Shown in pieces: positions 1 to 64,000 of a stretch of DNA of 64,000 nucleotides. Location of the stretch: assembly GCF_030503595.1 (NCBI RefSeq), contig NZ_CP129966.1, positions 1,984,001 through 2,048,000 of the forward strand. The letters are read 5' to 3'. The translations under genes were made by a program, and so were the position numbers. Positions within the stretch are counted from its first letter, which is position 1; each line of letters begins with the position of its first letter. The notes under the pieces were generated by a model. The model did no database searches, was not told where the DNA came from, and worked only from the letters and a program-made list of their open reading frames with translations. This stretch comes from Corynebacterium sp. P4-C1. Lineage in GTDB: Bacteria > Actinomycetota > Actinomycetes > Mycobacteriales > Mycobacteriaceae.

Positions 1-195
1 GATCACCGCCAGCGCCAGGAAGGTGAAGAACGCGATGTTGCGCTGCAGCGGGCGGCGCTTTCCGGCGAGCAGGATCAGCGCGGCGGACAGCGCCGGCAAC
101 AGCACCGGCAGCGGAATCAGGTACGGCATCGCCGGCAGCAGGAACTCGACGTACGACTCGTAGAAGGTCGGGTCGGCGAAGGTGGGGTTATTCAT
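1..195 (-). CDS. mrpD: MrpD, Na+/H+ antiporter subunit D (N-terminus only)
   Basis: This is the first 65 codons of an MrpD/MnhD subunit of the multisubunit cation/proton antiporter, cut by the window start. The protein begins M-N-N-P-T-F-A-D and soon enters a hydrophobic segment (L-I-P-L-P-V-L-L-P-A-L) typical of the first helix of NuoN-like antiporter subunits. The ATG at 195 lies inside the last codons of mrpC; the 8-base ATGAATAA holds both the start and the mrpC stop, so the genes are translationally coupled. The assignment rests on operon order A-C-D and the hydrophobic start. Confidence 0.85.
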   Translation of the reverse strand, partial: MNNPTFADPTFYESYVEFLLPAMPYLIPLPVLLPALSAALILLAGKRRPLQRNIAFFTFLALAVI

Positions 196-676
196 CGTCG
201 CCCTCCTTCAAGGGGTCTTCGAAGGAGCGGGGCCCGAAAGCGTCGCCGCCGCTGCGCAAACGACCGGTCTCCGGGTCGTCGGAAGCGTCCGCGTCCGGGG
301 CCGCCGAAGGGGTGGCCGGACGCGCGGCGATGGCCTGGTCCTCCGTGTCATGCTCGATCACGTCGTCGGTGCGGTAGCGGTACTGCCTGTACAGCAGTGC
401 CAGGATGAACGACACCATCGCCATCGCGATCACGATCGCGGTGAGGATCATCGCCTGCGCCAGCGGGTCGGCTGATTGGTCGGTGGACATGGAGTCGCGG
501 TCCAGGATCGGCGGGGCACCGGCCTGCCCGCCGGACTGCAGCAGCAAGAGGTTCGCGCCGTTGCCGATCAGCATCACGCCGAGCAGCATGCGCGTCATTG
601 CTCGGTCCAGCATCAGGTATACGCCCGCCGCGATCAGCACGCCGGAGGCGATGAGCAAGAACAAATTCGCTTCCAT
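188..676 (-). CDS. mrpC: MrpC, Na+/H+ antiporter subunit C
   Basis: This 162-residue membrane protein is the NuoK-like C subunit of the Mrp antiporter, which exchanges Na+ (or K+) for protons at the cell membrane. Three hydrophobic segments are visible at about residues 4-22, 28-46 and 72-95, the second holding the M-L-I-G-N-G-A-N-L-L motif of NuoK/MrpC proteins. The C-terminal 50 residues are polar and acidic, an extension beyond the usual ~115-125 residues. The start overlaps the mrpA stop by one base (TAATG) and the end overlaps mrpD by 8 bases. Confidence 0.93.
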   Translation of the reverse strand: MEANLFLLIASGVLIAAGVYLMLDRAMTRMLLGVMLIGNGANLLLLQSGGQAGAPPILDRDSMSTDQSADPLAQAMILTAIVIAMAMVSFILALLYRQYRYRTDDVIEHDTEDQAIAARPATPSAAPDADASDDPETGRLRSGGDAFGPRSFEDPLKEGDDE

Positions 677-3600
677 TACTGCACCTCCCCAGTTCGAGTT
701 GTCGAGATTCCGCGTTCAGCTTGGGCACGCTTATCGACGTCTCGCCTTCTCCCCCGCAGCCGCGCCCCCGCCCGCTGCTTCTCCCGGGCCCGCTTGCGCT
801 CCTCGTTCTTCCGCTGCAGGGCACGGGCACGGTCGCGTGCACGCTCCTTGCGCTCGTCCTCCTCGCGGTCGATCTGGCCGCCGAGTGAGGTGAGAATGTG
901 CATGACCAGGCCGACGACGATGGTGTAGACACCGGCGTCGAAAAGTAGTGCGGAAGGAACCGTGACAGGCCCGATGAGCGGAAGTTCCGGCTCGATGTAG
1001 CCGCTGGTCAGCGGCGGGTGGCCGAGGAACATCGGGGCGACGGCGGCCGCGCCGGAGAGCAGCAGGCCGGTGCCGAGAAGTTTCGACGGGTCCACCGGCA
1101 GCGCCTCTTCGAGCTCGTCGCGGCCGCCGGCGAGGTAGCGCAGCGTGAGCGCCAGACCCATCACCAGGCCGCCGGCGAAACCTCCGCCGGGAGCGTTGTG
1201 GCCGGAGAAAAAGAAATACGCGGACAGCAGCACCATCGCGGGGAAGAGGAGACGGGTGACCACGTCGACCATGATCGAGCGGTTCTGGGCCTTCTCGCCT
1301 TCCACACCGGCGGCGAGCCAGCGCGGGCGGCGCGTGGACAGCGTCGGACGGCGTGAATCGCGCGTGAAGGACTGGGTCCGGTAAATCAAACTGGCCACGC
1401 CCGTCGCCGCGATGACCAGCACGCAGATCTCGCCCAGGGTGTCCGCCGCGCGCAGGTCCACGAGCAGCACGTTGACGGTGTTGCGCCCGTGGCCGATCTC
1501 GTAGGCCAGGTCGGGCATGAGCACCGAGATTGGCTCGGCCACCCGCGCTGACATCGCCGCCATGGCCACCACCACGACCGAAAGGCCGGTGCCCACCGAC
1601 AGCCATGCGCGCAGGCGGTTGTCCGCGTCCTTCTTCACATCCACCTCAGTGGGCAGCTTGCGCAGGACCAGCATGAACACGACCATCACGAGCGTCTCCA
1701 CCAGCACTTGCGTCAGCGCCAGATCCGGGGCACCGTGCAGCGCGAAGATCAGCGCCGAAGCGTAGCCGGTGAGCCCCACCAGGATCACAATGGACAAACG
1801 GTTGCGGATCATCGTCGCGGCGACCGCGCAGCTGATCATCACCATCACGGTCATGCCCTGCCACGGAGTGTCCCACAGGATCATGTGGGTGTCGGCCGTC
1901 TCGCCGAACACCAGCGCCGCCAGCGGCACCACCATCAGCACGCTGAAGATCACAGCCAGGTTGATGGTCAACGAACCGCGCTGCGTCGACGCCGTCAAAC
2001 GCAGCGACGCCTGCCGCAGCACCTTCAGCATGTTGTCCCACAGCGCATCCGCGTCGCCCAACGCAGGTCTTTCAAATTGAGCCTTCTTCACCAGTGCGCG
2101 CTGCCAGAACATCACGGCACCGGCCGCGATGATCACCGCACTCAGTGCCAGTGGCACCGTGAAGCCGTGCCACAAGGCCAAGTCCTGGTGCTCCGTGTCC
2201 GGGAAGCGCACGTCGAGGTACTCGTTGATCAGGGATGACAACGGCTGCGGCACCGCACCGAACACCACGGTGAGCAGAACCAGGAGTCCAGGGGGAGCCC
2301 ACTGCAGGAATTCGATGGGTTCCATGTCGCGGACGGCGGGGGACGTGCCGTCGATAAGCTCGGCGCTCATCTCGTCCTCCCGCTTGCGCGCGAACGCGCC
2401 CCACAGGAAACGCAGCGAATACGCCATCGTCAACACGGAACCGAGTATGAAGCCGACGAGCAGAATATTGCGCGGCATGCCCACCAGCAGCTCCTCGTGG
2501 AGCGCGGCCTCGAGCGCCGCTTCCTTAGCCACGAAACCCCACAGCGGTGGAATGCCCGCCATCGACGCCGCCGCGATCGTGGCCAACCCCGCGAGCAGCG
2601 GTTCCTTACGGCCCAGACCGGACAATTCGCGGATATCGCGCGTGCCCGACGTGTGGTCGATCGCGCCCACAATCATGAACAACGCCGCCTTGAAAAGCGA
2701 ATGCGCGAACACCAGCGCCAGCCCCGCCAGCGTCGCCTCGCGCGAACCGACACCCACCACCGCCGTCATGAATCCCAGCTGCGACACCGTGCCGTACGCC
2801 AAAATCAGCTTCAAATCCCGCTGCTTCAACGCCATCCAGCCACCCAGCAGCATCGTGAACACGCCCGCAGGCAACACCACCACGTGCCACATGCTTATCG
2901 ACGCAAAATCCGGCGCCAACCGCCCCACCACATAGATTCCCGCCTTCACCATCGCCGCCGAGTGCAGGTACGCCGACACCGGAGTCGGCGCCGCCATCGC
3001 GCCCGGCAACCAGAAGTGGAATGGCGCCTGCGCAGACTTCGTCAACGCGCCGAGCAGGATCAGGACCACCGCCGCCGTGATCCCCGGAATGTGCTCCAGA
3101 TCCGTCATCCCGGCAATCTGCGAGAGCTTCCACACACCCGTCTGCGTGCCGAAGAGAATGATCCCCACCAGCATCGCCAGCCCACCGAACGTGGTGACCA
3201 GCAGCGCCTGCGTCGCCGCCCTCCTCGACGACGCACGCTCCCCGTAATACGAGACCAGCAGATACGACAGCACCGAGGTGATCTCCCAGAAGATGTACAT
3301 CATCAGCAGGTTGTCGGAGATCACCAGGCCGTACATCGCCATCGCGAACATGGTCAGCTCCGCACCGAAAATGCTCAGCCGCCGCGGATTCGAGTCGAAA
3401 TACCCCCAGCAGTACAACAGCACCAGCGCCCCGACACCGAGAATGATCAGGCCGAACAGCCCCGCATAAGCATCGAGCCGGAACTCGATATTCAGATGCA
3501 TCCCCGGCATCCACGGATACGCCGCCAGGATCTCCCCGCCGTTGTGGAACGTCCCGTTCGCGAACTGGAACAACAGCCAACCAAACCCGGCTCCCGGCAC

Positions 3601-3696
3601 CAGCGCCAACAGGCCGAAAGCAGGCCTACCGAACGAGCGCAGCAGAATCGGCGCCGCCGCTGTCGCTGCGATCAGCGCGAAAAGCAGGGTGATCAC
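676..3696 (-). CDS. mrpA: MrpA, Na+/H+ antiporter subunit A with fused B domain
   Basis: The large, 1006-residue core subunit of the Mrp antiporter. The N-terminal two thirds are NuoL-like, with many membrane helices and the proton-channel stretches L-M-M-Y-I-F-W-E-I-T and K-S-A-Q-A-P-F-H-F-W-L-P-G-A. The C-terminal third carries an MrpB-like part (S-G-H-N-A-P-G-G-G-F-A-G-G), so no separate mrpB is needed before mrpC. I chose the GTG at 3696 because GGGAGG sits about 12 bases upstream and the protein then begins with a hydrophobic helix; an ATG 31 codons further up gives a non-membrane, cysteine-rich leader that looks untranslated. It contains three copies of the dispersed 11-mer (729, 2349, 2893). 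Confidence 0.93.
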   Translation of the reverse strand: MITLLFALIAATAAAPILLRSFGRPAFGLLALVPGAGFGWLLFQFANGTFHNGGEILAAYPWMPGMHLNIEFRLDAYAGLFGLIILGVGALVLLYCWGYFDSNPRRLSIFGAELTMFAMAMYGLVISDNLLMMYIFWEITSVLSYLLVSYYGERASSRRAATQALLVTTFGGLAMLVGIILFGTQTGVWKLSQIAGMTDLEHIPGITAAVVLILLGALTKSAQAPFHFWLPGAMAAPTPVSAYLHSAAMVKAGIYVVGRLAPDFASISMWHVVVLPAGVFTMLLGGWMALKQRDLKLILAYGTVSQLGFMTAVVGVGSREATLAGLALVFAHSLFKAALFMIVGAIDHTSGTRDIRELSGLGRKEPLLAGLATIAAASMAGIPPLWGFVAKEAALEAALHEELLVGMPRNILLVGFILGSVLTMAYSLRFLWGAFARKREDEMSAELIDGTSPAVRDMEPIEFLQWAPPGLLVLLTVVFGAVPQPLSSLINEYLDVRFPDTEHQDLALWHGFTVPLALSAVIIAAGAVMFWQRALVKKAQFERPALGDADALWDNMLKVLRQASLRLTASTQRGSLTINLAVIFSVLMVVPLAALVFGETADTHMILWDTPWQGMTVMVMISCAVAATMIRNRLSIVILVGLTGYASALIFALHGAPDLALTQVLVETLVMVVFMLVLRKLPTEVDVKKDADNRLRAWLSVGTGLSVVVVAMAAMSARVAEPISVLMPDLAYEIGHGRNTVNVLLVDLRAADTLGEICVLVIAATGVASLIYRTQSFTRDSRRPTLSTRRPRWLAAGVEGEKAQNRSIMVDVVTRLLFPAMVLLSAYFFFSGHNAPGGGFAGGLVMGLALTLRYLAGGRDELEEALPVDPSKLLGTGLLLSGAAAVAPMFLGHPPLTSGYIEPELPLIGPVTVPSALLFDAGVYTIVVGLVMHILTSLGGQIDREEDERKERARDRARALQRKNEERKRAREKQRAGARLRGRRRDVDKRAQAERGISTTRTGEVQ

Positions 3697-3939
3697 GGTG
3701 TCACGGCCCTCCCAAGTTCGTGTCCGACAGGGGTCAAAAAGTGCGCTGGCCCAACAGTGGAGCCAACAGCGCGCAGGCGAGTAAAACACCCTGCCAACTT
3801 GGGAAAACTACGTAAAACCAAATCAAAAAGGCGCGTCATCGCTGGCGCGGCCAACGTGTAGCAGTCTACCTATAAGGATTGAGCGGGGGAGGGTTGCATT
3901 CGGTGTCCGTGCATCCCCGCGAGGAGAGTGCCTAGCCTC

Positions 3940-4536
3940 CTAGCCGTAGATCCGCTGGGCTCCCGACGCCATCGCCGCGGCGATCGAGGACTCGCTCGTC
4001 GCACCGAAACCAATAGCCCACGCCGTGTTGCGCTCGTTGATCTGGTGAGCGACCTTGATTGCCGTGAAGGTGGCTTCATGCAGCTGGAACTGGTGGAACT
4101 CGAGGATTTCGACGTAGCGGCCCTCCTCCGCCAACATCGCCCCGAACGCGTGCGCCGGGCCCGAGGAAGTGACCTCATGGCGGGTGGTCTGCGGCGGGAA
4201 CGTCTTCGACGTGCGCGTCAGATCTGCCGAGTAGGTGGTGTAGCACCAGTGGTCGTGGCTGGAGCGGATATCGGAGAACTTGACGGTCGGGCTCGGGGCA
4301 TACGTGGCGCTGAACAATGCCCAGCTCATGCCCATCGCCTCGGCGCGCAATTCCCGCGGCAGGCGGCGCGGGGAGTCGAAGCGGCGCTGGAACGGGTCAA
4401 GCTGCTCGCGCTGCGGCTGCTGCTGGGGCGCCTGCTGCGGAGTGTGCTGGGAAGCCTCTTGCGGAGTCGGGGTGAAGCCGGTGGAGCGGGTCTGATTCTG
4501 GGTACGGGAAGTGTGCTGAGTCGAGGTGTAAGACAC
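3940..4536 (-). CDS. Free-standing LeuA-type allosteric domain protein
   Basis: This 198-residue protein has a Gln/Thr/Pro-rich N-terminus (about residues 1-45) and a C-terminal part (about 125-198) resembling the leucine-binding regulatory domain of 2-isopropylmalate synthase: Y-V-E-I-L-E-F-H-Q-F-Q-L-H, then a helix, then N-T-A-W-A-I-G-F-G followed by an A/S-rich helix. No catalytic TIM-barrel part of LeuA is present (no H-x-H metal site, and the size is only about a third). The GTG start follows AAGGA at a spacing of about 10. It lies behind a leucine-rich leader peptide and hairpins, so it is probably induced when leucine is scarce. It may be a leucine sensor or partner protein, or a remnant of a deleted leuA copy. 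The domain call is from pattern only. Confidence 0.7.
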   Translation of the reverse strand: MSYTSTQHTSRTQNQTRSTGFTPTPQEASQHTPQQAPQQQPQREQLDPFQRRFDSPRRLPRELRAEAMGMSWALFSATYAPSPTVKFSDIRSSHDHWCYTTYSADLTRTSKTFPPQTTRHEVTSSGPAHAFGAMLAEEGRYVEILEFHQFQLHEATFTAIKVAHQINERNTAWAIGFGATSESSIAAAMASGAQRIYG

Positions 4537-4557
4537 GGTCGATGTCCTTCTACGTTT

Positions 4558-4652
4558 CGCGGTGAGTGTGTTGGGGTGTACCGACTCGCTGTACTGGGTG
4601 GTTAACGACCACTACCCCACACCGCGGGGAGTCGGTTACTCCGCGTTGGGGT
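4558..4652 (-). promoter_or_regulatory. Attenuator-like RNA hairpins between leader peptide and LeuA-domain gene
   Basis: Two mutually exclusive structures can be drawn in the leader RNA. Hairpin 1 (4614-4652) pairs the ACCCCA side with TGGGGT and GAGT with ACTC around a 5-base loop that overlaps the leader-peptide stop codon. Its 3' arm (TACCCCACACCGCG, plus strand 4613-4626) can instead pair with 4558-4580 (CGCGGTG, then GTGT, GGGGT). A ribosome stalled on the leucine codons would block hairpin 1 and free its 3' arm for the second pairing. No U-run follows, so the outcome could be on transcription (perhaps Rho-aided) or translation. Pairings were found by eye only. Confidence 0.65.
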
Positions 4653-4710
4653 CGGTGGCCTCTAGTACCACCTTGAGTACTAGGGCTCGTAGAAGAATCG
4701 GCTTTCGCAT
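4636..4710 (-). CDS. Leucine-rich attenuator leader peptide
   Basis: A 24-codon ORF starts at the ATG at 4710 and ends with TAA at 4638-4636. The peptide starts M-R-K-P-I-L-L-R-A-L-V-L-K-V-V-L, giving five leucines, three valines and one isoleucine in 16 residues, with three of the leucine codons being the rare CTA. That is the hallmark of a branched-chain amino acid leader peptide used to sense charged tRNA-Leu. It begins 7 bases after a -10 hexamer, so its mRNA is probably leaderless, and its stop codon lies in the loop of the first downstream hairpin. Confidence 0.85.
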   Translation of the reverse strand: MRKPILLRALVLKVVLEATDPNAE

Positions 4711-4717
4711 GCCACTG

Positions 4718-4746
4718 ACACTAGCCACGTTAAGGGTGATGCGCAA
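4718..4746 (-). promoter_or_regulatory. Promoter of the leader peptide / LeuA-domain transcript
   Basis: On the minus strand there is TTGCGC (4746-4741), a 17-base spacer and TAGTGT (4723-4718), with the leader-peptide ATG 7 bases further on. Spacing and hexamers fit a housekeeping sigma promoter that starts transcription at or next to the leader ATG. Confidence 0.65.
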
Positions 4747-4980
4747 CACAGTTAGCAAAGAATATCGCCCGAACGCACATGAAGTACCTGTTCACGGGGG
4801 CAAAAATAATCCCACTTGACCGATAGGAAGTTTCACTATGTGGAACAGCTCGGGGGCGGTGATGTCGGGCGGCCTCTCATCGGTGGTCTTTTGTCCGCTC
4901 TGGTAGTTTCCGCCCGCCCCGGTTGTCGGTCCCAGCAGCTCCTCCCCTGGCAACGTCCCCCGCCCGTCTAAACGTAGAAA

Positions 4981-5042
4981 CCAGCTACTTGGATCCAGCT
5001 ATTCGGGCCGAAACCGGTGATTAGCTGGGTGCAAGTAGCTGG
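4981..5042. repeat. Long intergenic hairpin (nested inverted repeat)
   Basis: Perfect 11-bp arms CCAGCTACTTG (4981-4991) and CAAGTAGCTGG (5032-5042) enclose a second pair, ATCCAGCTA (4993-5001) and TAGCTGGGT (5022-5030, one wobble), so about 20 pairs can form around a 20-base loop. The unit CCAGCTA or its complement appears four times. It lies in the roughly 400-base gene-free stretch between the LeuA-domain promoter and the dipeptidase; I see no other gene there. It could be a terminator, a small RNA or a relic of a repeat element. Confidence 0.65.
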
Positions 5043-5151
5043 ATTTGGAGACGGAGGGACAGGAGGGGACGGGCGGGTGGGCGGGGTGAAAGCGACGCCA
5101 CGGCGCCGGGGCGGCCCTTAGATCCCAAAGGCCCGCGCGGGGCCCAGGGGG

Positions 5152-6540
5152 CTAGAGCGTGGTCACCCGCTGCAGGAACTTCGCCTCGGCGACCGCGACG
5201 CGCTCAATGTCGTAGGGGTGGACGGACTCATCGACGGAGTGGATGCCGGCGTTGTTGTCCTCGACGCCGTACATGGCGATCGCGGCGTCCGGGTAGTGCT
5301 TCTGCAGTGTCGCGGTGAGCGGGATGGAGCCGCCGGAACCGACGCTGACCAGGTCGGTGGACACGCCGGCGGGTGCGCCGTCGCTGCTCTCGGTCTCCTT
5401 GTAGGCCTCCTGCAGGCACTCGCCGAGCAGTGCGATGGCGGGTCGGGAGGGATCGGTGGCGAAACCGTGGTTGACGTCGAAGATCTCCACCTCGACCTTG
5501 GCGCCCCAGGGGGTGTGGTCGATGATGTGCTGCTTGAGTGTCTCGGCGGCTGCGGCGGGGTCCATGCCGGCGGGGACACGGAGGTTCAGTTGGGCTTCGG
5601 CGCGCGGGATGATGGCGTTGACGGCTTCGCTGACCGGGGTGGAGGAAAAGCCGATGACGGTGACGGCGGGGCGGGCCCAGACCATGTCGGCGGCGTTTTC
5701 GATGCCGTTGTCGATGTCGCCCATGAGGGATACGCCGTCGAGGACACCGGCGTCCTTGCGGAAGGCGTCGGTGTCGTAGGGCTGGCCGGGCCATGTGGCG
5801 GTCAGGGCGTCGCCGAGGCCGTCGATGGTGGTGCGGCCGGAGTCGTCGCGAAGCGAATCGAGGGTGCGGATGAGTGCGGCGACCGGGTCCGGGGCGGGGC
5901 CGCCGAAGGTGCCGGAGTGGATCGCGCCGCGCAGGGTCTCCACCTTGACCTTGAGCTGGGCGCCGCCGCGCAGGGCGGTGGTGAGGGTCGGGGTGCCCAC
6001 GGCCACGTTGCCGGAGTCGGCGATGAGGATGATGTCGGCGGAGAACAGTCCGGGCTTCTCCTCGATCAGCTTCTCTAGGCCGCCGCCGCCGAGTTCCTCG
6101 GAGCCTTCGACGAGGACGACGAGGTTGGCGTCGGTGCCGCCGGCGTCGTCGATAAGCCTCAATGCCTCAAGGTGCATGGCGACGTTGCCTTTGCAGTCCG
6201 CCGCGCCACGCCCGTACCAGCGGCCGTCGCGTTCGGTGAGGGTGAACGGGTCAGCAGTCCACGCGGACGGGTCACCGGCGGGGACGACGTCGTAGTGGGA
6301 GTAGAGGAGGACGGTCGGTGCGTCGTCGCTGACGTGCTTGCGCGCGATGATGGCGTCGGCGTTGTCGACGGTGGCGTGGCGCTCGACCTCGAGTCCGCGC
6401 TCTGCCAGGGCGTTCGCGACCCAGTCGGCGGCGGCGCCGTGCTGGTCGGCGAGTTCCGGCACCGAGTGGGGCGAGTTGAAGGACACGAGTGCGGAAAGGT
6501 CGTTGAAAATCCGTTCGCGGTTCGGTTCGAAAGTGCTCAT
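5152..6540 (-). CDS. M20-family metallopeptidase (dipeptidase)
   Basis: A cytoplasmic zinc dipeptidase of the M20 family, 462 residues. Metal-site motifs are in the usual order: S-H-Y-D-V-V near residue 82, G-A-A-D-C-K-G-N near 115 (bridging Asp), E-G-S-E-E-L near 148 (catalytic and ligand Glu) and I-A-D-S-G-N in the next block. The dimerisation domain lies in the middle. There is no signal peptide. The substrate is probably a dipeptide or an N-acyl amino acid; the family cannot be narrowed further by eye. It carries one copy of the dispersed 11-mer at 6147. Confidence 0.88.
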   Translation of the reverse strand: MSTFEPNRERIFNDLSALVSFNSPHSVPELADQHGAAADWVANALAERGLEVERHATVDNADAIIARKHVSDDAPTVLLYSHYDVVPAGDPSAWTADPFTLTERDGRWYGRGAADCKGNVAMHLEALRLIDDAGGTDANLVVLVEGSEELGGGGLEKLIEEKPGLFSADIILIADSGNVAVGTPTLTTALRGGAQLKVKVETLRGAIHSGTFGGPAPDPVAALIRTLDSLRDDSGRTTIDGLGDALTATWPGQPYDTDAFRKDAGVLDGVSLMGDIDNGIENAADMVWARPAVTVIGFSSTPVSEAVNAIIPRAEAQLNLRVPAGMDPAAAAETLKQHIIDHTPWGAKVEVEIFDVNHGFATDPSRPAIALLGECLQEAYKETESSDGAPAGVSTDLVSVGSGGSIPLTATLQKHYPDAAIAMYGVEDNNAGIHSVDESVHPYDIERVAVAEAKFLQRVTTL

Positions 6541-6664
6541 GACCTCGAACGTACCAGCGCCCGAATCTGCCGTGCGTGACGCGTCTGCCTTGTAAGATCG
6601 GCGCTACAACGACGAAGGGGGCGCGACGTGTTGGAGTGGTTCTCAGGGCACATGGCAAACGGTC

Positions 6665-7087
6665 GTGATGACCCTTTTGATCGTCGCGCTGGTCGTGCAG
6701 ATCGCGTGGCCGCGTGTTCGCGACCTGTTCGACCCCGTCGTGAAGCGGGAGTATGGGCACGTGGTCGCCGTGGACGGGGGAGCGTGGTGGAAGGGCAACG
6801 AAGATCCCATGCAGACCCGGGAGCTCGCGCGCATGCCGTCGGGGGAGGAGCTGCTGTTCGCCTGGGTCGATGGCACGATCGGTCTGCACAGAGACATCAA
6901 GCGCCAGGTTTTTACGCGCGGGGGCTGGCTCATCAATCAGACCGCGCCGAAGATCAACGCCGATCCGCACACGCAGCAGATGGCGATCGCGCAGATGAAG
7001 GCACGCTATTTCCGTTACTGGCTTCCGCAACCCAAGTCCTTAGTGGTCGTGCACCGAAAAAGCGGGAGATATCAAGGCAAGTACTAG
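6665..7087 (+). CDS. Small membrane-anchored protein, unknown
   Basis: This 140-residue protein has one N-terminal membrane helix (L-L-I-V-A-L-V-V-Q-I-A-W) and a polar, basic domain rich in Trp and Arg. I do not recognise a family. The start is uncertain: GTG 6665 or ATG 6668 has no ribosome site, while AAGGGGG at 6615-6620 is ideally placed for a GTG at 6628 in another frame. Reading from 6628 gives about a dozen sensible residues (M-L-E-W-F-S-G-H-M-A-N) before turning into Arg-rich nonsense, so a one-base frameshift near 6665-6670 may separate the true start from the body. Confidence 0.55.
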   Translation: MMTLLIVALVVQIAWPRVRDLFDPVVKREYGHVVAVDGGAWWKGNEDPMQTRELARMPSGEELLFAWVDGTIGLHRDIKRQVFTRGGWLINQTAPKINADPHTQQMAIAQMKARYFRYWLPQPKSLVVVHRKSGRYQGKY

Positions 7088-7160
7088 GAACAACGCTTAT
7101 CGACGGCCGCGTGGCAGCCGAAACTGCTGGCCTACCTTGATCGTTCCGGTTTTCAACGAT

Positions 7161-7191
7161 TGTTGGCAGCAGAGTAATATCCCTGCCAACA
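7161..7191 (+). promoter_or_regulatory. Inverted repeat over a -10 box, candidate operator of the OPT gene
   Basis: TGTTGGCAG (7161-7169) and CTGCCAACA (7183-7191) form a perfect 9-bp inverted repeat around TAATAT (7175-7180), which looks like a -10 hexamer. The OPT start codon at 7212 follows at 21 bases with GAAAGG upstream. A repressor bound here would block transcription of the transporter. The binding protein is unknown. Confidence 0.5.
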
Positions 7192-7211
7192 CATTGTTAG
7201 AAAGGCGTGAA

Positions 7212-9222
7212 ATGGATAACGGGGCGGAACTGCGTGAGCTTACTCTGCGCGGCATCATCATCGGCGGACTGATCACGCTTGTGTTCACCGCGGCGAACGT
7301 CTACCTGGGGCTCAAGGTGGGCCTGACATTCGCCACTTCCATTCCGGCGGCAGTCATCTCCATGGCTGTGCTGCGCAAGTTCGCCGGGCACAACGTCAAA
7401 GAGAACAATATTGTCTAGACGATCGCGTCGGCTGCGGGAACGCTGTCCGCGATCATCTTCGTCTTGCCGGGCCTGGTGATGATCGGCTACTGGCAGGGCT
7501 TCCCGTTCTGGACCACGGCGCTGGTGTGCGCGCTGGGCGGCATCCTCGGTGTGATGTTCTCGGTGCCGCTGCGCCGCGCGCTGGTCACCGGTTCTGACCT
7601 GCCGTACCCGGAGGGTGTGGCCGCGGCGGAGGTTCTCCGTTGTCGGCGATGGTGACCCGAACAACGAGGAGAACGTCAAGGGCCTGCGGGTCATTGTTGT
7701 CGGTGGCATCGTCTCCGCGTTCTACGGCCTGCTCGCCGCGATGAAGGCGGCCGCCGGCGAGATCTCCGGCACCTTCAAGTTCGGCAAGGGCGCGACCATG
7801 ATGGGAGGCTCGCTCTCCTTGGCCCTGATCGGTGTGGGGCACTTGGTCGGTATGACGGTCGGTATCGCCATGCTCGTCGGCGTGGTCATTTCCTTCTTCG
7901 TTCTTCTACCGTGGCGCACATCTTCACTCGTCGACGGCTCCGTCACGGACCTCTCCGAGATCGTCTCCACCACCTTCGCCTCCGAGATCCGCTTCATCGG
8001 CGTGGGCACCATGGCGGTGGCCGCACTGTGGACGCTGATCAAGATCGCCGGTCCGGTGATCAAGGGCGTGAGCGCCTCGCTGTCCAGCTCCCGCAAGCGG
8101 GCCGCCGGCACAGAAGTGGACGTCACGGAGCGCGACATCCCGTTCCCGATCGTCCTGGGCATCATCTTGGCGTCCATGCTCCCGATCGGCTTCTTGCTGT
8201 GGGACTTCCAGCGCGGCACCGACATTCACGAGCACGCCGTCGGCCTGACCATTATCTCCGTGCTGTTCATTCTGATCGCCGGCCTGGTCATCGCCTCGGT
8301 CTGCGGCTACATGGCAGGCTTGATCGGTGCGTCCAACTCGCCGATCTCGTCGGTGGGCATCATTGCCGTGATCACGTCGGCGCTGCTGATCGCCGCGTTC
8401 ACCGCGGGCACCGATGCCAGCGCGACCTCCCTGGTGGCGTACACGCTGTTCACCGCGGCGATCGTCTTCGGTATCGCAACTATCTCCAACGACAACCTGC
8501 AGGACCTCAAGACCGGTCAGCTTGTCGACGCCACCCCGTGGAAGCAGCAGGTCGCCCTCGTCATCGGTGTCCTCTTCGGTTCCGTCGTCATCCCGCCGGT
8601 CCTGCACCTCATGCTCACCGGCTTCGGCTTCCAGGGGATGGAGGGCGCGGGCCCGGACGCCCTCGCTGCGCCGCAGGCAGCACTGATGTCGTCCGTCGCC
8701 ACCGGCATTTTCGACGACTCCCTGAACTGGAACCTCATCTTCCTCGGTGCCGCCATCGGTACCGTCGTGATCATCATCGACGAGATTCTTTCCGCCACCA
8801 CCGATAAGAAGTACTCCTTGCCGCCGCTGGCAGTGGGCATGGGCATGTACCTGCCTGTCACGGTCACCGTGATGGTTCCGCTGGGCGCCATCATCGGCCA
8901 CTTCTACAACCGCTGGGCATCGCACCAGCGCAACCCGGAATCCGCGATCCGCATGGGCACCCTTGGCGCCACCGGCCTGATCGTGGGTGAGTCGCTGTTC
9001 GGTGTGGTCAACGCCGGCATCATCGCAGCCGCCCAGGGTGAGAGCCCGCTGGAGATTTTCGAGGAGAACGCCTGGACCAGCCTGGCCGGTGTCGTTCTCT
9101 TCACGGCCGCAATCGTGTTCATCTACAGCCGGACTGCCAAGGCTGCCAAGGATCTGCCCATCACTGCGCCAGCCGATGCGGTTGCCGCGGAGAAAATGGC
9201 CGCGGTCGATCGGTCGAAGTGA
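7212..9222 (+). pseudogene. OPT-family oligopeptide transporter, disrupted
   Basis: The reading frames together describe one OPT-superfamily transporter of about 670 residues with many membrane helices (for example L-I-T-L-V-F-T-A-A-N-V-Y-L-G and L-P-Y-P-E-G-V-A-A-A-E-V-L, typical of the family). Two lesions break it. A TAG at 7416-7418 stands where the same frame continues unchanged in sense (V-stop-T-I-A-S-A-A-G-T-L), probably from CAG. One extra base at about 7640-7645 (CGTTGTC instead of CGTGTC) shifts the frame before D-G-D-P-N-N-E-E-N. The long 3' part (from 7615) is intact, but without the N-terminal helices it is unlikely to work. The product probably imported peptides or metal chelates. 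Confidence 0.85.
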
Positions 9223-9270
9223 CCTGAGCCCCCGGACGGACGTGAGGCGCTGTACGAGGGCATGAAATGA

Positions 9271-9300
9271 ACGAGGCACGGCATCATCGCCGTGCCTCGT
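9271..9300. terminator. Bidirectional stem-loop between OPT and lipase genes
   Basis: A 12-bp perfect stem (ACGAGGCACGGC / GCCGTGCCTCGT) with a 6-base loop lies between convergent genes. There is no strong T-run on either side, but position and stability fit a shared terminator. Confidence 0.75.
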
Positions 9301-9348
9301 CGCGTTCCAGGGGGGGCGGCCTGGGGCGGTGCCCGATCCGGGACGGTA

Positions 9349-10656
9349 CTAACGCATGATCTGCTGCAGGAACGGAACGGAGTTCTGGGTAGAGGCATTG
9401 ACTGTTCCGTCGTGGTCGGTCGGGTACCAACGCACCTCCACCTTGCTGTTCTTCTCTGCGCCGATGAATTGGCGCAGCCACATGTCCGAGTTCAAGGCCA
9501 TGCCGATGGGGGCCGGCATGTCGACATCCTTGAGTCCGTGGGCGATGAACACCGGTTTGTCGTAACCCGAGACAGGGGTCGCCATGAATTCGCGGATGGC
9601 GCGGTCTGCGCCGGGGACGTCGCTAAGCGGCTTTGTGAAAGCGCGGGTGAGATTGACATTCCGGACCGCGTCTTCGACTTCGTAGTAACAGCTGTGCTGC
9701 GCCGCGGCGATCATGCGCCGGCCTTCGTCGGTGAGGACGGAATCGAAGTCGATGTCTGGGTAAGCTTCGCGCACCGCACCCAGGATGTAAAGGCCGTAGA
9801 CCTGCATTCCGGCGGGCAGCGGAGCTGGCGGGAACGACGGGCCGAGCTTGGTGATGAACTCTTCGATGTAGGCGGGCGCTCCTGTCACCACCGCACCGCG
9901 GTAGTCTAGGCCGAGTTTCTTGCTGAGCTCGGTTGCGCGGTGGGCGACGTGTAGGGCGACACCTCCGCCCTGTGATTGGCCGATGACCGCCCATTTCTTG
10001 TCCAGGACCGGCCCGTTCTTGTCCTTGCTGGCCTTCATTTTGTGCAGGGCGGCCACGGAGTCGACGGACTCAACCGCGGACTGCTTACCGTTGAGGTAGC
10101 TGTGGAGCCCGGGGGTGTCGAGGCCTACGTAGTCCGGCGCGACGATCGCGTATCCGAGGTCGAGCCACCTGCCCAGGTACTCAACGTCCCGTGGAATGCG
10201 CGGGTTGATCGACGGGGCGCATTCATCGCCCAGACCGACTGTTCCGTGGGTCCAAGCGACAACAGGCCAGCCGCCGTCCGGGCGCTCGCCCCGGGGCAGG
10301 AAAACAGCGGCTGTGGCGACGGCGGGCTTTCCCAGTTTGTCTGTGGTCGTGTACGCGATGCGGTACTGCTCGGCGGCAGTGGGGAGCCCGACATTCGGGT
10401 CCAGGGGTACCTCGGCCAGTACGGTGCCGGGCTCGCCTGACGGTTCCACATGGGGCAGGCCACTCCGGTAGAGCGTGCCGTCATACGGGGCAACAGGCCG
10501 CATGGGGTCTCCGTTGTCGACGAAGTGCTGCGCCAGCTGCGATGAAGACTTAGATGACTGCGCGTGGGCTGGAACGGCGGCTACTGCGCCGACCATTCCA
10601 AGCGTGACGACGGCTGCCGCGCAGGCGGTCATCTGAGTTGTGGACCTAAGGGTCAT
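9349..10656 (-). CDS. Secreted lipase/esterase (LIP family)
   Basis: An exported alpha/beta-hydrolase, 435 residues. The start is the ATG at 10656 with GGGAG 9 bases upstream; earlier starts give an unlikely leader. A signal peptide ends near A-V-P-A-H-A. The nucleophile motif G-Q-S-Q-G-G (GxSxG) is present, followed by Asp and a G-x-x-D plus late His region (P-T-D-H-D-G-T). The pattern matches actinobacterial secretory triacylglycerol lipases. A paralogue lies at 44652-46088. Probable role: hydrolysis of host or envelope lipids outside the cell. Confidence 0.85.
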   Translation of the reverse strand: MTLRSTTQMTACAAAVVTLGMVGAVAAVPAHAQSSKSSSQLAQHFVDNGDPMRPVAPYDGTLYRSGLPHVEPSGEPGTVLAEVPLDPNVGLPTAAEQYRIAYTTTDKLGKPAVATAAVFLPRGERPDGGWPVVAWTHGTVGLGDECAPSINPRIPRDVEYLGRWLDLGYAIVAPDYVGLDTPGLHSYLNGKQSAVESVDSVAALHKMKASKDKNGPVLDKKWAVIGQSQGGGVALHVAHRATELSKKLGLDYRGAVVTGAPAYIEEFITKLGPSFPPAPLPAGMQVYGLYILGAVREAYPDIDFDSVLTDEGRRMIAAAQHSCYYEVEDAVRNVNLTRAFTKPLSDVPGADRAIREFMATPVSGYDKPVFIAHGLKDVDMPAPIGMALNSDMWLRQFIGAEKNSKVEVRWYPTDHDGTVNASTQNSVPFLQQIMR

Positions 10657-10849
10657 GAGTGAACTCCCACTAGTGGTACGTGTGCTTTTTGTTCCTTTGT
10701 AGCCAATTGTGCTCCTCCGCTTGGCGGAGGCTGTTGGTGGTCTGGGAATTCCTACTCCAGGAGATGGCCGCTGATGGAGAATCTGCGCGGCTTGCCAGGT
10801 GTGGCCTTGCAGGGCTAGAGCGGTGCGCTCCCAGCTCTTCATTCCGACC

Positions 10850-10878
10850 TTGCACTCGTTGCCTCCGGCTGCTAAAAA
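10850..10878 (+). promoter_or_regulatory. Likely groEL2 promoter
   Basis: TTGCAC (10850-10855), a 17-base spacer and TAAAAA (10873-10878) precede the CIRCE repeat by 5 bases, placing the start of transcription within CIRCE as expected for HrcA repression. Confidence 0.55.
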
Positions 10879-10883
10879 TGACT

Positions 10884-12673
<1,790 letters not shown>

Positions 12674-12695
12674 AAAGCATCTCCGCTTAGCGACG

Positions 12696-12742
12696 CCCCG
12701 AGCCACCCAGCCCGCCCCGCGGCCAGCCTGGCTCGGGGTTTC
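12696..12742 (+). terminator. Terminator of groEL2
   Basis: CCCCGAGCCA (12696-12705) pairs with TGGCTCGGGG (12729-12738), followed by a short T-stretch. Confidence 0.75.
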
Positions 12743-13221
12743 GTGCGTTTGCTTCCGCTCGCAGAGGAGCTGGCCAGGCGGAGGAAGCGGAAAGGCGGTG
12801 GTCCGCGCACTGTCGAATAGGGGCTGCTGTAAAGCAATGACAATTGCTGTTGTGGCTGTGACACGCCATGCCGCCCCCGGAAAGGGGTAATCGCGGAGGT
12901 CGCGCGACGGGTGCCTTAGGTGAACATCGCGTTACCGGAGGTCGATTGTCGACCGTTACACAAAATGAGTGAGATCTTGGCCCGGTTAATGTTCGATTTC
13001 AAAAAAGTGCTCTATAACTCACCGGCGCTGCTCGTGTTTACTTTTTGTTCATATCTTAAGTAACGGTACCGTTTCGGAAGCCTGAAATCCGACTCCAGGC
13101 GCGGTATTGACCGCTGAGAAATGTGTGGCAAAAAACTCCCGTGACGCCCGATCGGGGTGTCTGAAAACCAGAAACCCTCATCCGGCGCTAGCCGGTATAT
13201 CTGCACAAGGAGATTCTTCAC
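12743..13221. other. Gene-free stretch upstream of porH
   Basis: No credible gene is seen in these 480 bases. They hold a perfect 12-bp palindrome at 13062-13073, AT-rich segments near 13000-13060 that may carry the porin promoter, and the porH ribosome site AAGGAG at 13207-13212. Confidence 0.6.
13062..13073. promoter_or_regulatory. Palindrome AACGGTACCGTT, candidate operator of the porin genes
   Basis: A perfect 12-bp palindrome about 150 bases upstream of porH, inside an AT-richer stretch unlike its surroundings. It may be a transcription-factor site; the factor is unknown. Confidence 0.4.
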
Positions 13222-13392
13222 ATGGACGTGAAAGAAATCATCATGCACCTCGAGAACTTCGCCAACACCTGGAACGGTTGGTCCAAGTTCCTCGGCGGCC
13301 TCGAGAAGTTCTTCGGCGCTGACGGCGTCATCGCTTCCATCCAGGACTGGGCGGATGCTGGCGACAACCTCGCTGCCCTCAAGACCAAGTAA
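13222..13392 (+). CDS. porH: PorH-type mycomembrane channel peptide (56 aa)
   Basis: A 56-residue amphipathic, acidic peptide without signal sequence, starting M-D-V-K-E-I-I-M-H-L, with repeated aromatic/Gly pairs (W-N-G-W-S-K-F-L-G-G-L-E-K-F-F-G). Size, composition, and position directly after groEL2 and before a second small peptide and ppk2 match porH of the corynebacterial PorA/PorH channel of the outer mycomembrane. AAGGAG lies 9 bases before the ATG. Sequence identity between such porins is low, so the call leans on synteny. The known pair acts together as a heteromeric channel. Confidence 0.8.
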   Translation: MDVKEIIMHLENFANTWNGWSKFLGGLEKFFGADGVIASIQDWADAGDNLAALKTK

Positions 13393-13435
13393 GTCCCCCT
13401 CCCTTTCTAAACACTGACTCTCGAAGGAGTTCAAC

Positions 13436-13582
13436 ATGGACGCATTCATCGATGGTTCCTCCCAGGCTGCTAGCAACCTTGACCTGGTCTGGAACAACAC
13501 CCTCAAGCCGCTCTTCGACATGATGAAGCCGCTGGCTGAGTCCGCTGAGGGCCTCGTCAAGCTGCTGAAGCTGCTCCCGTAG
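13436..13582 (+). CDS. porA: PorA-type mycomembrane channel peptide (48 aa)
   Basis: A 48-residue peptide (M-D-A-F-I-D-G-S-S-Q ... L-V-K-L-L-K-L-L-P) that forms an amphipathic helix and lacks a signal sequence. It follows the porH-like gene by 43 bases with a strong ribosome site GAAGGAG and ends just before a cUUCGg-loop terminator. By position it corresponds to porA of the cation-selective channel. Both genes are shorter than usual ORF cut-offs and easily missed. Which of the two plays the PorA role is inferred only from order. Confidence 0.78.
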   Translation: MDAFIDGSSQAASNLDLVWNNTLKPLFDMMKPLAESAEGLVKLLKLLP

Positions 13583-13598
13583 TAACGAGAGAACTTCA

Positions 13599-13628
13599 AA
13601 TCCTGTCGCTTCGGCGGCAGGATTTTTT
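13599..13628 (+). terminator. Terminator of porH-porA
   Basis: AATCCTG pairs with CAGGATT, the inner stem closes on a C-TTCG-G tetraloop (13609-13614), and six T follow. This is a textbook intrinsic terminator. Confidence 0.95.
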
Positions 13629-13805
13629 GTTTGCCGTGACCATTTCTTCCCGCACAACCTGGAGCTCGCGAATTCTCGGGAATCTCGGCGATGTTCGCAC
13701 AGGGCAAGCGCACGAACACTTGGTTCTAAATGGGAGGGGGCGGCGAACGGGTCGTCGATAAGCGTTGCCCAGCGCTGGCGCGTGTGCGCCGCTAAAATGG
13801 CGGGC

Positions 13806-14699
13806 ATGGCGAACGATGATGACATGCCCTTGATTGACCTGACGGAAACCGAAGGCTACTACGTCGACGATTCTGACGAGGACGACCCGGTGCTGCTGCA
13901 GGCAGACGGAACTCCGATCCAGACGTGGCGCGAGAATTACCCGTATGACGAGCGCATGACGCGTGACGAATACGAGAAGGTGAAGCGCGCACTGCAGATT
14001 GAGCTGCTGAAGTGGCAGAACTGGACGAAGGACACGGGTCAGCGCCACATCATCATCTTCGAGGGGCGTGACGCGGCTGGTAAGGGCGGCACGATCAAGC
14101 GCTTCAACGAGCACCTCAACCCGCGTGGCGCGAGAACGGTGGCGTTGGAGAAGCCGTCGCCGCGCGAGTCCACGTCGTGGTACTTCCAGCGCTACATCGA
14201 GCACTTCCCGGCCGGCGGCGAGATCGTCTTCTTCGACCGCTCCTGGTACAACCGCTCGGGTGTTGAGCGCGTGATGGGTTTCTGTACCGAGTCGCAGCAT
14301 GCTGAGTTCCTGCGCGAGGTGCCGATGCTGGAGAACATGATCCTTGGTTCGGGCATTTCCCTGACCAAGTTCTGGTTCTCCGTCACCCGCAAGGAGCAGC
14401 GCACCCGCTTCGCCATCCGCCAGGTCGACCCGGTGCGCCAGTGGAAGCTGTCGCCGATGGACCTCGCCTCCCTGGACAAGTGGGACGACTACACCCGCGC
14501 GAAGGAAGAGCAGTTCCGATACACCGACACTGACGAGTCCCCGTGGGTGACCATCAAGTCCAACGATAAGAAGCGCGCCCGCGTCAACGCGATGCGCTAC
14601 ATCCTTTCCAAGTTCGAGTACACGAACAAGGACCACGACGTGGTGGGGGAGCCTGACCCGTTGATCGTGAAGCGTGGCCGCGATCAGATCGGGGACTAG
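13806..14699 (+). CDS. ppk2: Polyphosphate kinase 2
   Basis: A 297-residue PPK2-family kinase that moves phosphate between polyphosphate and nucleotides. It has Walker A G-R-D-A-A-G-K-G-G (about 87-95), Walker B F-F-D-R-S-W-Y-N-R-S-G and the lid stretch R-K-E-Q-R-T-R-F. The start is the ATG at 13806, 7 bases after TAAAAT (13793-13798), suggesting a leaderless mRNA; GTG 13782 would be an alternative. The order groEL2-porH-porA-ppk2 is the corynebacterial one. One copy of the dispersed 11-mer sits upstream at 13753. Confidence 0.93.
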   Translation: MANDDDMPLIDLTETEGYYVDDSDEDDPVLLQADGTPIQTWRENYPYDERMTRDEYEKVKRALQIELLKWQNWTKDTGQRHIIIFEGRDAAGKGGTIKRFNEHLNPRGARTVALEKPSPRESTSWYFQRYIEHFPAGGEIVFFDRSWYNRSGVERVMGFCTESQHAEFLREVPMLENMILGSGISLTKFWFSVTRKEQRTRFAIRQVDPVRQWKLSPMDLASLDKWDDYTRAKEEQFRYTDTDESPWVTIKSNDKKRARVNAMRYILSKFEYTNKDHDVVGEPDPLIVKRGRDQIGD

Positions 14700-14716
14700 T
14701 TTCTCAGGTCTTGGGT

Positions 14717-14732
14717 TTTAGCCTTGGCTAAA
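14717..14732. repeat. Inverted repeat TTTAGCC-tt-GGCTAAA
   Basis: A perfect 7-bp inverted repeat with a 2-base spacer lies in the 197-base gap between ppk2 and the hydratase gene. It could be an operator or a weak terminator of ppk2; nothing else is visible there. Confidence 0.45.
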
Positions 14733-14896
14733 TGTTGAGCCTAGAACATAGTTTCCCCAGGTGGGTTTCGGTGGAATCACCGGTTCACGCGGGAAGCTAA
14801 GTTTCGGGGTTAGCATCTAAGTTTTCGTTTCTGTCCTAGCGAGATTCAACCCCGCTCCCGTTGTGCGCCCCGCCCGCTGGGCATAGGGTCGTCAGT

Positions 14897-15502
14897 GTGT
14901 TCATCAACGTCACCCGCCCCGCAGACAGCGTCGCCGTCCTGACCATCGACCGCGACGAGAAACGTAACGCTCTCAGCGAGGAGCTCCTCGTCGAGCTCGC
15001 GGACATGCTTGAGCACGAGCTTATCGATGCCCCATCGATCCTCCTCACCGGCGCCGGCTCCGCCTTCTCCGCTGGGGCAGACTTGTCCTCCGGCGATCCT
15101 GCCGCGATCTACCCGGCGCTGAAACGCGTGCTGGAGATCATCCGCGGCGCGGAGAAAGCAGTGGTGGCGTACGTGAACGGCCCGGCGATCGGTGCCGGGG
15201 CGATGCTGGCGGGTGCGTGCGATATCCGGGTGGTGGCGCCGTCGGCACGCTTTGCTATTCCGGTGGCGCGGATGGGCGTTCCCGTCACGCCCGAGCTTGC
15301 CGGCGCCCTCGCCGGCCTCGTCGGCGGCGCCCGCGCCCGCACCATGCTGATGACCGGCATGCCCATCAACTCCGCCACGGCCGTCGACTGCGGCTTCGCC
15401 GCCCTCCGTGGCACCTTCGGCGATGCGGTCGAAGTGGCTACTGTATGCGCCGAGGGTTCTGCCGTGACGATCACGTCGATCAAGGCGGCCTTCCGCTCCT
15501 AA
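14897..15502 (+). CDS. Enoyl-CoA hydratase/isomerase family protein
   Basis: A short (201-residue) crotonase-fold protein. The oxyanion-hole motif A-F-S-A-G-A-D-L-S and the second loop Y-V-N-G-P-A-I-G-A-G-A are present, but the usual catalytic Glu region is altered (I-P-V-A-R-M-G-V-P-V-T-P-E) and the C-terminal trimerisation helices are short compared with ~255-residue hydratases. The GTG at 14897 follows TAGGGT by 7 bases (leaderless); an earlier in-frame start is less likely. Substrate unknown; it may not be a classical hydratase. Confidence 0.8.
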   Translation: MFINVTRPADSVAVLTIDRDEKRNALSEELLVELADMLEHELIDAPSILLTGAGSAFSAGADLSSGDPAAIYPALKRVLEIIRGAEKAVVAYVNGPAIGAGAMLAGACDIRVVAPSARFAIPVARMGVPVTPELAGALAGLVGGARARTMLMTGMPINSATAVDCGFAALRGTFGDAVEVATVCAEGSAVTITSIKAAFRS

Positions 15503-15580
15503 ACATTTCGCCGCGGGCGTAATTCGTCGGCCGGGAGTCAATTCATTCAGCTGCGTGTATAAATCACGGACAGTGAATAG

Positions 15581-16053
15581 GTGAACGGCGCGAGCACGAT
15601 GCCGAACCTGGCGTACGAATTCAGGATCAAATGCGGCACGACGCAATTCGATGTCGAAAAACAACTACAGCTCACATCGCGCAAAGATGCGAGCGGCAAG
15701 GATCTGGACGGCGCGACCTTCAACGTGATATACCGCTGCGATCGCGAGGGAACCTACGACGCGGCGAAGAAACTCTACCTACCGAACATCGCGCCAGTGG
15801 AGGGCACGATCACCGTCGGCCGAAACAGAGACGATGTGGTCAAGGACCTCAAGGTCGGTGCGGAGTGCAAGGTGTGTGGGGGGACGAGTCCACCCTGCCG
15901 CAGACGAAGTGCATCAAGTTCGACAAGGCTACGGTCGCGTCGACTAACGCGCGGGACCAGATGACGGGCTCGACCAACGTCGACGCGAAGTCGAAGCCGG
16001 TCCTCACCGTAGCTATCGAAAGCCCACGGATGGTGCCTGTGATGCTGTTGTGA
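15581..16053 (+). pseudogene. Frameshifted fragment resembling surface-protein repeat domain
   Basis: Two overlapping frames join at about 15870-15885, around GTGTGTGGGGGG, into one continuous pattern: G-A-T-F-N-V-I-Y-R-C-D ... G-T-I-T-V ... V-G-A-E-C-K-V then W-G-D-E-S-T-L-P-Q-T-K-C. This is the look of the Ig-like DUF5979-type repeats of large corynebacterial surface proteins (F-x-V-x-Y-x-C, then V-G-x-x-C). No signal peptide, anchor or further repeats are nearby, so it is probably a relic of a larger adhesin gene. The family call is tentative. Confidence 0.5.
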
Positions 16054-16181
16054 TTAGTGTGACTCTCACTTACAGTGGAGCTAACCCTGAAGTACGGGTC
16101 GAGACTTGTCTCTTGGCTGCACGGTTCACCACCTTGCTTTGGGACTCTTTTCCGTTTCCCACTTCCCCGAGGAGAGAATCT

Positions 16182-16637
16182 ATGAAGCGCTTCAACAAGA
16201 CCGCAATTGCCATCGCGCTGTCCGGCGCCCTTGCTCTGGGTGCCGCACCGGCTGCCGACGCTCAGGAGAATCTGGGTGAACCGGCCGCCACCATCAACCA
16301 CGAGGGTGCGACCTGGTACCTGCACAGCAACGGCCAGTTCTACGTCAACGACGCGGGACTCGTCTACACCCCGGTCGACCAGATCGAGGAAGAGAAGAAG
16401 ATCGCCCTCGAAGCCGATAACGCTGAGGGCGAGCAGGGTGCTCCAGCTGGCGACGAGCAGTATGTTCCGGCAGGCGACGAGGTCGTCGAGGTTGGCGGCA
16501 ACGATGCTGCTGACTCCGAGCGCGGTGTCAACGCTGAGACCGGCAGCAACACCATCGCGAAGGGCCTGATCGGCCTGCTGCTCGCATCCATCATGGGCGC
16601 AGCGATCTTCGCGTTCGGGCGTCGTCGCCTGGTCTAA
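16182..16637 (+). CDS. Secreted, C-terminally membrane-anchored protein, unknown
   Basis: A 151-residue protein with a signal peptide (M-K-R-F-N-K-T-A-I-A-I-A-L-S ... A-D-A-Q), an acidic middle part and a C-terminal helix followed by R-R-R (L-I-G-L-L-L-A-S-I-M-G-A-A-I-F). GAGGAGAG stands 6 bases before the ATG at 16182. The middle holds G-A-T-W-Y-L-H-S-N-G-Q-F-Y-V-N. This points to an envelope protein held by its C-terminal helix, with no LPXTG motif. I do not recognise a family. Confidence 0.75.
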   Translation: MKRFNKTAIAIALSGALALGAAPAADAQENLGEPAATINHEGATWYLHSNGQFYVNDAGLVYTPVDQIEEEKKIALEADNAEGEQGAPAGDEQYVPAGDEVVEVGGNDAADSERGVNAETGSNTIAKGLIGLLLASIMGAAIFAFGRRRLV

Positions 16638-16677
16638 GAGACGTACTTCAGCTCCCCACGGCCGGATCGGTGTCCGG

Positions 16678-17307
16678 CTACTTGGACTTGCCGGACTTCC
16701 CGGATTTGCCCGACTTTCCGGACTTCTCAGATTTATCGACCTTGTCGGACTTGGCAGGCTTATCCGCCGTCTTCGATTTGTCCGACTTCTCGGACGACGA
16801 GTCGGCGTCGGTGCCGTCGGAGGACTCGGCGGGGGAGCCATTCCCGGTAGTGTCAGCCTCATCGGAGCCGTGCGGCTCGGCCATGATCGCCAGGGACAGC
16901 TTGCGGAGATGCTTCAACTGCTTGGTCGTGGTGGCATCGAGAGCTCGGTCTTCGGCTTCGGCCACGGCGGCGGCGAGCTGTTCCTGAGCCTTGGATCCCT
17001 CTTCGGTCGGAATGATGATCTGGCGGCGGCGGTCCTTGGGGTCGCGCTCACGGGAGACCCAGCCTTGTGTCTCGAGGGAGTCGATGAGGCGGACCATGTC
17101 GGAGGCGTCGATGGCGAGGAGCTCGGAAAGCTGGGTCTGGCTCGCGGCGTGCTCGAGAGTGCATGTCAGCACCCAGAACTCGCGCATGGTGGCGCCGAGC
17201 GCGGCCAGCGCTTTTTCGACCTCGTCCTTCGTGGCGCGACGCACGCGCTCAATCTGGAACGAGGGAGATTTGGTCAGGGCGGCGGGGTGCTCCAAGGATT
17301 CTGCCAT
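16678..17307 (-). CDS. MarR-family regulator with acidic and Lys/Ser-repeat tail
   Basis: Residues 1-135 are a MarR-type winged helix: Q-T-Q-L-S-E-L-L-A-I-D-A-S-D-M-V-R-L-I-D as recognition region and D-P-K-D-R-R-R-Q-I-I-I as the wing. The last ~75 residues are unusual: an acidic Asp/Ser/Glu segment, then a run of K-S-x repeats ending K-S-G-K-S-G-K-S-G-K-S-K. The start at 17307 follows TACATT by 7 bases (leaderless). The basic tail may add non-specific DNA binding. The target is unknown; divergent or self-regulation is typical of the family. Confidence 0.88.
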   Translation of the reverse strand: MAESLEHPAALTKSPSFQIERVRRATKDEVEKALAALGATMREFWVLTCTLEHAASQTQLSELLAIDASDMVRLIDSLETQGWVSRERDPKDRRRQIIIPTEEGSKAQEQLAAAVAEAEDRALDATTTKQLKHLRKLSLAIMAEPHGSDEADTTGNGSPAESSDGTDADSSSEKSDKSKTADKPAKSDKVDKSEKSGKSGKSGKSGKSK

Positions 17308-17341
17308 GTGCATCAATGTAGCAGTGATGGGGGATTCCTAT

Positions 17342-17378
17342 GGTTGGTTAGGGGTGAAGATAAATCACCCCACCAACC
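17342..17378 (-). terminator. Stem-loop downstream of the rhodanese gene
   Basis: GGTTGGT-ta-GGGGTGA pairs with TCACCCC-ACCAACC around a 7-base loop (14 pairs, one 2-base bulge). It ends the rhodanese transcript or is part of the MarR gene's control region; no T-run follows. Confidence 0.55.
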
Positions 17379-17387
17379 CCGTCGGAG

Positions 17388-17678
17388 TTATTCGGTCGGC
17401 AGACCGGCCTCGACCCACGCCTGGGTACCACCGACGACGTTGATAGCTTCGGTTCCGCGGACAGCCTCGAGGTACTGGGAGGCCTCGGCGGAGCGGCCGC
17501 CGGATTTGCAGATGACGTAGATGGGCTGATCAAAGTCGATCTGCTCGGAGAGAGCCGCGAAATTGGACAGGGGCAAGTTCACGGCGCCCTTGGCGTGGGT
17601 GTCGGAGAACTCGTCGGGCTCGCGGACGTCGATAAGCTGGGCGTTTTCGGGCACTTCGTTGACCTGTACGGACTTCAT
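17388..17678 (-). CDS. Single-domain rhodanese
   Basis: A 96-residue cytoplasmic sulfurtransferase domain. The active-site loop is C-K-S-G-G-R-S with Cys57, preceded by the D-V-R-E-P-x-E-F motif at 17-24 (CH2-type R-E-x-x-E-F). Such small rhodaneses carry persulfide sulfur to acceptors. It carries one copy of the dispersed 11-mer (17627) in its N-terminal coding part. Confidence 0.9.
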   Translation of the reverse strand: MKSVQVNEVPENAQLIDVREPDEFSDTHAKGAVNLPLSNFAALSEQIDFDQPIYVICKSGGRSAEASQYLEAVRGTEAINVVGGTQAWVEAGLPTE

Positions 17679-17710
17679 GGCGCCAGTCTAGATGAACTAT
17701 TGTTTTTGCT

Positions 17711-18547
17711 ATGGCTGGCGACGACGCGCGCGGGTACGCACCGCGGACAACACCGCGGGAGCCGCGCGCGACGCGTGACGCTTATCGACGGCCCGCCGCC
17801 CCCCGCCGCACCTTGGCCCCCGCCGCGCGGCCCGCGACTCCGCCGCGGCGCTTCAAGCCGCAGCCGCCGTGGGTGTACAAGATGCGCCGCACTGTCGCTG
17901 TGCTGCTGATGCTTGTGCTCGTCGTGGGGTTCATCCGCGCGTGCGTGCCCAGCGAGCACGACCGCGAGATGAAGGCGTGGAAGGAGCAGGCGAATCAGGC
18001 GGTGGAGCAGCCCATCGACGTCGGAGAGGCGGACATCCCGCCGTCGCGGCCCGTAGAGATGCGTATCCCCGGCCTCGACATGACCGCCAAATTTGAGGAA
18101 GGCGACTGCCGCTTCAAAGACGGTGCGATCGACCCCGACACCCTCAGCGAGGCCTGCGCGTTCACCGCGAAGGACAAGCCGTACACGCTGCCGGGCTCCA
18201 CCAGCGAGGACATCGTCGTCATCGCGGGCCACGCGGCGGCCGGCGTGCCCGCCGTCTTCGACAAGCTTTACGACGTTCAAGGCCAACGCCACACCATCAA
18301 CCCCGGCGACACCATGTATCTGAAGACCCAGAAATCCGGTGACCGCTGGCTCAAATACCAAGCCACCGACCTCCACGAGCCCGACAAGAAAGGCCTGTCC
18401 CAGTCCGCCGAGATCTGGGGCAATGTCCCCATGCCCGGCCGCCTGCTCACCATCTCCTGCATCCAGCCCGCAAACCCCTTTGAAGACGCCGTGCGCAACG
18501 CCGTCATCGGGTGGCAGCTGCAGGGGGTTGCGGAGCAGCCGGAGTAG
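17711..18547 (+). CDS. Sortase-like transpeptidase
   Basis: A 278-residue membrane protein with a Pro/Arg-rich cytoplasmic N-terminus (about 1-57), one helix (61-76) and an extracytoplasmic sortase-type domain. The catalytic pair is visible as I-A-G-H-A (His174) and L-L-T-I-S-C (Cys250), in the T-x-x-C-x-P context of class E/F-like sortases. No pilin or LPXTG substrate lies in the window. TATTGT stands 7 bases before the ATG, suggesting a leaderless mRNA. Substrate unknown; it may be the housekeeping anchor enzyme. One dispersed 11-mer at 17780. Confidence 0.8.
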   Translation: MAGDDARGYAPRTTPREPRATRDAYRRPAAPRRTLAPAARPATPPRRFKPQPPWVYKMRRTVAVLLMLVLVVGFIRACVPSEHDREMKAWKEQANQAVEQPIDVGEADIPPSRPVEMRIPGLDMTAKFEEGDCRFKDGAIDPDTLSEACAFTAKDKPYTLPGSTSEDIVVIAGHAAAGVPAVFDKLYDVQGQRHTINPGDTMYLKTQKSGDRWLKYQATDLHEPDKKGLSQSAEIWGNVPMPGRLLTISCIQPANPFEDAVRNAVIGWQLQGVAEQPE

Positions 18548-18585
18548 GCGCGCGCACTTAGAAAAGGGAACCGGAGAAGCAGAAA

Positions 18586-18614
18586 CGCCCCGCGTGCACT
18601 CGGTTGGTGGGGCG
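18586..18614. terminator. Weak stem-loop between convergent sortase-like gene and ppa
   Basis: CGCCCC and GGGGCG frame a 17-base loop between convergent genes. Only 6 pairs and no T-run, so the call is weak. Confidence 0.35.
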
Positions 18615-18648
18615 CGGCGGGGCATCGCTAAGCGGAAAGCGCGGAGGC

Positions 18649-19125
18649 TTAGCCCTTGTAGTTCTTCAGGGAGTCCTCGAGGATCTTCTCCGCCTCAGCC
18701 TTGTCGCCCCAGCCGGAGCCGGAGACTTCCTTGTTCGGCTCGAGGTCCTTGTAGTGGACGAAGAAGTGCTCGATCTCGTCCTTGAGGAAGTCGGAGACGT
18801 CGCTGATGTCCTGGTAGTTCTCGTAGCGCACGTCGTCGAGGACGCAGAGCAGCTTGTCGTCGCCGCCGGCCTCATCCGTCATCTTGAACACGCCGATCGG
18901 GCGGGCCTTGACCGTCACTCCCGGGAACACCGGCTCCGGGGTGATCACGAGCGCATCCAGCGGGTCGCCGTCGTCCGCGAGCGTGTGGTCGATGAAGCCG
19001 TAGTCGAGCGGGTACGCCATCGGGGTGAACAGGTAGCGGTCCAGGTAGACGCGGCCGGTCTCGTGGTCCAGCTCGTACTTGTTGCGGGAACCCTTCGGGA
19101 TCTCAATGATGACTTCGGTAGCCAT
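18649..19125 (-). CDS. ppa: Inorganic pyrophosphatase
   Basis: A 158-residue family I soluble pyrophosphatase that splits PPi to drive biosynthesis. Signatures: [11 protein letters not shown] near the N-terminus and D-G-D-P-L-D-A-L-V metal site in the middle, with D-D in V-L-D-D-V-R. The start at 19125 (M-A-T-E-V) has AAGGAG 6 bases upstream; an in-frame start 14 codons earlier lacks support. Essential housekeeping enzyme. Confidence 0.96.
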
Positions 19126-19250
19126 GGCTGCTCCTTTGCGTAGAGGGGGCTTTTGTCTGGGGACCATCGTAGCCTGCGGGTTGGGGCGGTGGGTTCGCCT
19201 GGGGTTTCGCGGCGGTTTCGCGGGGGGTTTTGGGCGCGTCCGCTCGATTC

Positions 19251-19340
19251 GGTTAGTCCCGTTTGAGTTTCGAATCCCACCAAAAACATGAGCAACATTT
19301 CACCTGCGGTTTTGGAAAGTGGCTTCAAACGCGACTAACC
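19251..19340. repeat. Inverted repeat, 16-bp arms
   Basis: GGTTAGTCCCGTTTGA (19251-19266) and TCAAACGCGACTAACC (19325-19340) pair with one mismatch, and inner segments CCAAAAA / TTTTGG can add to the stem. It lies in the non-coding stretch between ppa and the small ORF at 19418, near the IS element. It may be a structured RNA or the scar of a mobile element. Confidence 0.5.
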
Positions 19341-19417
19341 GGGGCGGCTCCACGTCGGTCCTGCCTTGCCCGCCCGTTTGCGCTGCGCGACGTTCCGTCG
19401 ACCAGATCGTTTGGTGG

Positions 19418-19612
19418 TTACCTGCTGTTATCCGTACGGGCGGGGGAGGTCCGCCGGTTGACCCGTGTGCGAAAACGAGTGCTTTTTGGTGGTCGTATCC
19501 CTGTGCGCTCGTAAAAGTCGGTTGGGAGCGGTTCGCCAGTTTGCTCACTCGCTTTGACTGCGAGCTTTGCCCATTCGCGTTGCCGCTCTTCCTTAGTCAT
19601 TTTCGTAGTCAT
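19418..19612 (-). CDS. Small hypothetical protein (64 aa)
   Basis: A 64-residue hydrophilic protein beginning M-T-T-K-M-T-K-E-E-R-Q-R-E-W, with a predicted N-terminal helix and a basic C-terminus (R-F-R-T-R-V-N-R-R). Its start is well supported: AAAGGAGGG (19618-19626) sits 5-7 bases upstream of the ATG. It lies alone in a low-density region beside an IS element and may be a horizontally acquired or decaying gene. No family recognised. Confidence 0.55.
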   Translation of the reverse strand: MTTKMTKEERQREWAKLAVKASEQTGEPLPTDFYERTGIRPPKSTRFRTRVNRRTSPARTDNSR

Positions 19613-19721
19613 CGTCAGCCCTCCTTTCAGCGCCTCTATTATCCCCGCTGACGCCTTCAACGGCTAGTTCCTGGATGATCTAGTTCTGTACGTGTGGATA
19701 GAGGACTAGTGACCAGGATGT

Positions 19722-19907
19722 TCAAGTGAAGGATCCCGAGACGGAATGAATCGTCATCGCTTTCGCGGATAAGGTCTGCGACCCATGTGTACCTCTTCCA
19801 TCATTCAGCTCGATTATCGCTGACTGTTTTTGATGGATAGTCCAGATGAGACCGAAGAATCCAAGTAGTGCGACGAGCAACTGCCCTAAACGCAGCCATA
19901 TTTCCAT
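19722..19907 (-). CDS. Possible small membrane protein
   Basis: A 61-codon frame starts M-E-I-W-L-R-L-G-Q-L-L-V-A-L-L-G-F-F-G-L-I-W and then turns polar. A purine-rich GAGGGGG lies about 12 bases before the ATG. One membrane helix is plausible, but the codon use is weak and the frame may be chance. The rest of the stretch 19613-19980 shows nothing else up to the IS left end. Confidence 0.3.
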   Translation of the reverse strand: MEIWLRLGQLLVALLGFFGLIWTIHQKQSAIIELNDGRGTHGSQTLSAKAMTIHSVSGSFT

Positions 19908-20030
19908 ACTCCCCGATTCAACCCCCTCGTTTGAGAACCACTATAGATTCTTCGGCAGAATCCGTAAGGGGGACCGAGAGTGAAGTGTCCTGGGTTTAGT
20001 TCCGATCATTTCTAGAGAAGGATTGGAATC

Positions 20031-20348
20031 ATGCCAAGGAAGTACAGTGACGAGTTCAAGGCCAAGGCAGTGCGTTTGGCTGAGGACCTCGTTGAGCTCG
20101 AAGGGTGTTCGAAATGGGGTGCAGCCGTAGAGATCGGTGAAAAGCTCGGCATTCCAGCGCACACGCTCAACGATTGGCTGAAGCCGAATATGGTCTCATC
20201 CGATGTTGAGATTGGCGCCGGCGAGTCAACGGCTGACGAACTGAAGCGGCTGCGGAAAGAGATTAAGGAGCTACGCAGGGCTAATGAGATCTTGAAAACC
20301 GCGTCAGCTTTTTTCGCGGCGGAACTCGACCGTCCCACCAGAAGATGA
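20031..20348 (+). CDS. IS3-family transposase OrfA
   Basis: A 105-residue helix-turn-helix protein of the IS3 OrfA type (P-R-K-Y-S-D-E-F-K-A-K-A-V-R at the start, H-T-L-N-D-W-L as the recognition part) followed by a leucine-zipper-like coiled coil (L-K-R-L-R-K-E-I-K-E-L-R-R-A-N-E-I-L-K). It binds the terminal repeats and regulates transposition. Its end overlaps orfB by 4 bases. Confidence 0.95.
   Translation: MPRKYSDEFKAKAVRLAEDLVELEGCSKWGAAVEIGEKLGIPAHTLNDWLKPNMVSSDVEIGAGESTADELKRLRKEIKELRRANEILKTASAFFAAELDRPTRR
20309..20315 (+). other. -1 ribosomal frameshift site T-TTT-TTC
   Basis: The heptamer TTTTTTC lies in the correct phase of orfA (codons TTT TTC preceded by T), an X-XXY-YYZ slippery site. 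A -1 shift there joins orfA to the frame of orfB and gives the OrfAB transposase usual in IS3 elements. Confidence 0.8.
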
Positions 20349-21259
20349 TCGAATACATCGATGCGTATCGCGATCGCTTCGGGGTCGAGGCTATCTGTCG
20401 CACATTGAAAGAGACAGAATGTGGGTTCATCACCTCTCGCGGTTACCGAGCAGCGAAAACACGAGCACCGTCGGCGAGAAGTTTGTCAGATGCGCTGCTT
20501 ATTCCTGAATTGGTGAGGGTCTACGAGGACAACTTCAGCGTCTACGGGATCCGCAAGATGTGGAAGGCCATGCAGCGCGCCGGCTGGAACATCGGTCGTG
20601 ATCAGACCGCGCGTTTGATGAAGCAAGCTGGCATTTACGGCCGCAGGCGTGGCCGCACACCGATGACAACGCTTCGGGCCAACGTGCCAGATTGCCGCCC
20701 TGACCTGGTCAACCGTGATTTCACTGCCCCCGCACCGCACCGGTTGTGGGTCGCTGACATTACCTATGTACGCACCTTGTCTGGTTTTGCCTACACCGCG
20801 TTTATCACCGATGTGTACTCCAGAAAGATCGTCGGTGTCGCGACCCGGGCGAGCATGCGTACCGATGAACTGCCGCTGGAGGCCTTTGAGCACGCCCTGT
20901 ATCACGCTGGTGATCTTCGCTCAGAAGGGCTTGTCCACCACAGTGACCGCGGCTCGCAGTATGTGTCGATCCGTTACGGTGAAGCGCTCGCCCAGGCCGG
21001 TATCGATCCGTCTGTCGGCACCGTTGGCGACTCCTATGACAACGCGTTGGCTGAAACGGTCAACGGGCTCTACAAAACAGAGCTGATTTATCCCCACCGG
21101 CCGTGGGCATCGGTCGGTGAAGTCGAGATTGCCACCCTTCGCTGGGTGCACTGGTGGAACAACCAGCGACTTCATCAATCCCTAGGATATATCACTCCAC
21201 AGGAGATGGAGGACGCTTACTATCAACGATCAGGCGCTCAAACGTTGGGCGTTAAATAA
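20345..21259 (+). CDS. IS3-family transposase OrfB (DDE integrase domain)
   Basis: A 304-residue catalytic part of the transposase. The DDE triad is visible: Asp in W-V-A-D-I-T-Y-V, Asp in H-H-S-D-R-G-S-Q-Y and Glu in D-N-A-L-A-E-T-V-N-G. An HTH_21 region (Y-G-I-R-K-M-W) precedes it. Probably translated mainly as an OrfAB fusion through the -1 site; the ATG at 20345 could also start it. Confidence 0.95.
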   Translation: MIEYIDAYRDRFGVEAICRTLKETECGFITSRGYRAAKTRAPSARSLSDALLIPELVRVYEDNFSVYGIRKMWKAMQRAGWNIGRDQTARLMKQAGIYGRRRGRTPMTTLRANVPDCRPDLVNRDFTAPAPHRLWVADITYVRTLSGFAYTAFITDVYSRKIVGVATRASMRTDELPLEAFEHALYHAGDLRSEGLVHHSDRGSQYVSIRYGEALAQAGIDPSVGTVGDSYDNALAETVNGLYKTELIYPHRPWASVGEVEIATLRWVHWWNNQRLHQSLGYITPQEMEDAYYQRSGAQTLGVK

Positions 21260-21366
21260 GCGGAACGAAAACCAGGACGCTTCAGAGCGCTGCTTACCTT
21301 GGGGCCGAAAGAAAGAGTGGTGGACCGTGCTAGTCACATCGGCTGTCCGCGCTACCCTTAATCCCG

Positions 21367-22623
21367 ATGAGTAAACGAATGTGGCCGTGGGCCGTGGGCG
21401 CTGTCGCGGTGCTGGCCGTCGGTGGTGCGGCGGGCACCGGTGTTGTGGTGCAGCAGGAGTTGCGTGACCTGAACCATGCGCCGCCGTATTCGATGGCGGA
21501 GCCGGAGCCGCTGGCGGTGGAGGCGGCGTCGGGGGAGGACGTCGATAAGCAGAAGCTCAAGGAGGCGCTGGGCGCGCAGGCGGCGAACCCGGCGTTGGGG
21601 ACGCTGCATGTGCGCGTGAGCGACGGCACGACGGGGGAGACGCTTTTTGAGCAGGGGGCGAATGATCCGCTGCAGCCGGCGAGCTCCACGAAGGTGCTCA
21701 CCGCGGCGGCGGCGTTGTACACGCTCGAGCCAGACGCGACGCTGAAGACTGACGTGGTGCGCGCGGGCGACGCGGTGACCATCAAGGCCGCGGGGGACGT
21801 GTGGCTCACTCCCGCGAAGATTGATGAGCTGGCCGGGAAGATCGGCAACGCCTCCGCCGTGTACATCGACACCTCGGTGTGGCCGGAGGAGACCCAGATG
21901 CCGGGTTGGGACCCGCAGGACATCGACGGCGGCTTCGTCGCCCCGATGGAACCCGCGATGATTCACGGTGCGCGCCTGGGCGGGGAGTCCAAAGGGGATG
22001 TGCCGCGCTCCCACACGCCGGCGCTGGACGTGGCGCAGGCGCTCGCGGACAGAGTCGGCGCGCAGACCGTCGGTTTCGGGCCCGCTCCGGCGGACGGTGA
22101 GGTCGTGGCGAGCGTTGAGTCGCCGCCGCTGACGGAGCGCCTGCGGGAGATGGTCAAAGAATCCGACAACGTGATGGCGGAAGCTGTCGGCAGGGAGGTC
22201 GCGCGCAAACGCGGCGGCACCGCGCCCCAAGCGACCCTGGATGCGCTCACCGAGCACGGGTTCAACATCGAGGGCGTGACCTTGGCGGACAGCAGTGGCC
22301 TGTCGCGCTTTGACCTTATCCCGCCGCGGCTTCTCGACGACATCATGCTCCGCGCCACCTCCACCGACGAGCTGCGCGAATTGCTGCCGACGCTGGCGAT
22401 CGCCGGCGGTGACGGCACGCTCGTGGACCGCTTCGGCGACCTGCCGGGCAAGGGCTGGGTCCGCGCCAAGACTGGAACGCTCACCGGCACTTCCGCACTG
22501 GTGGGCACGGTGACGTCCGAGGTGGGCAACGTGTACACCTTCGCCATGATCAGCAACGGCAGCGACATTCTCACCGCACGCGCGCTCATGGACGAATTCG
22601 CCTCCACGCTGCGGCAATACTAG
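21367..22623 (+). CDS. dac: D-alanyl-D-alanine carboxypeptidase (PBP4 type, S13)
   Basis: A 418-residue secreted or membrane-anchored peptidoglycan carboxypeptidase/endopeptidase. An N-terminal helix (8-28) serves as signal or anchor. The penicillin-binding motifs appear in order: S-S-T-K (Ser106, Lys109), S-D-N in K-E-S-D-N-V-M-A-E, and K-T-G in R-A-K-T-G-T-L. The start at 21367 follows TACCCT by 9 bases. It is shorter than E. coli PBP4 (lacking part of the insert domains), as in other actinobacteria. Followed 13 bases later by tilS, probably co-transcribed. One dispersed 11-mer at 21540. Confidence 0.93.
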   Translation: MSKRMWPWAVGAVAVLAVGGAAGTGVVVQQELRDLNHAPPYSMAEPEPLAVEAASGEDVDKQKLKEALGAQAANPALGTLHVRVSDGTTGETLFEQGANDPLQPASSTKVLTAAAALYTLEPDATLKTDVVRAGDAVTIKAAGDVWLTPAKIDELAGKIGNASAVYIDTSVWPEETQMPGWDPQDIDGGFVAPMEPAMIHGARLGGESKGDVPRSHTPALDVAQALADRVGAQTVGFGPAPADGEVVASVESPPLTERLREMVKESDNVMAEAVGREVARKRGGTAPQATLDALTEHGFNIEGVTLADSSGLSRFDLIPPRLLDDIMLRATSTDELRELLPTLAIAGGDGTLVDRFGDLPGKGWVRAKTGTLTGTSALVGTVTSEVGNVYTFAMISNGSDILTARALMDEFASTLRQY

Positions 22624-22636
22624 GCAAGGGGGCTCC

Positions 22637-23617
22637 ATGTCGCCGGCACCGTTCTGGCCGCGCCAGTCGCCGCATTTTCTCGCTTGCCGACGCGCCGTCC
22701 GCTCCTTCACTCGCCCCGCCCTCATCGGCCTTTCCGGCGGCCCCGACTCGTTATCTCTCGTTGCTGCAGCCGCCGCCGAGGACGTAGACGTTCGCGCCCT
22801 CGTGGTCGACCACGGCCTGCAGGCGGGCTCTTCTGATGTGGCCGCCCGCGCCGCCGCACAGGCTGCTGAGCTGGGTGTTCCGGCCGATATTGTCCGCGTG
22901 TCCGTTGACGCCGCGCCGGGTCAAAGCCTCGAAGCCGCCGCGCGCACTGCACGCTACGCCGCGCTCGCCGATGCCGCTTCCTCCGACTCTTCAAGGGCGC
23001 CGCGCGATATCTGGGTCGCCCACACCCTCGACGACCAGGCCGAAACACTTTTGCTCGGTGCCCTGCGCGGCAACCCCTCCGGCATGGCGGAGGTCTCCGT
23101 CGTGGAGGCTGGCCCAGACTCTCCTGGCCGTTCTCTTCGCCTGGTCCGCCCCTTCCTGGGGCTCCGCCGGGCGGATACCGTCGGCGCCTGCGACGAGCTC
23201 GGCTTGGACCCCTGGCTCGACCCGATGAACGACGACCGCGCTTACCGCCGCGTCGGGGTGCGTAAGGACATCATCCCCGCCCTGAGCGGTCTCATCGGCG
23301 GGGACGCGGCGCCGGCGCTGTCGCGTGCGGCGGAGCGGATCGCGGCGGACCAGGAGTTGCTCGCCTCGCTCGTGGACTGTGGCCCCACCGCCGACTGTGG
23401 CGTACTCGCTGCCGAACCCGCGCCGGTTCGGCAGCGGCGCATCCTCGCGTGGCTGCGCGCGGAAGGGCAGCGCGTGGCCGGTGAGCCGCTCGTGGTTAGC
23501 GGCGCCCAGCTCGCCGACATTGAGCGGCTGTGCACGCACTGGCACGGGCAGGGCCCGGTGGCCATCAACGGCGGCCGCGGCATCGCCCGCGTCGGCGGAC
23601 ATCTCACACTGATATAG
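22637..23617 (+). CDS. tilS: tRNA(Ile)-lysidine synthase
   Basis: A 326-residue ATP-dependent enzyme that changes C34 of tRNA-Ile2 to lysidine so that it reads AUA. The PP-loop S-G-G-P-D-S lies at 33-38, and the V-A-H-T-L-D-D-Q-A-E-T motif in the middle is diagnostic. The C-terminal domain is short. It lies between dac and hpt, the usual actinobacterial order, though here a convergent CAP gene separates it from hpt. Confidence 0.95.
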   Translation: MSPAPFWPRQSPHFLACRRAVRSFTRPALIGLSGGPDSLSLVAAAAAEDVDVRALVVDHGLQAGSSDVAARAAAQAAELGVPADIVRVSVDAAPGQSLEAAARTARYAALADAASSDSSRAPRDIWVAHTLDDQAETLLLGALRGNPSGMAEVSVVEAGPDSPGRSLRLVRPFLGLRRADTVGACDELGLDPWLDPMNDDRAYRRVGVRKDIIPALSGLIGGDAAPALSRAAERIAADQELLASLVDCGPTADCGVLAAEPAPVRQRRILAWLRAEGQRVAGEPLVVSGAQLADIERLCTHWHGQGPVAINGGRGIARVGGHLTLI

Positions 23618-23636
23618 AAAAACTGGCATAGAAAAA

Positions 23637-23661
23637 GGGAGCGCGGACATGCCGCGCTCCC
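23637..23661. terminator. Bidirectional terminator between tilS and CAP gene
   Basis: GGGAGCGCGG and CCGCGCTCCC form a 10-bp perfect stem with a 5-base loop. The A-rich GAAAAA before it acts as the U-run for the minus-strand transcript. Confidence 0.85.
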
Positions 23662-23679
23662 TGTAACTTCGCCCGGGTT

Positions 23680-23777
23680 CTAGATCAGGCCGAGTTGCTG
23701 CGCGATGGCTGCGACGGCAGCGATCAGGCCAATGATGCCGATCACGATCCCGATATGGAGTTGAGGTCCTCGCTCGA
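23680..23777 (-). pseudogene. Detached C-terminal membrane anchor of the CAP protein
   Basis: Directly after the stop of the CAP gene, the sequence reads S-S-E-D-L-N-S in the same frame and then, shifted by one, H-I-G-I-V-I-G-I-I-G-L-I-A-A-V-A-A-I-A-Q-Q-L-G-L-I before a stop at 23680. This hydrophobic end is like the C-terminal anchors of corynebacterial surface proteins. A nonsense codon (TAG 23778-23780) and a frameshift near 23755 appear to have cut it off. No start codon of its own is suitable. Confidence 0.6.
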
Positions 23778-24602
23778 CTAAGCGGGACCTGCCGCATCGC
23801 CCGGGGCCTGCTTGACCGGTCCCGGGGTGCCCTGCTTGATGCCGGTCGGTTTTTCGCCCGGCGCGGCGGGGCGGTAAAGCCACGCACGCTGCATGCCCGC
23901 CTCCATCGGCGTGCTGTTTCCAGGGGTTTCTGAAGTTGTCGCCGCAGTGTAGGTGCCGTTCTCCGTGCGCGGGATGTAGACCGCGCCGAAGCCGTAGTAC
24001 CGGTTTTTCGGGTTGATCATCATGTGCAGGTGGCCGGTGCCGGACGTGTACGCCCCGCGGCTGTTGTTCAATGCGTTGAGTTCACCGTGGCCCCAGCTGT
24101 CCAGAATGGAGCGCTTCAGGGATGTCCCCGCGGCCAGGGATTCCGCCCAGGTCTGCTGGCCGTTAACCTTGGCGCTCCACAGCTCCGATCCATCGGGGCG
24201 TGTGTGGCCCCAGTGCGCGCCTTGTTCAGCTGCGCGCTGGACGGCGATGCGGGTCAGGCCGTCGTCGATGGAGACGGCGTTGACGTAGGCCTCCTTGGTG
24301 GTCAGCCCGCGCGCCGCGGCGGCTTCCCGCAGGCGGGTGGTGCCGGCCGCGTCCGAATCGTTGAAGTACGGGTTGATGTCCCACATCTCGCCGCGCAGCT
24401 GCTTCAGCGCGGGCAAGCCGGTGCTGCGGGCCGCGTCGAAGTCGAAGGTGGTGTCCACGGCGACGGAATTCGCTGCAGTGGTGTTCAGCTCGACACCGGT
24501 GAGCGGCGCAGGGGCCGCGCCGGCAACGGCTGGGGAAAGGGCGGGGGCGAAGGACAGTGCAAGAGTAGTCGCGACCGTGGCCGCGAGGAGGCGCTTACGC
24601 AT
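23778..24602 (-). CDS. Secreted CAP-domain (SCP/PR1-like) protein
   Basis: A 274-residue exported protein: signal peptide to about residue 30 (A-V-A-G-A-A), then a CAP/SCP domain with E-x-W and the block G-H-L-H-M-M-I-N-P-K-N-R-Y-Y-G-F-G that corresponds to the CAP signature G-H-x-x-x-M-x-x-P. Bacterial CAP proteins act outside the cell; their substrates are unknown. The C-terminal tail is Pro/Gly-rich and ends early: the next bases encode a membrane anchor out of frame (see 23680-23777), so the present product is probably released instead of anchored. Confidence 0.82.
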   Translation of the reverse strand: MRKRLLAATVATTLALSFAPALSPAVAGAAPAPLTGVELNTTAANSVAVDTTFDFDAARSTGLPALKQLRGEMWDINPYFNDSDAAGTTRLREAAAARGLTTKEAYVNAVSIDDGLTRIAVQRAAEQGAHWGHTRPDGSELWSAKVNGQQTWAESLAAGTSLKRSILDSWGHGELNALNNSRGAYTSGTGHLHMMINPKNRYYGFGAVYIPRTENGTYTAATTSETPGNSTPMEAGMQRAWLYRPAAPGEKPTGIKQGTPGPVKQAPGDAAGPA

Positions 24603-24741
24603 GAGACTCTTTTCTCGGGTAGGGAAGGAATTCTGCTAATTAAACCGTATCAGTTGCCAGTTTTGTTACAGGTTTTTCCAAGGGGTGGAATGCGGGGGCG
24701 GGGGGAGTCTTCGATAAGCGGTTTCATGGCAAGATGGCGGT

Positions 24742-25398
24742 ATGGCTGAAGGAACGAGGCTGAGCGAAAGCAAAGATTTCGAGGTCCCCGCGAACCGCTA
24801 CGGCGACGACGTGGAAGCGATCCTCATCCCGGAGGACGAGCTGAACGACCGTATCCAGGAGATGGCCGACAAAGTCTCCGAGCTCTACCGCGACGCGGAA
24901 GACGACCTCATCCTCGTGTGCGTGCTCAAAGGTGCGGTGTATTTCCTCACCGACTTCGCGCGGTCCCTGTCCATCCCGTCCGAGGTCGAGTTCATGGCGG
25001 TGTCCAGCTACGGCAACTCAACCACGAGCTCCGGCGTCGTGCGCATCATGAAGGACCTGGATAAGGAGATCTCCGGCCGCGACGTGCTCGTGGTGGAGGA
25101 CATCATCGACTCCGGCCTCACCTTGTCGTGGCTGCTGAAGAACCTGTCCGGCCGCCAGCCCAAGAGCCTCAACGTGATCACCCTGCTGCGCAAACCTGAG
25201 GTGCAGACCGCGAAGATCGACCTGCTCGATGTCGGCTTCGACATCCCCAACGAATTCGTCATCGGCTACGGCCTCGACTACGCCGAGCGCTACCGCGACC
25301 TGCCGTATGTGGGCACGCTGCACCCGCGCGTGTACTCGGACGTCGGGGAAGAGCCGGTGCCCTCGCGCGAAGAGGGGCCGGAAGCCGTCGAGATCTAA
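24742..25398 (+). CDS. hpt: Hypoxanthine phosphoribosyltransferase
   Basis: A 218-residue purine salvage enzyme joining PRPP to hypoxanthine or guanine. The PRPP-binding loop V-V-E-D-I-I-D-S-G-L-T is at 117-127 and the C-terminal base-binding region (F-V-I-G-Y-G-L-D-Y-A) is intact. The N-terminal ~20 residues and acidic C-terminus extend the family core. An AT-rich -10-like CAAGAT stands about 8 bases before the ATG. ftsH follows at 102 bases. Confidence 0.96.
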   Translation: MAEGTRLSESKDFEVPANRYGDDVEAILIPEDELNDRIQEMADKVSELYRDAEDDLILVCVLKGAVYFLTDFARSLSIPSEVEFMAVSSYGNSTTSSGVVRIMKDLDKEISGRDVLVVEDIIDSGLTLSWLLKNLSGRQPKSLNVITLLRKPEVQTAKIDLLDVGFDIPNEFVIGYGLDYAERYRDLPYVGTLHPRVYSDVGEEPVPSREEGPEAVEI

Positions 25399-25500
25399 AC
25401 AGCGCGGCGGGCGTGCGCACCGCCGCTAGGGCGTGACTTGCCACGGTGAGTAGGCTGTAAGAACTACAACTTCCGGCTAATCACCCCATAACAGGACTAG

Positions 25501-28077
25501 ATGAAAAACAAGACTGTGGCGCGCTACGGCATCATCGGTGCCGTCCTGCTGATTCTGCTGTACCTGCTCACGCTGATCGGCGACGATTCGCGCAATTATT
25601 CCGAAGTCGACACCTCTGTCGCCTTGCAACAGCTCGCCGACAAGAACGTCGAGGAAGCGCAGATCGACGACCGCGAGCAGCGGGTCCGCCTGACGCTCCG
25701 CGAACCCATCACCGTCGAGGAGCGCGAAGGGATTGAGGAGATCCAGGCGCAGTACCCGGCCCGCACCACCCCGGACATCTTCAACGCGGTCAAGGGCGCG
25801 GAGCCGGATTCCTACACCACCAACGTCACGCAGGAGTCCTTCCTGCTGTCCATGCTCGGCTTCATGCTGCCGATGCTGCTGATCTTCGGCCTGATCAGCT
25901 TCCTCATGTACCGCATGCAGGCCGGCGGCGGCATGTTCGGCATCGGCGGATCGCGCGCCAAGAAGCTGACCAAGGACATGCCGACGAACACCTTCGCCGA
26001 CGTCGCCGGTGCCGATGAAGCGGTCGACGAGCTGCAGGAGATCAAGGACTTCCTGCAGGACCCGGGGATCTACGAGCAGCTGGGCGCGAAGATTCCGCGC
26101 GGCGTTCTGCTCTACGGCCCTCCCGGCACCGGTAAGACGTTGCTCGCCCGCGCCGTGGCCGGCGAAGCGGGTGTGCCGTTCTACTCCATCTCGGGTTCGG
26201 ACTTCGTGGAGATGTTCGTCGGTGTCGGTGCGTCCCGCGTCCGCGACCTGTTCAAGCAGGCCCGCGAGAACAGCCCCTGCATCATCTTCGTCGACGAGAT
26301 CGACGCGGTAGGCCGCCAGCGCGGCTCCGGCACCGGCGGCGGCCACGACGAGCGCGAGCAGACCCTCAACCAGCTGCTCGTGGAAATGGACGGCTTCGGC
26401 GACCGCGAGGGCGTCATCCTCATCGCGGCGACGAACCGCCCGGACATCCTCGACCCGGCGCTGCTGCGCCCGGGCCGCTTCGACCGCCAGATCCCGGTGA
26501 CCAACCCGGATCTGGCCGGCCGCGAGAAGATCCTGAACGTCCACGCCAAGGGCAAGCCGCTGGGCCCGGATGTGGATTTGAAGTCCCTGGCCAAGCGCAC
26601 CGCCGGCATGTCGGGCGCGGATTTGGCGAACGTCCTCAACGAGGCCGCGCTGCTCACCGCCCGCATCGGCGGCAACGTGATCACGGCCGACGCGCTCGAG
26701 GAAGCGTCGGACCGCGTCATCGGTGGCCCGCGCCGCTCGTCGAAGATCATCTCCGAGAAGGAGAAGAAGGTCACCGCCTACCACGAGGGCGGCCACACGC
26801 TCGCCGCGTGGGCGCTCAAGGACATCGAACGCGTGTATAAGGTCACTATCCTCGCCCGCGGGCGCACCGGCGGCCACGCCATGACCGCCGCGGAGGACGA
26901 CAAGGGCATGTACAACCGCGACGAGCTCTTCGCCCGCCTCGTGTTCGCGATGGGCGGTCGTGCGGCCGAGGAGCTCGTCTTCGGTGAGCCGACCACGGGC
27001 GCGTCCGCCGATATCGAGCAAGCGACCAAGATCGCGCGCGGCATGGTCATGGAGTACGGCATGAGCTCCGCTCTCGGCGCCGTCAAGTACGGCGACGAGG
27101 ACGGCGATCCCTTCGCCCGCGCTATGGGCGGCGGTAGCCTCGACTATTCGCCCGCCGTCGCCGAGACGATCGACCGGGAGGTGCACGAGCTTATCGACGC
27201 AGCCCACGAGCGCGCCTACTCCATCCTCGCCGAGAACCGCGACTACCTGGACACCTTGGCCTCCAAACTGCTGGAGAAGGAGACCCTGCGCCGCGGCGAC
27301 CTCGAAGCCATCTTCGACGGCATCGAGCCGAAGGGCTCGGGCCTCGAGCTTGTCGATGCCCGCTTCCCCCGCCAGCCCGACCGCGAACCCGTGAAGACCC
27401 CGGTCGAGCTGGCCGAGGAGCGCGGCGAAGAACCGCCGAAGAAATTCTCCCTGCTCGAGGCATCCCAGCAGGCCCGCGCCCGCCGCCAGGCGCAGCGCAA
27501 CGCCGAGCTGAACAACCGGTGGATGCCGCAGGGCGACGGTTCAACCCGCTGGCAGCCGAACCAGCCTGGCCAGCCTGGTCAGACGGGCCAACCCGGCCAG
27601 CCCACCCAGCCGCGTTACGACGGCCCCCAGCCGCCCGCCGACTGGTCCTTCACCGGCGACGGCCGCGGTCAACAACCCCAGGCCCAGCCCCAGTCTCAAC
27701 CGCAAGCACAGCCGGAGTACGGACAGCCGGTGCCGAACCCGGCACAGAACCCCTGGCAACACCCGGGCCAGGCGCAGTACCCGGTGAACCCGGGGCAGCA
27801 GCCGAGTCACCCGGGCCAGGCTGCCCAACCTACGGAGATCATCGGCTTCCGCCTGCCGGAGAACGAGCAGCCGGATCACGTCTGGGACGACCGCGCAGAC
27901 GAGCGCGCCGGCCAAGGCAGCGCGGGACGCGGCGATGCCTCCGGCGAGGAGGCTCCGAATGCGGACGCCGCGGGCGTGGCTGAGCCGAGCCCGCGCGAAG
28001 GGTACGAACCGACCGAGCAGCTGCCACGCACCCAAGGGCAGAACGATGCGCGCCACAGGAGGCCCGACGATGAGTGA
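25501..28077 (+). CDS. ftsH: ATP-dependent zinc metalloprotease FtsH
   Basis: An 858-residue membrane AAA+ protease that degrades misfolded membrane and regulatory proteins. Two membrane helices (about 7-25 and 120-140) flank a small periplasmic domain; Walker A G-P-P-G-T-G-K-T at 206-213, Walker B I-I-F-V-D-E-I-D, and the zinc site H-E-G-G-H at 428-432 (most family members have H-E-A-G-H). The C-terminal ~200 residues are a Gln/Pro/Gly-rich tail, as in other corynebacteria. Its stop overlaps the folE start by 8 bases. One dispersed 11-mer at 27189. Confidence 0.97.
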
Positions 28078-28723
28078 CACGGATACGACGGGTAGGACAG
28101 GTACGTCGGGTACGACAGATAAGACTGCAGACCTCGCCTCTGCCGGGAAGGTGCGCCCCGCATTTGATCGTGAACGCGCGGAAGCCGCCGTGCGCGAACT
28201 GCTGCTGGCGGTGGGGGAGGACCCGGACCGCGAAGGCCTGCTCGAGACGCCGGCGCGTGTGGCCCGGGCATACGAGGAAGTCTTCGCGGGGTTGCACACG
28301 GACCCGACGGCAGTGCTGGAAAAGACATTCGCCGAAAACCACGAGGAACTCGTGCTCGTGCGTGACGTGCCCATCTACTCCACCTGCGAGCACCACCTGG
28401 TGCCGTTTTACGGTGTGGCGCACATCGGGTACATCCCGGGCGAGGACGGACACGTCACCGGCCTGTCCAAGCTGGCGCGCCTGGCGGACATGTACGCCAA
28501 GCGGCCGCAGGTGCAGGAGAGGTTGACGAGCCAGATCGCGGATGCGCTCGTCGATAAGCTCCACGCGCAATCGGTGATCGTCGTGATCGAATGCGAGCAC
28601 CTGTGCATGGCCATGCGCGGCATCCGCAAGCCGGGCGCGACGACCACTACGTCGGCTGTGCGCGGCGGATTCAAACGCAACGCTGCCTCCCGCGCGGAGG
28701 TCTTGAGCCTGATCAGGGGGTAG
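28070..28723 (+). CDS. folE: GTP cyclohydrolase I
   Basis: A 217-residue enzyme for the first step of folate synthesis (GTP to dihydroneopterin triphosphate). Zinc ligands appear in S-T-C-E-H-H (Cys, His) and E-C-E-H-L-C-M (second Cys). The start at 28070 has AGGAGG 7 bases upstream and overlaps ftsH. The first ~25 residues are a Thr/Asp/Gly-rich extension. Followed after 2 bases by folP: one operon folE-folP-folB-folK. Dispersed 11-mer at 28549. Confidence 0.97.
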
Positions 28724-28725
28724 AA

Positions 28726-29595
28726 ATGGTCACTGTCGCAGATTTGACCGCGCGGGGCCGGACGATGGTCATGGGCATTCTCAACGTCACGGAGGACAGT
28801 TTCTCCGACGGCGGGAAATGGCTCGACCGCGACGCGGCAATCGCCCACGCGAAGGATTTGGTGGCGCAGGGCGCGGACATGATCGACGTCGGCGCGGAAT
28901 CCACGCGCCCTGGTGCGACGCGCGTGCCGGCGGAACTGGAAGCCGAGCGCGTGCGCCCGGTGATCGAGGCGCTGCATGCGGAGGGAATCCGCACCTCGGT
29001 GGACACGATGCGCGCCGCGACCGCGCGCGTGGCCGCCGAGGCAGGGGTGGACATGATCAACGATGTCTCCGGCGGCCTCGCCGACCCGGACATGTACGCC
29101 GTCATGGCGGACACCGGCCTTCCGGTGTGCTTGATGCACTGGCGCACAGTGCACAACGCCGAGTTCGGCGACGCGTCCGGCTCCGCGGACCACGGCGGCG
29201 ATGTCGTGCGCGATGTGCGCGAGACCCTCGCCCGGCTGACCGACAACGCAATGGCCGCCGGTGTGGAGCACTCCCAGATTGTGCTGGACCCGGGCCTCGG
29301 CTTCGCCAAGACCGCCGCCGACAACTGGGCCCTTTTGCAGGCCCTGCCCGAATTCATCGCAGGTGACCTGCCGGTTCTCGTCGGCGCGTCGCGCAAGCGC
29401 TTCCTCACGGAGATCCGCTCCAACCGCGGGCTGGAGGCCAACCCGTCGCTGGCCGACCCCGCCACGGCCGCTGTCACCGCGGTCAGCGCGCACCTCGGTG
29501 CGTGGGGCGTGCGCGTCCACGAGGTCGATGTCTCCCGCGATGCTGTCGACGTCGCCGCGACATGGCGCCTCGGCGCCGACTACGGGGGTGCCTGA
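28726..29595 (+). CDS. folP: Dihydropteroate synthase
   Basis: A 289-residue enzyme that condenses dihydropterin pyrophosphate with p-aminobenzoate; the target of sulfonamides. Motifs: M-G-I-L-N-V-T-E-D-S-F-S-D-G-G near the N-terminus, D-V-G-A-E-S-T-R-P-G-A, and V-G-A-S-R-K-R-F in the second half. The ATG at 28726 follows the folE stop by 2 bases, with a GGGGG ribosome-site stretch overlapping the end of folE. Confidence 0.97.
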   Translation: MVTVADLTARGRTMVMGILNVTEDSFSDGGKWLDRDAAIAHAKDLVAQGADMIDVGAESTRPGATRVPAELEAERVRPVIEALHAEGIRTSVDTMRAATARVAAEAGVDMINDVSGGLADPDMYAVMADTGLPVCLMHWRTVHNAEFGDASGSADHGGDVVRDVRETLARLTDNAMAAGVEHSQIVLDPGLGFAKTAADNWALLQALPEFIAGDLPVLVGASRKRFLTEIRSNRGLEANPSLADPATAAVTAVSAHLGAWGVRVHEVDVSRDAVDVAATWRLGADYGGA

Positions 29596-29991
29596 ATGGC
29601 CGACCGCATCCAGCTCACCGGTATTCGCCTCCACGCCGGCCACGGCGTGCTGCCGCACGAGGCGGAATACGGCCAGCCGTTCATCGTGGACATTACGGCC
29701 TGGCTCGACTTCGCCGACGCCGCGCGCGACGACGACCTGAACAAGACGGTCAATTACGCCGAGCTCGCCCACCTCGCGGCGGACACGGTGAAAGGTGCCC
29801 GCCGCGACTTGGTGGAGACACTCGCTGCGCAGATCGCCGAGGACGCCATGGCCCGCTTCGAGCAGCTCCACGCCGTGGAGGTCACGGTGCACAAACCGCA
29901 TGCGCCGGTGGGCCTCGTGCTCGATGACGTCGCCGTCACGGCCCGCCGTTCCCGCAAATCCGTTGCCGCCCGTGCGGGCGGACAGAGCTAG
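29596..29991 (+). CDS. folB: Dihydroneopterin aldolase
   Basis: A 131-residue enzyme of the FolB fold that makes 6-hydroxymethyl-dihydropterin. Typical stretches: L-H-A-G-H-G-V-L-P-H-E near the start, T-V-N-Y-A-E-L in the middle and V-T-V-H-K-P-H-A-P before the end (Lys is catalytic). The ATG follows the folP stop without a gap. Confidence 0.96.
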   Translation: MADRIQLTGIRLHAGHGVLPHEAEYGQPFIVDITAWLDFADAARDDDLNKTVNYAELAHLAADTVKGARRDLVETLAAQIAEDAMARFEQLHAVEVTVHKPHAPVGLVLDDVAVTARRSRKSVAARAGGQS

Positions 29992-30000
29992 GAGCGTCCC

Positions 30001-30474
30001 ATGCGTGCCGTGCTGTCGACCGGGTCGAATATGGAGGACTCCCTCGCGCACCTGAAGTCGGTGGAAGACGATTTCGCTGGTGAGCTCGCCGCCGCCTCGC
30101 GCGTGTACCGCACTGCACCGTGGGGCGGGGTGGAGCAGGCCGACTTCTACAACCAGATCCTCATCGTCGACGTCGACGAGAGCCCCCATGAACTGCTCGC
30201 GCGCTGCCAACGTCTCGAGCGGCAGGCGCACCGCGTGCGCGAGGTCCGCTGGGGGCCGCGCACCCTGGACGTGGACATCGTCGCGCTTTTCGACGGCACC
30301 ACCGGCGCCAGCATCACCCTCGACACCCCCGACTTGACCGTCCCGCACCCCCGCGCCCACGAGCGCGCCTTCGTACTGGTGCCGTGGCTCGAGGTGGATG
30401 GGAATGCGCGGTTGGGGGAGCAGGGCGTCGATAAGCTTGTTGCTGAACTCGACGACGAGGTGAACCCCCTATGA
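30001..30474 (+). CDS. folK: HPPK, hydroxymethyldihydropterin pyrophosphokinase
   Basis: A 157-residue enzyme that pyrophosphorylates the pterin for FolP. It begins R-A-V-L-S-T-G-S-N-M-E, has Y-R-T-A-P-W-G-G, F-Y-N-Q and the signature R-W-G-P-R-T-L-D-V-D-I. The stop overlaps the next gene by 4 bases (ATGA), so they are coupled. Dispersed 11-mer at 30426 near the end. Confidence 0.96.
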   Translation: MRAVLSTGSNMEDSLAHLKSVEDDFAGELAAASRVYRTAPWGGVEQADFYNQILIVDVDESPHELLARCQRLERQAHRVREVRWGPRTLDVDIVALFDGTTGASITLDTPDLTVPHPRAHERAFVLVPWLEVDGNARLGEQGVDKLVAELDDEVNPL

Positions 30475-30938
30475 ACCGCACCAACGTGACCGCCCTGGTA
30501 GGCGCCGCCGGCTTCTTCGCCGCGGCCGCTCTCATTCTGGTGCGGCGCTTTTACGGCGCGTGGCAAACGATCTCCCCTGTGTGGTCGGTGCCTGTGTGGG
30601 CTGTCGCCGCCCTGTGCGTGTTCCTCACCGTCATGGTGCGCCGCCGCCGCAAGGAAGGCCGCGTGGGGCTCGACCGCTCCCAGATCAACCCGATGATGAT
30701 GGCGAACTTCATGGTCATCGGCAAGGCCAGTGCCTGGTCGGGGGCGATACTCGGCGGCATTTTCATCGGGCTGGCCGTGTGGGTTCTGCCCCACCTGGGC
30801 ACCCTGGCCGCGGCCGACGCGGACCTGCCGGGCGTGGTCGCCGGCGCCCTCGGCGGCGTCGCTTTGGGCGTTTCTGGTGTGATTCTTGAACGCTCCTGCG
30901 AGGTGTCGCCGCCTGCCGAAGGTGAAGCTGCGGGTTAG
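30471..30938 (+). CDS. DUF3180-type membrane protein
   Basis: A 155-residue protein with four membrane segments (about 7-23, 36-52, 80-100 and 118-140). Position directly after folK with a 4-base overlap, and its size, match the actinobacterial DUF3180 family that follows folK. Function unknown; the coupling suggests a link to the folate operon or to the next envelope genes. Confidence 0.85.
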   Translation: MNRTNVTALVGAAGFFAAAALILVRRFYGAWQTISPVWSVPVWAVAALCVFLTVMVRRRRKEGRVGLDRSQINPMMMANFMVIGKASAWSGAILGGIFIGLAVWVLPHLGTLAAADADLPGVVAGALGGVALGVSGVILERSCEVSPPAEGEAAG

Positions 30939-30948
30939 AGTGTTGGGC

Positions 30949-32250
30949 ATGACTGCGGAAAATCGGTCGCGCGACGGCGGCAATGTGTGGATGATCGTCC
31001 TGATCGCTTTGGCACTCATTGCCACGGTGATCATGCTGTTCAGCGATTCCGCGGTGTGGCTGCAAGTCGCCCTCCTGGCCGCCCTGTGGGCCGCGATCTG
31101 CGGCTTCCTACTGGTTTCCCGCACCCGCAACGACCGCGACCGTGCACGCGCTGAGCTCGATGCCCGCGAGCGCGAGTACCGCGCTGAGATCGAAACTCTC
31201 CGCGCCCGCAGCGACGCCGACCGTTACGCACTCGAGGCCGCCCGCGCCGGCGAGGGTCTCCCGCCCGCAGCCGACTTGGAAGTCCTCCGCGAGATCCGCG
31301 CCGAGCTGGCCACCCTGCGTGCCCAGCTCGAGGATCTTTCCGGCCGCGAGTTCGGCTACGAGCCTGCTGCCCTCCAAGCCGAGGCCCGCCGTGTCAAGGA
31401 GATCGAGGCCCGCGCCAGCCGCGTCGCCCCGGCAGCCCAGGCCCAGACCGCTCCGGCGCAGCCTGCCCCGGCGCAGCCTGTCCAGCCCGCTCAGCCGGCG
31501 CACCACGGCCAGCACGAGCGGCAGGCGCAACCGCAGCAGCCTCAGCAGCCGCAGCCGAAACCTCAGCCCACGCCACAGCCGCAGGCCCGTCCGGTGTCCC
31601 ACGCGCACCCGCGCCCGGAGCCGGTTGCGCAGGAGAACCCGTTCCACCAGCAGCGCCAGGAGCCGGCCCGTCCGCAGCAGGCCGCCCAACACCAGCAGCC
31701 GGGTGAGCCGCAGCGCGCCCAGTCCACCCGCTGGAACGCCCCGAGCGCGAACGAGCAGACCTCCCGTTTGGAACCGGTGCGCGACGCCGACGAGAAGCAG
31801 GCGATCAACGCGTTGACTAAGCAGGCCCAGCAAGAGACGCCGCAGCAGTCGCCGAAACCGCAGGCGCGGCCCGCGGCGCAGGGCACCTCGCGGGTGCAGG
31901 GTGCACCGTCCTCCGAGGCAGTCGCGGGCCGAGTGGGCACGCACCGCGCACCGGAGGGCCGCAACCCGCTGACGGACCTCATCCGCGAGCGCCAGGAGGA
32001 GCTCGAGCGCGAGCGTGTTGAGCGTGAGCGCGCCGACCGCGAGCGCCGCCAGCGTGAGGAGCAGGAGCGGAAGCGTCGTGAAGCGGAGCAGCGCGCACGC
32101 GAAGAAGAGGCACGCCGCGCAGAGGAAGCACGCCGCGCGGAAGCTGAGGCGCAGGAGCAGGAATCCCGCGGACGCCGCCGCGCGGACGAGAACCGCGAAG
32201 GTTCGTTGAGTGTCGCTGAGCTGCTTGCACGCAGCAAGAAGGGCCAGTAG
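30949..32250 (+). CDS. Membrane protein with coiled-coil and Gln/Pro-rich tail
   Basis: A 433-residue protein: two close helices at the N-terminus (about 14-34 and 40-58), an Arg/Glu coiled coil (65-160), a Gln/Pro-rich stretch (160-310) and a long charged helix of E-R/R-E repeats (about 345-420). The start at 30949 is 7 bases after TAGAGT (leaderless). It resembles the corynebacterial DUF6779 group by position, between DUF3180 and the Rossmann protein. Possibly a cytoplasmic scaffold at the membrane; function unknown. The stop overlaps the next GTG by one base. Confidence 0.72.
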   Translation: MTAENRSRDGGNVWMIVLIALALIATVIMLFSDSAVWLQVALLAALWAAICGFLLVSRTRNDRDRARAELDAREREYRAEIETLRARSDADRYALEAARAGEGLPPAADLEVLREIRAELATLRAQLEDLSGREFGYEPAALQAEARRVKEIEARASRVAPAAQAQTAPAQPAPAQPVQPAQPAHHGQHERQAQPQQPQQPQPKPQPTPQPQARPVSHAHPRPEPVAQENPFHQQRQEPARPQQAAQHQQPGEPQRAQSTRWNAPSANEQTSRLEPVRDADEKQAINALTKQAQQETPQQSPKPQARPAAQGTSRVQGAPSSEAVAGRVGTHRAPEGRNPLTDLIRERQEELERERVERERADRERRQREEQERKRREAEQRAREEEARRAEEARRAEAEAQEQESRGRRRADENREGSLSVAELLARSKKGQ

Positions 32251-32906
32251 TGCATCCACCGCGCCTGCGGGTGTGGGCCGCCTACGGCAGCACGCTCTCT
32301 GACGAACTCGCGCGCGTGGGGCACGCAGTCACCGTCGATACGCCCGTCGCGGAAGCGGCGAACAATGATCTGCTGCTTATCGACGCCACCGATCCCTCCC
32401 ACACCCCCGCCCTCATCGCGGCTGTGGAACCGCACCTCCGGCACGGCCAGATGGTGCTGCACACGCTTCTCGACGAGGGCGTGCAGCTCCTCGACCCGCT
32501 GGAGGTTCGCGGTGCGGTGGTCATGGCCGCGCACCACATCTTCGACGACATCTGGGTGACAGCAGCGGCGGACGAGCTGGGGGAGGCGACTGTGAGTCTG
32601 CTCATCAGCGAGATCGGCGGCACCCCCATCCCCGTGGACGACGCTCAACGCCCGGTGCTCATGGCTGCGCAGCGTCTCCGGGCGCTGGAATTCGAGGTGC
32701 GGCTCGACGCCTACACCCTTCTTCGTGGCGAGATCCCCGGCATCGAGGTGAAGGCCGATGAATTCCTGAGCGGGGGCGAGCGGCCATACCCCTACCCGCA
32801 AAGCGCGGAAGCGATTGAGGCAATGCGCTTGGCGATCGCGGACCCAGGAGCACGTGAGCTATATGAGGGGTTGGAACGGCGTGCTGGGAGGCGCAACAAA
32901 GCGTAG
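32250..32906 (+). CDS. Rossmann-like / DUF2520-type protein
   Basis: A 218-residue cytoplasmic protein with an N-terminal Rossmann-like fold (R-V-W-A-A-Y-G-S-T, D-L-L-L-I-D-A-T-D) and a helical C-terminal part with A-Q-R-L-R-A-L-E-F-E-V. Corynebacteria carry such a 6-phosphogluconate-dehydrogenase-fold protein just before panC. It starts with GTG at 32250, overlapping the previous stop (TAGTG). It may be a pantoate-related reductase, but the dinucleotide Gly-rich loop is not canonical, so activity is uncertain. Dispersed 11-mer at 32375. Confidence 0.65.
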   Translation: MHPPRLRVWAAYGSTLSDELARVGHAVTVDTPVAEAANNDLLLIDATDPSHTPALIAAVEPHLRHGQMVLHTLLDEGVQLLDPLEVRGAVVMAAHHIFDDIWVTAAADELGEATVSLLISEIGGTPIPVDDAQRPVLMAAQRLRALEFEVRLDAYTLLRGEIPGIEVKADEFLSGGERPYPYPQSAEAIEAMRLAIADPGARELYEGLERRAGRRNKA

Positions 32907-32932
32907 CGCCCCCGCACCGTACGCTGGAGCCC

Positions 32933-33736
32933 ATGAGTTTCGAACCTGGGAAAGCTGTCGTGGTGACGGATCCCGCGCAGCTGGCCATGTACGGCCGCGC
33001 GTTCCGCAAGACCGGTAAACGAGTCGTCCTCGTGCCGCTAGGCACGGGCCTGCACGCGGGGCACATCGCGTTGATCCGCGCCGCGAAGTCGCTGCTCGGT
33101 GGGGTGGTCATGGTGACCTACAGCGGGAATGAGGTACCGGAAGATTTCGCGCGGGAGCACGTCGACGTCGTCTTCCACGGCGACCTGGACACCCCCGTGC
33201 GCGTGAGGCCGCAGCTCGACCACCTCGAAGACCCGCACGCGATCGCGGAGGCCGTCACCCGCACTGTCGCCGCGGTGAACGCGACGCACGCCACCGACGT
33301 CGTGGTGGGGGAGAAGGACTTCGAGGAGCTCGTCGCGCTCCAGCAGGTGGTCAGCGGTTTGCGGATGGAGGTCCAGCTGCACAGCCTGCCCACCGTCCGT
33401 GCGGGCAACGGTGTCGCGATGTCGTTGCGCAACGAGAACGTGCCAGAGGAGCTTCACGACGCCGCCCTCGCCCTCTCCGCCGCTCTCACCGCCGGCGCGC
33501 ACGCCGCCGAGCACGGTCCCGACACTGTGCTGTCGACCGCCCGCGGTGTCCTCGAAGCCGCCGGCATCGCGCCCGACTACCTGGCCCTGCGCTCCCTGTC
33601 CTTCGGCGAGGCGCCCGCCGTCGGTGACGCTCGCCTCCTCGCCGCCGCGACCTTCGGAGATGTGCGCCTGATCGACAACGTCGGCGTGCCCGTCGGCGTC
33701 GGTTTCAAGAACATGGGTGAGCAGCCTGAGCTTTAA
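32933..33736 (+). CDS. panC: Pantoate-beta-alanine ligase (pantothenate synthetase)
   Basis: A 267-residue enzyme of vitamin B5 synthesis. The ATP motif is G-T-G-L-H-A-G-H (family M-G-x-L-H-x-G-H), with V-G-E-K-D-F-E-E-L (usually G-x-K-D-x-Q-Q) and S-L-R-N (usually S-S-R-N). These replacements in conserved motifs mark it as a divergent, corynebacterial PanC; catalytic ability is likely but not certain. The ATG at 32933 follows TACGCT by 7 bases (leaderless). Confidence 0.85.
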   Translation: MSFEPGKAVVVTDPAQLAMYGRAFRKTGKRVVLVPLGTGLHAGHIALIRAAKSLLGGVVMVTYSGNEVPEDFAREHVDVVFHGDLDTPVRVRPQLDHLEDPHAIAEAVTRTVAAVNATHATDVVVGEKDFEELVALQQVVSGLRMEVQLHSLPTVRAGNGVAMSLRNENVPEELHDAALALSAALTAGAHAAEHGPDTVLSTARGVLEAAGIAPDYLALRSLSFGEAPAVGDARLLAAATFGDVRLIDNVGVPVGVGFKNMGEQPEL

Positions 33737-33825
33737 AACTGGCGCCGCGCTATGTTTAATGCGGCAGTTTTTCCCGCGCCGGCCGCGCCCCGGCCATTGA
33801 TTGAGGACCGATAAGGACCACCGCT

Positions 33826-34995
33826 TTGGCACACCACAATTTCTACGACTCGCTCGGACTCGACCGCAGCAAAGACGCAGACACGCTGGGCAAGGAGATC
33901 GATCAGCGCCTCAAAGCGCCGTCGTTGAGCGATGCCGCCCGCGACGAACTCCAGGTCGCCCGCCGCATTCTCGGCGACTCCGGTCGCCGGAAGATCTACG
34001 ACACGCGTCTCGACGACCCCACCGCCCCCACCATCGACGTGCCCGCCCTTCGCCAGATGGCGGCCGCCGATCCTGACTCGGGTGCGGCGGGCACTAACTC
34101 GGCCTCTAAGCCGAAGCGCAAGAAGCCGAAGCAGTACTTCCCGGACACCAACCCAAACGCCGAGGCCGTGCGCTCGGGCCAGACCGCCGCCTCCCCGCAG
34201 GGAGCCCCCGAATGGAACCCGGGCTTCACAGACACCACGAGCATCCCCGTCTACCAGGGGCCGGCCCCGACGGGGCAGTTCCCGGGCCAGTACAGCTTCC
34301 CTGGGCAGCTCCCCGGCCAGCCGCGCTACCAGACACCGGGTGCGCCGGGCGCACCGGGTGTTCCAGGGACGCAGGCGGGCCAGCAGGGGCAGGCCGCGCC
34401 CACGGCGCCGACAGCGCAGACCGGCCAAGCCAGCCAGACGAGCCAGCTCGACCAGAACGGGCAGAACGGGCAGACGGGCGACGGCAGCACCGCAGCACCA
34501 GCCAAGAAAGGTGCGTCGCCGTGGCTCGTCGGCGCGATCGTGGTAGTGCTGCTCGGCATCGCCGCCGGCGGCTGGTGGCTGTGGAGCAACCAGGGGGAGG
34601 AGTGGAACGCCGAAGAGCAGCAGATGGCCGACACCTTCCCCCAGATCATCTCCGAAGAATCCGGCCAAAAGGGATGGTTGGGCATGAAGTGCGAGTCCAT
34701 GCCGGCCACCAACGGTGAAGAGGCGCGCATCCGCTGCTCCGACAGCAAGCTCGGCGTGAGCATCATGGACTACGGCTCCGAAAGCAACCGCGACGCGCAG
34801 CTTCCGGAAGGGGACGCCGAGGTCATCGGCAACAACGTGTGTTCGGCTCGCTCCTACAAGATGGAGGGCGTGACCCCGCCGGCGTACCGCATCGCCCCAG
34901 AGGGCGCGGATGCGCAGTACCTGCTCGTGGTCAACGGCGGCGAAGCCGAGAGCAAGCGCATGTACCTGAACCTGTGCGAGAAATCGCGTGGCTAA
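33826..34995 (+). CDS. Membrane protein with J-like N-terminus and Pro/Gln linker
   Basis: A 389-residue protein starting with TTG. Residues 3-65 look like a degenerate J domain (F-Y-D-S-L-G-L-D ... R-K-I-Y-D-T-R-L) without the HPD motif. A Gly/Pro/Gln-rich linker (about 100-215), a single helix (about 228-247) and an extracytoplasmic domain with four Cys follow. The topology suggests N-terminus inside, sensor-like domain outside. No function known. Its last bases overlap the start of a small lipoprotein gene. Confidence 0.75.
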   Translation: MAHHNFYDSLGLDRSKDADTLGKEIDQRLKAPSLSDAARDELQVARRILGDSGRRKIYDTRLDDPTAPTIDVPALRQMAAADPDSGAAGTNSASKPKRKKPKQYFPDTNPNAEAVRSGQTAASPQGAPEWNPGFTDTTSIPVYQGPAPTGQFPGQYSFPGQLPGQPRYQTPGAPGAPGVPGTQAGQQGQAAPTAPTAQTGQASQTSQLDQNGQNGQTGDGSTAAPAKKGASPWLVGAIVVVLLGIAAGGWWLWSNQGEEWNAEEQQMADTFPQIISEESGQKGWLGMKCESMPATNGEEARIRCSDSKLGVSIMDYGSESNRDAQLPEGDAEVIGNNVCSARSYKMEGVTPPAYRIAPEGADAQYLLVVNGGEAESKRMYLNLCEKSRG

Positions 34996-35146
34996 GGCAC
35001 GCCCTGCCCGACAGCTGGCGCTGCTCGCCTGCGCGGCGGCGGGGCTGACGCTCTCCGGGTGCTCACAGAACCTGAAGGAGGCTCAGGAGCCGGTGCTGGA
35101 GACTGTGTCGTCGATAAGCAAAAAGCGTAACCCACGGAAACGGTGA
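34988..35146 (+). CDS. Small lipoprotein (52 aa)
   Basis: GTG 34988 opens a 52-codon frame: M-A-K-A-R-P-A-R-Q-L-A-L-L-A-C-A-A-A-G-L-T-L-S-G-C, a clear lipoprotein signal with lipobox L-S-G-C (Cys25). The mature part is only about 28 residues and ends in basic K-K-R-N-P-R-K-R. It overlaps the previous gene by 8 bases, a sign of coupling. The dispersed 11-mer at 35109 lies inside it, giving S-S-I-S with a rare ATA codon. Function unknown. Confidence 0.7.
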   Translation: MAKARPARQLALLACAAAGLTLSGCSQNLKEAQEPVLETVSSISKKRNPRKR

Positions 35147-35214
35147 GCTCGATGACCCGCCTGTGTGGACCCTTCCCGACTATTGGTGATCCGAAGCGAC
35201 TACGGTAGAGCAAC

Positions 35215-36768
35215 GTGACTACCCAGGACCTTTCAGAGCAGCAGCAGATCCGCCGAGCCAAGCGCGAAAAACTCCTCGAGCAGGGCAAGGACGCGTACCC
35301 GGTCGAGGTGGACCGGACGACGTCGCTGCGCGATTTACGCGCGAAGTACGTCGTCGCCACCGACGAGAACCCGGCCGAGGACGCCGACGGCGTGACCGTG
35401 CTCGAAGCCGGCCAGGAAACGCAGGACGAAGTCGCCGTCGCTGGCCGCATCATGTTCCAGCGCAACACCGGCAAGCTCTGCTTCGCCACCCTGCAGGAGG
35501 GCGACGGCACCCAATTGCAGGTCATGCTGTCCCTGGCTGAGGTCGGCGAAGAGTCCCTGGCCGACTGGAAGGCTGACACCGACCTGGGCGACATCGTCTC
35601 CGTGCGCGGACGCGTCATCGCCTCCAAGCGCGGCGAGCTGTCCGTCATGGCGAAGTCCTGGCACATGGCGTCCAAGGCGCTGCGCCCGCTGCCCGTCGCG
35701 TTCGCCGACATGAACGAAGAGCAGCGCGTTCGCTACCGCTACACCGACCTGATCATGCGCGAGGACGCCCGGACGAACGCGCAGACCCGCATCAAGGTCA
35801 TCGCCGCGCTGCGCAAGTATCTCACGGGCCTGGACTTCGTCGAGGTGGAGACCCCGATGCTTCAGACCCTCCACGGCGGTGCCGCGGCGCGTCCGTTCCA
35901 GACCCGCTCCAATGCCCTCGACATCGACCTGTTCTTGCGTATCGCGCCTGAGCTGTACCTCAAGCGTTGCGTCGTCGGCGGCCTCGAGCGCGTCTTCGAG
36001 ATCAACCGCAACTTCCGCAACGAGGGCGTCGACAGCTCCCACAGCCCCGAATTCACCATGATGGAGACCTACCAGGCGTGGGGCACCTACAAAGAAGGCG
36101 CTGAGACCATCAAGGGTGCTGTCCAGTTCTGCGCCCAGGAGGTCTTCGGTTCCACCACCGTCACGCTTGCCGACGGCACCTCCTACGACCTCGGCGGCGA
36201 GTGGAAAGTCCTCGAAATGTACCCGTCGTTGAATGAGGCCCTCGAGCGCAAATTCCCGGGCCAGCCCGAGGTCACCATCGACTCCACCGTCGACGAGCTC
36301 AAAGCCGTCGCCGCCACCATCGGTCTCAAGGTGCCGGAAAACGCCGGCTGGGGCCACGGCAAGCTCGTCGAGGAAATCTGGGAAGAGCTCTGCTCCGACC
36401 AGCTTTACGAGCCGACCTTCGTGATCAACTTCCCAGTCGAGACCTCCCCCCTGACCCGCGACCACCGCTCCAAGCCGCGTGTGACCGAGAAGTGGGACCT
36501 CTACGTCCGCGGCTTCGAGCTGGCTACCGGCTATTCCGAGCTGGTGGACCCTGTGATTCAGCGCGAGCGCTTCGAGGACCAGGCCCGTCTGGCCGCCGAC
36601 GGCGATGACGAAGCCATGGTGCTCGACGAGGACTTCCTCGCCGCCATGGAGCAGGGCATGCCGCCCACCGCCGGCACCGGCATGGGCATCGACCGCCTGC
36701 TCATGGCGCTGACCGGCCTGGGCATCCGCGAGACCGTCCTCTTCCCGATGGTTCGCCCCGAGGCGTAG
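35215..36768 (+). CDS. lysS: Lysyl-tRNA synthetase (class II)
   Basis: A 517-residue class II enzyme that charges tRNA-Lys. It has the N-terminal OB-fold anticodon domain (about 70-165), class II motif 2 ([11 protein letters not shown]) and motif 3 (G-T-G-M-G-I-D-R-L) at the C-terminus. The GTG at 35215 is preceded by a TACGGT-type -10 region. Confidence 0.97.
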
Positions 36769-36869
36769 GACACCGTTAGGCGCGCCCCCGGTTGCCGGCT
36801 CGACTGGCCTCGTTTCACGTTGTCGCGCTTAGACACGTGGCGGCATGACTGACGGGATAAAGTGAATTC

Positions 36870-37808
36870 ATGCGCTCATTTTCCCGCCCTATTTTGTCCG
36901 CAGTCTGCGGCATTGTTCTCGTTTCCTCCGTCGCAGTCGGCTGCTCCGGTGGGTCGATCGAAGAACCAGAATTGACCAAAATCAGCTCCGACTCCAGCAG
37001 CGCTGAAGCAGAGGCTGAAGACGAGCCCTCCGCATCACCGGAGCCGGTGTCTAACGGATCTAAGCCCGATTGCTCGCCCGAGGCGGTGGAGCGTTCGGTG
37101 GGGCACGAAGGTGAACAATGGGTCGTCATGGAGTGCGAGGGCGACTTCGCCTTCGTCGGTCAAAGCGACAGCGACTTCGTTTTCCCAGTCATGTGGGAAG
37201 ACGGGAAGTGGACTACCTTCAAGGCTGACGGGCGACTTGAAGACGGAATCCAGCCAGCGTGCTACAACAAGTCCACGCTTGATCGTCTCGGTGTCGGTCC
37301 CCGCGTCAGGGCGCATCTTTATGATTGCGCCTCGGAGGAGCTTTTCGGCGGGAACGGGAACTCGGGTGGCTCCGGTTCATCGGGTGGTGGCGGTCAATCT
37401 GGCTACCCGAGGAGAAACAGCGACGGGTACATCGTCGAGGTGGGGCTCGGCGAAGCTGGGCAGAAGGCCTCGTTTCCAGCGTGCGACGGACGCTACATTC
37501 TGCTCCTCGATTCGGTGGTCGACTCTGGCGATGGCTTAGATACGTTCTATGAGTTAGCTGAGGCTGTTTTGCACGCTAACCCCTCTGGTAAGGAATTCAC
37601 CGTCCCGGGCCAGTGTGACTCGCTGCGCAAGAGCGTCCACGGAAACGACATCTACCCAGTCTATTTGGACTTCGGTTCCGACATGGCGGCAGCCTGCAGA
37701 GCGAAGTCTACCTACGGAGGCAGTGTCCGCCCGCTGAAGAATGGATCTTTCCCCGGTGCCTCTGACTCGGACGTTGATGAAGTGCGGGGCGCTCTCGACC
37801 CCTGTTAA
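36870..37808 (+). CDS. Lipoprotein, unknown
   Basis: A 312-residue lipoprotein (signal to V-A-V-G-C, Cys25) with an acidic Ser/Glu linker, a first domain with four Cys (about 68-150), a Gly/Ser-rich hinge (about 161-175) and a second Cys-containing domain (about 185-312). The ATG follows TAAAGT by 6 bases (leaderless). Base composition is lower in GC than neighbours (more TTC/AAG/GAA), perhaps a sign of transfer or weak selection. No family recognised. Confidence 0.75.
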   Translation: MRSFSRPILSAVCGIVLVSSVAVGCSGGSIEEPELTKISSDSSSAEAEAEDEPSASPEPVSNGSKPDCSPEAVERSVGHEGEQWVVMECEGDFAFVGQSDSDFVFPVMWEDGKWTTFKADGRLEDGIQPACYNKSTLDRLGVGPRVRAHLYDCASEELFGGNGNSGGSGSSGGGGQSGYPRRNSDGYIVEVGLGEAGQKASFPACDGRYILLLDSVVDSGDGLDTFYELAEAVLHANPSGKEFTVPGQCDSLRKSVHGNDIYPVYLDFGSDMAAACRAKSTYGGSVRPLKNGSFPGASDSDVDEVRGALDPC

Positions 37809-37948
37809 ACCGTGCCGGTGCCGGATTGGGCCTAGCCGGCGCTCGACGGTGAGCGTGCGCCGGGATGAAGCTGATTACGAATCTCGCACGAAACGCAACG
37901 GCGCGATAAAGTCTTCCTAGACTGTTGATCTTTGAAAGGACCCACCCC

Positions 37949-38419
37949 ATGAGCACCTCTTGGCAGGGCAACTCCCACGGCCAGCAATACGACAAAGACG
38001 GTCTGCCCGTGAATAACTCCGGTGCAGGCTCCAACAACGACTACTACGCGGCATTCGCTCAGCCGCAGCAGCCGCAGCAGACTCAGTACTCCCAGCCGCA
38101 GTATGGTCAGCCCCAGCAGGGCCAGGTGCAGCCGTACAACCAGTACCAGCAGCCGATGGCGACGCCGAAAAACAAGATCGTCGCCGCGTTGTTGTTCTTC
38201 TTCTTGGGTGAACTGGGAATCGGCAACTTTTATATGGGGCAGACCAACCTCGGTATCACCAAGCTGGTCCTGTTCTTCATCGGTGTTTTCACCTTCATCT
38301 TCATCATCGGCGCCGTGATTCTCGGTGCACTGTGGATCTGGAAGATGGTCGAGTTCGTCATGGTTCTCACCGGCGGCGGTGGATACGACCGAGACGCGAA
38401 CGGCGTGCCGCTGCGGTAG
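37949..38419 (+). CDS. TM2-domain membrane protein
   Basis: A 156-residue protein. The N-terminal ~75 residues are Gln/Tyr/Pro-rich (P-Q-Q-P-Q-Q-T-Q-Y-S-Q-P). A TM2 domain follows: two helices linked by a short loop with G-N-F-Y-M-G-Q-T-N-L-G-I-T-K-L, matching the family's G-x-H-x-F-Y-x-G-x-x-x-x-G pattern. GAAAGGA stands 9 bases before the ATG. Function unknown. A strong terminator follows. Confidence 0.85.
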   Translation: MSTSWQGNSHGQQYDKDGLPVNNSGAGSNNDYYAAFAQPQQPQQTQYSQPQYGQPQQGQVQPYNQYQQPMATPKNKIVAALLFFFLGELGIGNFYMGQTNLGITKLVLFFIGVFTFIFIIGAVILGALWIWKMVEFVMVLTGGGGYDRDANGVPLR

Positions 38420-38438
38420 CCGGCTGTAGCCGTAATTT

Positions 38439-38479
38439 GACCTGGGTGTTCGTTGTTGACCGACGCCCGGGTCTTTTTG
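38439..38479 (+). terminator. Terminator after the TM2 gene
   Basis: GACCTGGGTG pairs with CGCCCGGGTC (two wobbles) and five T follow at 38474-38478. Confidence 0.85.
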
Positions 38480-38560
38480 TATGTCTGCTTGTGCCCGGTT
38501 TGATTGGCAAAGTGGAGGAGGAGAGGCTGCACCTGACCATGGGTACAGAAAGGATCGAGC

Positions 38561-40249
38561 ATGTCTGACAGGAAAGTTCTTCACGGGATCGGTGTTTCTT
38601 CGGGGGCGGCGTCGGGGCCGGCTGTGCTGGTGACGCCGGCGGTGGGCATCGATCGCCATGAGCCGGCGTCGGCGGATGTCGAGGTCGACGGTCAGCGCGT
38701 GCGCGACGCGCTCGACGGTGTCGCGGCCGGGCTGACGGAGCGCGCCGCCCACGCGGACGACGCCTCGAAGCAGATCCTCGAAGCCACCGCCATGCTGGCG
38801 AAGGACCGCGGCCTGATCAAAGACATCGACAAGGAGCTCGCGAAGGGCACCGGCGTCACGGCCGCCGTCCACGCCGCGGTCGAGGTCTACGCGAAGAAAC
38901 TGCGCAAAATCGGCGGCTACATGGCCGAGCGCGTCACCGATCTCTACGACATCCGCGACCGCGCGACCGCACGTCTGCGCGGACTTCCGGAGCCGGGCGT
39001 GCCGGACTTCACGGAACCGTCGGTGCTGATCGCGCATGACCTCGCACCCGCTGAGACGGCGACGCTTGACCGCAACAAGGTCCTCGGCATCGTAACCGAA
39101 GCCGGCGGCGCAACGTCGCACACCGCGATCCTCGCCGCGCAGCTCGGCATTCCAGCCGCCGTCAAGGTCAAAGGAATCACCGAATCGCTTATCGACGCCA
39201 CCCCCGTCGCCCTCGACGGCGGCGTCGGCGAAGTCATCATCGCGCCGTCCGCCTCGGACGTCGAGGAGCTCGAGGAACGCTCCCGTCGCCGCGCCCGCGC
39301 CCTCGCCGGATCGTCCGGTGAAGGTGCCACGAAGGACGGACGCAAGGTGAAGCTGCTGGCCAACATCGGCACCGCCGCCGACGCTGAATCCGCCGCCGCC
39401 ATGGACCTGGAAGGCTCCGGCCTCTTCCGCACCGAATTCCTCTTCCTCGACCGCGAGCAGGCCCCATCGGTGGAGGAGCAGACCGAGACCTACACCTCTG
39501 TGCTGAGATCCTTCGGTGACCGCCGCGTTGTCGTCCGCACCCTCGACGCGGGTGCCGACAAGCCCCTCGCCTTCGCCGACCTCGGCCCCGAGGAGAACCC
39601 CGCACTCGGTCAGCGCGGTGTCCGCCTGACCCAGGTACGCGAGGAACTCATGGACAACCAGCTAGCCGCTCTCGCCGCCGCACGTGAGGCCGTGCCGGAA
39701 TCCGACCTGTGGGTCATGGCCCCCATGGTGGCGACGACGGAGGAGGCGCGGTGGTTCGTCGATAAATGCCGGGCCGTCGGGCTGCCCAAGGCTGGCATCA
39801 TGGTGGAAACCCCCGCCGCCGCCATCCGCTCCGCGAACGTGCTGGCGATCGCCGACTTCGCGTCCATCGGCACCAACGACCTGTCTCAGTACACGATGGC
39901 CGCCGACCGCCTTGAGGGCGACCTCGCCCCGCTGCTGTCCCCGTGGCAGCCCGCGGTGCTGTCCATGATCCGCGAGACCTGCCGCGGCGGCGATGCCACC
40001 GGCAAGCACATCGGTGTCTGCGGTGAGGCAGGCGGCGACCCGCTCATGGCCCTCGTCCTCGTCGGCCTCGGAGTGTCGTCCCTGTCCATGGCGCCGTCCA
40101 AGGTGGCTGCCGTGCGCGCCGCCCTCCGCCTCCACGACTTCGAGACTTGCAAACAGATGGCCAACTACGCCGTCGACGCCTGGAGCGCCAAGGAGGCACG
40201 CGAAGCCGCCCTCAGGCTCGCCGACCCGGTGCTGCGCGACCTGCTTTAG
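38561..40249 (+). CDS. ptsI: PTS enzyme I (PEP-protein phosphotransferase)
   Basis: A 562-residue soluble kinase that passes phosphate from PEP to HPr, feeding sugar uptake. The phosphorylated His lies in G-G-A-T-S-H-T-A-I-L-A; the PEP-binding C-terminal barrel has D-A-G-A-D-K-P and G-I-M-V-E-T-P-A-A-A and S-I-G-T-N-D-L-S-Q-Y. GAAAGGA 7 bases upstream supports the start. No HPr gene or sugar permease lies beside it. Dispersed 11-mer at 39187. Confidence 0.96.
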   Translation: MSDRKVLHGIGVSSGAASGPAVLVTPAVGIDRHEPASADVEVDGQRVRDALDGVAAGLTERAAHADDASKQILEATAMLAKDRGLIKDIDKELAKGTGVTAAVHAAVEVYAKKLRKIGGYMAERVTDLYDIRDRATARLRGLPEPGVPDFTEPSVLIAHDLAPAETATLDRNKVLGIVTEAGGATSHTAILAAQLGIPAAVKVKGITESLIDATPVALDGGVGEVIIAPSASDVEELEERSRRRARALAGSSGEGATKDGRKVKLLANIGTAADAESAAAMDLEGSGLFRTEFLFLDREQAPSVEEQTETYTSVLRSFGDRRVVVRTLDAGADKPLAFADLGPEENPALGQRGVRLTQVREELMDNQLAALAAAREAVPESDLWVMAPMVATTEEARWFVDKCRAVGLPKAGIMVETPAAAIRSANVLAIADFASIGTNDLSQYTMAADRLEGDLAPLLSPWQPAVLSMIRETCRGGDATGKHIGVCGEAGGDPLMALVLVGLGVSSLSMAPSKVAAVRAALRLHDFETCKQMANYAVDAWSAKEAREAALRLADPVLRDLL

Positions 40250-40481
40250 CGGGTAGGAACACGCGCCGGGGACTGCTGACCCTCCCTGGCACGAACCCAA
40301 CTACTCAACTGCTGATACGGCGATCCCGCGAAACACCACGCAGGACCGCCGATCAACCACGCCCGAAAACATGAGGCAAGAAAATCCGGCCGGATACCAG
40401 GGGCGAACTGTGGTGCGCGGGGTGCTTCTTCCTGGGACTGTTGTGCTCGGTGCTTTTGCGCGGTGCTGGTTCAAGCGGGGG

Positions 40482-41471
40482 CTACTTGAGGGTCGCGTAC
40501 ATGATCGCCTTGATGGAATGCATGCGGTTCTCGGCCTCATCGAAGACCTTGGACTGGGCGGACTCGAAGACCTCATTGGTGACTTCCATCTCGGTGATGC
40601 CGAATTTCTCGGCGATATCGGCGCCGATCTCCGTCTTGGTGTCGTGGTAGGAGGGCAGGCAGTGCATGAAGATGGCGTCGGGGGCGGCCTTCGCCATAAC
40701 GGCAGAGGTGACGCGGTAGGGCTCGAGGAGGCGGATGCGCTCTTCCCAAATGTCGTCGGGCTCGCCCATGGAAACCCAAATGTCGGTGTAGACGACGTGG
40801 GCGCCGGTGACGGCTTCGTCGACATCTTCGGTGAGGGTGATGGGGGCGGCGGTGGGGAGGGAGGTGCAGGCGTCGATAAGCTCTTGCTCCGGCATTTGTT
40901 CCTTGGGGCCGCAAGCGACGAAATGAATGCCGAGCTTCGCGCACACAACCATAAGTGAATTGGCGACGTTGTTGCGCGCGTCGCCCGTGTAGACGAGCTT
41001 GAGGCCGCGGAGCCCTTGCGGGAAATTCTCCTCGATGGTGAGCATGTCGGCGATCATCTGGGTGGGGTGGAATTCGGTGGTCAGGCCGTTCCACACGGGG
41101 ACGCCAGCGTTGGCGGCGAGCTCCTCGACGATCTCCTGGCCGAAACCGCGGTACTCGATGCCGTCGAACATGCGGCCCAGCACGCGGGCGGTGTCGGCGA
41201 TGGATTCCTTCTTGCCCATCTGCGACGAGCCGGGATCGAGGTAAGTGACACCCATGCCCAGGTCGTGGCCGGCGACTTCGAACGAGCAGCGGGTGCGCGT
41301 CGACGTTTTTTCGAAGAGCAGCACGATGTTCTTGCCCTCCAGGTGCCGGTGTGGGGTGCCGGTGAGCTTGAGGTTCTTGAATTGACGCGACAGGTCGATC
41401 AAGTACCGGATTTCCTCGGGCGTGAAATCGAGCAGCTTCAGAAAATTGCGGCCGGACAGACTGACAGGCAT
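40482..41471 (-). CDS. Ornithine carbamoyltransferase
   Basis: A 329-residue enzyme joining carbamoyl phosphate and ornithine to citrulline. The carbamoyl-phosphate motif is F-E-K-T-S-T-R-T-R, then F-H-P-T-Q and H-C-L-P-S with the catalytic Cys. The length and the L-L-D-F-T-P-E-E-I start fit the catabolic/enterobacterial type (ArcB, ArgI) better than the ~310-residue ArgF of actinobacteria, yet no arcA or arcC is nearby, so both roles remain possible. The ATG at 41471 has AAGGAGC upstream; a further-up start would overlap the control region. The 232-base gap to ptsI shows nothing else. Dispersed 11-mers at 40871 and 41516. Confidence 0.9.
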   Translation of the reverse strand: MPVSLSGRNFLKLLDFTPEEIRYLIDLSRQFKNLKLTGTPHRHLEGKNIVLLFEKTSTRTRCSFEVAGHDLGMGVTYLDPGSSQMGKKESIADTARVLGRMFDGIEYRGFGQEIVEELAANAGVPVWNGLTTEFHPTQMIADMLTIEENFPQGLRGLKLVYTGDARNNVANSLMVVCAKLGIHFVACGPKEQMPEQELIDACTSLPTAAPITLTEDVDEAVTGAHVVYTDIWVSMGEPDDIWEERIRLLEPYRVTSAVMAKAAPDAIFMHCLPSYHDTKTEIGADIAEKFGITEMEVTNEVFESAQSKVFDEAENRMHSIKAIMYATLK

Positions 41472-41535
41472 TGGGGTGCTCCTTTCGGTTTCCGTCCATC
41501 CTATTTGCGCATTTCGCTTATCGACGTCCCACTCT

Positions 41536-41554
41536 TGTTCGCTACCAGCGAACA
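41536..41554. promoter_or_regulatory. ClgR-like palindrome upstream of clpC
   Basis: TGTTCGCT-acc-AGCGAACA is a perfect 8+3+8 palindrome of the CGC...GCG type bound by the actinobacterial regulator ClgR, which activates clp genes in Corynebacterium. It sits about 150 bases before clpC and 65 bases before the divergent carbamoyltransferase gene. Confidence 0.65.
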
Positions 41555-41702
41555 CCCCTAGGAGCTGGTGTTTTGCGGCTTTTCGGCGCTTTGCTCTTTC
41601 GAGGAGGGATTGTCCCGTGTACGTGCGCGTTATGGTGGGTGGAACTTAACGCCAATTAACTCAGAAGTTAGCTCTCACCAACAGCCAAAAAGGGGTTGCC
41701 AC

Positions 41703-44552
<2,850 letters not shown>

Positions 44553-44577
44553 GGGCTTCGGAGCCTTTGCATAGCAG

Positions 44578-44625
44578 CGCTCCCCGCACACCCAGAGAAA
44601 TTGCTGGGTGTGCGGGGAGCGTTTT
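44578..44625. terminator. Strong bidirectional terminator clpC / lipase
   Basis: An 18-bp perfect stem (CGCTCCCCGCACACCCAG and its complement) with an 8-base loop, followed by TTTT, between convergent genes. Confidence 0.95.
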
Positions 44626-44651
44626 CACGTCCGCTGGAAGGCCCCTGACTA

Positions 44652-46088
44652 TTAGAAGGTGCCACAGTTGGAGTGGTTCGGCACGTCGTTGAAGCGGTCG
44701 AACATCCACTGCATCGAAGGACCCACGTGGGTGAAGATGCCGACGACGTGGTTGCCTGCGGTCTTGAGACCGGGGGTCAGCGGTGGAAGAGCACTGTCGT
44801 AGTAGGTGAGGTTGGCGCCGAGAGCGCAGTGATCACGGGCCATCTGCGCCACTTGGTCGCTCGGGACCACGTCGTCGTGGCCGGCGGTAGAGACCATGAT
44901 CGGGCCGGTGGGCAGGCGGCGGCCGAGCTTCTGGGCATCCTGAAGCTTGCGCATGGCGGGCGGCTCCACGACAGCCTCACTCAGTGGCTTCCCGCTGGTG
45001 GTGAACTGGCGTGTATCGCTAAAGTCCCACTTGAGGGCACTGTCCGCGATGCACGCGTCGGCGGTGGCGGCGAGGAACTCGCGGCCGCGGTCGGTGAAGA
45101 TCGGTTCCAGCACAGGGCCGAGCTCCGGGTAGCGCTCCTGCCAAGCGTTGATGGCGAAGCCGAGAACCGACGTGATCGTCGAACCATCGACGCCGCGCAT
45201 CGACGCCGGCAGGTCCGCCGGGGGTGCGCCTGAGAACGTCGCCTTCACATTCAGCTCAGGTGCGTACGTGGATGCCAGCTCAGCCGCGGCCGCCGCAGCA
45301 CCGCCGCCTTGGGAATAACCCCAGAAGCCGACCGGGATCTCGACGGAGGTGGTGGCCCGGGCGGCGTCGAGCATGGCGTGGCCTTCTTCCTCGTGGAGCA
45401 CGTACATGTGCCCGCCGGGCGTACCGAGCCCGATGTAGTCCGTGACCACGACGCGCATGCCCATGAGTGCCGCCGCCTGATAGCTCGGCAGCTCATAGTT
45501 CGTGCCCAGGGAACCCGTGGAGAGGTTGGCCTGCCCCAACATCCAGGTGCCCCGCGATGGGGCACACGCATCGCCGGACCCGCGGGTGCCAGGACCGAAG
45601 ACGACAGTCGGCCGCGGGCCCTTGCCGCGCCACGGGTTCGCCGGCTCGATGATCGCACCGCTGACAGGGACGACCTCACCGTGCACTGTCGTCGAGGTGT
45701 AGAGGATCCGCTTTGCGTGGCCGTAGAAGTTCGGGCCCAGGATATTCAGCAGGTGCGGCGCGGGTTGTGTGCGGAGGATCTTGCCCGGCCGGTCGAGCTG
45801 GTCGGCCGGGACCGGCTCGTCGTAGAACGGGTCGTAGCCGTGTACCGGGGCACCGCCCGGGGTCGTGGTCGCATGCTCGATGCCTTCACGGATTTCCTGG
45901 GCGGTCTGCGCTTGAGCCGCAGGGGTGCCCAGGCCGGCCGTGGTGCCATCCACCGCAGCAGCGCTCAGTCCCGCAGCGGTGATGAATGCGGCGGCGGTGC
46001 GGGCAATGGTGCTCTTTTCACCCGATGAGCCCCGGTTCAGGCACAGACGGCGGGAAGAAAGCAAGGTGTGGGAAACGACACGAATCAT
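44652..46088 (-). CDS. Secreted lipase/esterase (LIP family), second copy
   Basis: A 478-residue exported alpha/beta-hydrolase, paralogous to 9349-10656. A long signal region ends near P-A-A-Q-A-Q-T; the nucleophile motif is G-Y-S-Q-G-G; the acid is in A-G-H-D-D-V-V-P and the late His in H-V-G-P. It shares V-V-T-D-Y-I-G-L-G-T-P-G with the first copy (V-A-P-D-Y-V-G-L-D-T-P-G). The ATG at 46088 follows TAATAT by 8 bases (leaderless). Probable extracellular lipid hydrolase. Confidence 0.85.
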   Translation of the reverse strand: MIRVVSHTLLSSRRLCLNRGSSGEKSTIARTAAAFITAAGLSAAAVDGTTAGLGTPAAQAQTAQEIREGIEHATTTPGGAPVHGYDPFYDEPVPADQLDRPGKILRTQPAPHLLNILGPNFYGHAKRILYTSTTVHGEVVPVSGAIIEPANPWRGKGPRPTVVFGPGTRGSGDACAPSRGTWMLGQANLSTGSLGTNYELPSYQAAALMGMRVVVTDYIGLGTPGGHMYVLHEEEGHAMLDAARATTSVEIPVGFWGYSQGGGAAAAAAELASTYAPELNVKATFSGAPPADLPASMRGVDGSTITSVLGFAINAWQERYPELGPVLEPIFTDRGREFLAATADACIADSALKWDFSDTRQFTTSGKPLSEAVVEPPAMRKLQDAQKLGRRLPTGPIMVSTAGHDDVVPSDQVAQMARDHCALGANLTYYDSALPPLTPGLKTAGNHVVGIFTHVGPSMQWMFDRFNDVPNHSNCGTF

Positions 46089-46192
46089 GCGTCGAATATT
46101 AAGCCAGTTTTGGGGATGTCGCGTGGTTTCTGTCGAAAAACGAGGGCGGTAGCGGGCGCGGGGGTTGGGTGGCCGTCGTAAGATGTGGCGCT

Positions 46193-46363
46193 ATGGGTTT
46201 GCTCTACAGGGATAAGAAGAAGGTCGGCAAGAACTCGTGGATCAACATGTCCAAATCGGGTGCGTCGATGTCCACGAAGATGGGGCCAGTGACATTCAAC
46301 TCGCGCGGCGGCGTGTGGGTGAAGCTGCCCGGTGGCATGACCTATCGCGGGCGCTGGAAGTAG
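46193..46363 (+). CDS. DUF4236-type small basic protein (56 aa)
   Basis: The 56 residues start M-G-L-L-Y-R-D-K-K-K and contain N-M-S-K-S-G-A-S-M-S and F-N-S-R-G-G, the pattern of the DUF4236 family, whose function is unknown. The ATG at 46193 follows TAAGAT by 8 bases; an earlier frame start is not needed. Confidence 0.75.
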   Translation: MGLLYRDKKKVGKNSWINMSKSGASMSTKMGPVTFNSRGGVWVKLPGGMTYRGRWK

Positions 46364-46425
46364 CACGGAACAAGCGGGGAACAAGCACGGCACAAGCGGT
46401 TCTGGGCGGCCGTGCCGGGGTGCAG

Positions 46426-47331
46426 CTAGGGAAGGCGGAACTGCCCGTCGCTGTCTTGCACGGCTAGCCCGTCGTCGAGAAGCGAGTACAGCGCCCGGGA
46501 TCGCTGGGCGTCGTCGGGCCAAACGATGTCGATTGCTGCTTGCGGCACGGGGCCGCTGGCTTCGCGCAGCACTTTCAAGATTTTGCCGCGCACCTGCCGG
46601 TCGGTGCCGGCGAATTTCTGGACCTTGCGGCGGGCGAGCTCTTCCTCGGTGGGCGCAGGTGAGCCGGCGGCGACCCAGGCGCAGGAGTCGAGCAGGGGGC
46701 AGGTCCCGCAGGCCGGGTTGGCGGCGGTGCACACCGTGGCGCCGAGTTCCATGAGGCCCGCTGAGAACACGGCGGCGCTGGAATCTGCAGGGTGGGCATG
46801 GCCAGCGGCATCGGCTGAGTCGGCGGCGGTGGGCAGCAGCGCCGCAACCCATTCCAGCTCAGCCTTCTGTGGGCGCGCGAGCGGCCGTCCGGCGACGGCA
46901 CGCGCGTAGACGCGGCGCACGTTGGTGTCCACGACGGGCACAGCCTGCCCGTAGGCAAAGGCGGCGACGGCGCGGGCCGTGTAGTCGCCGATGCCGGGCA
47001 GGGCGAGCAACGAGTCGACGGAGGAGGGGACGCGGCCGTGGTGGTCGTCGACAAGCGATTGAGCGCATTCTTTGAGGCGGAGCGCGCGGCGCGGGTAGCC
47101 GAGGGTACCCCACGCGCGCAGGACATCGTCTGTGGGCGCGGCGGCGAGGTCGGCGGGCGTGGGCCAGCGGGCGATCCATTCTTCCCAGATGGGGGCGACG
47201 CGGGCGACGGGGGTTTGGTGGCTCATCACTTCGGACAGCAGCACGCCCCAGGGGGTGGTGCCGGGGCGCCGCCAGGGGAGGTCGCGGGCGTTGTCGCGGT
47301 ACCAGTCGATGATGTTCGCGGGATCAATCAC
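46426..47331 (-). CDS. mutY: A/G-specific adenine glycosylase
   Basis: A 301-residue DNA repair enzyme removing A opposite 8-oxoG. Catalytic Glu34 lies in L-L-S-E-V-M-S-H-Q-T, helix-hairpin-helix in L-P-G-I-G-D-Y-T-A, and a 4Fe-4S loop C-x6-C-x2-C-x5-C near 235-250. The C-terminal MutT-like 8-oxoG recognition domain of long MutY proteins is missing, as in other corynebacteria. GTG 47331 is preceded by TATTCT about 10 bases up. It diverges from the carbonic anhydrase gene with only 22 bases between starts, so their promoters interleave. Confidence 0.93.
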   Translation of the reverse strand: MIDPANIIDWYRDNARDLPWRRPGTTPWGVLLSEVMSHQTPVARVAPIWEEWIARWPTPADLAAAPTDDVLRAWGTLGYPRRALRLKECAQSLVDDHHGRVPSSVDSLLALPGIGDYTARAVAAFAYGQAVPVVDTNVRRVYARAVAGRPLARPQKAELEWVAALLPTAADSADAAGHAHPADSSAAVFSAGLMELGATVCTAANPACGTCPLLDSCAWVAAGSPAPTEEELARRKVQKFAGTDRQVRGKILKVLREASGPVPQAAIDIVWPDDAQRSRALYSLLDDGLAVQDSDGQFRLP

Positions 47332-47353
47332 AATACGTGCAAGAATAGTGGCT

Positions 47354-47968
47354 ATGCCTTTCAGGAAGATTCCGCGGGATGCGTGGGCGCATCTTGAAGC
47401 GGGTAACGCGAGGTTCGCCAGCGAGCGCCCGGAGCACCCGAACACCAATGCTTATCGACGCGCCGAGCTCCGCTCCGGCCAAGCCCCCTTCGCCGCAGTG
47501 CTGGCGTGCTCGGATTCGCGGGTGCCGGTGGAGATGCTTTTCGACGTCGGCCTCGGCGACCTCTTCGTCATCCGCACCGCCGGCGGCTGCGTCGACGCGG
47601 CAGTGACCGGCTCCCTGGAATACGCGGTGAAGTCGTTGGGTGTGTCCCTGATCGTGGTGCTGAGCCACGAGAGCTGCGGCGCGATCGGTGCGGCTGCATC
47701 GTCGTTCGAGGAAGGGGATTTGCCGGCTGATCTGACGCGCGTGTTCGTGGAGAAGATCGCGCCGAGTGTCCTGGCTGCCCAGCGCGCCGGGCGCGACGAC
47801 CGTGCCGGCATCGAGGAAGTCCACGCGGAGGTCACCGCGGAGCACATCATGGCCCGCATTCCGGCTTTGCAGTCGAAGGTGGATGAAGGCAGCGTCGGTG
47901 TCGTCGCCGCAAGATACAGGCTTGAAGATGGCCGCGTCACAAGCGTTCAGGAGCATTTCGCGGGTTAG
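47354..47968 (+). CDS. Beta-class carbonic anhydrase
   Basis: A 204-residue zinc enzyme interconverting CO2 and bicarbonate. Zinc ligands Cys52 and Asp54 in A-C-S-D-S-R, His105 and Cys108 in S-H-E-S-C-G. The ATG at 47354 is 7-8 bases after an AAGAAT -10-like hexamer, so the mRNA is leaderless. It is divergent from mutY. Dispersed 11-mer at 47450. Confidence 0.95.
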   Translation: MPFRKIPRDAWAHLEAGNARFASERPEHPNTNAYRRAELRSGQAPFAAVLACSDSRVPVEMLFDVGLGDLFVIRTAGGCVDAAVTGSLEYAVKSLGVSLIVVLSHESCGAIGAAASSFEEGDLPADLTRVFVEKIAPSVLAAQRAGRDDRAGIEEVHAEVTAEHIMARIPALQSKVDEGSVGVVAARYRLEDGRVTSVQEHFAG

Positions 47969-47977
47969 GATCACGGT

Positions 47978-48847
47978 GTGACACACCAACCGCCCCGCCG
48001 ACCTGACCGCCCAAACCGTCCGAGCCGCTTGAGCCGTCCGAGCCGTTCCGAAGAGGACCGCCTCGAGCACGGAGATGCCCGGCCGCTGCCGCAGGAGATC
48101 TACATGCGGCGCCGCGTGGCCGCCGCCGCGGTGATTCTCGCCGTTGTGGCCCTGGTGGTGTGGGCACTGACTGCTGTGGCCCGTTCGGGCGGCGGCGACG
48201 AGGCTTCCGAGACTCCTCCGCCTCCGCCGTCGACTTTGGTGACCACGCCGACTGAGCCGAACCCGGGGGAGTCAGGTGAGTCGGGTGAGTCTGGCACGGA
48301 CACCACCACGAGCGGGACTGATTCGACGGGCACCGAAGCGAAGTCGAGCGACGCAGCAGCGACCGAGGAGAAGCCCGGCTCGTCCGAGGGGGCCGAACCC
48401 ACTGGCGAGAAGGATGCCGCGGCTCTGGCCGCGAAGAAGACGTGCGAGCTGCAGGACCTGCAGCTGACCACCGAGTTGAACAAGACGGCGTTCGCGCCCG
48501 GTGAGCCGGCGGACGAGCGCAAGTTCAGCGTCCTCATCCACAACCCCACCGGCGGGGACTGCGTCATCAACACCGACGATAATCAGCTGCGCTTCGCCGC
48601 CTTCTCCATTGCGCGCGAGGGCTACCAGCAGATCTGGAGCGACACCGACTGCAACAAGCCCATGATCACCGGCAAGGAGACGTTCCCGGCCGGCGAGACC
48701 CGCAAGTTCACGGCGGCGTGGTCTGGCCTGGACTCCGCACCCGATCGTTGCGATGCCCGCCAGCCCGCCGCCCCCGGCGCCTACGCCGCCGTCGGCTTCC
48801 TGGGCGAGAACAGCTCCGATCCGGTGACCTTCAATATCACCGGCTAG
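47978..48847 (+). CDS. Membrane-anchored extracytoplasmic protein, unknown
   Basis: A 289-residue protein: a Pro/Arg-rich cytoplasmic N-terminus, one helix (about 47-67), a Gly/Ser/Thr/Glu linker (about 72-150) and an outer domain with four Cys (two pairs possible) and a beta-rich pattern ending D-P-V-T-F-N-I-T-G. GTG 47978 follows TAGGAT by 6 bases. It follows the carbonic anhydrase gene closely and may be co-expressed. Family not recognised. Confidence 0.75.
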   Translation: MTHQPPRRPDRPNRPSRLSRPSRSEEDRLEHGDARPLPQEIYMRRRVAAAAVILAVVALVVWALTAVARSGGGDEASETPPPPPSTLVTTPTEPNPGESGESGESGTDTTTSGTDSTGTEAKSSDAAATEEKPGSSEGAEPTGEKDAAALAAKKTCELQDLQLTTELNKTAFAPGEPADERKFSVLIHNPTGGDCVINTDDNQLRFAAFSIAREGYQQIWSDTDCNKPMITGKETFPAGETRKFTAAWSGLDSAPDRCDARQPAAPGAYAAVGFLGENSSDPVTFNITG

Positions 48848-48887
48848 CTGAAGCTGCGCCGCCCACCCCCGCAGGCTCGGACCGCAC

Positions 48888-49928
48888 CTAGACGATCCGG
48901 CGCAGCCCTTCCACAATGTGGCGCGCCCACAGCGGCGACACGTGCTCGGCCTCGGCGATCTGCTCGGCGTCGGCGACCCGAATCGCGTCAAGGTCGCCGA
49001 ACTGGGCGACGATGCGGTCGATGAGGGATTTCTGCACCCGCGGAATGCGGGACAGCGCCCGGTACCCGCGCGGGGTGACCGCCTCCATGAGGCTCTCCTC
49101 GGTCGCGGGCAGACCCAGAATGCTGGCTAGCGCGGAGGTGCTCAACAGCTCGGAGTCGGGGAGGAGGTCGAGGGAGTCGATGGTGTCGTCGATAAGCGAA
49201 TTGCTCGGCGTGCCCTCCGCGACGAGGTAGTCGCACACCAGCATGGCGATGTCGTGGTAGATGTTGCCGCGCAGCTCGATGAGCTGGAGACGCAGCTGCC
49301 GCGCGTCGGAGCCGAGCTCGAGGATCTGGTCGTCAACGTCGCGGGCGGCGCGCTGCAGGAGCAGCTGGCGCTGAAGGAGGTGCAGGACGTCCTCGACCGT
49401 GGCGTAGCGGTTCATCTCCGCGACGCTGAGGCGCTGGTTCGCCTTATCGACGCGCAAACGGTACTGCTCCACCGTCGCGATCGCCTGGCGGGCGCGCGTC
49501 ATCATCACGCCGGGCTCCTCGATCGCGTGGCGTTTGCCGTCGGCGTAGACCGTGAGGATGCCCATCGACGCCGACACCGACACAACCGGCACTCCCGTGT
49601 GCAGGGCCGTGCGCTCGGCGGCGCGGTGGCGGGTGCCCGTCTCGGAGGTCGGGAACGTCGGCGACGGCACGAGCTGGACGTTGGCGCGGGTGATGCGGGT
49701 GGCGTCGCCAGAAAGAATGACGGCACCGTCCATCTTCGCCAGCTCGCGCAGCAGCGTCGGGGTGAACGGCACGTCGAATTCGATGCCGCCGTCGCAGATT
49801 TCGGCGACCTCGGGGCCGTTGCCGATCACGATGAGTGCGCCTGTGCGGCCGCGTTTGATGCGCTCGAGCCCGTCACGCAGCTCAGTGCCGGGCGCGAGAC
49901 GCTGGAGCGTGTCACGCATGAAGGTCAT
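48888..49928 (-). CDS. disA: DisA, diadenylate cyclase
   Basis: A 346-residue DNA-integrity scanning protein that makes c-di-AMP. The DAC domain has M-D-G-A (67-69) and G-T-R-H-R-A-A-E-R (98-106; usually R-H-R-T-A); a helical linker and a C-terminal helix-hairpin-helix DNA-binding domain follow. Its promoter (TAGACT 10 bases before the ATG) lies at the 3' end of radA, 12 bases away. Dispersed 11-mer at 49187, near-copy CCTTATCGACG at 49442. Confidence 0.95.
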   Translation of the reverse strand: MTFMRDTLQRLAPGTELRDGLERIKRGRTGALIVIGNGPEVAEICDGGIEFDVPFTPTLLRELAKMDGAVILSGDATRITRANVQLVPSPTFPTSETGTRHRAAERTALHTGVPVVSVSASMGILTVYADGKRHAIEEPGVMMTRARQAIATVEQYRLRVDKANQRLSVAEMNRYATVEDVLHLLQRQLLLQRAARDVDDQILELGSDARQLRLQLIELRGNIYHDIAMLVCDYLVAEGTPSNSLIDDTIDSLDLLPDSELLSTSALASILGLPATEESLMEAVTPRGYRALSRIPRVQKSLIDRIVAQFGDLDAIRVADAEQIAEAEHVSPLWARHIVEGLRRIV

Positions 49929-49940
49929 AAGAAACGCAGT

Positions 49941-51386
49941 CTACTTTCGCTTGTCGACGCACGCGATCGCCTCCCCCAGCGTCCCCACCTCCTCGACCCG
50001 CATGGCTGGGACGTTGGGGGAGCTGTTGGCTCGGCCCGCGGGGACGATCGCGTGTTCGTAACCCAGGCGGGCCGCTTCAGTGAGACGGCGCTCCAGGTTG
50101 GGGACCCGGCGCAACTCGCCAGCGAGGCCGACTTCGCCGATGACGACGGTTTTGGACGGCAGCGGCTGGTTGTGCAGGCTCGACCAGGTCGCAAGGGCCA
50201 CTGCGAGATCCGTGGCGGTTTCTGTGATGCGCATGCCGCCGACTGTGGCGACGTAGGCGTCCTTGTCGTTCGTGCGCTCCCCGCAGCGCGCCTGGAGGAC
50301 CGCGAGGACCATAGGCACCCGGTTAAAGTCGAGGCCCGTCACGACGCGGCGCGGCGACTTGTTCACCGGGTCGACCGTGAGCGCCTGGACCTCCGCGAGA
50401 ATGGGGCGCACACCGTCCATCGCGACAGTGACAGCCGAGCCGTCCGGCGTCTGCCCGCGGTGGGAGAGGAACAAGCCGGAGGGGTCGGGGACCTCCCGGA
50501 TTCCGTCGGCCGTCTGCTCGAAGCAACCGACCTCGTCGGTGGCACCGAAGCGGTTCTTCATGCCGCGAAGCATGCGCAGGCTCGTTTGCCGGTCGCCTTC
50601 GAAGGTGAGGACGACATCGACCAGGTGCTCCAGCACCCGCGGGCCCGCGACGTTGCCGTCCTTGGTCACGTGCCCGACGAGGAGGATCGGAAGGTTGGTC
50701 GTCTTCGCCAGGGTGGTCAGCGCCGCAGTCACCGCGCGCGATTGCGCGACGCCGCCAGCCACGCCCTCGACGCCGGGTGCCTGCATCGTCTGCACCGAGT
50801 CGACGATCAGCAAGCTCGGCTTCACCGCGTCGACGTGGCCGAAGACCACATCCAAATTGGATTCCGAGGCGAGGAAGAGCCTGTCGTTGAGCCCGCCCGT
50901 GCGCTCCGCGCGGCCGCGGACTTGGGCAGCGGATTCCTCCGCGGTGACGTAGAGGGCGGTGCGGCCGGAACCGGACTCGGACTTGGAATCGGAGCCGGAC
51001 TCTGGTCCGGAGACGGAGTCGGCGGAGGCCCAGCGGCTGGCGACCTCGAGAAGCAGCGTGGACTTGCCCACGCCAGGTTCGCCGGAGAGGAGAACCACTG
51101 ACCCGGGAACAACGCCTCCGCCGAGGACGCGGTCGAGCTCGGAAATGCCGGAAGGGCGTCGATAAGCGGCGCTCGCGGCGATCTTCGTGATTGGCTGCGC
51201 GGCGCTCGTGGGCGTCAACCCGCGGGGAGCTGGGCCCGCGGGGCCTACGGAGGAGGCGGCGGCAGAACGCGGCGCGCTAGCCTGCTCCTGGAGAGTGCCC
51301 CACGCGCCGCATTCGGGGCAGCGGCCGAGCCATTTCGGCGACGAGTAGCCGCACTCGGAACACGTGTGGACGGTGCGCTTCTTCAT
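49941..51386 (-). CDS. radA: RadA, DNA repair ATPase
   Basis: A 481-residue RecA-like protein for recombination-intermediate processing. Zinc finger Cys9, Cys12, Cys25 and Cys28 at the N-terminus; Walker A G-E-P-G-V-G-K-S-T; K-N-R-F-G motif; and a Lon-protease-like C-terminal domain. A Ser/Asp/Glu/Gly insert lies near residue 120. radA-disA is the usual neighbouring pair. Dispersed 11-mer at 51157. Confidence 0.96.
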   Translation of the reverse strand: MKKRTVHTCSECGYSSPKWLGRCPECGAWGTLQEQASAPRSAAASSVGPAGPAPRGLTPTSAAQPITKIAASAAYRRPSGISELDRVLGGGVVPGSVVLLSGEPGVGKSTLLLEVASRWASADSVSGPESGSDSKSESGSGRTALYVTAEESAAQVRGRAERTGGLNDRLFLASESNLDVVFGHVDAVKPSLLIVDSVQTMQAPGVEGVAGGVAQSRAVTAALTTLAKTTNLPILLVGHVTKDGNVAGPRVLEHLVDVVLTFEGDRQTSLRMLRGMKNRFGATDEVGCFEQTADGIREVPDPSGLFLSHRGQTPDGSAVTVAMDGVRPILAEVQALTVDPVNKSPRRVVTGLDFNRVPMVLAVLQARCGERTNDKDAYVATVGGMRITETATDLAVALATWSSLHNQPLPSKTVVIGEVGLAGELRRVPNLERRLTEAARLGYEHAIVPAGRANSSPNVPAMRVEEVGTLGEAIACVDKRK

Positions 51387-51404
51387 CGCGGGCCGGCCGG
51401 GAGC

Positions 51405-52019
51405 TTAGTGGGAGGTGTGCCCTTCGTGGGCCTGCTCGGCCTCGGGCTGACGGTGGGTCTTGCCGGACTCGACGGTCGGAGCGGAGATGGTGGCGAGTGC
51501 CTCGACCTTGCCCGAATCGAACGTGAAGGTGACGGGCAGGTTGCCGCCGTACGCGTACTCGCGGTTGTTCAGCTCGGTCTTGACGTACTGGATCTTGTCC
51601 AGGTCCGTCTGGGGCAGGTTGTCCAGGCCGTCCGCGGAGTCGCCGACGATGGACGTGTTGTACGGCATCGGGGCGACGGAGCCGAGCTGCACGTTCTGGC
51701 CGTCGACCTCGACGGACTGCAGCTGGTGGTCGCGCATATCGTAGTCCTGGTTCGTGGCGGTGAACTTTAGGGCTGCCTCGCCGTTCTCGTCGAGGAGGAC
51801 GGTGACGTCGCGGACGGCCACGGAACCGTCTTCAGTCTGGGCGCTGGCGCCGTTGACAGCCGCGACCTGGGAAGAGGTCTGGGTGATCTGGCCTGCCGAG
51901 CATGCGGCGAGCAGCAAAGCGGATGCGGCGGCGACCGAAACAGCGCCACCGCGGCGTGCGACCGACTTCAGGGACTTCACGTCGATGTCCTCCATAGAGA
52001 TTTCTTTAAGGCGTATCAC
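51405..52019 (-). CDS. LpqE-like lipoprotein
   Basis: A 204-residue lipoprotein with lipobox L-L-A-A-C (Cys40) and a His/Glu-rich C-terminus ([16 protein letters not shown]) that might bind metal. Position upstream of radA and divergent from carD matches the mycobacterial lpqE gene. GTG 52019 follows TAAGGT by 6 bases; ATG 51995 is an alternative. Function unknown. Confidence 0.75.
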
Positions 52020-52190
52020 CGAATCACCTTAGCCTTTCGGCAGCCCCAATACACAGTTTGTGTGCCGACCGGAGACATACCGCACGCCCAAACAGGGGTC
52101 ATCCGGGGGTATCCGGGCAGGCCCGGCAGGGGCAACGGGGCAGGTGCTAGGATCGTCATGTTGATTCGAACCCCCGAAAGAGGAGATTTC

Positions 52191-52784
52191 ATGGATTTCA
52201 CAGTCGGAGAAGTGGTCGTCTACCCGCACCACGGTGCGGCCCGTATCGCCGACATTGAAAAGCGTGAGATGGGCGGGGAGGAGCTCGACTTCCTGGTCCT
52301 GAATATCCTGCAGTCCGATCTTTCGGTGCGCGTGCCCGTGAAGAACGCCGAGTTGGTCGGCGTCCGCGATGTCGTGGGGGAGGAGGGCCTGCGCAAGGTC
52401 TTCTCGGTCCTGCGCGAAACGGACGTCGAGGAGGCCGGCAACTGGTCCCGCCGCTACAAGGCCAACCAGGAGCGTTTGGCGTCCGGCGACATCAACAAGG
52501 TCGCTGAGGTTGTGCGCGATCTGTGGCGCCGCGACCAGGGCCGCGGGCTGTCTGCGGGTGAGAAGCGCATGCTGGGCAAGGCCCGCCAGATCCTCGTCGG
52601 CGAGCTCGCGCTCGCGGAGCCGGTGGACGAGAAGAAGGCCGACGGCATGGAGAAGGAGATCCAGGCGGTGATCGCGCGGCATGTGGAGCAGGGGCTCGTC
52701 GAAAAGCCGCGCGAAGATTTCGATCCTGAGGACGATGTCGATCTCGACGACCTCAGCTTCGACGACGATGACAGCGAGGACTAG
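52191..52784 (+). CDS. carD: CarD, RNA polymerase-binding transcription factor
   Basis: A 197-residue regulator that binds RNA polymerase beta and stabilises open complexes at rRNA and other promoters. N-terminal Tudor-like domain ([15 protein letters not shown]) and a helical C-terminal DNA-binding part with R-R-Y-K-A-N and W-R-R-D; an acidic tail (D-D-D-D-S-E-D) is added. The ATG at 52191 has AGAGGAG 6 bases upstream; TAGGAT at 52149-52154 gives a short 5' UTR. The end overlaps ispD by 17 bases. Confidence 0.95.
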
Positions 52785-53526
52785 CTCCCCCGTCGTCGCG
52801 CTTGTTGCCGCCGCCGGGCGTGGGACGCGGCTCGGCGCCGAGATTCCGAAGGCGTACGTGCAGCTGCGCGGCCGGTCACTGTTGGAGCGGTCGGTCACGG
52901 CGATGGAGACGTCCGAGATCGTCGACAGGATCGGCGTGATCGTCAGCCCTGACATGGAGCCTCTTGCGCGGCGGTTGCTGCGCGGCCACGACATCCAGTT
53001 CATTCACGGTGCGGGCGAGCGCGCGGAGTCCGTGTGGGAGGGCCTGAAGGCACTTTCGCTTAACGACGCCACCGTCCTCATCCACGACGCCGCCCGCGCC
53101 CTCACCCCTCCAGGCATGATCGCCCGCGTGGCGCGCGCCGTGCTCGACGGGGCCTCGGCTGTCGTGCCTGTTGTGCCTGTCGCTGACACGATCAAGCGCG
53201 TCACCGCGGACGGCGCGGCTGTCGTGGACACCCCCGATCGCGCCACTTTGCGTGCCGTGCAGACACCTCAGGGCTTCGACTTGGCGACCCTGCGCGCCGC
53301 GAACGAGAAATACTTTGCGCAGGGTGGTGCCGCCGCTTCCGGCTTCACCGCCACCGATGACGCCAGCTTGATGGAATGGTTCGGTGCCCCTGTGACGGCG
53401 GTGCAGGGCGACCCGATGGCGTTCAAGATCACCACCCCGATCGACCTGGTGCTCGCGGAAAGGATCACCGACGAGGCGGAACCGACTGTCTTCGATGTCC
53501 CGGCTTCGATGCCCCCGGGCAGCTAG
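52768..53526 (+). CDS. ispD: IspD, MEP cytidylyltransferase
   Basis: A 252-residue enzyme making CDP-methylerythritol in isoprenoid synthesis. Nucleotide motif [10 protein letters not shown] at the N-terminus, D-A-A-R and the T-P-Q-G-F motif. The start at 52768 lies inside the carD end, implying coupling. A near-copy of the dispersed 11-mer (GCTTAACGACG) is at 53058. Confidence 0.94.
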
Positions 53527-53536
53527 TCTCGGGGGC

Positions 53537-54019
53537 ATGACTGATTTGCGCGTCGGAACTGCGTTTGATGCCCACCAGATTCAGGAGGGCAAGCCGTGCT
53601 GGCTCGCGGGCCTTCTGTTCGAGGACGTTCCCGGGTGCGAAGGGCACTCGGACGGGGATGTGGTCTCCCACGCGATCGTGGACGCGGTGCTCTCGGCGGC
53701 GGGTCTGGGGGATCTGGGGAGCTTCGTCGGCGTCGGCCGCCCAGAGTACGCGGGTGTGACGGGGGCGCAACTGCTCACCGAGTTGCAGGAGCAACTCGAC
53801 GCGGAGGGATTCCGCGTGGTGAATGTTTCGGCGCAGTTGATCGCCCAGACCCCGAAGCTGGGGTCGGTTCGCGGGGAGGCGCAGCGGGTTCTGTCGGAGG
53901 CGCTCGGAGCGCCGGTGTCGGTGAGCGCGACGACAACGGACCACATGGGCTTCACCGGCTCCGGTGAGGGACGGGCGGCGACGGCCGCCGCGCTCGTGGA
54001 ACGAAAGTGCCAACCCTAA
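53537..54019 (+). CDS. ispF: IspF, MEcPP synthase
   Basis: A 160-residue trimeric zinc enzyme for the step after IspE. Metal ligands Asp11, His13 (F-D-A-H) and His45 (H-S-D-G-D-V-V-S-H). The second half is divergent: S-F-V-G-V-G-R-P replaces the common H-F-P-D and T-T-D-H-M-G-F-T-G replaces T-T-E-x-L-G-F-T-G. The ATG follows TAGTCT by 7 bases (leaderless). Confidence 0.92.
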
Positions 54020-54084
54020 GAACTTAAGTCCCTTACCTGCATTTTCAGGTTCCATTCAGCGCATGGCACGGTTACGTTGAGGTC

Positions 54085-55356
54085 ATGCGAAAAATAAAGA
54101 CTCGGACTCGGGCCCTGGCTGTTGTCGTGGCACTGGCTGTCGTGCACGCGCCCGCCGCAGCCACTGCCGGCGCCGCTGTGCCGGCAATGCCGCAGGGCTA
54201 CCCGATTGAGAACTTCGGCACGAAGTGCGGGGACGGTGTGACTCCGGAGTGGCGGTACGCGGAGACGGCGCGCCGCTACCTCGCGGACGGCACCGTCCAG
54301 TTCACCAACCGCACCGACCAGACCGTTCCCTACACCGCGACAGTGGAGACGGGAACCAACCACAAGATCGAAGCCAATTCGAAGGCGGCCCTCCCGAACG
54401 GCTGGGACACCACGGCGAAGACGGACATCGGCCTGAAGGAGTCCAACGGCTGGATCGAGGGCGAGACCTTCGGCCCCATCAAGCTCGGCCCGGGGGAGTC
54501 CTTCCGCGTGGATTACGGAGTGCTTGAGAAGGACTTCATCTCCATGTTCATCACTTGTGACGATGGTGTGCTCCAAAACGCTCCGGGTGCGAACGTCATC
54601 CGCGGCACCGGTCCGGCGGAGCGCTACGCGTTCGCCTACATCATCAAGGCGGACGGATCCATGTCCAACTTGGCGATGGAAATTCCGGCGCGCGCCGAGG
54701 GCGCCAACTCGAAGCCGGCGGGCCAGACGTACACGGCGACGTCGGGGCCGAGCCTGGAGAAGATCGCCAGTGAACGCGACATGGCCGTCAAGCCCGACGC
54801 CAGCTTCCGTCGCGACGCCGACTGGCCGACGGAGGGGCAGCCAGCGCGCAAGGGCGACATGTCGTACTACCCGTACGACATTGAGGCGGTCACGCCGACG
54901 TTCCGCAAGCCCGGCTATTCCCAGGACTTCCTGAACTGGTCGAAGGGCGACTACACCTTCCGGCCCGTGACCGATTACGTCGTCGGCGCCGAGAACAACC
55001 AGTACGTCAACTGGATGGGCGACAACGGCCGCCTCCCGGCCGGCTGGCTCACGTCTGTCGGAGCCGTCAAGCGGGCGTACATGCCGGTGGGCACCGAGCT
55101 GAAACCGATCGACTTGAAGCCCGGCGAGCGCGTGCGCGTCGAATACGGGACCACGATGACCCGGATCAACTACCGGGAGATCTCCGCCGGCCGAGACGGC
55201 AACTACTCCCGGATCACGGCCCACCCGCAGTCCAGCGCCCCGACCGGTTTCTGGGCGGAGGCCACGGTGAAGGCCCCGGACGGCACCACACGGACACTCG
55301 ACGTCACCCCGGACGAGTACCGGAATCTCCCTGTCCCCACCCAGTCCTACCTCTAA
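54085..55356 (+). CDS. Secreted protein A of a three-gene paralogous set
   Basis: A 423-residue exported protein (signal to about residue 30, A-T-A-G-A-A). The first ~190 residues resemble the two following proteins: a Cys in F-G-T-K-C, a beta segment F-T-N-R-T-D-Q-T-V-P-Y-T-A-T-V, then F-G-P-I-K-L-G-P-G-E and a second Cys. The second half repeats the last motif (P-I-D-L-K-P-G-E-R-V-R-V). The pattern of amphipathic strands with a P-G turn recalls aerolysin/ETX-MTX2 proteins, but this is an inference. No anchor. Function unknown. Confidence 0.75.
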   Translation: MRKIKTRTRALAVVVALAVVHAPAAATAGAAVPAMPQGYPIENFGTKCGDGVTPEWRYAETARRYLADGTVQFTNRTDQTVPYTATVETGTNHKIEANSKAALPNGWDTTAKTDIGLKESNGWIEGETFGPIKLGPGESFRVDYGVLEKDFISMFITCDDGVLQNAPGANVIRGTGPAERYAFAYIIKADGSMSNLAMEIPARAEGANSKPAGQTYTATSGPSLEKIASERDMAVKPDASFRRDADWPTEGQPARKGDMSYYPYDIEAVTPTFRKPGYSQDFLNWSKGDYTFRPVTDYVVGAENNQYVNWMGDNGRLPAGWLTSVGAVKRAYMPVGTELKPIDLKPGERVRVEYGTTMTRINYREISAGRDGNYSRITAHPQSSAPTGFWAEATVKAPDGTTRTLDVTPDEYRNLPVPTQSYL

Positions 55357-55404
55357 TAAGAACTAGAACCAGGCTCAAGCCCAGAACCAGAAAAGGATTC
55401 GACC

Positions 55405-55962
55405 ATGAAACGCATCATCGCCGCAGCCACCGCTGTGACCCTCGCTTTCGCCCCTGCTGCCAACGCACTCCCGCAGCGCAACTTCGACGCGACCAACCCG
55501 ACGACTATCGGCGAGCGCTGTGCCAACCCGGGCGACCGCGGCCAGACGGTCGAGATCGTCCGCAGCTACTTCGATGGCTCCGCCGGCACCTGGACGGTGT
55601 CCAACTACAACGACGAACCGCTGCCGCTGATCCGCACCATCAAGGAAACGAAGACCAAGACGTGGAACGTCAGCGCAGGTCTAAGCTTCGATGTTGCCAA
55701 GCTGATTCAGTTCACCTTCTCCACCAGCTACACCACCGAGCAATCCTACGAGGTCGGCGAGCAGGTCGGCCCTTACAACGTCGCCCCGGGCAAGACCGCC
55801 GTGATGCAGGCTGGCTGGATCGTCTCTGACTTCAAGGGCCAGGAGACAGTGTGCGGCAGCGACAACACCTGGCAGGCCGCCGGCAACACGTTCACCGCGA
55901 CGATGCCGAAGGAGCGCCACGTCCGCGTCAGCACCCGCGACAACATGGACTGGGGCGCCTAA
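55405..55962 (+). CDS. Secreted protein B of a three-gene paralogous set
   Basis: A 185-residue exported protein; signal cleaved near A-N-A-L-P. Two Cys (G-E-R-C and E-T-V-C) about 110 residues apart, a Thr/Lys/Ser-rich strand (I-K-E-T-K-T-K-T-W-N-V-S), F-T-F-S-T-S-Y-T-T and then V-G-P-Y-N-V-A-P-G-K. These features match proteins A and C, and recall beta-pore-forming toxins of the aerolysin fold. AAAAGGA stands 8 bases before the ATG. The stop is followed directly by the ATG of C. Confidence 0.75.
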   Translation: MKRIIAAATAVTLAFAPAANALPQRNFDATNPTTIGERCANPGDRGQTVEIVRSYFDGSAGTWTVSNYNDEPLPLIRTIKETKTKTWNVSAGLSFDVAKLIQFTFSTSYTTEQSYEVGEQVGPYNVAPGKTAVMQAGWIVSDFKGQETVCGSDNTWQAAGNTFTATMPKERHVRVSTRDNMDWGA

Positions 55963-56529
55963 ATGAGGAAATTCACCGCGGCGCTGTTGTCGGCTGCTGT
56001 CGTTGCCGGTCTCGCGGCGCCGGCGCAGGCGGCGGCACCGGAATTCGAGCTTCCGCAGCGCTGGAACGACGACCTGGCTCCGGGATCCCACTGCGCAACC
56101 CCGGGGCAGACGGACACGTACGTGACCGCGAAGAGGCGCTGGTTCAAGCAGACCGACGCAGCCAGTGTCGCGAACTTCACGGAGGAAGCCGTCCCGGTAT
56201 CCCAGAACGTGAAGGAAAAGCGGGTGGAAACGCTCGAGGTGTCGGGCACCTTCACTCCGAAGGGCGACCTGGTGAAGAATGTCTCCCGCGCCTACGGCTG
56301 GAAGTACGTGCACCAGGTGACGTGGACGCTAAACCAGAAGGTCGGTCCGTACACACTCGCCCCGAATACCCAGGGGCGCCTCGTCTGGGGCTTTACCATG
56401 CTCGACGGTGACGCCCAGGATGTGCGGTGCGGGGAGGATCAGGTGTGGGGTGCCGTCGGCAAGCAATATGCTTTCACCCTTCCTGAAGCGCGGTATGCGG
56501 AGCTGAAGGTCGAATCTTCGGAACTGTAG
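55963..56529 (+). CDS. Secreted protein C of a three-gene paralogous set
   Basis: A 188-residue exported protein; signal ends near A-Q-A. Same architecture as B: G-S-H-C and D-V-R-C cysteines, a charged strand (N-V-K-E-K-R-V-E-T-L-E-V-S-G-T-F), then V-G-P-Y-T-L-A-P-N, and a C-terminal strand. It starts with no gap after B, so they are one transcript. Function unknown; perhaps a complex of B and C with the larger A. Confidence 0.75.
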   Translation: MRKFTAALLSAAVVAGLAAPAQAAAPEFELPQRWNDDLAPGSHCATPGQTDTYVTAKRRWFKQTDAASVANFTEEAVPVSQNVKEKRVETLEVSGTFTPKGDLVKNVSRAYGWKYVHQVTWTLNQKVGPYTLAPNTQGRLVWGFTMLDGDAQDVRCGEDQVWGAVGKQYAFTLPEARYAELKVESSEL

Positions 56530-56538
56530 ACTGCGGTT

Positions 56539-57993
56539 GTGACTCAACGCATTTTCGATACCGCGACCCGCACACTCCGTGACTTCGAACCTGTCCGCGC
56601 CGGGCATGTCTCGATGTACGTGTGCGGGGCGACGCCGCAATCTTCGCCGCACATCGGGCATCTGCGCTCGGGGGTGGCGTTCGACATTGTGCGCCGCTGG
56701 TTCGCCGCGAACGGCAACGACGTGGCGTTCGTCCGCAACGTGACGGATATCGACGACAAGATTCTCACCAAAGCCGCCGACAACGGCCGCCCGTGGTGGG
56801 AGTGGGTGTCCACGCACGAGCGCGAGTTCACGCGCGCCTACAACACGCTGAATGTGCTGCCGCCAAGCGTGGAGCCGCGTGCGACGGGGTTCGTGACGCA
56901 GATGGTCGAGTACATGCAGCGTCTCATTGACAACGGTTTCGCCTACGCGGCGGACGGGTCGGTGTACTTCGATGTCGCGGCGTGGGTCGCGGCGGACGGG
57001 TCGGATTACGGCTCGCTGTCGGGCAACCGCGTCGAGGAGATGGAGCAGGGCGAGTCCGATGTACGCGGGAAGCGCGGTGCACACGACTTCGCCCTGTGGA
57101 AGGCGGCGAAGCCGGGGGAGCCGAGTTGGCCGACTCCGTGGGGCGACGGCCGCCCGGGCTGGCACCTGGAGTGCTCGGCGATGTCCACGTGGTATCTCGG
57201 CGCGGAGTTCGACATCCACGGCGGCGGGCTCGACCTGCAGTTCCCGCACCACGAGAACGAGCAGGCGCAGTCGCACGCCGCGGGCGACGGTTTCGCGCAC
57301 TACTGGATGCACAACCACTGGGTGACCATGGCTGGCGAGAAGATGTCGAAGTCGCTGGGCAACGTGCTGTCCATCGACAACATGCTCGAGGACGTGCGCC
57401 CGGTGGAGTTGCGCTATTACCTCGGTTCAGCGCACTACCGCAGCGTGCTCGAGTACTCGCCGGCGGCGCTGCAGGAAGCGGCAGTCGCTTATCGACGAAT
57501 CGAGGACCTCATCTCCCGCACCTCCCGCTCCGGGCTCGTCGAACGCGGGACCTGGACCGACGGTTTCGCCGCCGCGATGAACGAGGATTTCGCTGTGCCT
57601 AAAGCCCTGGCCGAGATTCACAACACCGTGCGCGCGGCCAACAAGGCGCTCGCCGACGGAGATGCCGGAACCGCTCGTGAACTCGCCGGCTCGGTGCGCG
57701 CGATGACGGCTGTGCTCGGTGTCGACCCGGTGGAGTGGGCTGACAGGGCAGGCACTGCAGGCGCCGCGGGCGCTGGTGGTGCGGGCGCGGCTGGTGGCGC
57801 CGCCGCCGGTGATTCGGCGGGTGCCGCGGCTGCCCTCGATGTGCTGGTCACTGCGGAGCTGGAGCGCCGCGCGCAGGCCCGCGCCGAGAAAGACTGGGCC
57901 ACCGCCGACGAGGTGCGCGACCGCCTCACTGCCGCGGGCATTGAAGTGACGGACACCGCTGATGGTGCGACGTGGGAGCTGAAGGGAAACTAG
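56539..57993 (+). CDS. cysS: Cysteinyl-tRNA synthetase
   Basis: A 484-residue class I enzyme. HIGH motif as P-H-I-G-H near 38, K-M-S-K-S in the C-terminal half, zinc ligands including W-H-L-E-C-S and H-H-E-N-E. An Ala/Gly stretch near residue 400-430 (A-G-A-A-G-A-G-G-A-G) inserts into the C-terminal helical domain, likely a flexible, variable-length loop. GTG follows TAGACT by 6 bases. Dispersed 11-mer at 57487. Confidence 0.96.
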
Positions 57994-57996
57994 AGC

Positions 57997-58956
57997 ATGG
58001 CTAAGCCGTACGAACGCCCAGACAAGCAGAAGAGCAACAAGAAGGGCGCCACCAAGGGTTCCGGTGGCCAGCGCCGTCGCGGACTGGCCGGCAAGGGCCC
58101 GACCCCGAAGGCCGAGGACCGCATCTACCACTCCGCGCACAAGAAGAAGCTGGAGCGGCAGCGCCGGGATTCGGGCCGCCACGAGCGCGAGCAGTCCGAT
58201 CTGGTGGTGGGCCGCAACCCGGTGATCGAGTGCCTGCAGGCGAAGGTGCCGGCAGAGGCCCTCATTGTTGCGCAGGGTACCGGCCACGACGACCGTCTGA
58301 GCGAGGCTGTCCTCATCGCCAACACCCGCCAGATCCCCGTCCACGAGGTGCCGCGCCGGGATCTGGACGCGATGACGGGCAATGGCCTGCACCAGGGCAT
58401 CGGCCTGAAGATCCAGCCGTACAAGTACGCCGATGTCTTCGACCTGATCGCCTCGGTGAAGGAACGCAACCAGACCGGAATGTTCGTCGTGCTGGACAAC
58501 ATCACGGACCCGCGCAACCTTGGTGCGGTGATCCGTTCGACGGCGGCGTTCGGCGGCCACGGCGTGATCATTCCGGAGCGTCGTTCGGCGCAGGTCACGG
58601 GTGTCGCATGGCGCACCTCCGCCGGTACGGCTGCGCGCCTGCCTGTCGCCCGCGCGACGAATATCACGCGCACGATCAAGCAGTTCAAGGACAACGGCTA
58701 CATGGTCGTGGGCCTCGACGCAGGCGGCGAGCACACTCTGGACACTTTCCACGCGGCGACGGATCCGGTGGTCATCGTCGTCGGTTCCGAGGGCAAGGGT
58801 ATCTCCCGTCTGGTGCGCGAGAATTGCGACGTCATCATGTCCATTCCCACCGAAGATTGGGTGGAGTCCCTCAACGCGTCCGTCGCGGCGGGTGTCGTGC
58901 TCAGCGAGTTCGCGCGCCAGCGGCGGGTTTCCAACGGGACCCCGGGCAGCGACTAG
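57997..58956 (+). CDS. rlmB: 23S rRNA 2'-O-methyltransferase (RlmB/SpoU family)
   Basis: A 319-residue SPOUT enzyme. A Lys/Arg-rich N-terminus (about 1-55), a substrate-binding domain, and the SpoU motifs: [24 protein letters not shown], and [16 protein letters not shown]. Probably methylates G2251. It follows cysS by 3 bases, the usual actinobacterial pair. Confidence 0.93.
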
Positions 58957-59030
58957 ACATCGCCTTCTGAGTCCGGCAGGCGCGGCCTCCCCAGGCGGGG
59001 AGAGGGCCGGGAAAGAGTGAGGTCGTTTGT

Positions 59031-59167
59031 CATGAACTGCTTGCGATGATCTCGTCGGCATGAACTGTTTTGCATGAATCGAGTAGCGGGTGGTCACTGC
59101 ACAGCCCCGCCTAGGACTGTTGTCGGTTCATGCAGACTAGTTCATGCAGACCGATTCATGCCGATTG
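59031..59167. repeat. Two opposed arrays of a 14-bp repeat
   Basis: Four 14-base units run forward at 59031-59086 (CATGAACTGCTTGC, GATGATCTCGTCGG, CATGAACTGTTTTG, CATGAATCGAGTAG; the second degenerate). Three run in reverse at 59126-59167 (GTTCATGCAGACTA, GTTCATGCAGACCG, ATTCATGCCGATTG). The shared core is CATGAA[CT]. A further half-site, AATCATGCC, is at 59182-59190. The arrays face each other across 39 bases, in the 257-base gap between convergent rlmB and esterase genes, where I see no gene. Confidence 0.8.
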
Positions 59168-59213
59168 TTTCTCGGCAATCGAATCATGCCGAGGAAGCAT
59201 GTAGGACCAACTC

Positions 59214-60101
59214 CTACAGCCCGAAGAAGCGGGTGACGAGCTCCGCTCCCACCACCTTGTCCGTCCCCGGCCCGATTTTCTCGTCCAGCTGCTTTGGGCT
59301 GGGCACGAGGTGGCCCATGCCTTCGATGGACCACAACTCGACAGGCGCGGCCTGCTGAGGGGAGCCGGCAGATTCGACGCGGGCGGAATTGACGCGGGCG
59401 GAATCGGCGCGGGCGGGGGAGCCGGGCACGCCGGGGCCGAAGCGGTCGATGCGCACGCCGTCACGTGAAGCCGAGGTGCAGTGGCCGGGGTTCAAGCCGT
59501 TGAGCTCGGCGAAAAAGCGGGCGGAGTCGATCGCGGACCGGGCAGTGCCGCGGTTGGCGTCGCCGATGCCGGACTGGCCGCCTTCGTAGGGCACGAGCGG
59601 GTCGGCGGTGCCTTGCACGCACAGCACCGGTGTGGGGACCCAACCTGGGGTTAGGGCGGCCATTTCGGGCAGCAGGTTGTCGTCGGTGGGCCAGGCGGCA
59701 CCGAAGCAGGCGATGCCGGACAGCACTCCGGGGCGCTCGAGTGCGAAGCGCTGGATCATGGCGCCGCCGTTGGAGAACCCGCACCCGATCACGGGTCCGT
59801 CGGAGTGGGGGAGGAGGGCGGAGAGGAAGGAGGAGTCGTCGATACGCAGTTGGCGTGCTTTTTCCTGGAAGCCGACGCGGTGGTCGTTGAAATGCCTGTC
59901 GACCCCATCCGGGTAGATTACCGTGCACCCGCGGTCCGCGAGCGCGTCGAATGTGTTGCCCGTGAACCGGCGGGCGACGCTGCCTGACTGGAGCGAACCG
60001 TGCAGGAAAAGGACCACGGGGGCGCCGGGTCGGGGGTTGTCGGGGAGCACTTCGGTGAAGCGGCGCTGTACGCCGCCGTGCTCGAGGGTGCGACGGTTCA
60101 C
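59214..60101 (-). CDS. PHB-depolymerase/LpqC-like esterase
   Basis: A 295-residue alpha/beta-hydrolase without an obvious signal peptide. It has the H-G-S-L-Q-S-G oxyanion motif, G-F-S-N-G-G (GxSxG nucleophile), and D-P-L-V-P-Y and G-M-G-H for Asp and His; this matches the polyhydroxybutyrate depolymerase/feruloyl esterase-like group. An Asp/Arg/Ser/Ala-rich low-complexity insert lies near 230-250. Leaderless start GTG 60101, 8 bases after TATACA; GTG 60107 is an alternative. Divergent from the LacI gene through overlapping -10 boxes. Substrate unknown. Confidence 0.8.
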   Translation of the reverse strand: MNRRTLEHGGVQRRFTEVLPDNPRPGAPVVLFLHGSLQSGSVARRFTGNTFDALADRGCTVIYPDGVDRHFNDHRVGFQEKARQLRIDDSSFLSALLPHSDGPVIGCGFSNGGAMIQRFALERPGVLSGIACFGAAWPTDDNLLPEMAALTPGWVPTPVLCVQGTADPLVPYEGGQSGIGDANRGTARSAIDSARFFAELNGLNPGHCTSASRDGVRIDRFGPGVPGSPARADSARVNSARVESAGSPQQAAPVELWSIEGMGHLVPSPKQLDEKIGPGTDKVVGAELVTRFFGL

Positions 60102-60109
60102 AATCACGC

Positions 60110-60117
60110 TGTATAGA
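60110..60117. promoter_or_regulatory. Overlapping divergent -10 boxes
   Basis: TGTATAGA contains TATAGA for the LacI-type gene (ATG 8 bases on) and, on the other strand, TATACA for the esterase gene (GTG 8 bases on). Both mRNAs would be leaderless and compete for RNA polymerase; autoregulation by the LacI protein would affect both. Confidence 0.6.
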
Positions 60118-60125
60118 GTAGCTGC

Positions 60126-61238
60126 ATGGCGCAAAGACGGGGCACGCTGGCATCGATCGCGGCGGAGGTGGGGGTGTCCCGCACGACGGTGTCGAATGCG
60201 TACAACCACCCGGATCAGTTGTCGCCGGAGCTGCGGGAGCGGATCCTGGCGGTGGCGCGGGCGCGGGGCTACACGGGGCCGGACCCGACGGCGCGGAGCC
60301 TGCGGACGCGCCAGGCGGGGGCCGTCGGGGTGATCTTGACGGAGCATTTGGGCTACGCGTTTGAGGACCAGGCGTCGATTGATTTCCTGGCTGGGCTGTC
60401 GGAGAGCTCTGCGGGGGCGGGCACGGCCCTGACGCTCATTCCGCTCGGCCCGAACCAGGGCACGGGAATCAGCCCGCTCATTGCGGGCGCGCTTGTCGAC
60501 GCCTTCGTCGTCTACTCCGTCCCCCAGTCCGAGCCCCATCTCGCGGCAGTGCGCGCCCGCGGGGTGCCGGTGGTGGTGTGCGATCAGCCGTACCCGTCCG
60601 GCGGCGGCGCGTATGTGGGTATCGACGACGCGGAGGCGGTCAAGCCGGCGGCGCGGGCGCTGGTGGAGGCGGGGCATGAGCGGATCGGGATCGTCGGCAA
60701 GCGGCTGTTCAGCGACGAGTCCCGCGAGGGTGCCGTCACCCCGGCGGAGGTCGCGTCTGCCGACATGCACGTCCAGCGCGGCCGCATCCAGGGGGCGCTG
60801 GAGGTGTTCGCGGAGGCGGGCATCTCAGAGGTGCCCATCGTGACGCGGCACTTCAACGACCACGCCTCAGCAGTCGATGCCGCACGCGCGCTTTTCGATG
60901 CCTCCCCCCACCTCACCGCCGTCCTCTGCACCACCGACTCAATGGCGTTGGGGGTGCTGGACTACTGCGCCCGGGCGGGCCTCCACGTGCCCGGCGATGT
61001 GTCCGTCACGGGTTTCGACGGCGTTGAACAAGCGCTCGCCCGGGGACTCACGACAGTCGTGCAGCCCAACAAGCTCAAAGGGGAGACCGTGGGGAAGGTG
61101 CTCACCGAGCTGACCGAGCTGACCGAGCTGACCGAGCTGACCGAAGCCGCGGGGGAAGCAGAAGCAACGCCGCCGCGCATTCTTCTGCCGACGGAATTCA
61201 GCCGCGGGCAGACTGTCGCGCCGCCGCGAGCTCGGTGA
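60126..61238 (+). CDS. ipsA: LacI-family regulator, IpsA-like
   Basis: A 370-residue regulator with the LacI helix-turn-helix (L-A-S-I-A-A-E-V-G-V-S-R-T-T-V-S-N-A-Y-N-H) and a periplasmic-binding-type sensor domain. By gene order (next to otsB and otsA) it corresponds to IpsA of C. glutamicum, which controls inositol and inositol-lipid formation. Near the end, five 9-base units give L-T-E repeats (61101-61145). The 3' end overlaps convergent otsB by 41 bases. Orthology is from synteny and family; the ligand (inositol) is inferred. Confidence 0.8.
   Translation: MAQRRGTLASIAAEVGVSRTTVSNAYNHPDQLSPELRERILAVARARGYTGPDPTARSLRTRQAGAVGVILTEHLGYAFEDQASIDFLAGLSESSAGAGTALTLIPLGPNQGTGISPLIAGALVDAFVVYSVPQSEPHLAAVRARGVPVVVCDQPYPSGGGAYVGIDDAEAVKPAARALVEAGHERIGIVGKRLFSDESREGAVTPAEVASADMHVQRGRIQGALEVFAEAGISEVPIVTRHFNDHASAVDAARALFDASPHLTAVLCTTDSMALGVLDYCARAGLHVPGDVSVTGFDGVEQALARGLTTVVQPNKLKGETVGKVLTELTELTELTELTEAAGEAEATPPRILLPTEFSRGQTVAPPRAR
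61101..61145 (+). repeat. Tandem 9-bp repeat in ipsA
   Basis: Five units CTSACCGAR in a row (the middle three are identical CTGACCGAG) encode L-T-E five times. It is in frame, so slippage would change protein length by multiples of three residues. Confidence 0.9.
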
Positions 61239-62025
61239 GGAAATCCGCGACCTCGGCGACGGAGCCGAGCTGGTGGCTCGCGGCAGTGGCAGTGGTTGAG
61301 CATGCGGCAGGAGCAGCGGCGCCGGAAGCCTTGGCGGGCCGGACCTTGACGCCGACATCTGGTCCCGCACTCGCGCCCGCGCCCGCACCCGTGTCGAGGA
61401 CTTCGAGCGCGGTCTCGTCGGTTACGTCGTCGCCGGCGAACAAGGTCGCTGCGTACCGGGTCTTCTCGGCGGCGAGCCAGGTGCCCTTCGTGATGTCGAC
61501 GGCGGAGAACTCCAGAACGTTGTGTCCGGGCGTGACGGGTCGGCCGTCCGTGGGGATCTCCCTGGCCCGCGCGAGGAGCGAGGCGGCGGTGTCGGGGTCG
61601 GCGGCGGCGAGTTTCGCCACGTGCAGGACGCGCTGGTAGGGCTTGATTTCGATGAAGGCGGAGGGGTGGGCGTCGATAAGCGGGGCGAGTTCGTCCTGGA
61701 TCCGCGCGAGGTACGCGCGGTCGTCGTCGCTGAGTGTGGGCCCGCCTGAGGCCGGTTCGGCGCCGTGCGAACCGACGAGGGTGACGGGCGGGCCGAGCGG
61801 GCAGACCCGGCGCAGTCCGTCGAGGTGGCGGCCCGAGAGAATGGCGACGCCCGTGCCCGGCAGCCCGGCGAGGGTCTCCAGCGCGGCAAGCGCGCGCGGG
61901 TCGGGGGTGACGGCGTACGCGTCGGTGCCCAGGGGACAGATGGTGCCGTCGAAATCCATGCAGACCAGCAACGTTTCAGCGCCGGCGAGGCGGTCGAGGG
62001 CGGTGCGCGGGTCGGGCAGCGTCAT
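61198..62025 (-). CDS. otsB: Trehalose-6-phosphate phosphatase
   Basis: A 275-residue HAD phosphatase that finishes trehalose synthesis. Motif I M-D-F-D-G-T-I, motif II near L-S-G-R, K in motif III and G-D-D-V-T-D-E-T in motif IV are all seen. The start at 62025 overlaps the preceding lipoprotein stop (ATGA). An Ala/Gly-rich loop near 220-250 (G-A-G-A-G-A-S-A-G) is a likely variable insertion. Dispersed 11-mer at 61671. Confidence 0.95.
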   Translation of the reverse strand: MTLPDPRTALDRLAGAETLLVCMDFDGTICPLGTDAYAVTPDPRALAALETLAGLPGTGVAILSGRHLDGLRRVCPLGPPVTLVGSHGAEPASGGPTLSDDDRAYLARIQDELAPLIDAHPSAFIEIKPYQRVLHVAKLAAADPDTAASLLARAREIPTDGRPVTPGHNVLEFSAVDITKGTWLAAEKTRYAATLFAGDDVTDETALEVLDTGAGAGASAGPDVGVKVRPAKASGAAAPAACSTTATAASHQLGSVAEVADFLTELAAARQSARG

Positions 62026-62459
62026 TGGGCGACCAACTTGATGGTGGGGCGGTCGAGGGCGTCGGAACGCAGCTTGAGGGTGATCACGTCGTCGGTGAGA
62101 TGCGCGATGTCGAATTCCGCGCCCTCGGTGAGCAGCCCGGTGAGCTGGTCGTGGACGCGGCGGGAACCGCCGATGCAGTCCTCGCGCACGTCCCCGACGC
62201 GCACCCCCTTGAGACGCACCTCGCCGTCGCTGATGTCCGCTCCGGCCTGCAGGGGCGCGCAGGCGGTGCGCGCGGTGAGCGACTCTGCACCGAAGACGAC
62301 GAGTGCGCGGCCCGCTGCGTCGGCGGGCACAGCACCGGGGGTGTCGGGGTCGGTGTAGACGGCCGTGACTTCCCACGTGCGTCCACCCAGGACGTGGTCG
62401 GGGGCGGGGGAGCAGCCGGCGAGCAACAGGCAGGCGGCTACCGGGAGGACGCGTTTCAT
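62022..62459 (-). CDS. Lipoprotein between otsA and otsB
   Basis: A 145-residue lipoprotein with lipobox L-L-A-G-C (Cys16) and two more Cys in the mature part. G-R-T-W-E-V-T-A-V-Y recalls META/HslJ-like beta domains. It overlaps otsA and otsB by 4 bases on each side, so all three are translated together; C. glutamicum also has an uncharacterised gene in this place. Role in trehalose metabolism is not shown. Confidence 0.82.
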   Translation of the reverse strand: MKRVLPVAACLLLAGCSPAPDHVLGGRTWEVTAVYTDPDTPGAVPADAAGRALVVFGAESLTARTACAPLQAGADISDGEVRLKGVRVGDVREDCIGGSRRVHDQLTGLLTEGAEFDIAHLTDDVITLKLRSDALDRPTIKLVAQ

Positions 62460-63766
62460 CGCTCCACCTCCCGCAGCGCGCCGAGGAATGAATCGGCCCA
62501 GTGCGCGACATCGTGCTCGAGGACCTGCGCATTCATGGCCAGCATGGCATCTCGCGCCTCAGGGCTATTTTGCTTGTCGACGGCCCCCATAATCGCCCCT
62601 TTCACCGACTCAATGTCGAACGGGTTGCACAGGTGCGCCCGGTCCAGCTCCACTGCCGCGCCGGCGAACTCGGACAGCACGAGTGCGCCGCTGCCGTCCG
62701 GGTGACAGGCGACGTACTCCTTGGCCACGAGATTCATTCCGTCCTTGAACGGGGTGACCAGCATGATGTCGGCGGCGGAGTAGTAGTCCCGCAGCTGGGA
62801 CTTGGGCACCGAGTGGTGCTCATAGTGCACGACCGGGTTGCCGAGCTTCCCGTACCGGCCGTTGATGCGCCCGACCGCCTCTTCTACGCCCGCGCGGGTT
62901 TTCTTGTAGCTGGCGATGCGCTCACGCGATGGTGTGGCTACCTGGATCATGGCGACGGACTCGAGGCGGCCTTCGTCGAGAAGCTCTTCGACCGCGGTGA
63001 GGCGCTGCAGGATGCCCTTGGTGTAATCGAGCCGGTCCACGCCCAGCATCAAGGTGCGGGGGTTGGCGACGGAGCCGCGGACCTCGGCGATTGCGTTGTC
63101 GCCGGCACGCGCGAAGCCCGACGTGTCGATTGAGATGGGGAACGTGCCTGTACGCGGCGCCGCGGTGGCGAGTTCCCGGAAGTTGGCTTCGTCGCGCGTG
63201 CGCTGGAAACCGATCAGGTCGGCGCCTTCCAGGCCGCGGAGGACCTCGTCGCGCCACGGCAACTGCCGGAACAAGTCCGGAGCAGGGAAGGGGATGTGCA
63301 AGAAGAACCCGATGGTCACGTCCGGGCGGAGCTCGCGCAGTATGCCCGGGACGAGCTGGAGCTGGTAATCCTGCACCCAGACGGTGGCGCCTTCCGCCGC
63401 GACATCGGCCGCCGCGCGCGCGAATTTCTCGTTGACCGAGCGGTACTGCTGCCACCAGGAGCGGTGGTAGATCGGGGTGACGATCAGGTCGTGGTACAGC
63501 GGCCAGAGCGTGGAATTGGAGAAGCCCTCGTAGAAGAGGTGGTAGTCATCGTCGTCAAGCTGCACGGGGCGGAGAGTGACGCCGTCGTTGTCGAACGGCT
63601 CGAAGCTCGCTCCCGGCTCCCCGGGCCAGCCAACCCAGCAGCCCTGATTCGCCTTGAGTACGGGCGACAAAGCCGCCACGAGTCCGCCCGGCGACGCCAC
63701 CCACTTCCCGCCGACATGGTCGACCGGCAAGCGGTTGGCGACGACGACGAACTGGCTATCCCTCAT
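62456..63766 (-). CDS. otsA: Trehalose-6-phosphate synthase
   Basis: A 436-residue GT20 glycosyltransferase joining UDP- or GDP-glucose to glucose-6-phosphate. Motifs: V-V-A-N-R-L-P-V at the start, W-V-Q-D-Y-Q-L, H-I-P-F-P, V-D-R-L-D-Y-T-K-G-I, and T-P-F-K-D-G-M-N-L-V-A-K-E-Y near the C-terminus. The start codon lies inside the end of the upstream Lys-rich gene. Confidence 0.96.
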   Translation of the reverse strand: MRDSQFVVVANRLPVDHVGGKWVASPGGLVAALSPVLKANQGCWVGWPGEPGASFEPFDNDGVTLRPVQLDDDDYHLFYEGFSNSTLWPLYHDLIVTPIYHRSWWQQYRSVNEKFARAAADVAAEGATVWVQDYQLQLVPGILRELRPDVTIGFFLHIPFPAPDLFRQLPWRDEVLRGLEGADLIGFQRTRDEANFRELATAAPRTGTFPISIDTSGFARAGDNAIAEVRGSVANPRTLMLGVDRLDYTKGILQRLTAVEELLDEGRLESVAMIQVATPSRERIASYKKTRAGVEEAVGRINGRYGKLGNPVVHYEHHSVPKSQLRDYYSAADIMLVTPFKDGMNLVAKEYVACHPDGSGALVLSEFAGAAVELDRAHLCNPFDIESVKGAIMGAVDKQNSPEARDAMLAMNAQVLEHDVAHWADSFLGALREVER

Positions 63767-64000
63767 CGCTGGACGACTTCTTGGCTGCCTTCTTCGTGGT
63801 CTTCTTAGCGGCTTTTTTCGCCGTCTTCTTCGTGGTCTTTTTAGTGGACTTCTTCTTCGAAGCCTTCTTGGCGGTCTTCTTCGTCGCCTTTTTCTTGGCT
63901 GCCTTCTTCGTGGACTTCTTCTTCGCAGCCTTCTTAGTGGCTTTCTTCGCGGAGGAGCCTTCCTCCTCAGCCTCGGCGATCTCGGCCTCGAAGTCCTCTG
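63756..64000 (-). CDS. Lys/Ala-rich (histone H1-like) C-terminus, partial
   Basis: The last 80 codons of a protein that enters from beyond the window. After an acidic stretch (E-A-E-I-A-E-A-E-E-E-G) there are about 60 residues of K-K-A-A/K-K-T-x repeats ending S-S-S-D-E-G, like eukaryotic histone H1 tails and some actinobacterial nucleoid proteins. It overlaps the otsA start by 11 bases. The main domain is outside the window, so its identity is unknown. The repeats are G+C-poor for this genome (AAG runs). Confidence 0.8.
   Translation of the reverse strand, partial: EDFEAEIAEAEEEGSSAKKATKKAAKKKSTKKAAKKKATKKTAKKASKKKSTKKTTKKTAKKAAKKTTKKAAKKSSSDEG

Follow-up and report, generated by a model that had tools for sequence, protein, structure and literature searches.

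To our knowledge, uptake sequences are known from two Gram-negative families only. One of them, the USS, combines a core with a flanking preference and occurs in high copy number, its flank being AT-rich. Chi sites, which are associated with RecBCD or AddAB, are also dispersed non-palindromic oligomers, and Chi-type sites favour one replication strand. The DUS of the Neisseriaceae is a short word found in thousands of copies, with species dialects that are said to follow phylogeny (PMC3630211), and one of its orientations is preferred within reading frames (PMC2346458), while the minor pilin ComP is reported to act as its receptor in this family (PMC3868556, PMC12061091). In the Pasteurellaceae, the USS occurs as dialect types whose inner core is conserved, and inverted pairs are frequent with both DUS and USS (PMC12616744). 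In the actinobacterium Micrococcus luteus, tadA1, tadA2 and comEA were named as competence-related (PMC6667448); the term "uptake sequence" is absent from the text of that paper. A literature search returned no further family with uptake sequences, no description of an uptake-type element in a Gram-positive bacterium and no report of natural transformation of any Corynebacterium, and in the Corynebacterium papers examined the passages on "natural competence" concerned other bacteria.

The Corynebacterium element described here looks like, and seems to evolve like, the self-recognition tags with which some Gram-negatives choose DNA for uptake. Like the DUS, its word is short, abundant, dialect-bearing and orientation-biased in reading frames. 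However, it differs from the DUS in its sequence and phylum, in an extra 30-bp strand-asymmetric C tract, in the lack of an inverted-pair excess and in a dialect that changes within one related species pair; additionally, its likely machine is a Tad pilus, and its uptake bias is one that we infer. It shares with the USS the many copies, the dialects with a conserved core and the presence of a flank, but, unlike the AT-rich USS flank, its own is C-rich on one strand, where C takes the place of G, so that G+C rises from 63% to only about 68–73%. In contrast to Chi, the element has no replication-strand bias, comprises 11 bases plus a 30-bp tract, and is at background in genomes that retain the nuclease-domain family, whereas HIP1 and REP differ from it in that its word is non-palindromic and shows no close-pair excess. 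As in the Tad-linked transformation of Micrococcus luteus, the bearer is an actinobacterium with Tad and comEA genes.

An 11-bp core with a one-sided C-rich tract

In the 64-kb stretch of DNA analysed (the window), the first-pass annotation had pointed to an excess of the 11-mer GCTTATCGACG, which is non-palindromic as its letters show. This excess was borne out: 22 exact copies are present, 10 on the plus and 12 on the minus strand, against a mean of 0.04 and a maximum of 1 in 100 dinucleotide-preserving shuffles, and the word ranks first among the 11-mers of the window, the runner-up (10 copies) overlapping it. Genome-wide, 493 exact copies (245 forward, 248 reverse) were counted, far above chance, with 1 + 1 = 2 copies of the reversed word used as control. 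The generic form GCTTNNCGAYG reaches 1399 copies in the 2.31-Mb genome versus 98 for its control, and 54 sites in the window. The over-representation is real, and bigger than had been claimed. The consensus in this genome is GCTT-NN-CGAYG, in which NN is preferably AT and a preceding G is rare. Degeneracy is greatest at position 5 and less at position 6; among GCTTNTCGACG sites in a 464-kb sample, position 5 was A in 90, G in 33, C in 19 and T in 17.

The earlier claim that the flanks are not conserved is contradicted by a C-rich, G-poor tract of about 30 bp, which adjoins the core on its 3' side only. In the 464-kb sample, positions +11 to +40 beside exact copies contain 49–56% C and 17–19% G, and the 30 bases 5' of them 31–37% C and 28–30% G. 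In the following, each element (core plus tract) of the window is given with its core coordinates and the C and G counts among the 30 tract bases in brackets. Exact cores GCTTATCGACG with a tract are found on the plus strand at 729..769 (729-739; C19 G5), 2893..2933 (2893-2903; C15 G4), 17780..17820 (17780-17790; C20 G7), 27189..27229 (27189-27199; C15 G6), 32375..32415 (32375-32385; C20 G2), 39187..39227 (39187-39197; C16 G9), 41516..41556 (41516-41526; C13 G4), 47450..47490 (47450-47460; C16 G7) and 57487..57527 (57487-57497; C14 G5), with a weak tract at 7095..7135 (7095-7105; C11 G10), and on the minus strand at 2319..2359 (2349-2359; C14 G8), 6117..6157 (6147-6157; C14 G9), 13723..13763 (13753-13763; C15 G4), 17597..17637 (17627-17637; C14 G7), 21510..21550 (21540-21550; C19 G5), 28519..28559 (28549-28559; C12 G7), 30396..30436 (30426-30436; C18 G3), 35079..35119 (35109-35119; C13 G6), 40841..40881 (40871-40881; C21 G3), 49157..49197 (49187-49197; C17 G3), 51127..51167 (51157-51167; C13 G7) and 61641..61681 (61671-61681; C15 G3).

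Variant cores followed by a tract lie on the plus strand as GCTTGTCGACG at 8520..8560 (8520-8530; C13 G9), 49949..49989 (49949-49959; C18 G5), 60491..60531 (60491-60501; C15 G5) and 62572..62612 (62572-62582; C15 G3), GCTTAGCGACG at 12685..12725 (12685-12695; C19 G7), GCTTATCGATG at 15019..15059 (15019-15029; C16 G6), GCTTTACGACG at 18265..18305 (18265-18275; C14 G4), GCTTCTCGACG at 22329..22369 (22329-22339; C15 G5), GCTTGCCGACG at 22682..22722 (22682-22692; C18 G5), GCTTGTCGATG at 27348..27388 (27348-27358; C18 G6), GCTTTTCGACG at 30285..30325 (30285-30295; C15 G6) and 47536..47576 (47536-47546; C13 G7), GCTTCACGACG at 33451..33491 (33451-33461; C19 G5), GCTTTCCGACG at 44021..44061 (44021-44031; C16 G7), GCTTAACGACG at 53058..53098 (53058-53068; C17 G6) and GCTTTTCGATG at 60890..60930 (60890-60900; C19 G3). 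On the minus strand they are GCTTCGCGACG at 5814..5854 (5844-5854; C15 G7), GCTTAGCGACG at 9588..9628 (9618-9628; C14 G8), GCTTTACGACG at 11867..11907 (11897-11907; C14 G6), GCTTAGCGATG at 18593..18633 (18623-18633; C17 G7), GCTTCACGACG at 32044..32084 (32074-32084; C14 G8), GCTTGTCGACG at 47016..47056 (47046-47056; C17 G6), GCTTTTCGACG at 52667..52707 (52697-52707; C15 G6), GCTTGCCGACG at 56424..56464 (56454-56464; C18 G4) and 60662..60702 (60692-60702; C17 G4), GCTTCTCGACG at 62944..62984 (62974-62984; C12 G8) and GCTTGACGACG at 63520..63560 (63550-63560; C10 G5). The plus-strand copy of GCTTGCCGACG at 36165..36205 (36165-36175; C11 G10) has a weak tract, and four variants without a C-rich tract may be chance matches: GCTTCACGACG at 6706..6746 (6736-6746, minus; C10 G11), GCTTCTCGACG at 32465..32505 (32465-32475, plus; C10 G12) and 46443..46483 (46473-46483, minus; C9 G12), and GCTTTTCGACG at 43628..43668 (43628-43638, plus; C7 G7).

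Ten of the 16 host genes named in the first-pass annotation were checked and all 10 agree, namely the mrpA-like gene, M20 peptidase, ftsH, folK, carbonic anhydrase, RadA-like ATPase, cysS, disA, ptsI and a trehalose-phosphatase-like gene (the latter slightly below its curated cut-off). With crude gene calls covering 72% of the 464 kb, 93 of the 159 GCTTNTCGACG sites were sense and 32 antisense, 33 fell outside the called genes and 1 was partial; among the 22 exact copies of the window, 11 were sense, 5 antisense, and the other 6 were not in called genes. The supposed independence of reading frame did not hold, since 84 of the 93 sense copies share one frame (Leu-Ile/Val/Leu/Phe-Asp) and 22 of the 32 antisense copies another (Val-Asp-Lys). 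However, copies are not confined to one protein motif, as antisense sites and those outside called genes carry the same tract. Because this tract is C-rich at sense, antisense and uncalled sites alike, selection appears to act on DNA, as had been proposed. The remark on rare codons holds for CTT, which accounts for 7.6% of the codons used for Leu; called genes contain 778 CTT codons, and 132 of these fall inside the element.

When orientation in a sample of this genome was compared with replication arms assigned by GC skew, no strand bias was observed (139 leading, 128 lagging, P 0.54). Copies lie on average one per 1.7 kb and are fairly evenly spaced (variance/mean 0.78 over 50 ten-kb windows), and spacings below 100 bp, inverted or otherwise, are not in excess (16 versus 17.2 expected). 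Two of the 50 ten-kb windows lack any copy, and both contain a transposase gene, one of which is a weak partial match. Loci around prophage portal genes are depleted, with 2 copies versus 17.9 expected in 10 loci from 8 genomes (three belong to G136, and two score below the cut-off of the family), and 13 control loci carrying Tad or comEC hold 137 copies versus 131.8 expected.

Distribution and dialects within Corynebacterium

Counts in related genomes demonstrated that GCTTNNCGAYG is enriched in most of the genus. Of 201 Corynebacterium genomes, 151 had at least four times the control count, with a median of 1150 copies; 8 were intermediate and 42 at background, and most of the genomes examined hold hundreds to two thousand copies. 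Over the 151 enriched genomes, the strand totals are 86,178 forward and 86,306 reverse. In 120 genomes from 49 other genera of the order, the motif was at or near background. Of 12 samples with the motif, 11 showed the tract, two of them with only 7 sites; in the remaining one, G136, the core was present and the tract absent.

Two dialects were distinguished among 80 genomes, CGATG in 11 and CGACG in 69, and the preferred central dinucleotide varies among species among the matches listed. Switching was observed in a single species pair (G006 and G004, 79% identity), in which 19 of 53 sites align and 16 retain the invariant core bases: T was replaced by C at 15 of these 16, NN remaining unchanged in 13 of the 15, whereas control CGATG words were kept in 84 cases, became CGACG in 17 and something else in 106 (Fisher P 2e-9). 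Copies turn over between species; in a comparison at 84% identity, the identity was 0.935 for GCTTNTCGACG sites and 0.847 for their flanks, and at 75% identity the values are 0.752 and 0.739.

Competence genes and candidate explanations

ComEC was found in 201 of 201 Corynebacterium genomes, DprA in 71 of 71 and T2SSE/TadA in 78 of 80, and the genome studied here has ComEA, ComEC and a Tad locus, together with Tad pilin-like genes. ComEC, DprA and Tad genes are non-discriminating, because motif-less genomes also have them. The T2SSE score was at least 159.6 bits in all 39 motif-bearing genomes with a match; of the 39 background genomes that had one, 10 scored at least 160 bits. As judged from these scores, TadA type tracks the motif, but it is confounded with phylogeny, and the 10 background genomes share the high-scoring TadA. 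In TadE and TadF of 17 genomes no gap-free column follows the dialect; in ComEA some columns do, among 7 sequences only.

The GCTTATCGACG word is probably the core of a Corynebacterium DNA uptake sequence, maintained by molecular drive through transformation involving a Tad pilus and ComEA/ComEC. Of the four candidates originally put forward, the DNA-uptake-like sequence, placed first, is the best supported because of the genus-wide enrichment, the dialects, the concerted switch in one pair and the depletion at portal genes, and also because the sample lacks replication-strand bias and competence genes are present. A putative receptor, probably located at ComEA or carried by the type IV-like Tad pilus, would bind environmental double-stranded DNA in which GCTTNNCGAYG precedes a C-rich strand of about 30 bp. 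The DNA would be drawn in by the pilus, ComEA/ComEC would move one strand across the membrane, and DprA/RecA would recombine it into the chromosome. If fragments with a good copy were preferred, mutations towards the motif would spread via transformation and those away from it would be repaired, and copies would therefore build up on both strands wherever the core genome tolerates them. A change in receptor preference would then be followed by the thousand-odd sites, giving rise to dialects.

A restriction-avoidance relic, also suggested earlier, is not supported, the word being over-represented. The nucleoid or segregation site and the recombination site are less likely, because the strands are balanced and the dialects switch. 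For recombination, an AdnAB/RecBCD-type helicase-nuclease would read the word and the G-rich complementary tract during double-strand break repair and switch to recombination. This Chi-like role would suit an element that is non-palindromic, strand-asymmetric and enriched in the core genome, in a genus where proteins with a PDDEXK_1 nuclease domain occur, often in open frames of about 1000–1200 aa; it is nevertheless unlikely, given the similar use of leading and lagging strands and the occurrence of PF12705 in 71 of 71 genomes, motif or not, so that absence of the motif does not mean absence of the enzyme family. Fairly even spacing and depletion in mobile DNA would agree with a chromosome-wide binding site for a nucleoid, replication or segregation protein, a role that we consider quite unlikely: the sample has no replication-strand bias, the motif is at background in 42 of 201 genomes within a single genus, and a one-base dialect change at more than 1000 sites per genome would need per-site selection in a housekeeping role.

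The depletion near portal genes and in the two transposase-bearing regions, as well as the patchiness among species, could also reflect a self mark by which a defence system degrades or silences unmarked DNA. However, at an average of one copy per 1.7 kb most short fragments would be unmarked, and we know of no defence system that uses a bipartite 41-bp mark of this kind, which makes this very unlikely. That the element is a side effect of protein motifs, of codon bias or of mutation pressure can practically be dismissed: the common L-[IVLF]-D frame of called sense copies speaks for it, but antisense and uncalled copies have the same 3' tract, the scarce CTT codon is employed, and the other core bases are retained across the dialect switch.

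Implications for DNA uptake in Gram-positive bacteria

Returning to the uptake sequence, on balance we favour an independently evolved self-DNA uptake system in most of Corynebacterium, the first beyond the Neisseriaceae and Pasteurellaceae. Its site would be bipartite: individual bases would be recognised in the 11-bp core, which bears the dialect, whereas the 30-bp one-strand C tract would be read by repeated contact, for instance with a pilus fibre or with a protein that reads single strands. The dialect would be able to flip genome-wide between related species, and the system would have been lost several times. If this is true, the dialect pair offers a natural experiment on the co-evolution of a receptor with a thousand sites, and most Corynebacterium species would be naturally transformable, now or recently. 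Additionally, the element would represent a third group of uptake sequences, in a mycolic-acid actinobacterial genus, and sequence-selective DNA uptake would have evolved in Gram-positives too.

The 11-mer and its one-sided flank

The exact word GCTTATCGACG occurs 22 times in the window, with 10 copies on the plus strand and 12 on the minus strand, where shuffled sequences predict 0.04, which reproduces the count of the first-pass annotation. The genome-wide count that it had proposed as a check returned 493 copies in the complete genome of the strain (2.31 Mb), against 2 for the same word read backwards. In a 464-kb sample of this genome, composed of 20 spread stretches plus the window, 90 exact copies were counted, and words with a single mismatch were scarce save at position 5 (A 90, G 33, C 19, T 17) and, to a lesser extent, at position 3, where the T to G variant reached 15 copies. 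The generic form GCTTNNCGAYG was found 294 times in 504 kb of the same genome; 274 of these copies were of the CGACG form, and G was the preceding base in 5% of them.

Beside the exact copies, the motif strand is rich in C (49-56%) and poor in G (17-19%) from +11 to about +41, against about 32% of each at random places, and A+T declines no further than to 27-32%, from about 37%. Between +41 and +50 little of the effect is left, and no C-rich, G-poor effect was found upstream of the exact copies, the tract being confined to the 3' side. The earlier statement that the copies lack flank conservation thus fails. With its tract, which ends at about +41, the element totals about 41 bp. The tract was present at sense, antisense and uncalled sites alike and, whichever the dialect, CGATG (T) or CGACG (C) within the generic form, in 11 of the 12 samples taken from motif-bearing genomes (two samples with just 7 sites), extending to +50 in some genomes (G004, Corynebacterium urinipleomorphum). 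The sole sample without it, from the motif-bearing genome G136, which also has three portal-gene loci, possibly represents a decaying element. Additionally, the tract is weaker where position 5 of the copy is not A. A weak downstream excess of C (C-G skew of 0.08-0.15 from +11 to +40), which perhaps stems from decayed copies, is also seen at the control word ATCGACG lacking GCTT.

Within called genes, 93 sites lie in sense and 32 in antisense orientation, each class mostly in one frame; known uptake sequences are likewise reported to favour one orientation inside reading frames (PMC2346458). CTT makes up 7.6% of the Leu codons of called genes, and 132 of their 778 CTT codons fall inside the element. 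Across 50 ten-kb windows of the genome, element counts are fairly even (variance/mean of 0.78), with two empty windows that are GC-poor (56% and 59%) and bear Mutator-type transposase genes, one of which (locus L020) is a weak partial match, while the other (locus L018) is adjoined by an rve integrase gene. In the motif-poor, GC-poor stretch L018:8569-18322, a P450 fused to a reductase, an AMP-binding enzyme and transposase/integrase genes were observed, and the stretch L020:11302-19346, motif-poor and GC-poor as well, holds a FecCD-type ABC transporter, a siderophore-interacting protein and an adjoining transposase remnant. Ten 4-kb loci around portal genes, from 8 of 80 motif-bearing genomes, carried 2 copies against 17.9 expected, three of these loci coming from G136 and two scoring under the family cut-off; thirteen 20-kb Tad and comEC loci, taken as control, carried 137 copies against 131.8 expected. 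At 61104-61144 of the window, a short array of tandem repeats was also seen, its period being 9 bp (ACCGAGCTG).

Distribution over Corynebacterium and the order

In a survey of 201 Corynebacterium genomes, the strain's own and 200 drawn from the genus, GCTTNNCGAYG reached at least four times the count of the reversed control word in 151 (153 to 2032 copies, median 1150), with strand totals of 86,178 forward and 86,306 reverse; 8 genomes lay between two and four times control, and 42 were at background. Totals, with controls in brackets, were 1189 (90) in C. urinipleomorphum, which by DisA is the nearest named relative among the matches listed (89%) and thus places the host in Corynebacterium, 1327 (102) in C. 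lipophiloflavum, 940 (76) in C. hylobatis and 1524 (78) in a Corynebacterium MAG, against 317 (342) in Mycobacterium parascrofulaceum, 289 (283) in Gordonia rhizosphera and 275 (213) in Tsukamurella conjunctivitidis. Counts were also near control in 49 other genera of the order, represented by 120 genomes. An excess of up to about twofold was noted above all in one family, f9 (for example 270 versus 138 in G244). No hidden dialect was recognised in 120 kb of each of seven background genomes (G176, G063, G205, G106, G014, G187, G010), nor in 80 kb of an eighth (G172). A palindrome, TCATCGATGA, is strongly over-represented, with 10 strand-counts in loci L033-L036 of G014 and 8 in L037-L040 of G006, against 0.14-0.16 expected in 80 kb, and its flanks are without asymmetry.

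Turnover of sites and the dialect switch

Of the 35 GCTTNTCGACG sites in the window, 14 could be aligned with C. urinipleomorphum, to which identity is 84% over 18 kb; 10 of these were unchanged, 1 had another NN and 3 were lost, and core identity was 0.935 versus 0.847 in the flanks. In the genome G173 (75% identity), 11 of the 35 aligned, 3 being unchanged, 1 with another NN and 7 lost (core 0.752, flank 0.739). Sites thus turn over. Genome G061, of the same species, has all 14 GCTTNTCGACG sites that could be aligned unchanged (5 unaligned), and for the generic form 21 were unchanged, 2 changed and 10 unaligned, a comparison with little power because the flanks are 99% identical. A guess at synteny with genome G008 aligned just 452 bp.

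Among 80 motif-bearing genomes chosen from the 151, CGATG was found at 79% or more of sites in 11 and at 17% or less in 69. Genomes G006 (T) and G004 (C) belong to related species with 79% identity over 35 kb, and 19 of 53 G006 sites could be aligned in G004. The invariant core bases were kept in 16, and the dialect base differed in 15 of these, 13 with identical NN. As a control, CGATG words that are not part of the motif were kept in 84 cases, became CGACG in 17 and changed otherwise in 106 (Fisher P 2e-9). In the reverse comparison, 24 of 72 G004 sites aligned in G006: the core was kept in 15 with C to T and in 1 with T kept, and 8 were lost. This switch, assessed at 16 sites of one species pair, is concerted, and it therefore looks as if one change of a trans-acting reader drew many sites along.

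Competence genes and interpretation

By Pfam, the strain's ComEA carries helix-hairpin-helix domains and matches SLBB weakly, and the strain also encodes ComEC, TadA (T2SSE), one T2SSF protein and a pilin-like protein with DUF4244; two more small genes of the Tad locus lack a Pfam match and are TadE-like and TadF-like by position and look. ComEC (201 of 201 genomes), DprA (71 of 71) and an AdnAB-type nuclease domain were considered as separators of motif-rich and motif-less groups and rejected, all being present throughout. T2SSE scored at least 159.6 bits in all 39 motif-bearing genomes with a match; of the 39 background genomes with one, 10 reached 160 bits or more (40 searched in each group, one in each without a match). 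This correlation is confounded with phylogeny and does not indicate causation. PMC6667448 names tadA1, tadA2 and comEA as competence-related genes of another actinobacterium, Micrococcus luteus. In TadE and TadF of 17 genomes, no gap-free column splits the dialects; ComEA was compared for dialect-tracking residues in 7 genomes only.

A midpoint-rooted TadA tree of 40 genomes (17 with and 23 without the motif) sets 14 motif-less genomes apart (100/100) from a mixed group of 26 (17 with, 9 without) and needs at least 7 motif changes, 5 forced by starred branches, which is compatible with one origin in the mixed group and repeated loss. The DEAD-helicase tree, also midpoint-rooted, kept 30 of these genomes (6 without a match, 4 short) and gives 6 changes, 4 forced, with the motif-less group placed differently and weak deep branches; a single gain is neither established by the former tree nor settled by the latter. 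Among the ComEC matches listed, the one at G219:C1:543012-543797 alone is interrupted by an in-frame stop, and G219 is one of the 8 intermediate genomes (161 versus control 69), as if the motif had decayed after competence loss. Background genome G205 has the weakest best DprA match of the 71 (1.4e-37, versus 3e-56 or better) and just a partial TadE match (47 aa). In the five Tad loci L173-L177 of motif-less genomes, the strain's own TadB and TadC both match a single, longer open frame, and the C-terminal end of the Flp-like pilin differs.

Several other origins of the word were weighed. A relic of a transposable repeat is countered by copies that, outside the word, have just base composition in common, and paired terminators were dismissed on the spacing of copies in the genome, as the first-pass annotation had already judged. 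A relic of restriction or modification avoidance, one of its candidates, is contradicted by the over-representation of the word. Polarity of the Chi or KOPS kind was ruled out, as 139 sites of the own-genome sample lie on the leading and 128 on the lagging strand (arms from GC skew), with no replication-strand bias. A protein-motif or codon artefact was rejected, since the tract is also found at antisense sites and outside called genes, the rare CTT is used and the core is kept at the dialect switch.

The candidate of the first-pass annotation that it is a DNA-uptake-like sequence is favoured by the presence of the word on both strands, its scarcity in mobile DNA, its dialects and their concerted switch. 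Molecular drive by uptake, as modelled in PMC1939737, would yield a long, nearly invariant word on both strands of the core genome, with few copies in mobile DNA, with dialects and with sites that change dialect together. Against this reading, competence genes also occur in motif-less species, and the dialect switch comes from one pair and 16 sites. No report of natural transformation of a Corynebacterium was found in searches of the open-licence literature, an earlier report elsewhere being possible; in the portions consulted of Corynebacterium papers there, "natural competence" refers to other bacteria, and a search for the exact word returned unrelated titles only. The finding itself stands and applies to most of the sampled Corynebacterium, and its best explanation is probably a DNA uptake sequence that is new, built of two parts and split into dialects, in a genus of Gram-positive bacteria.
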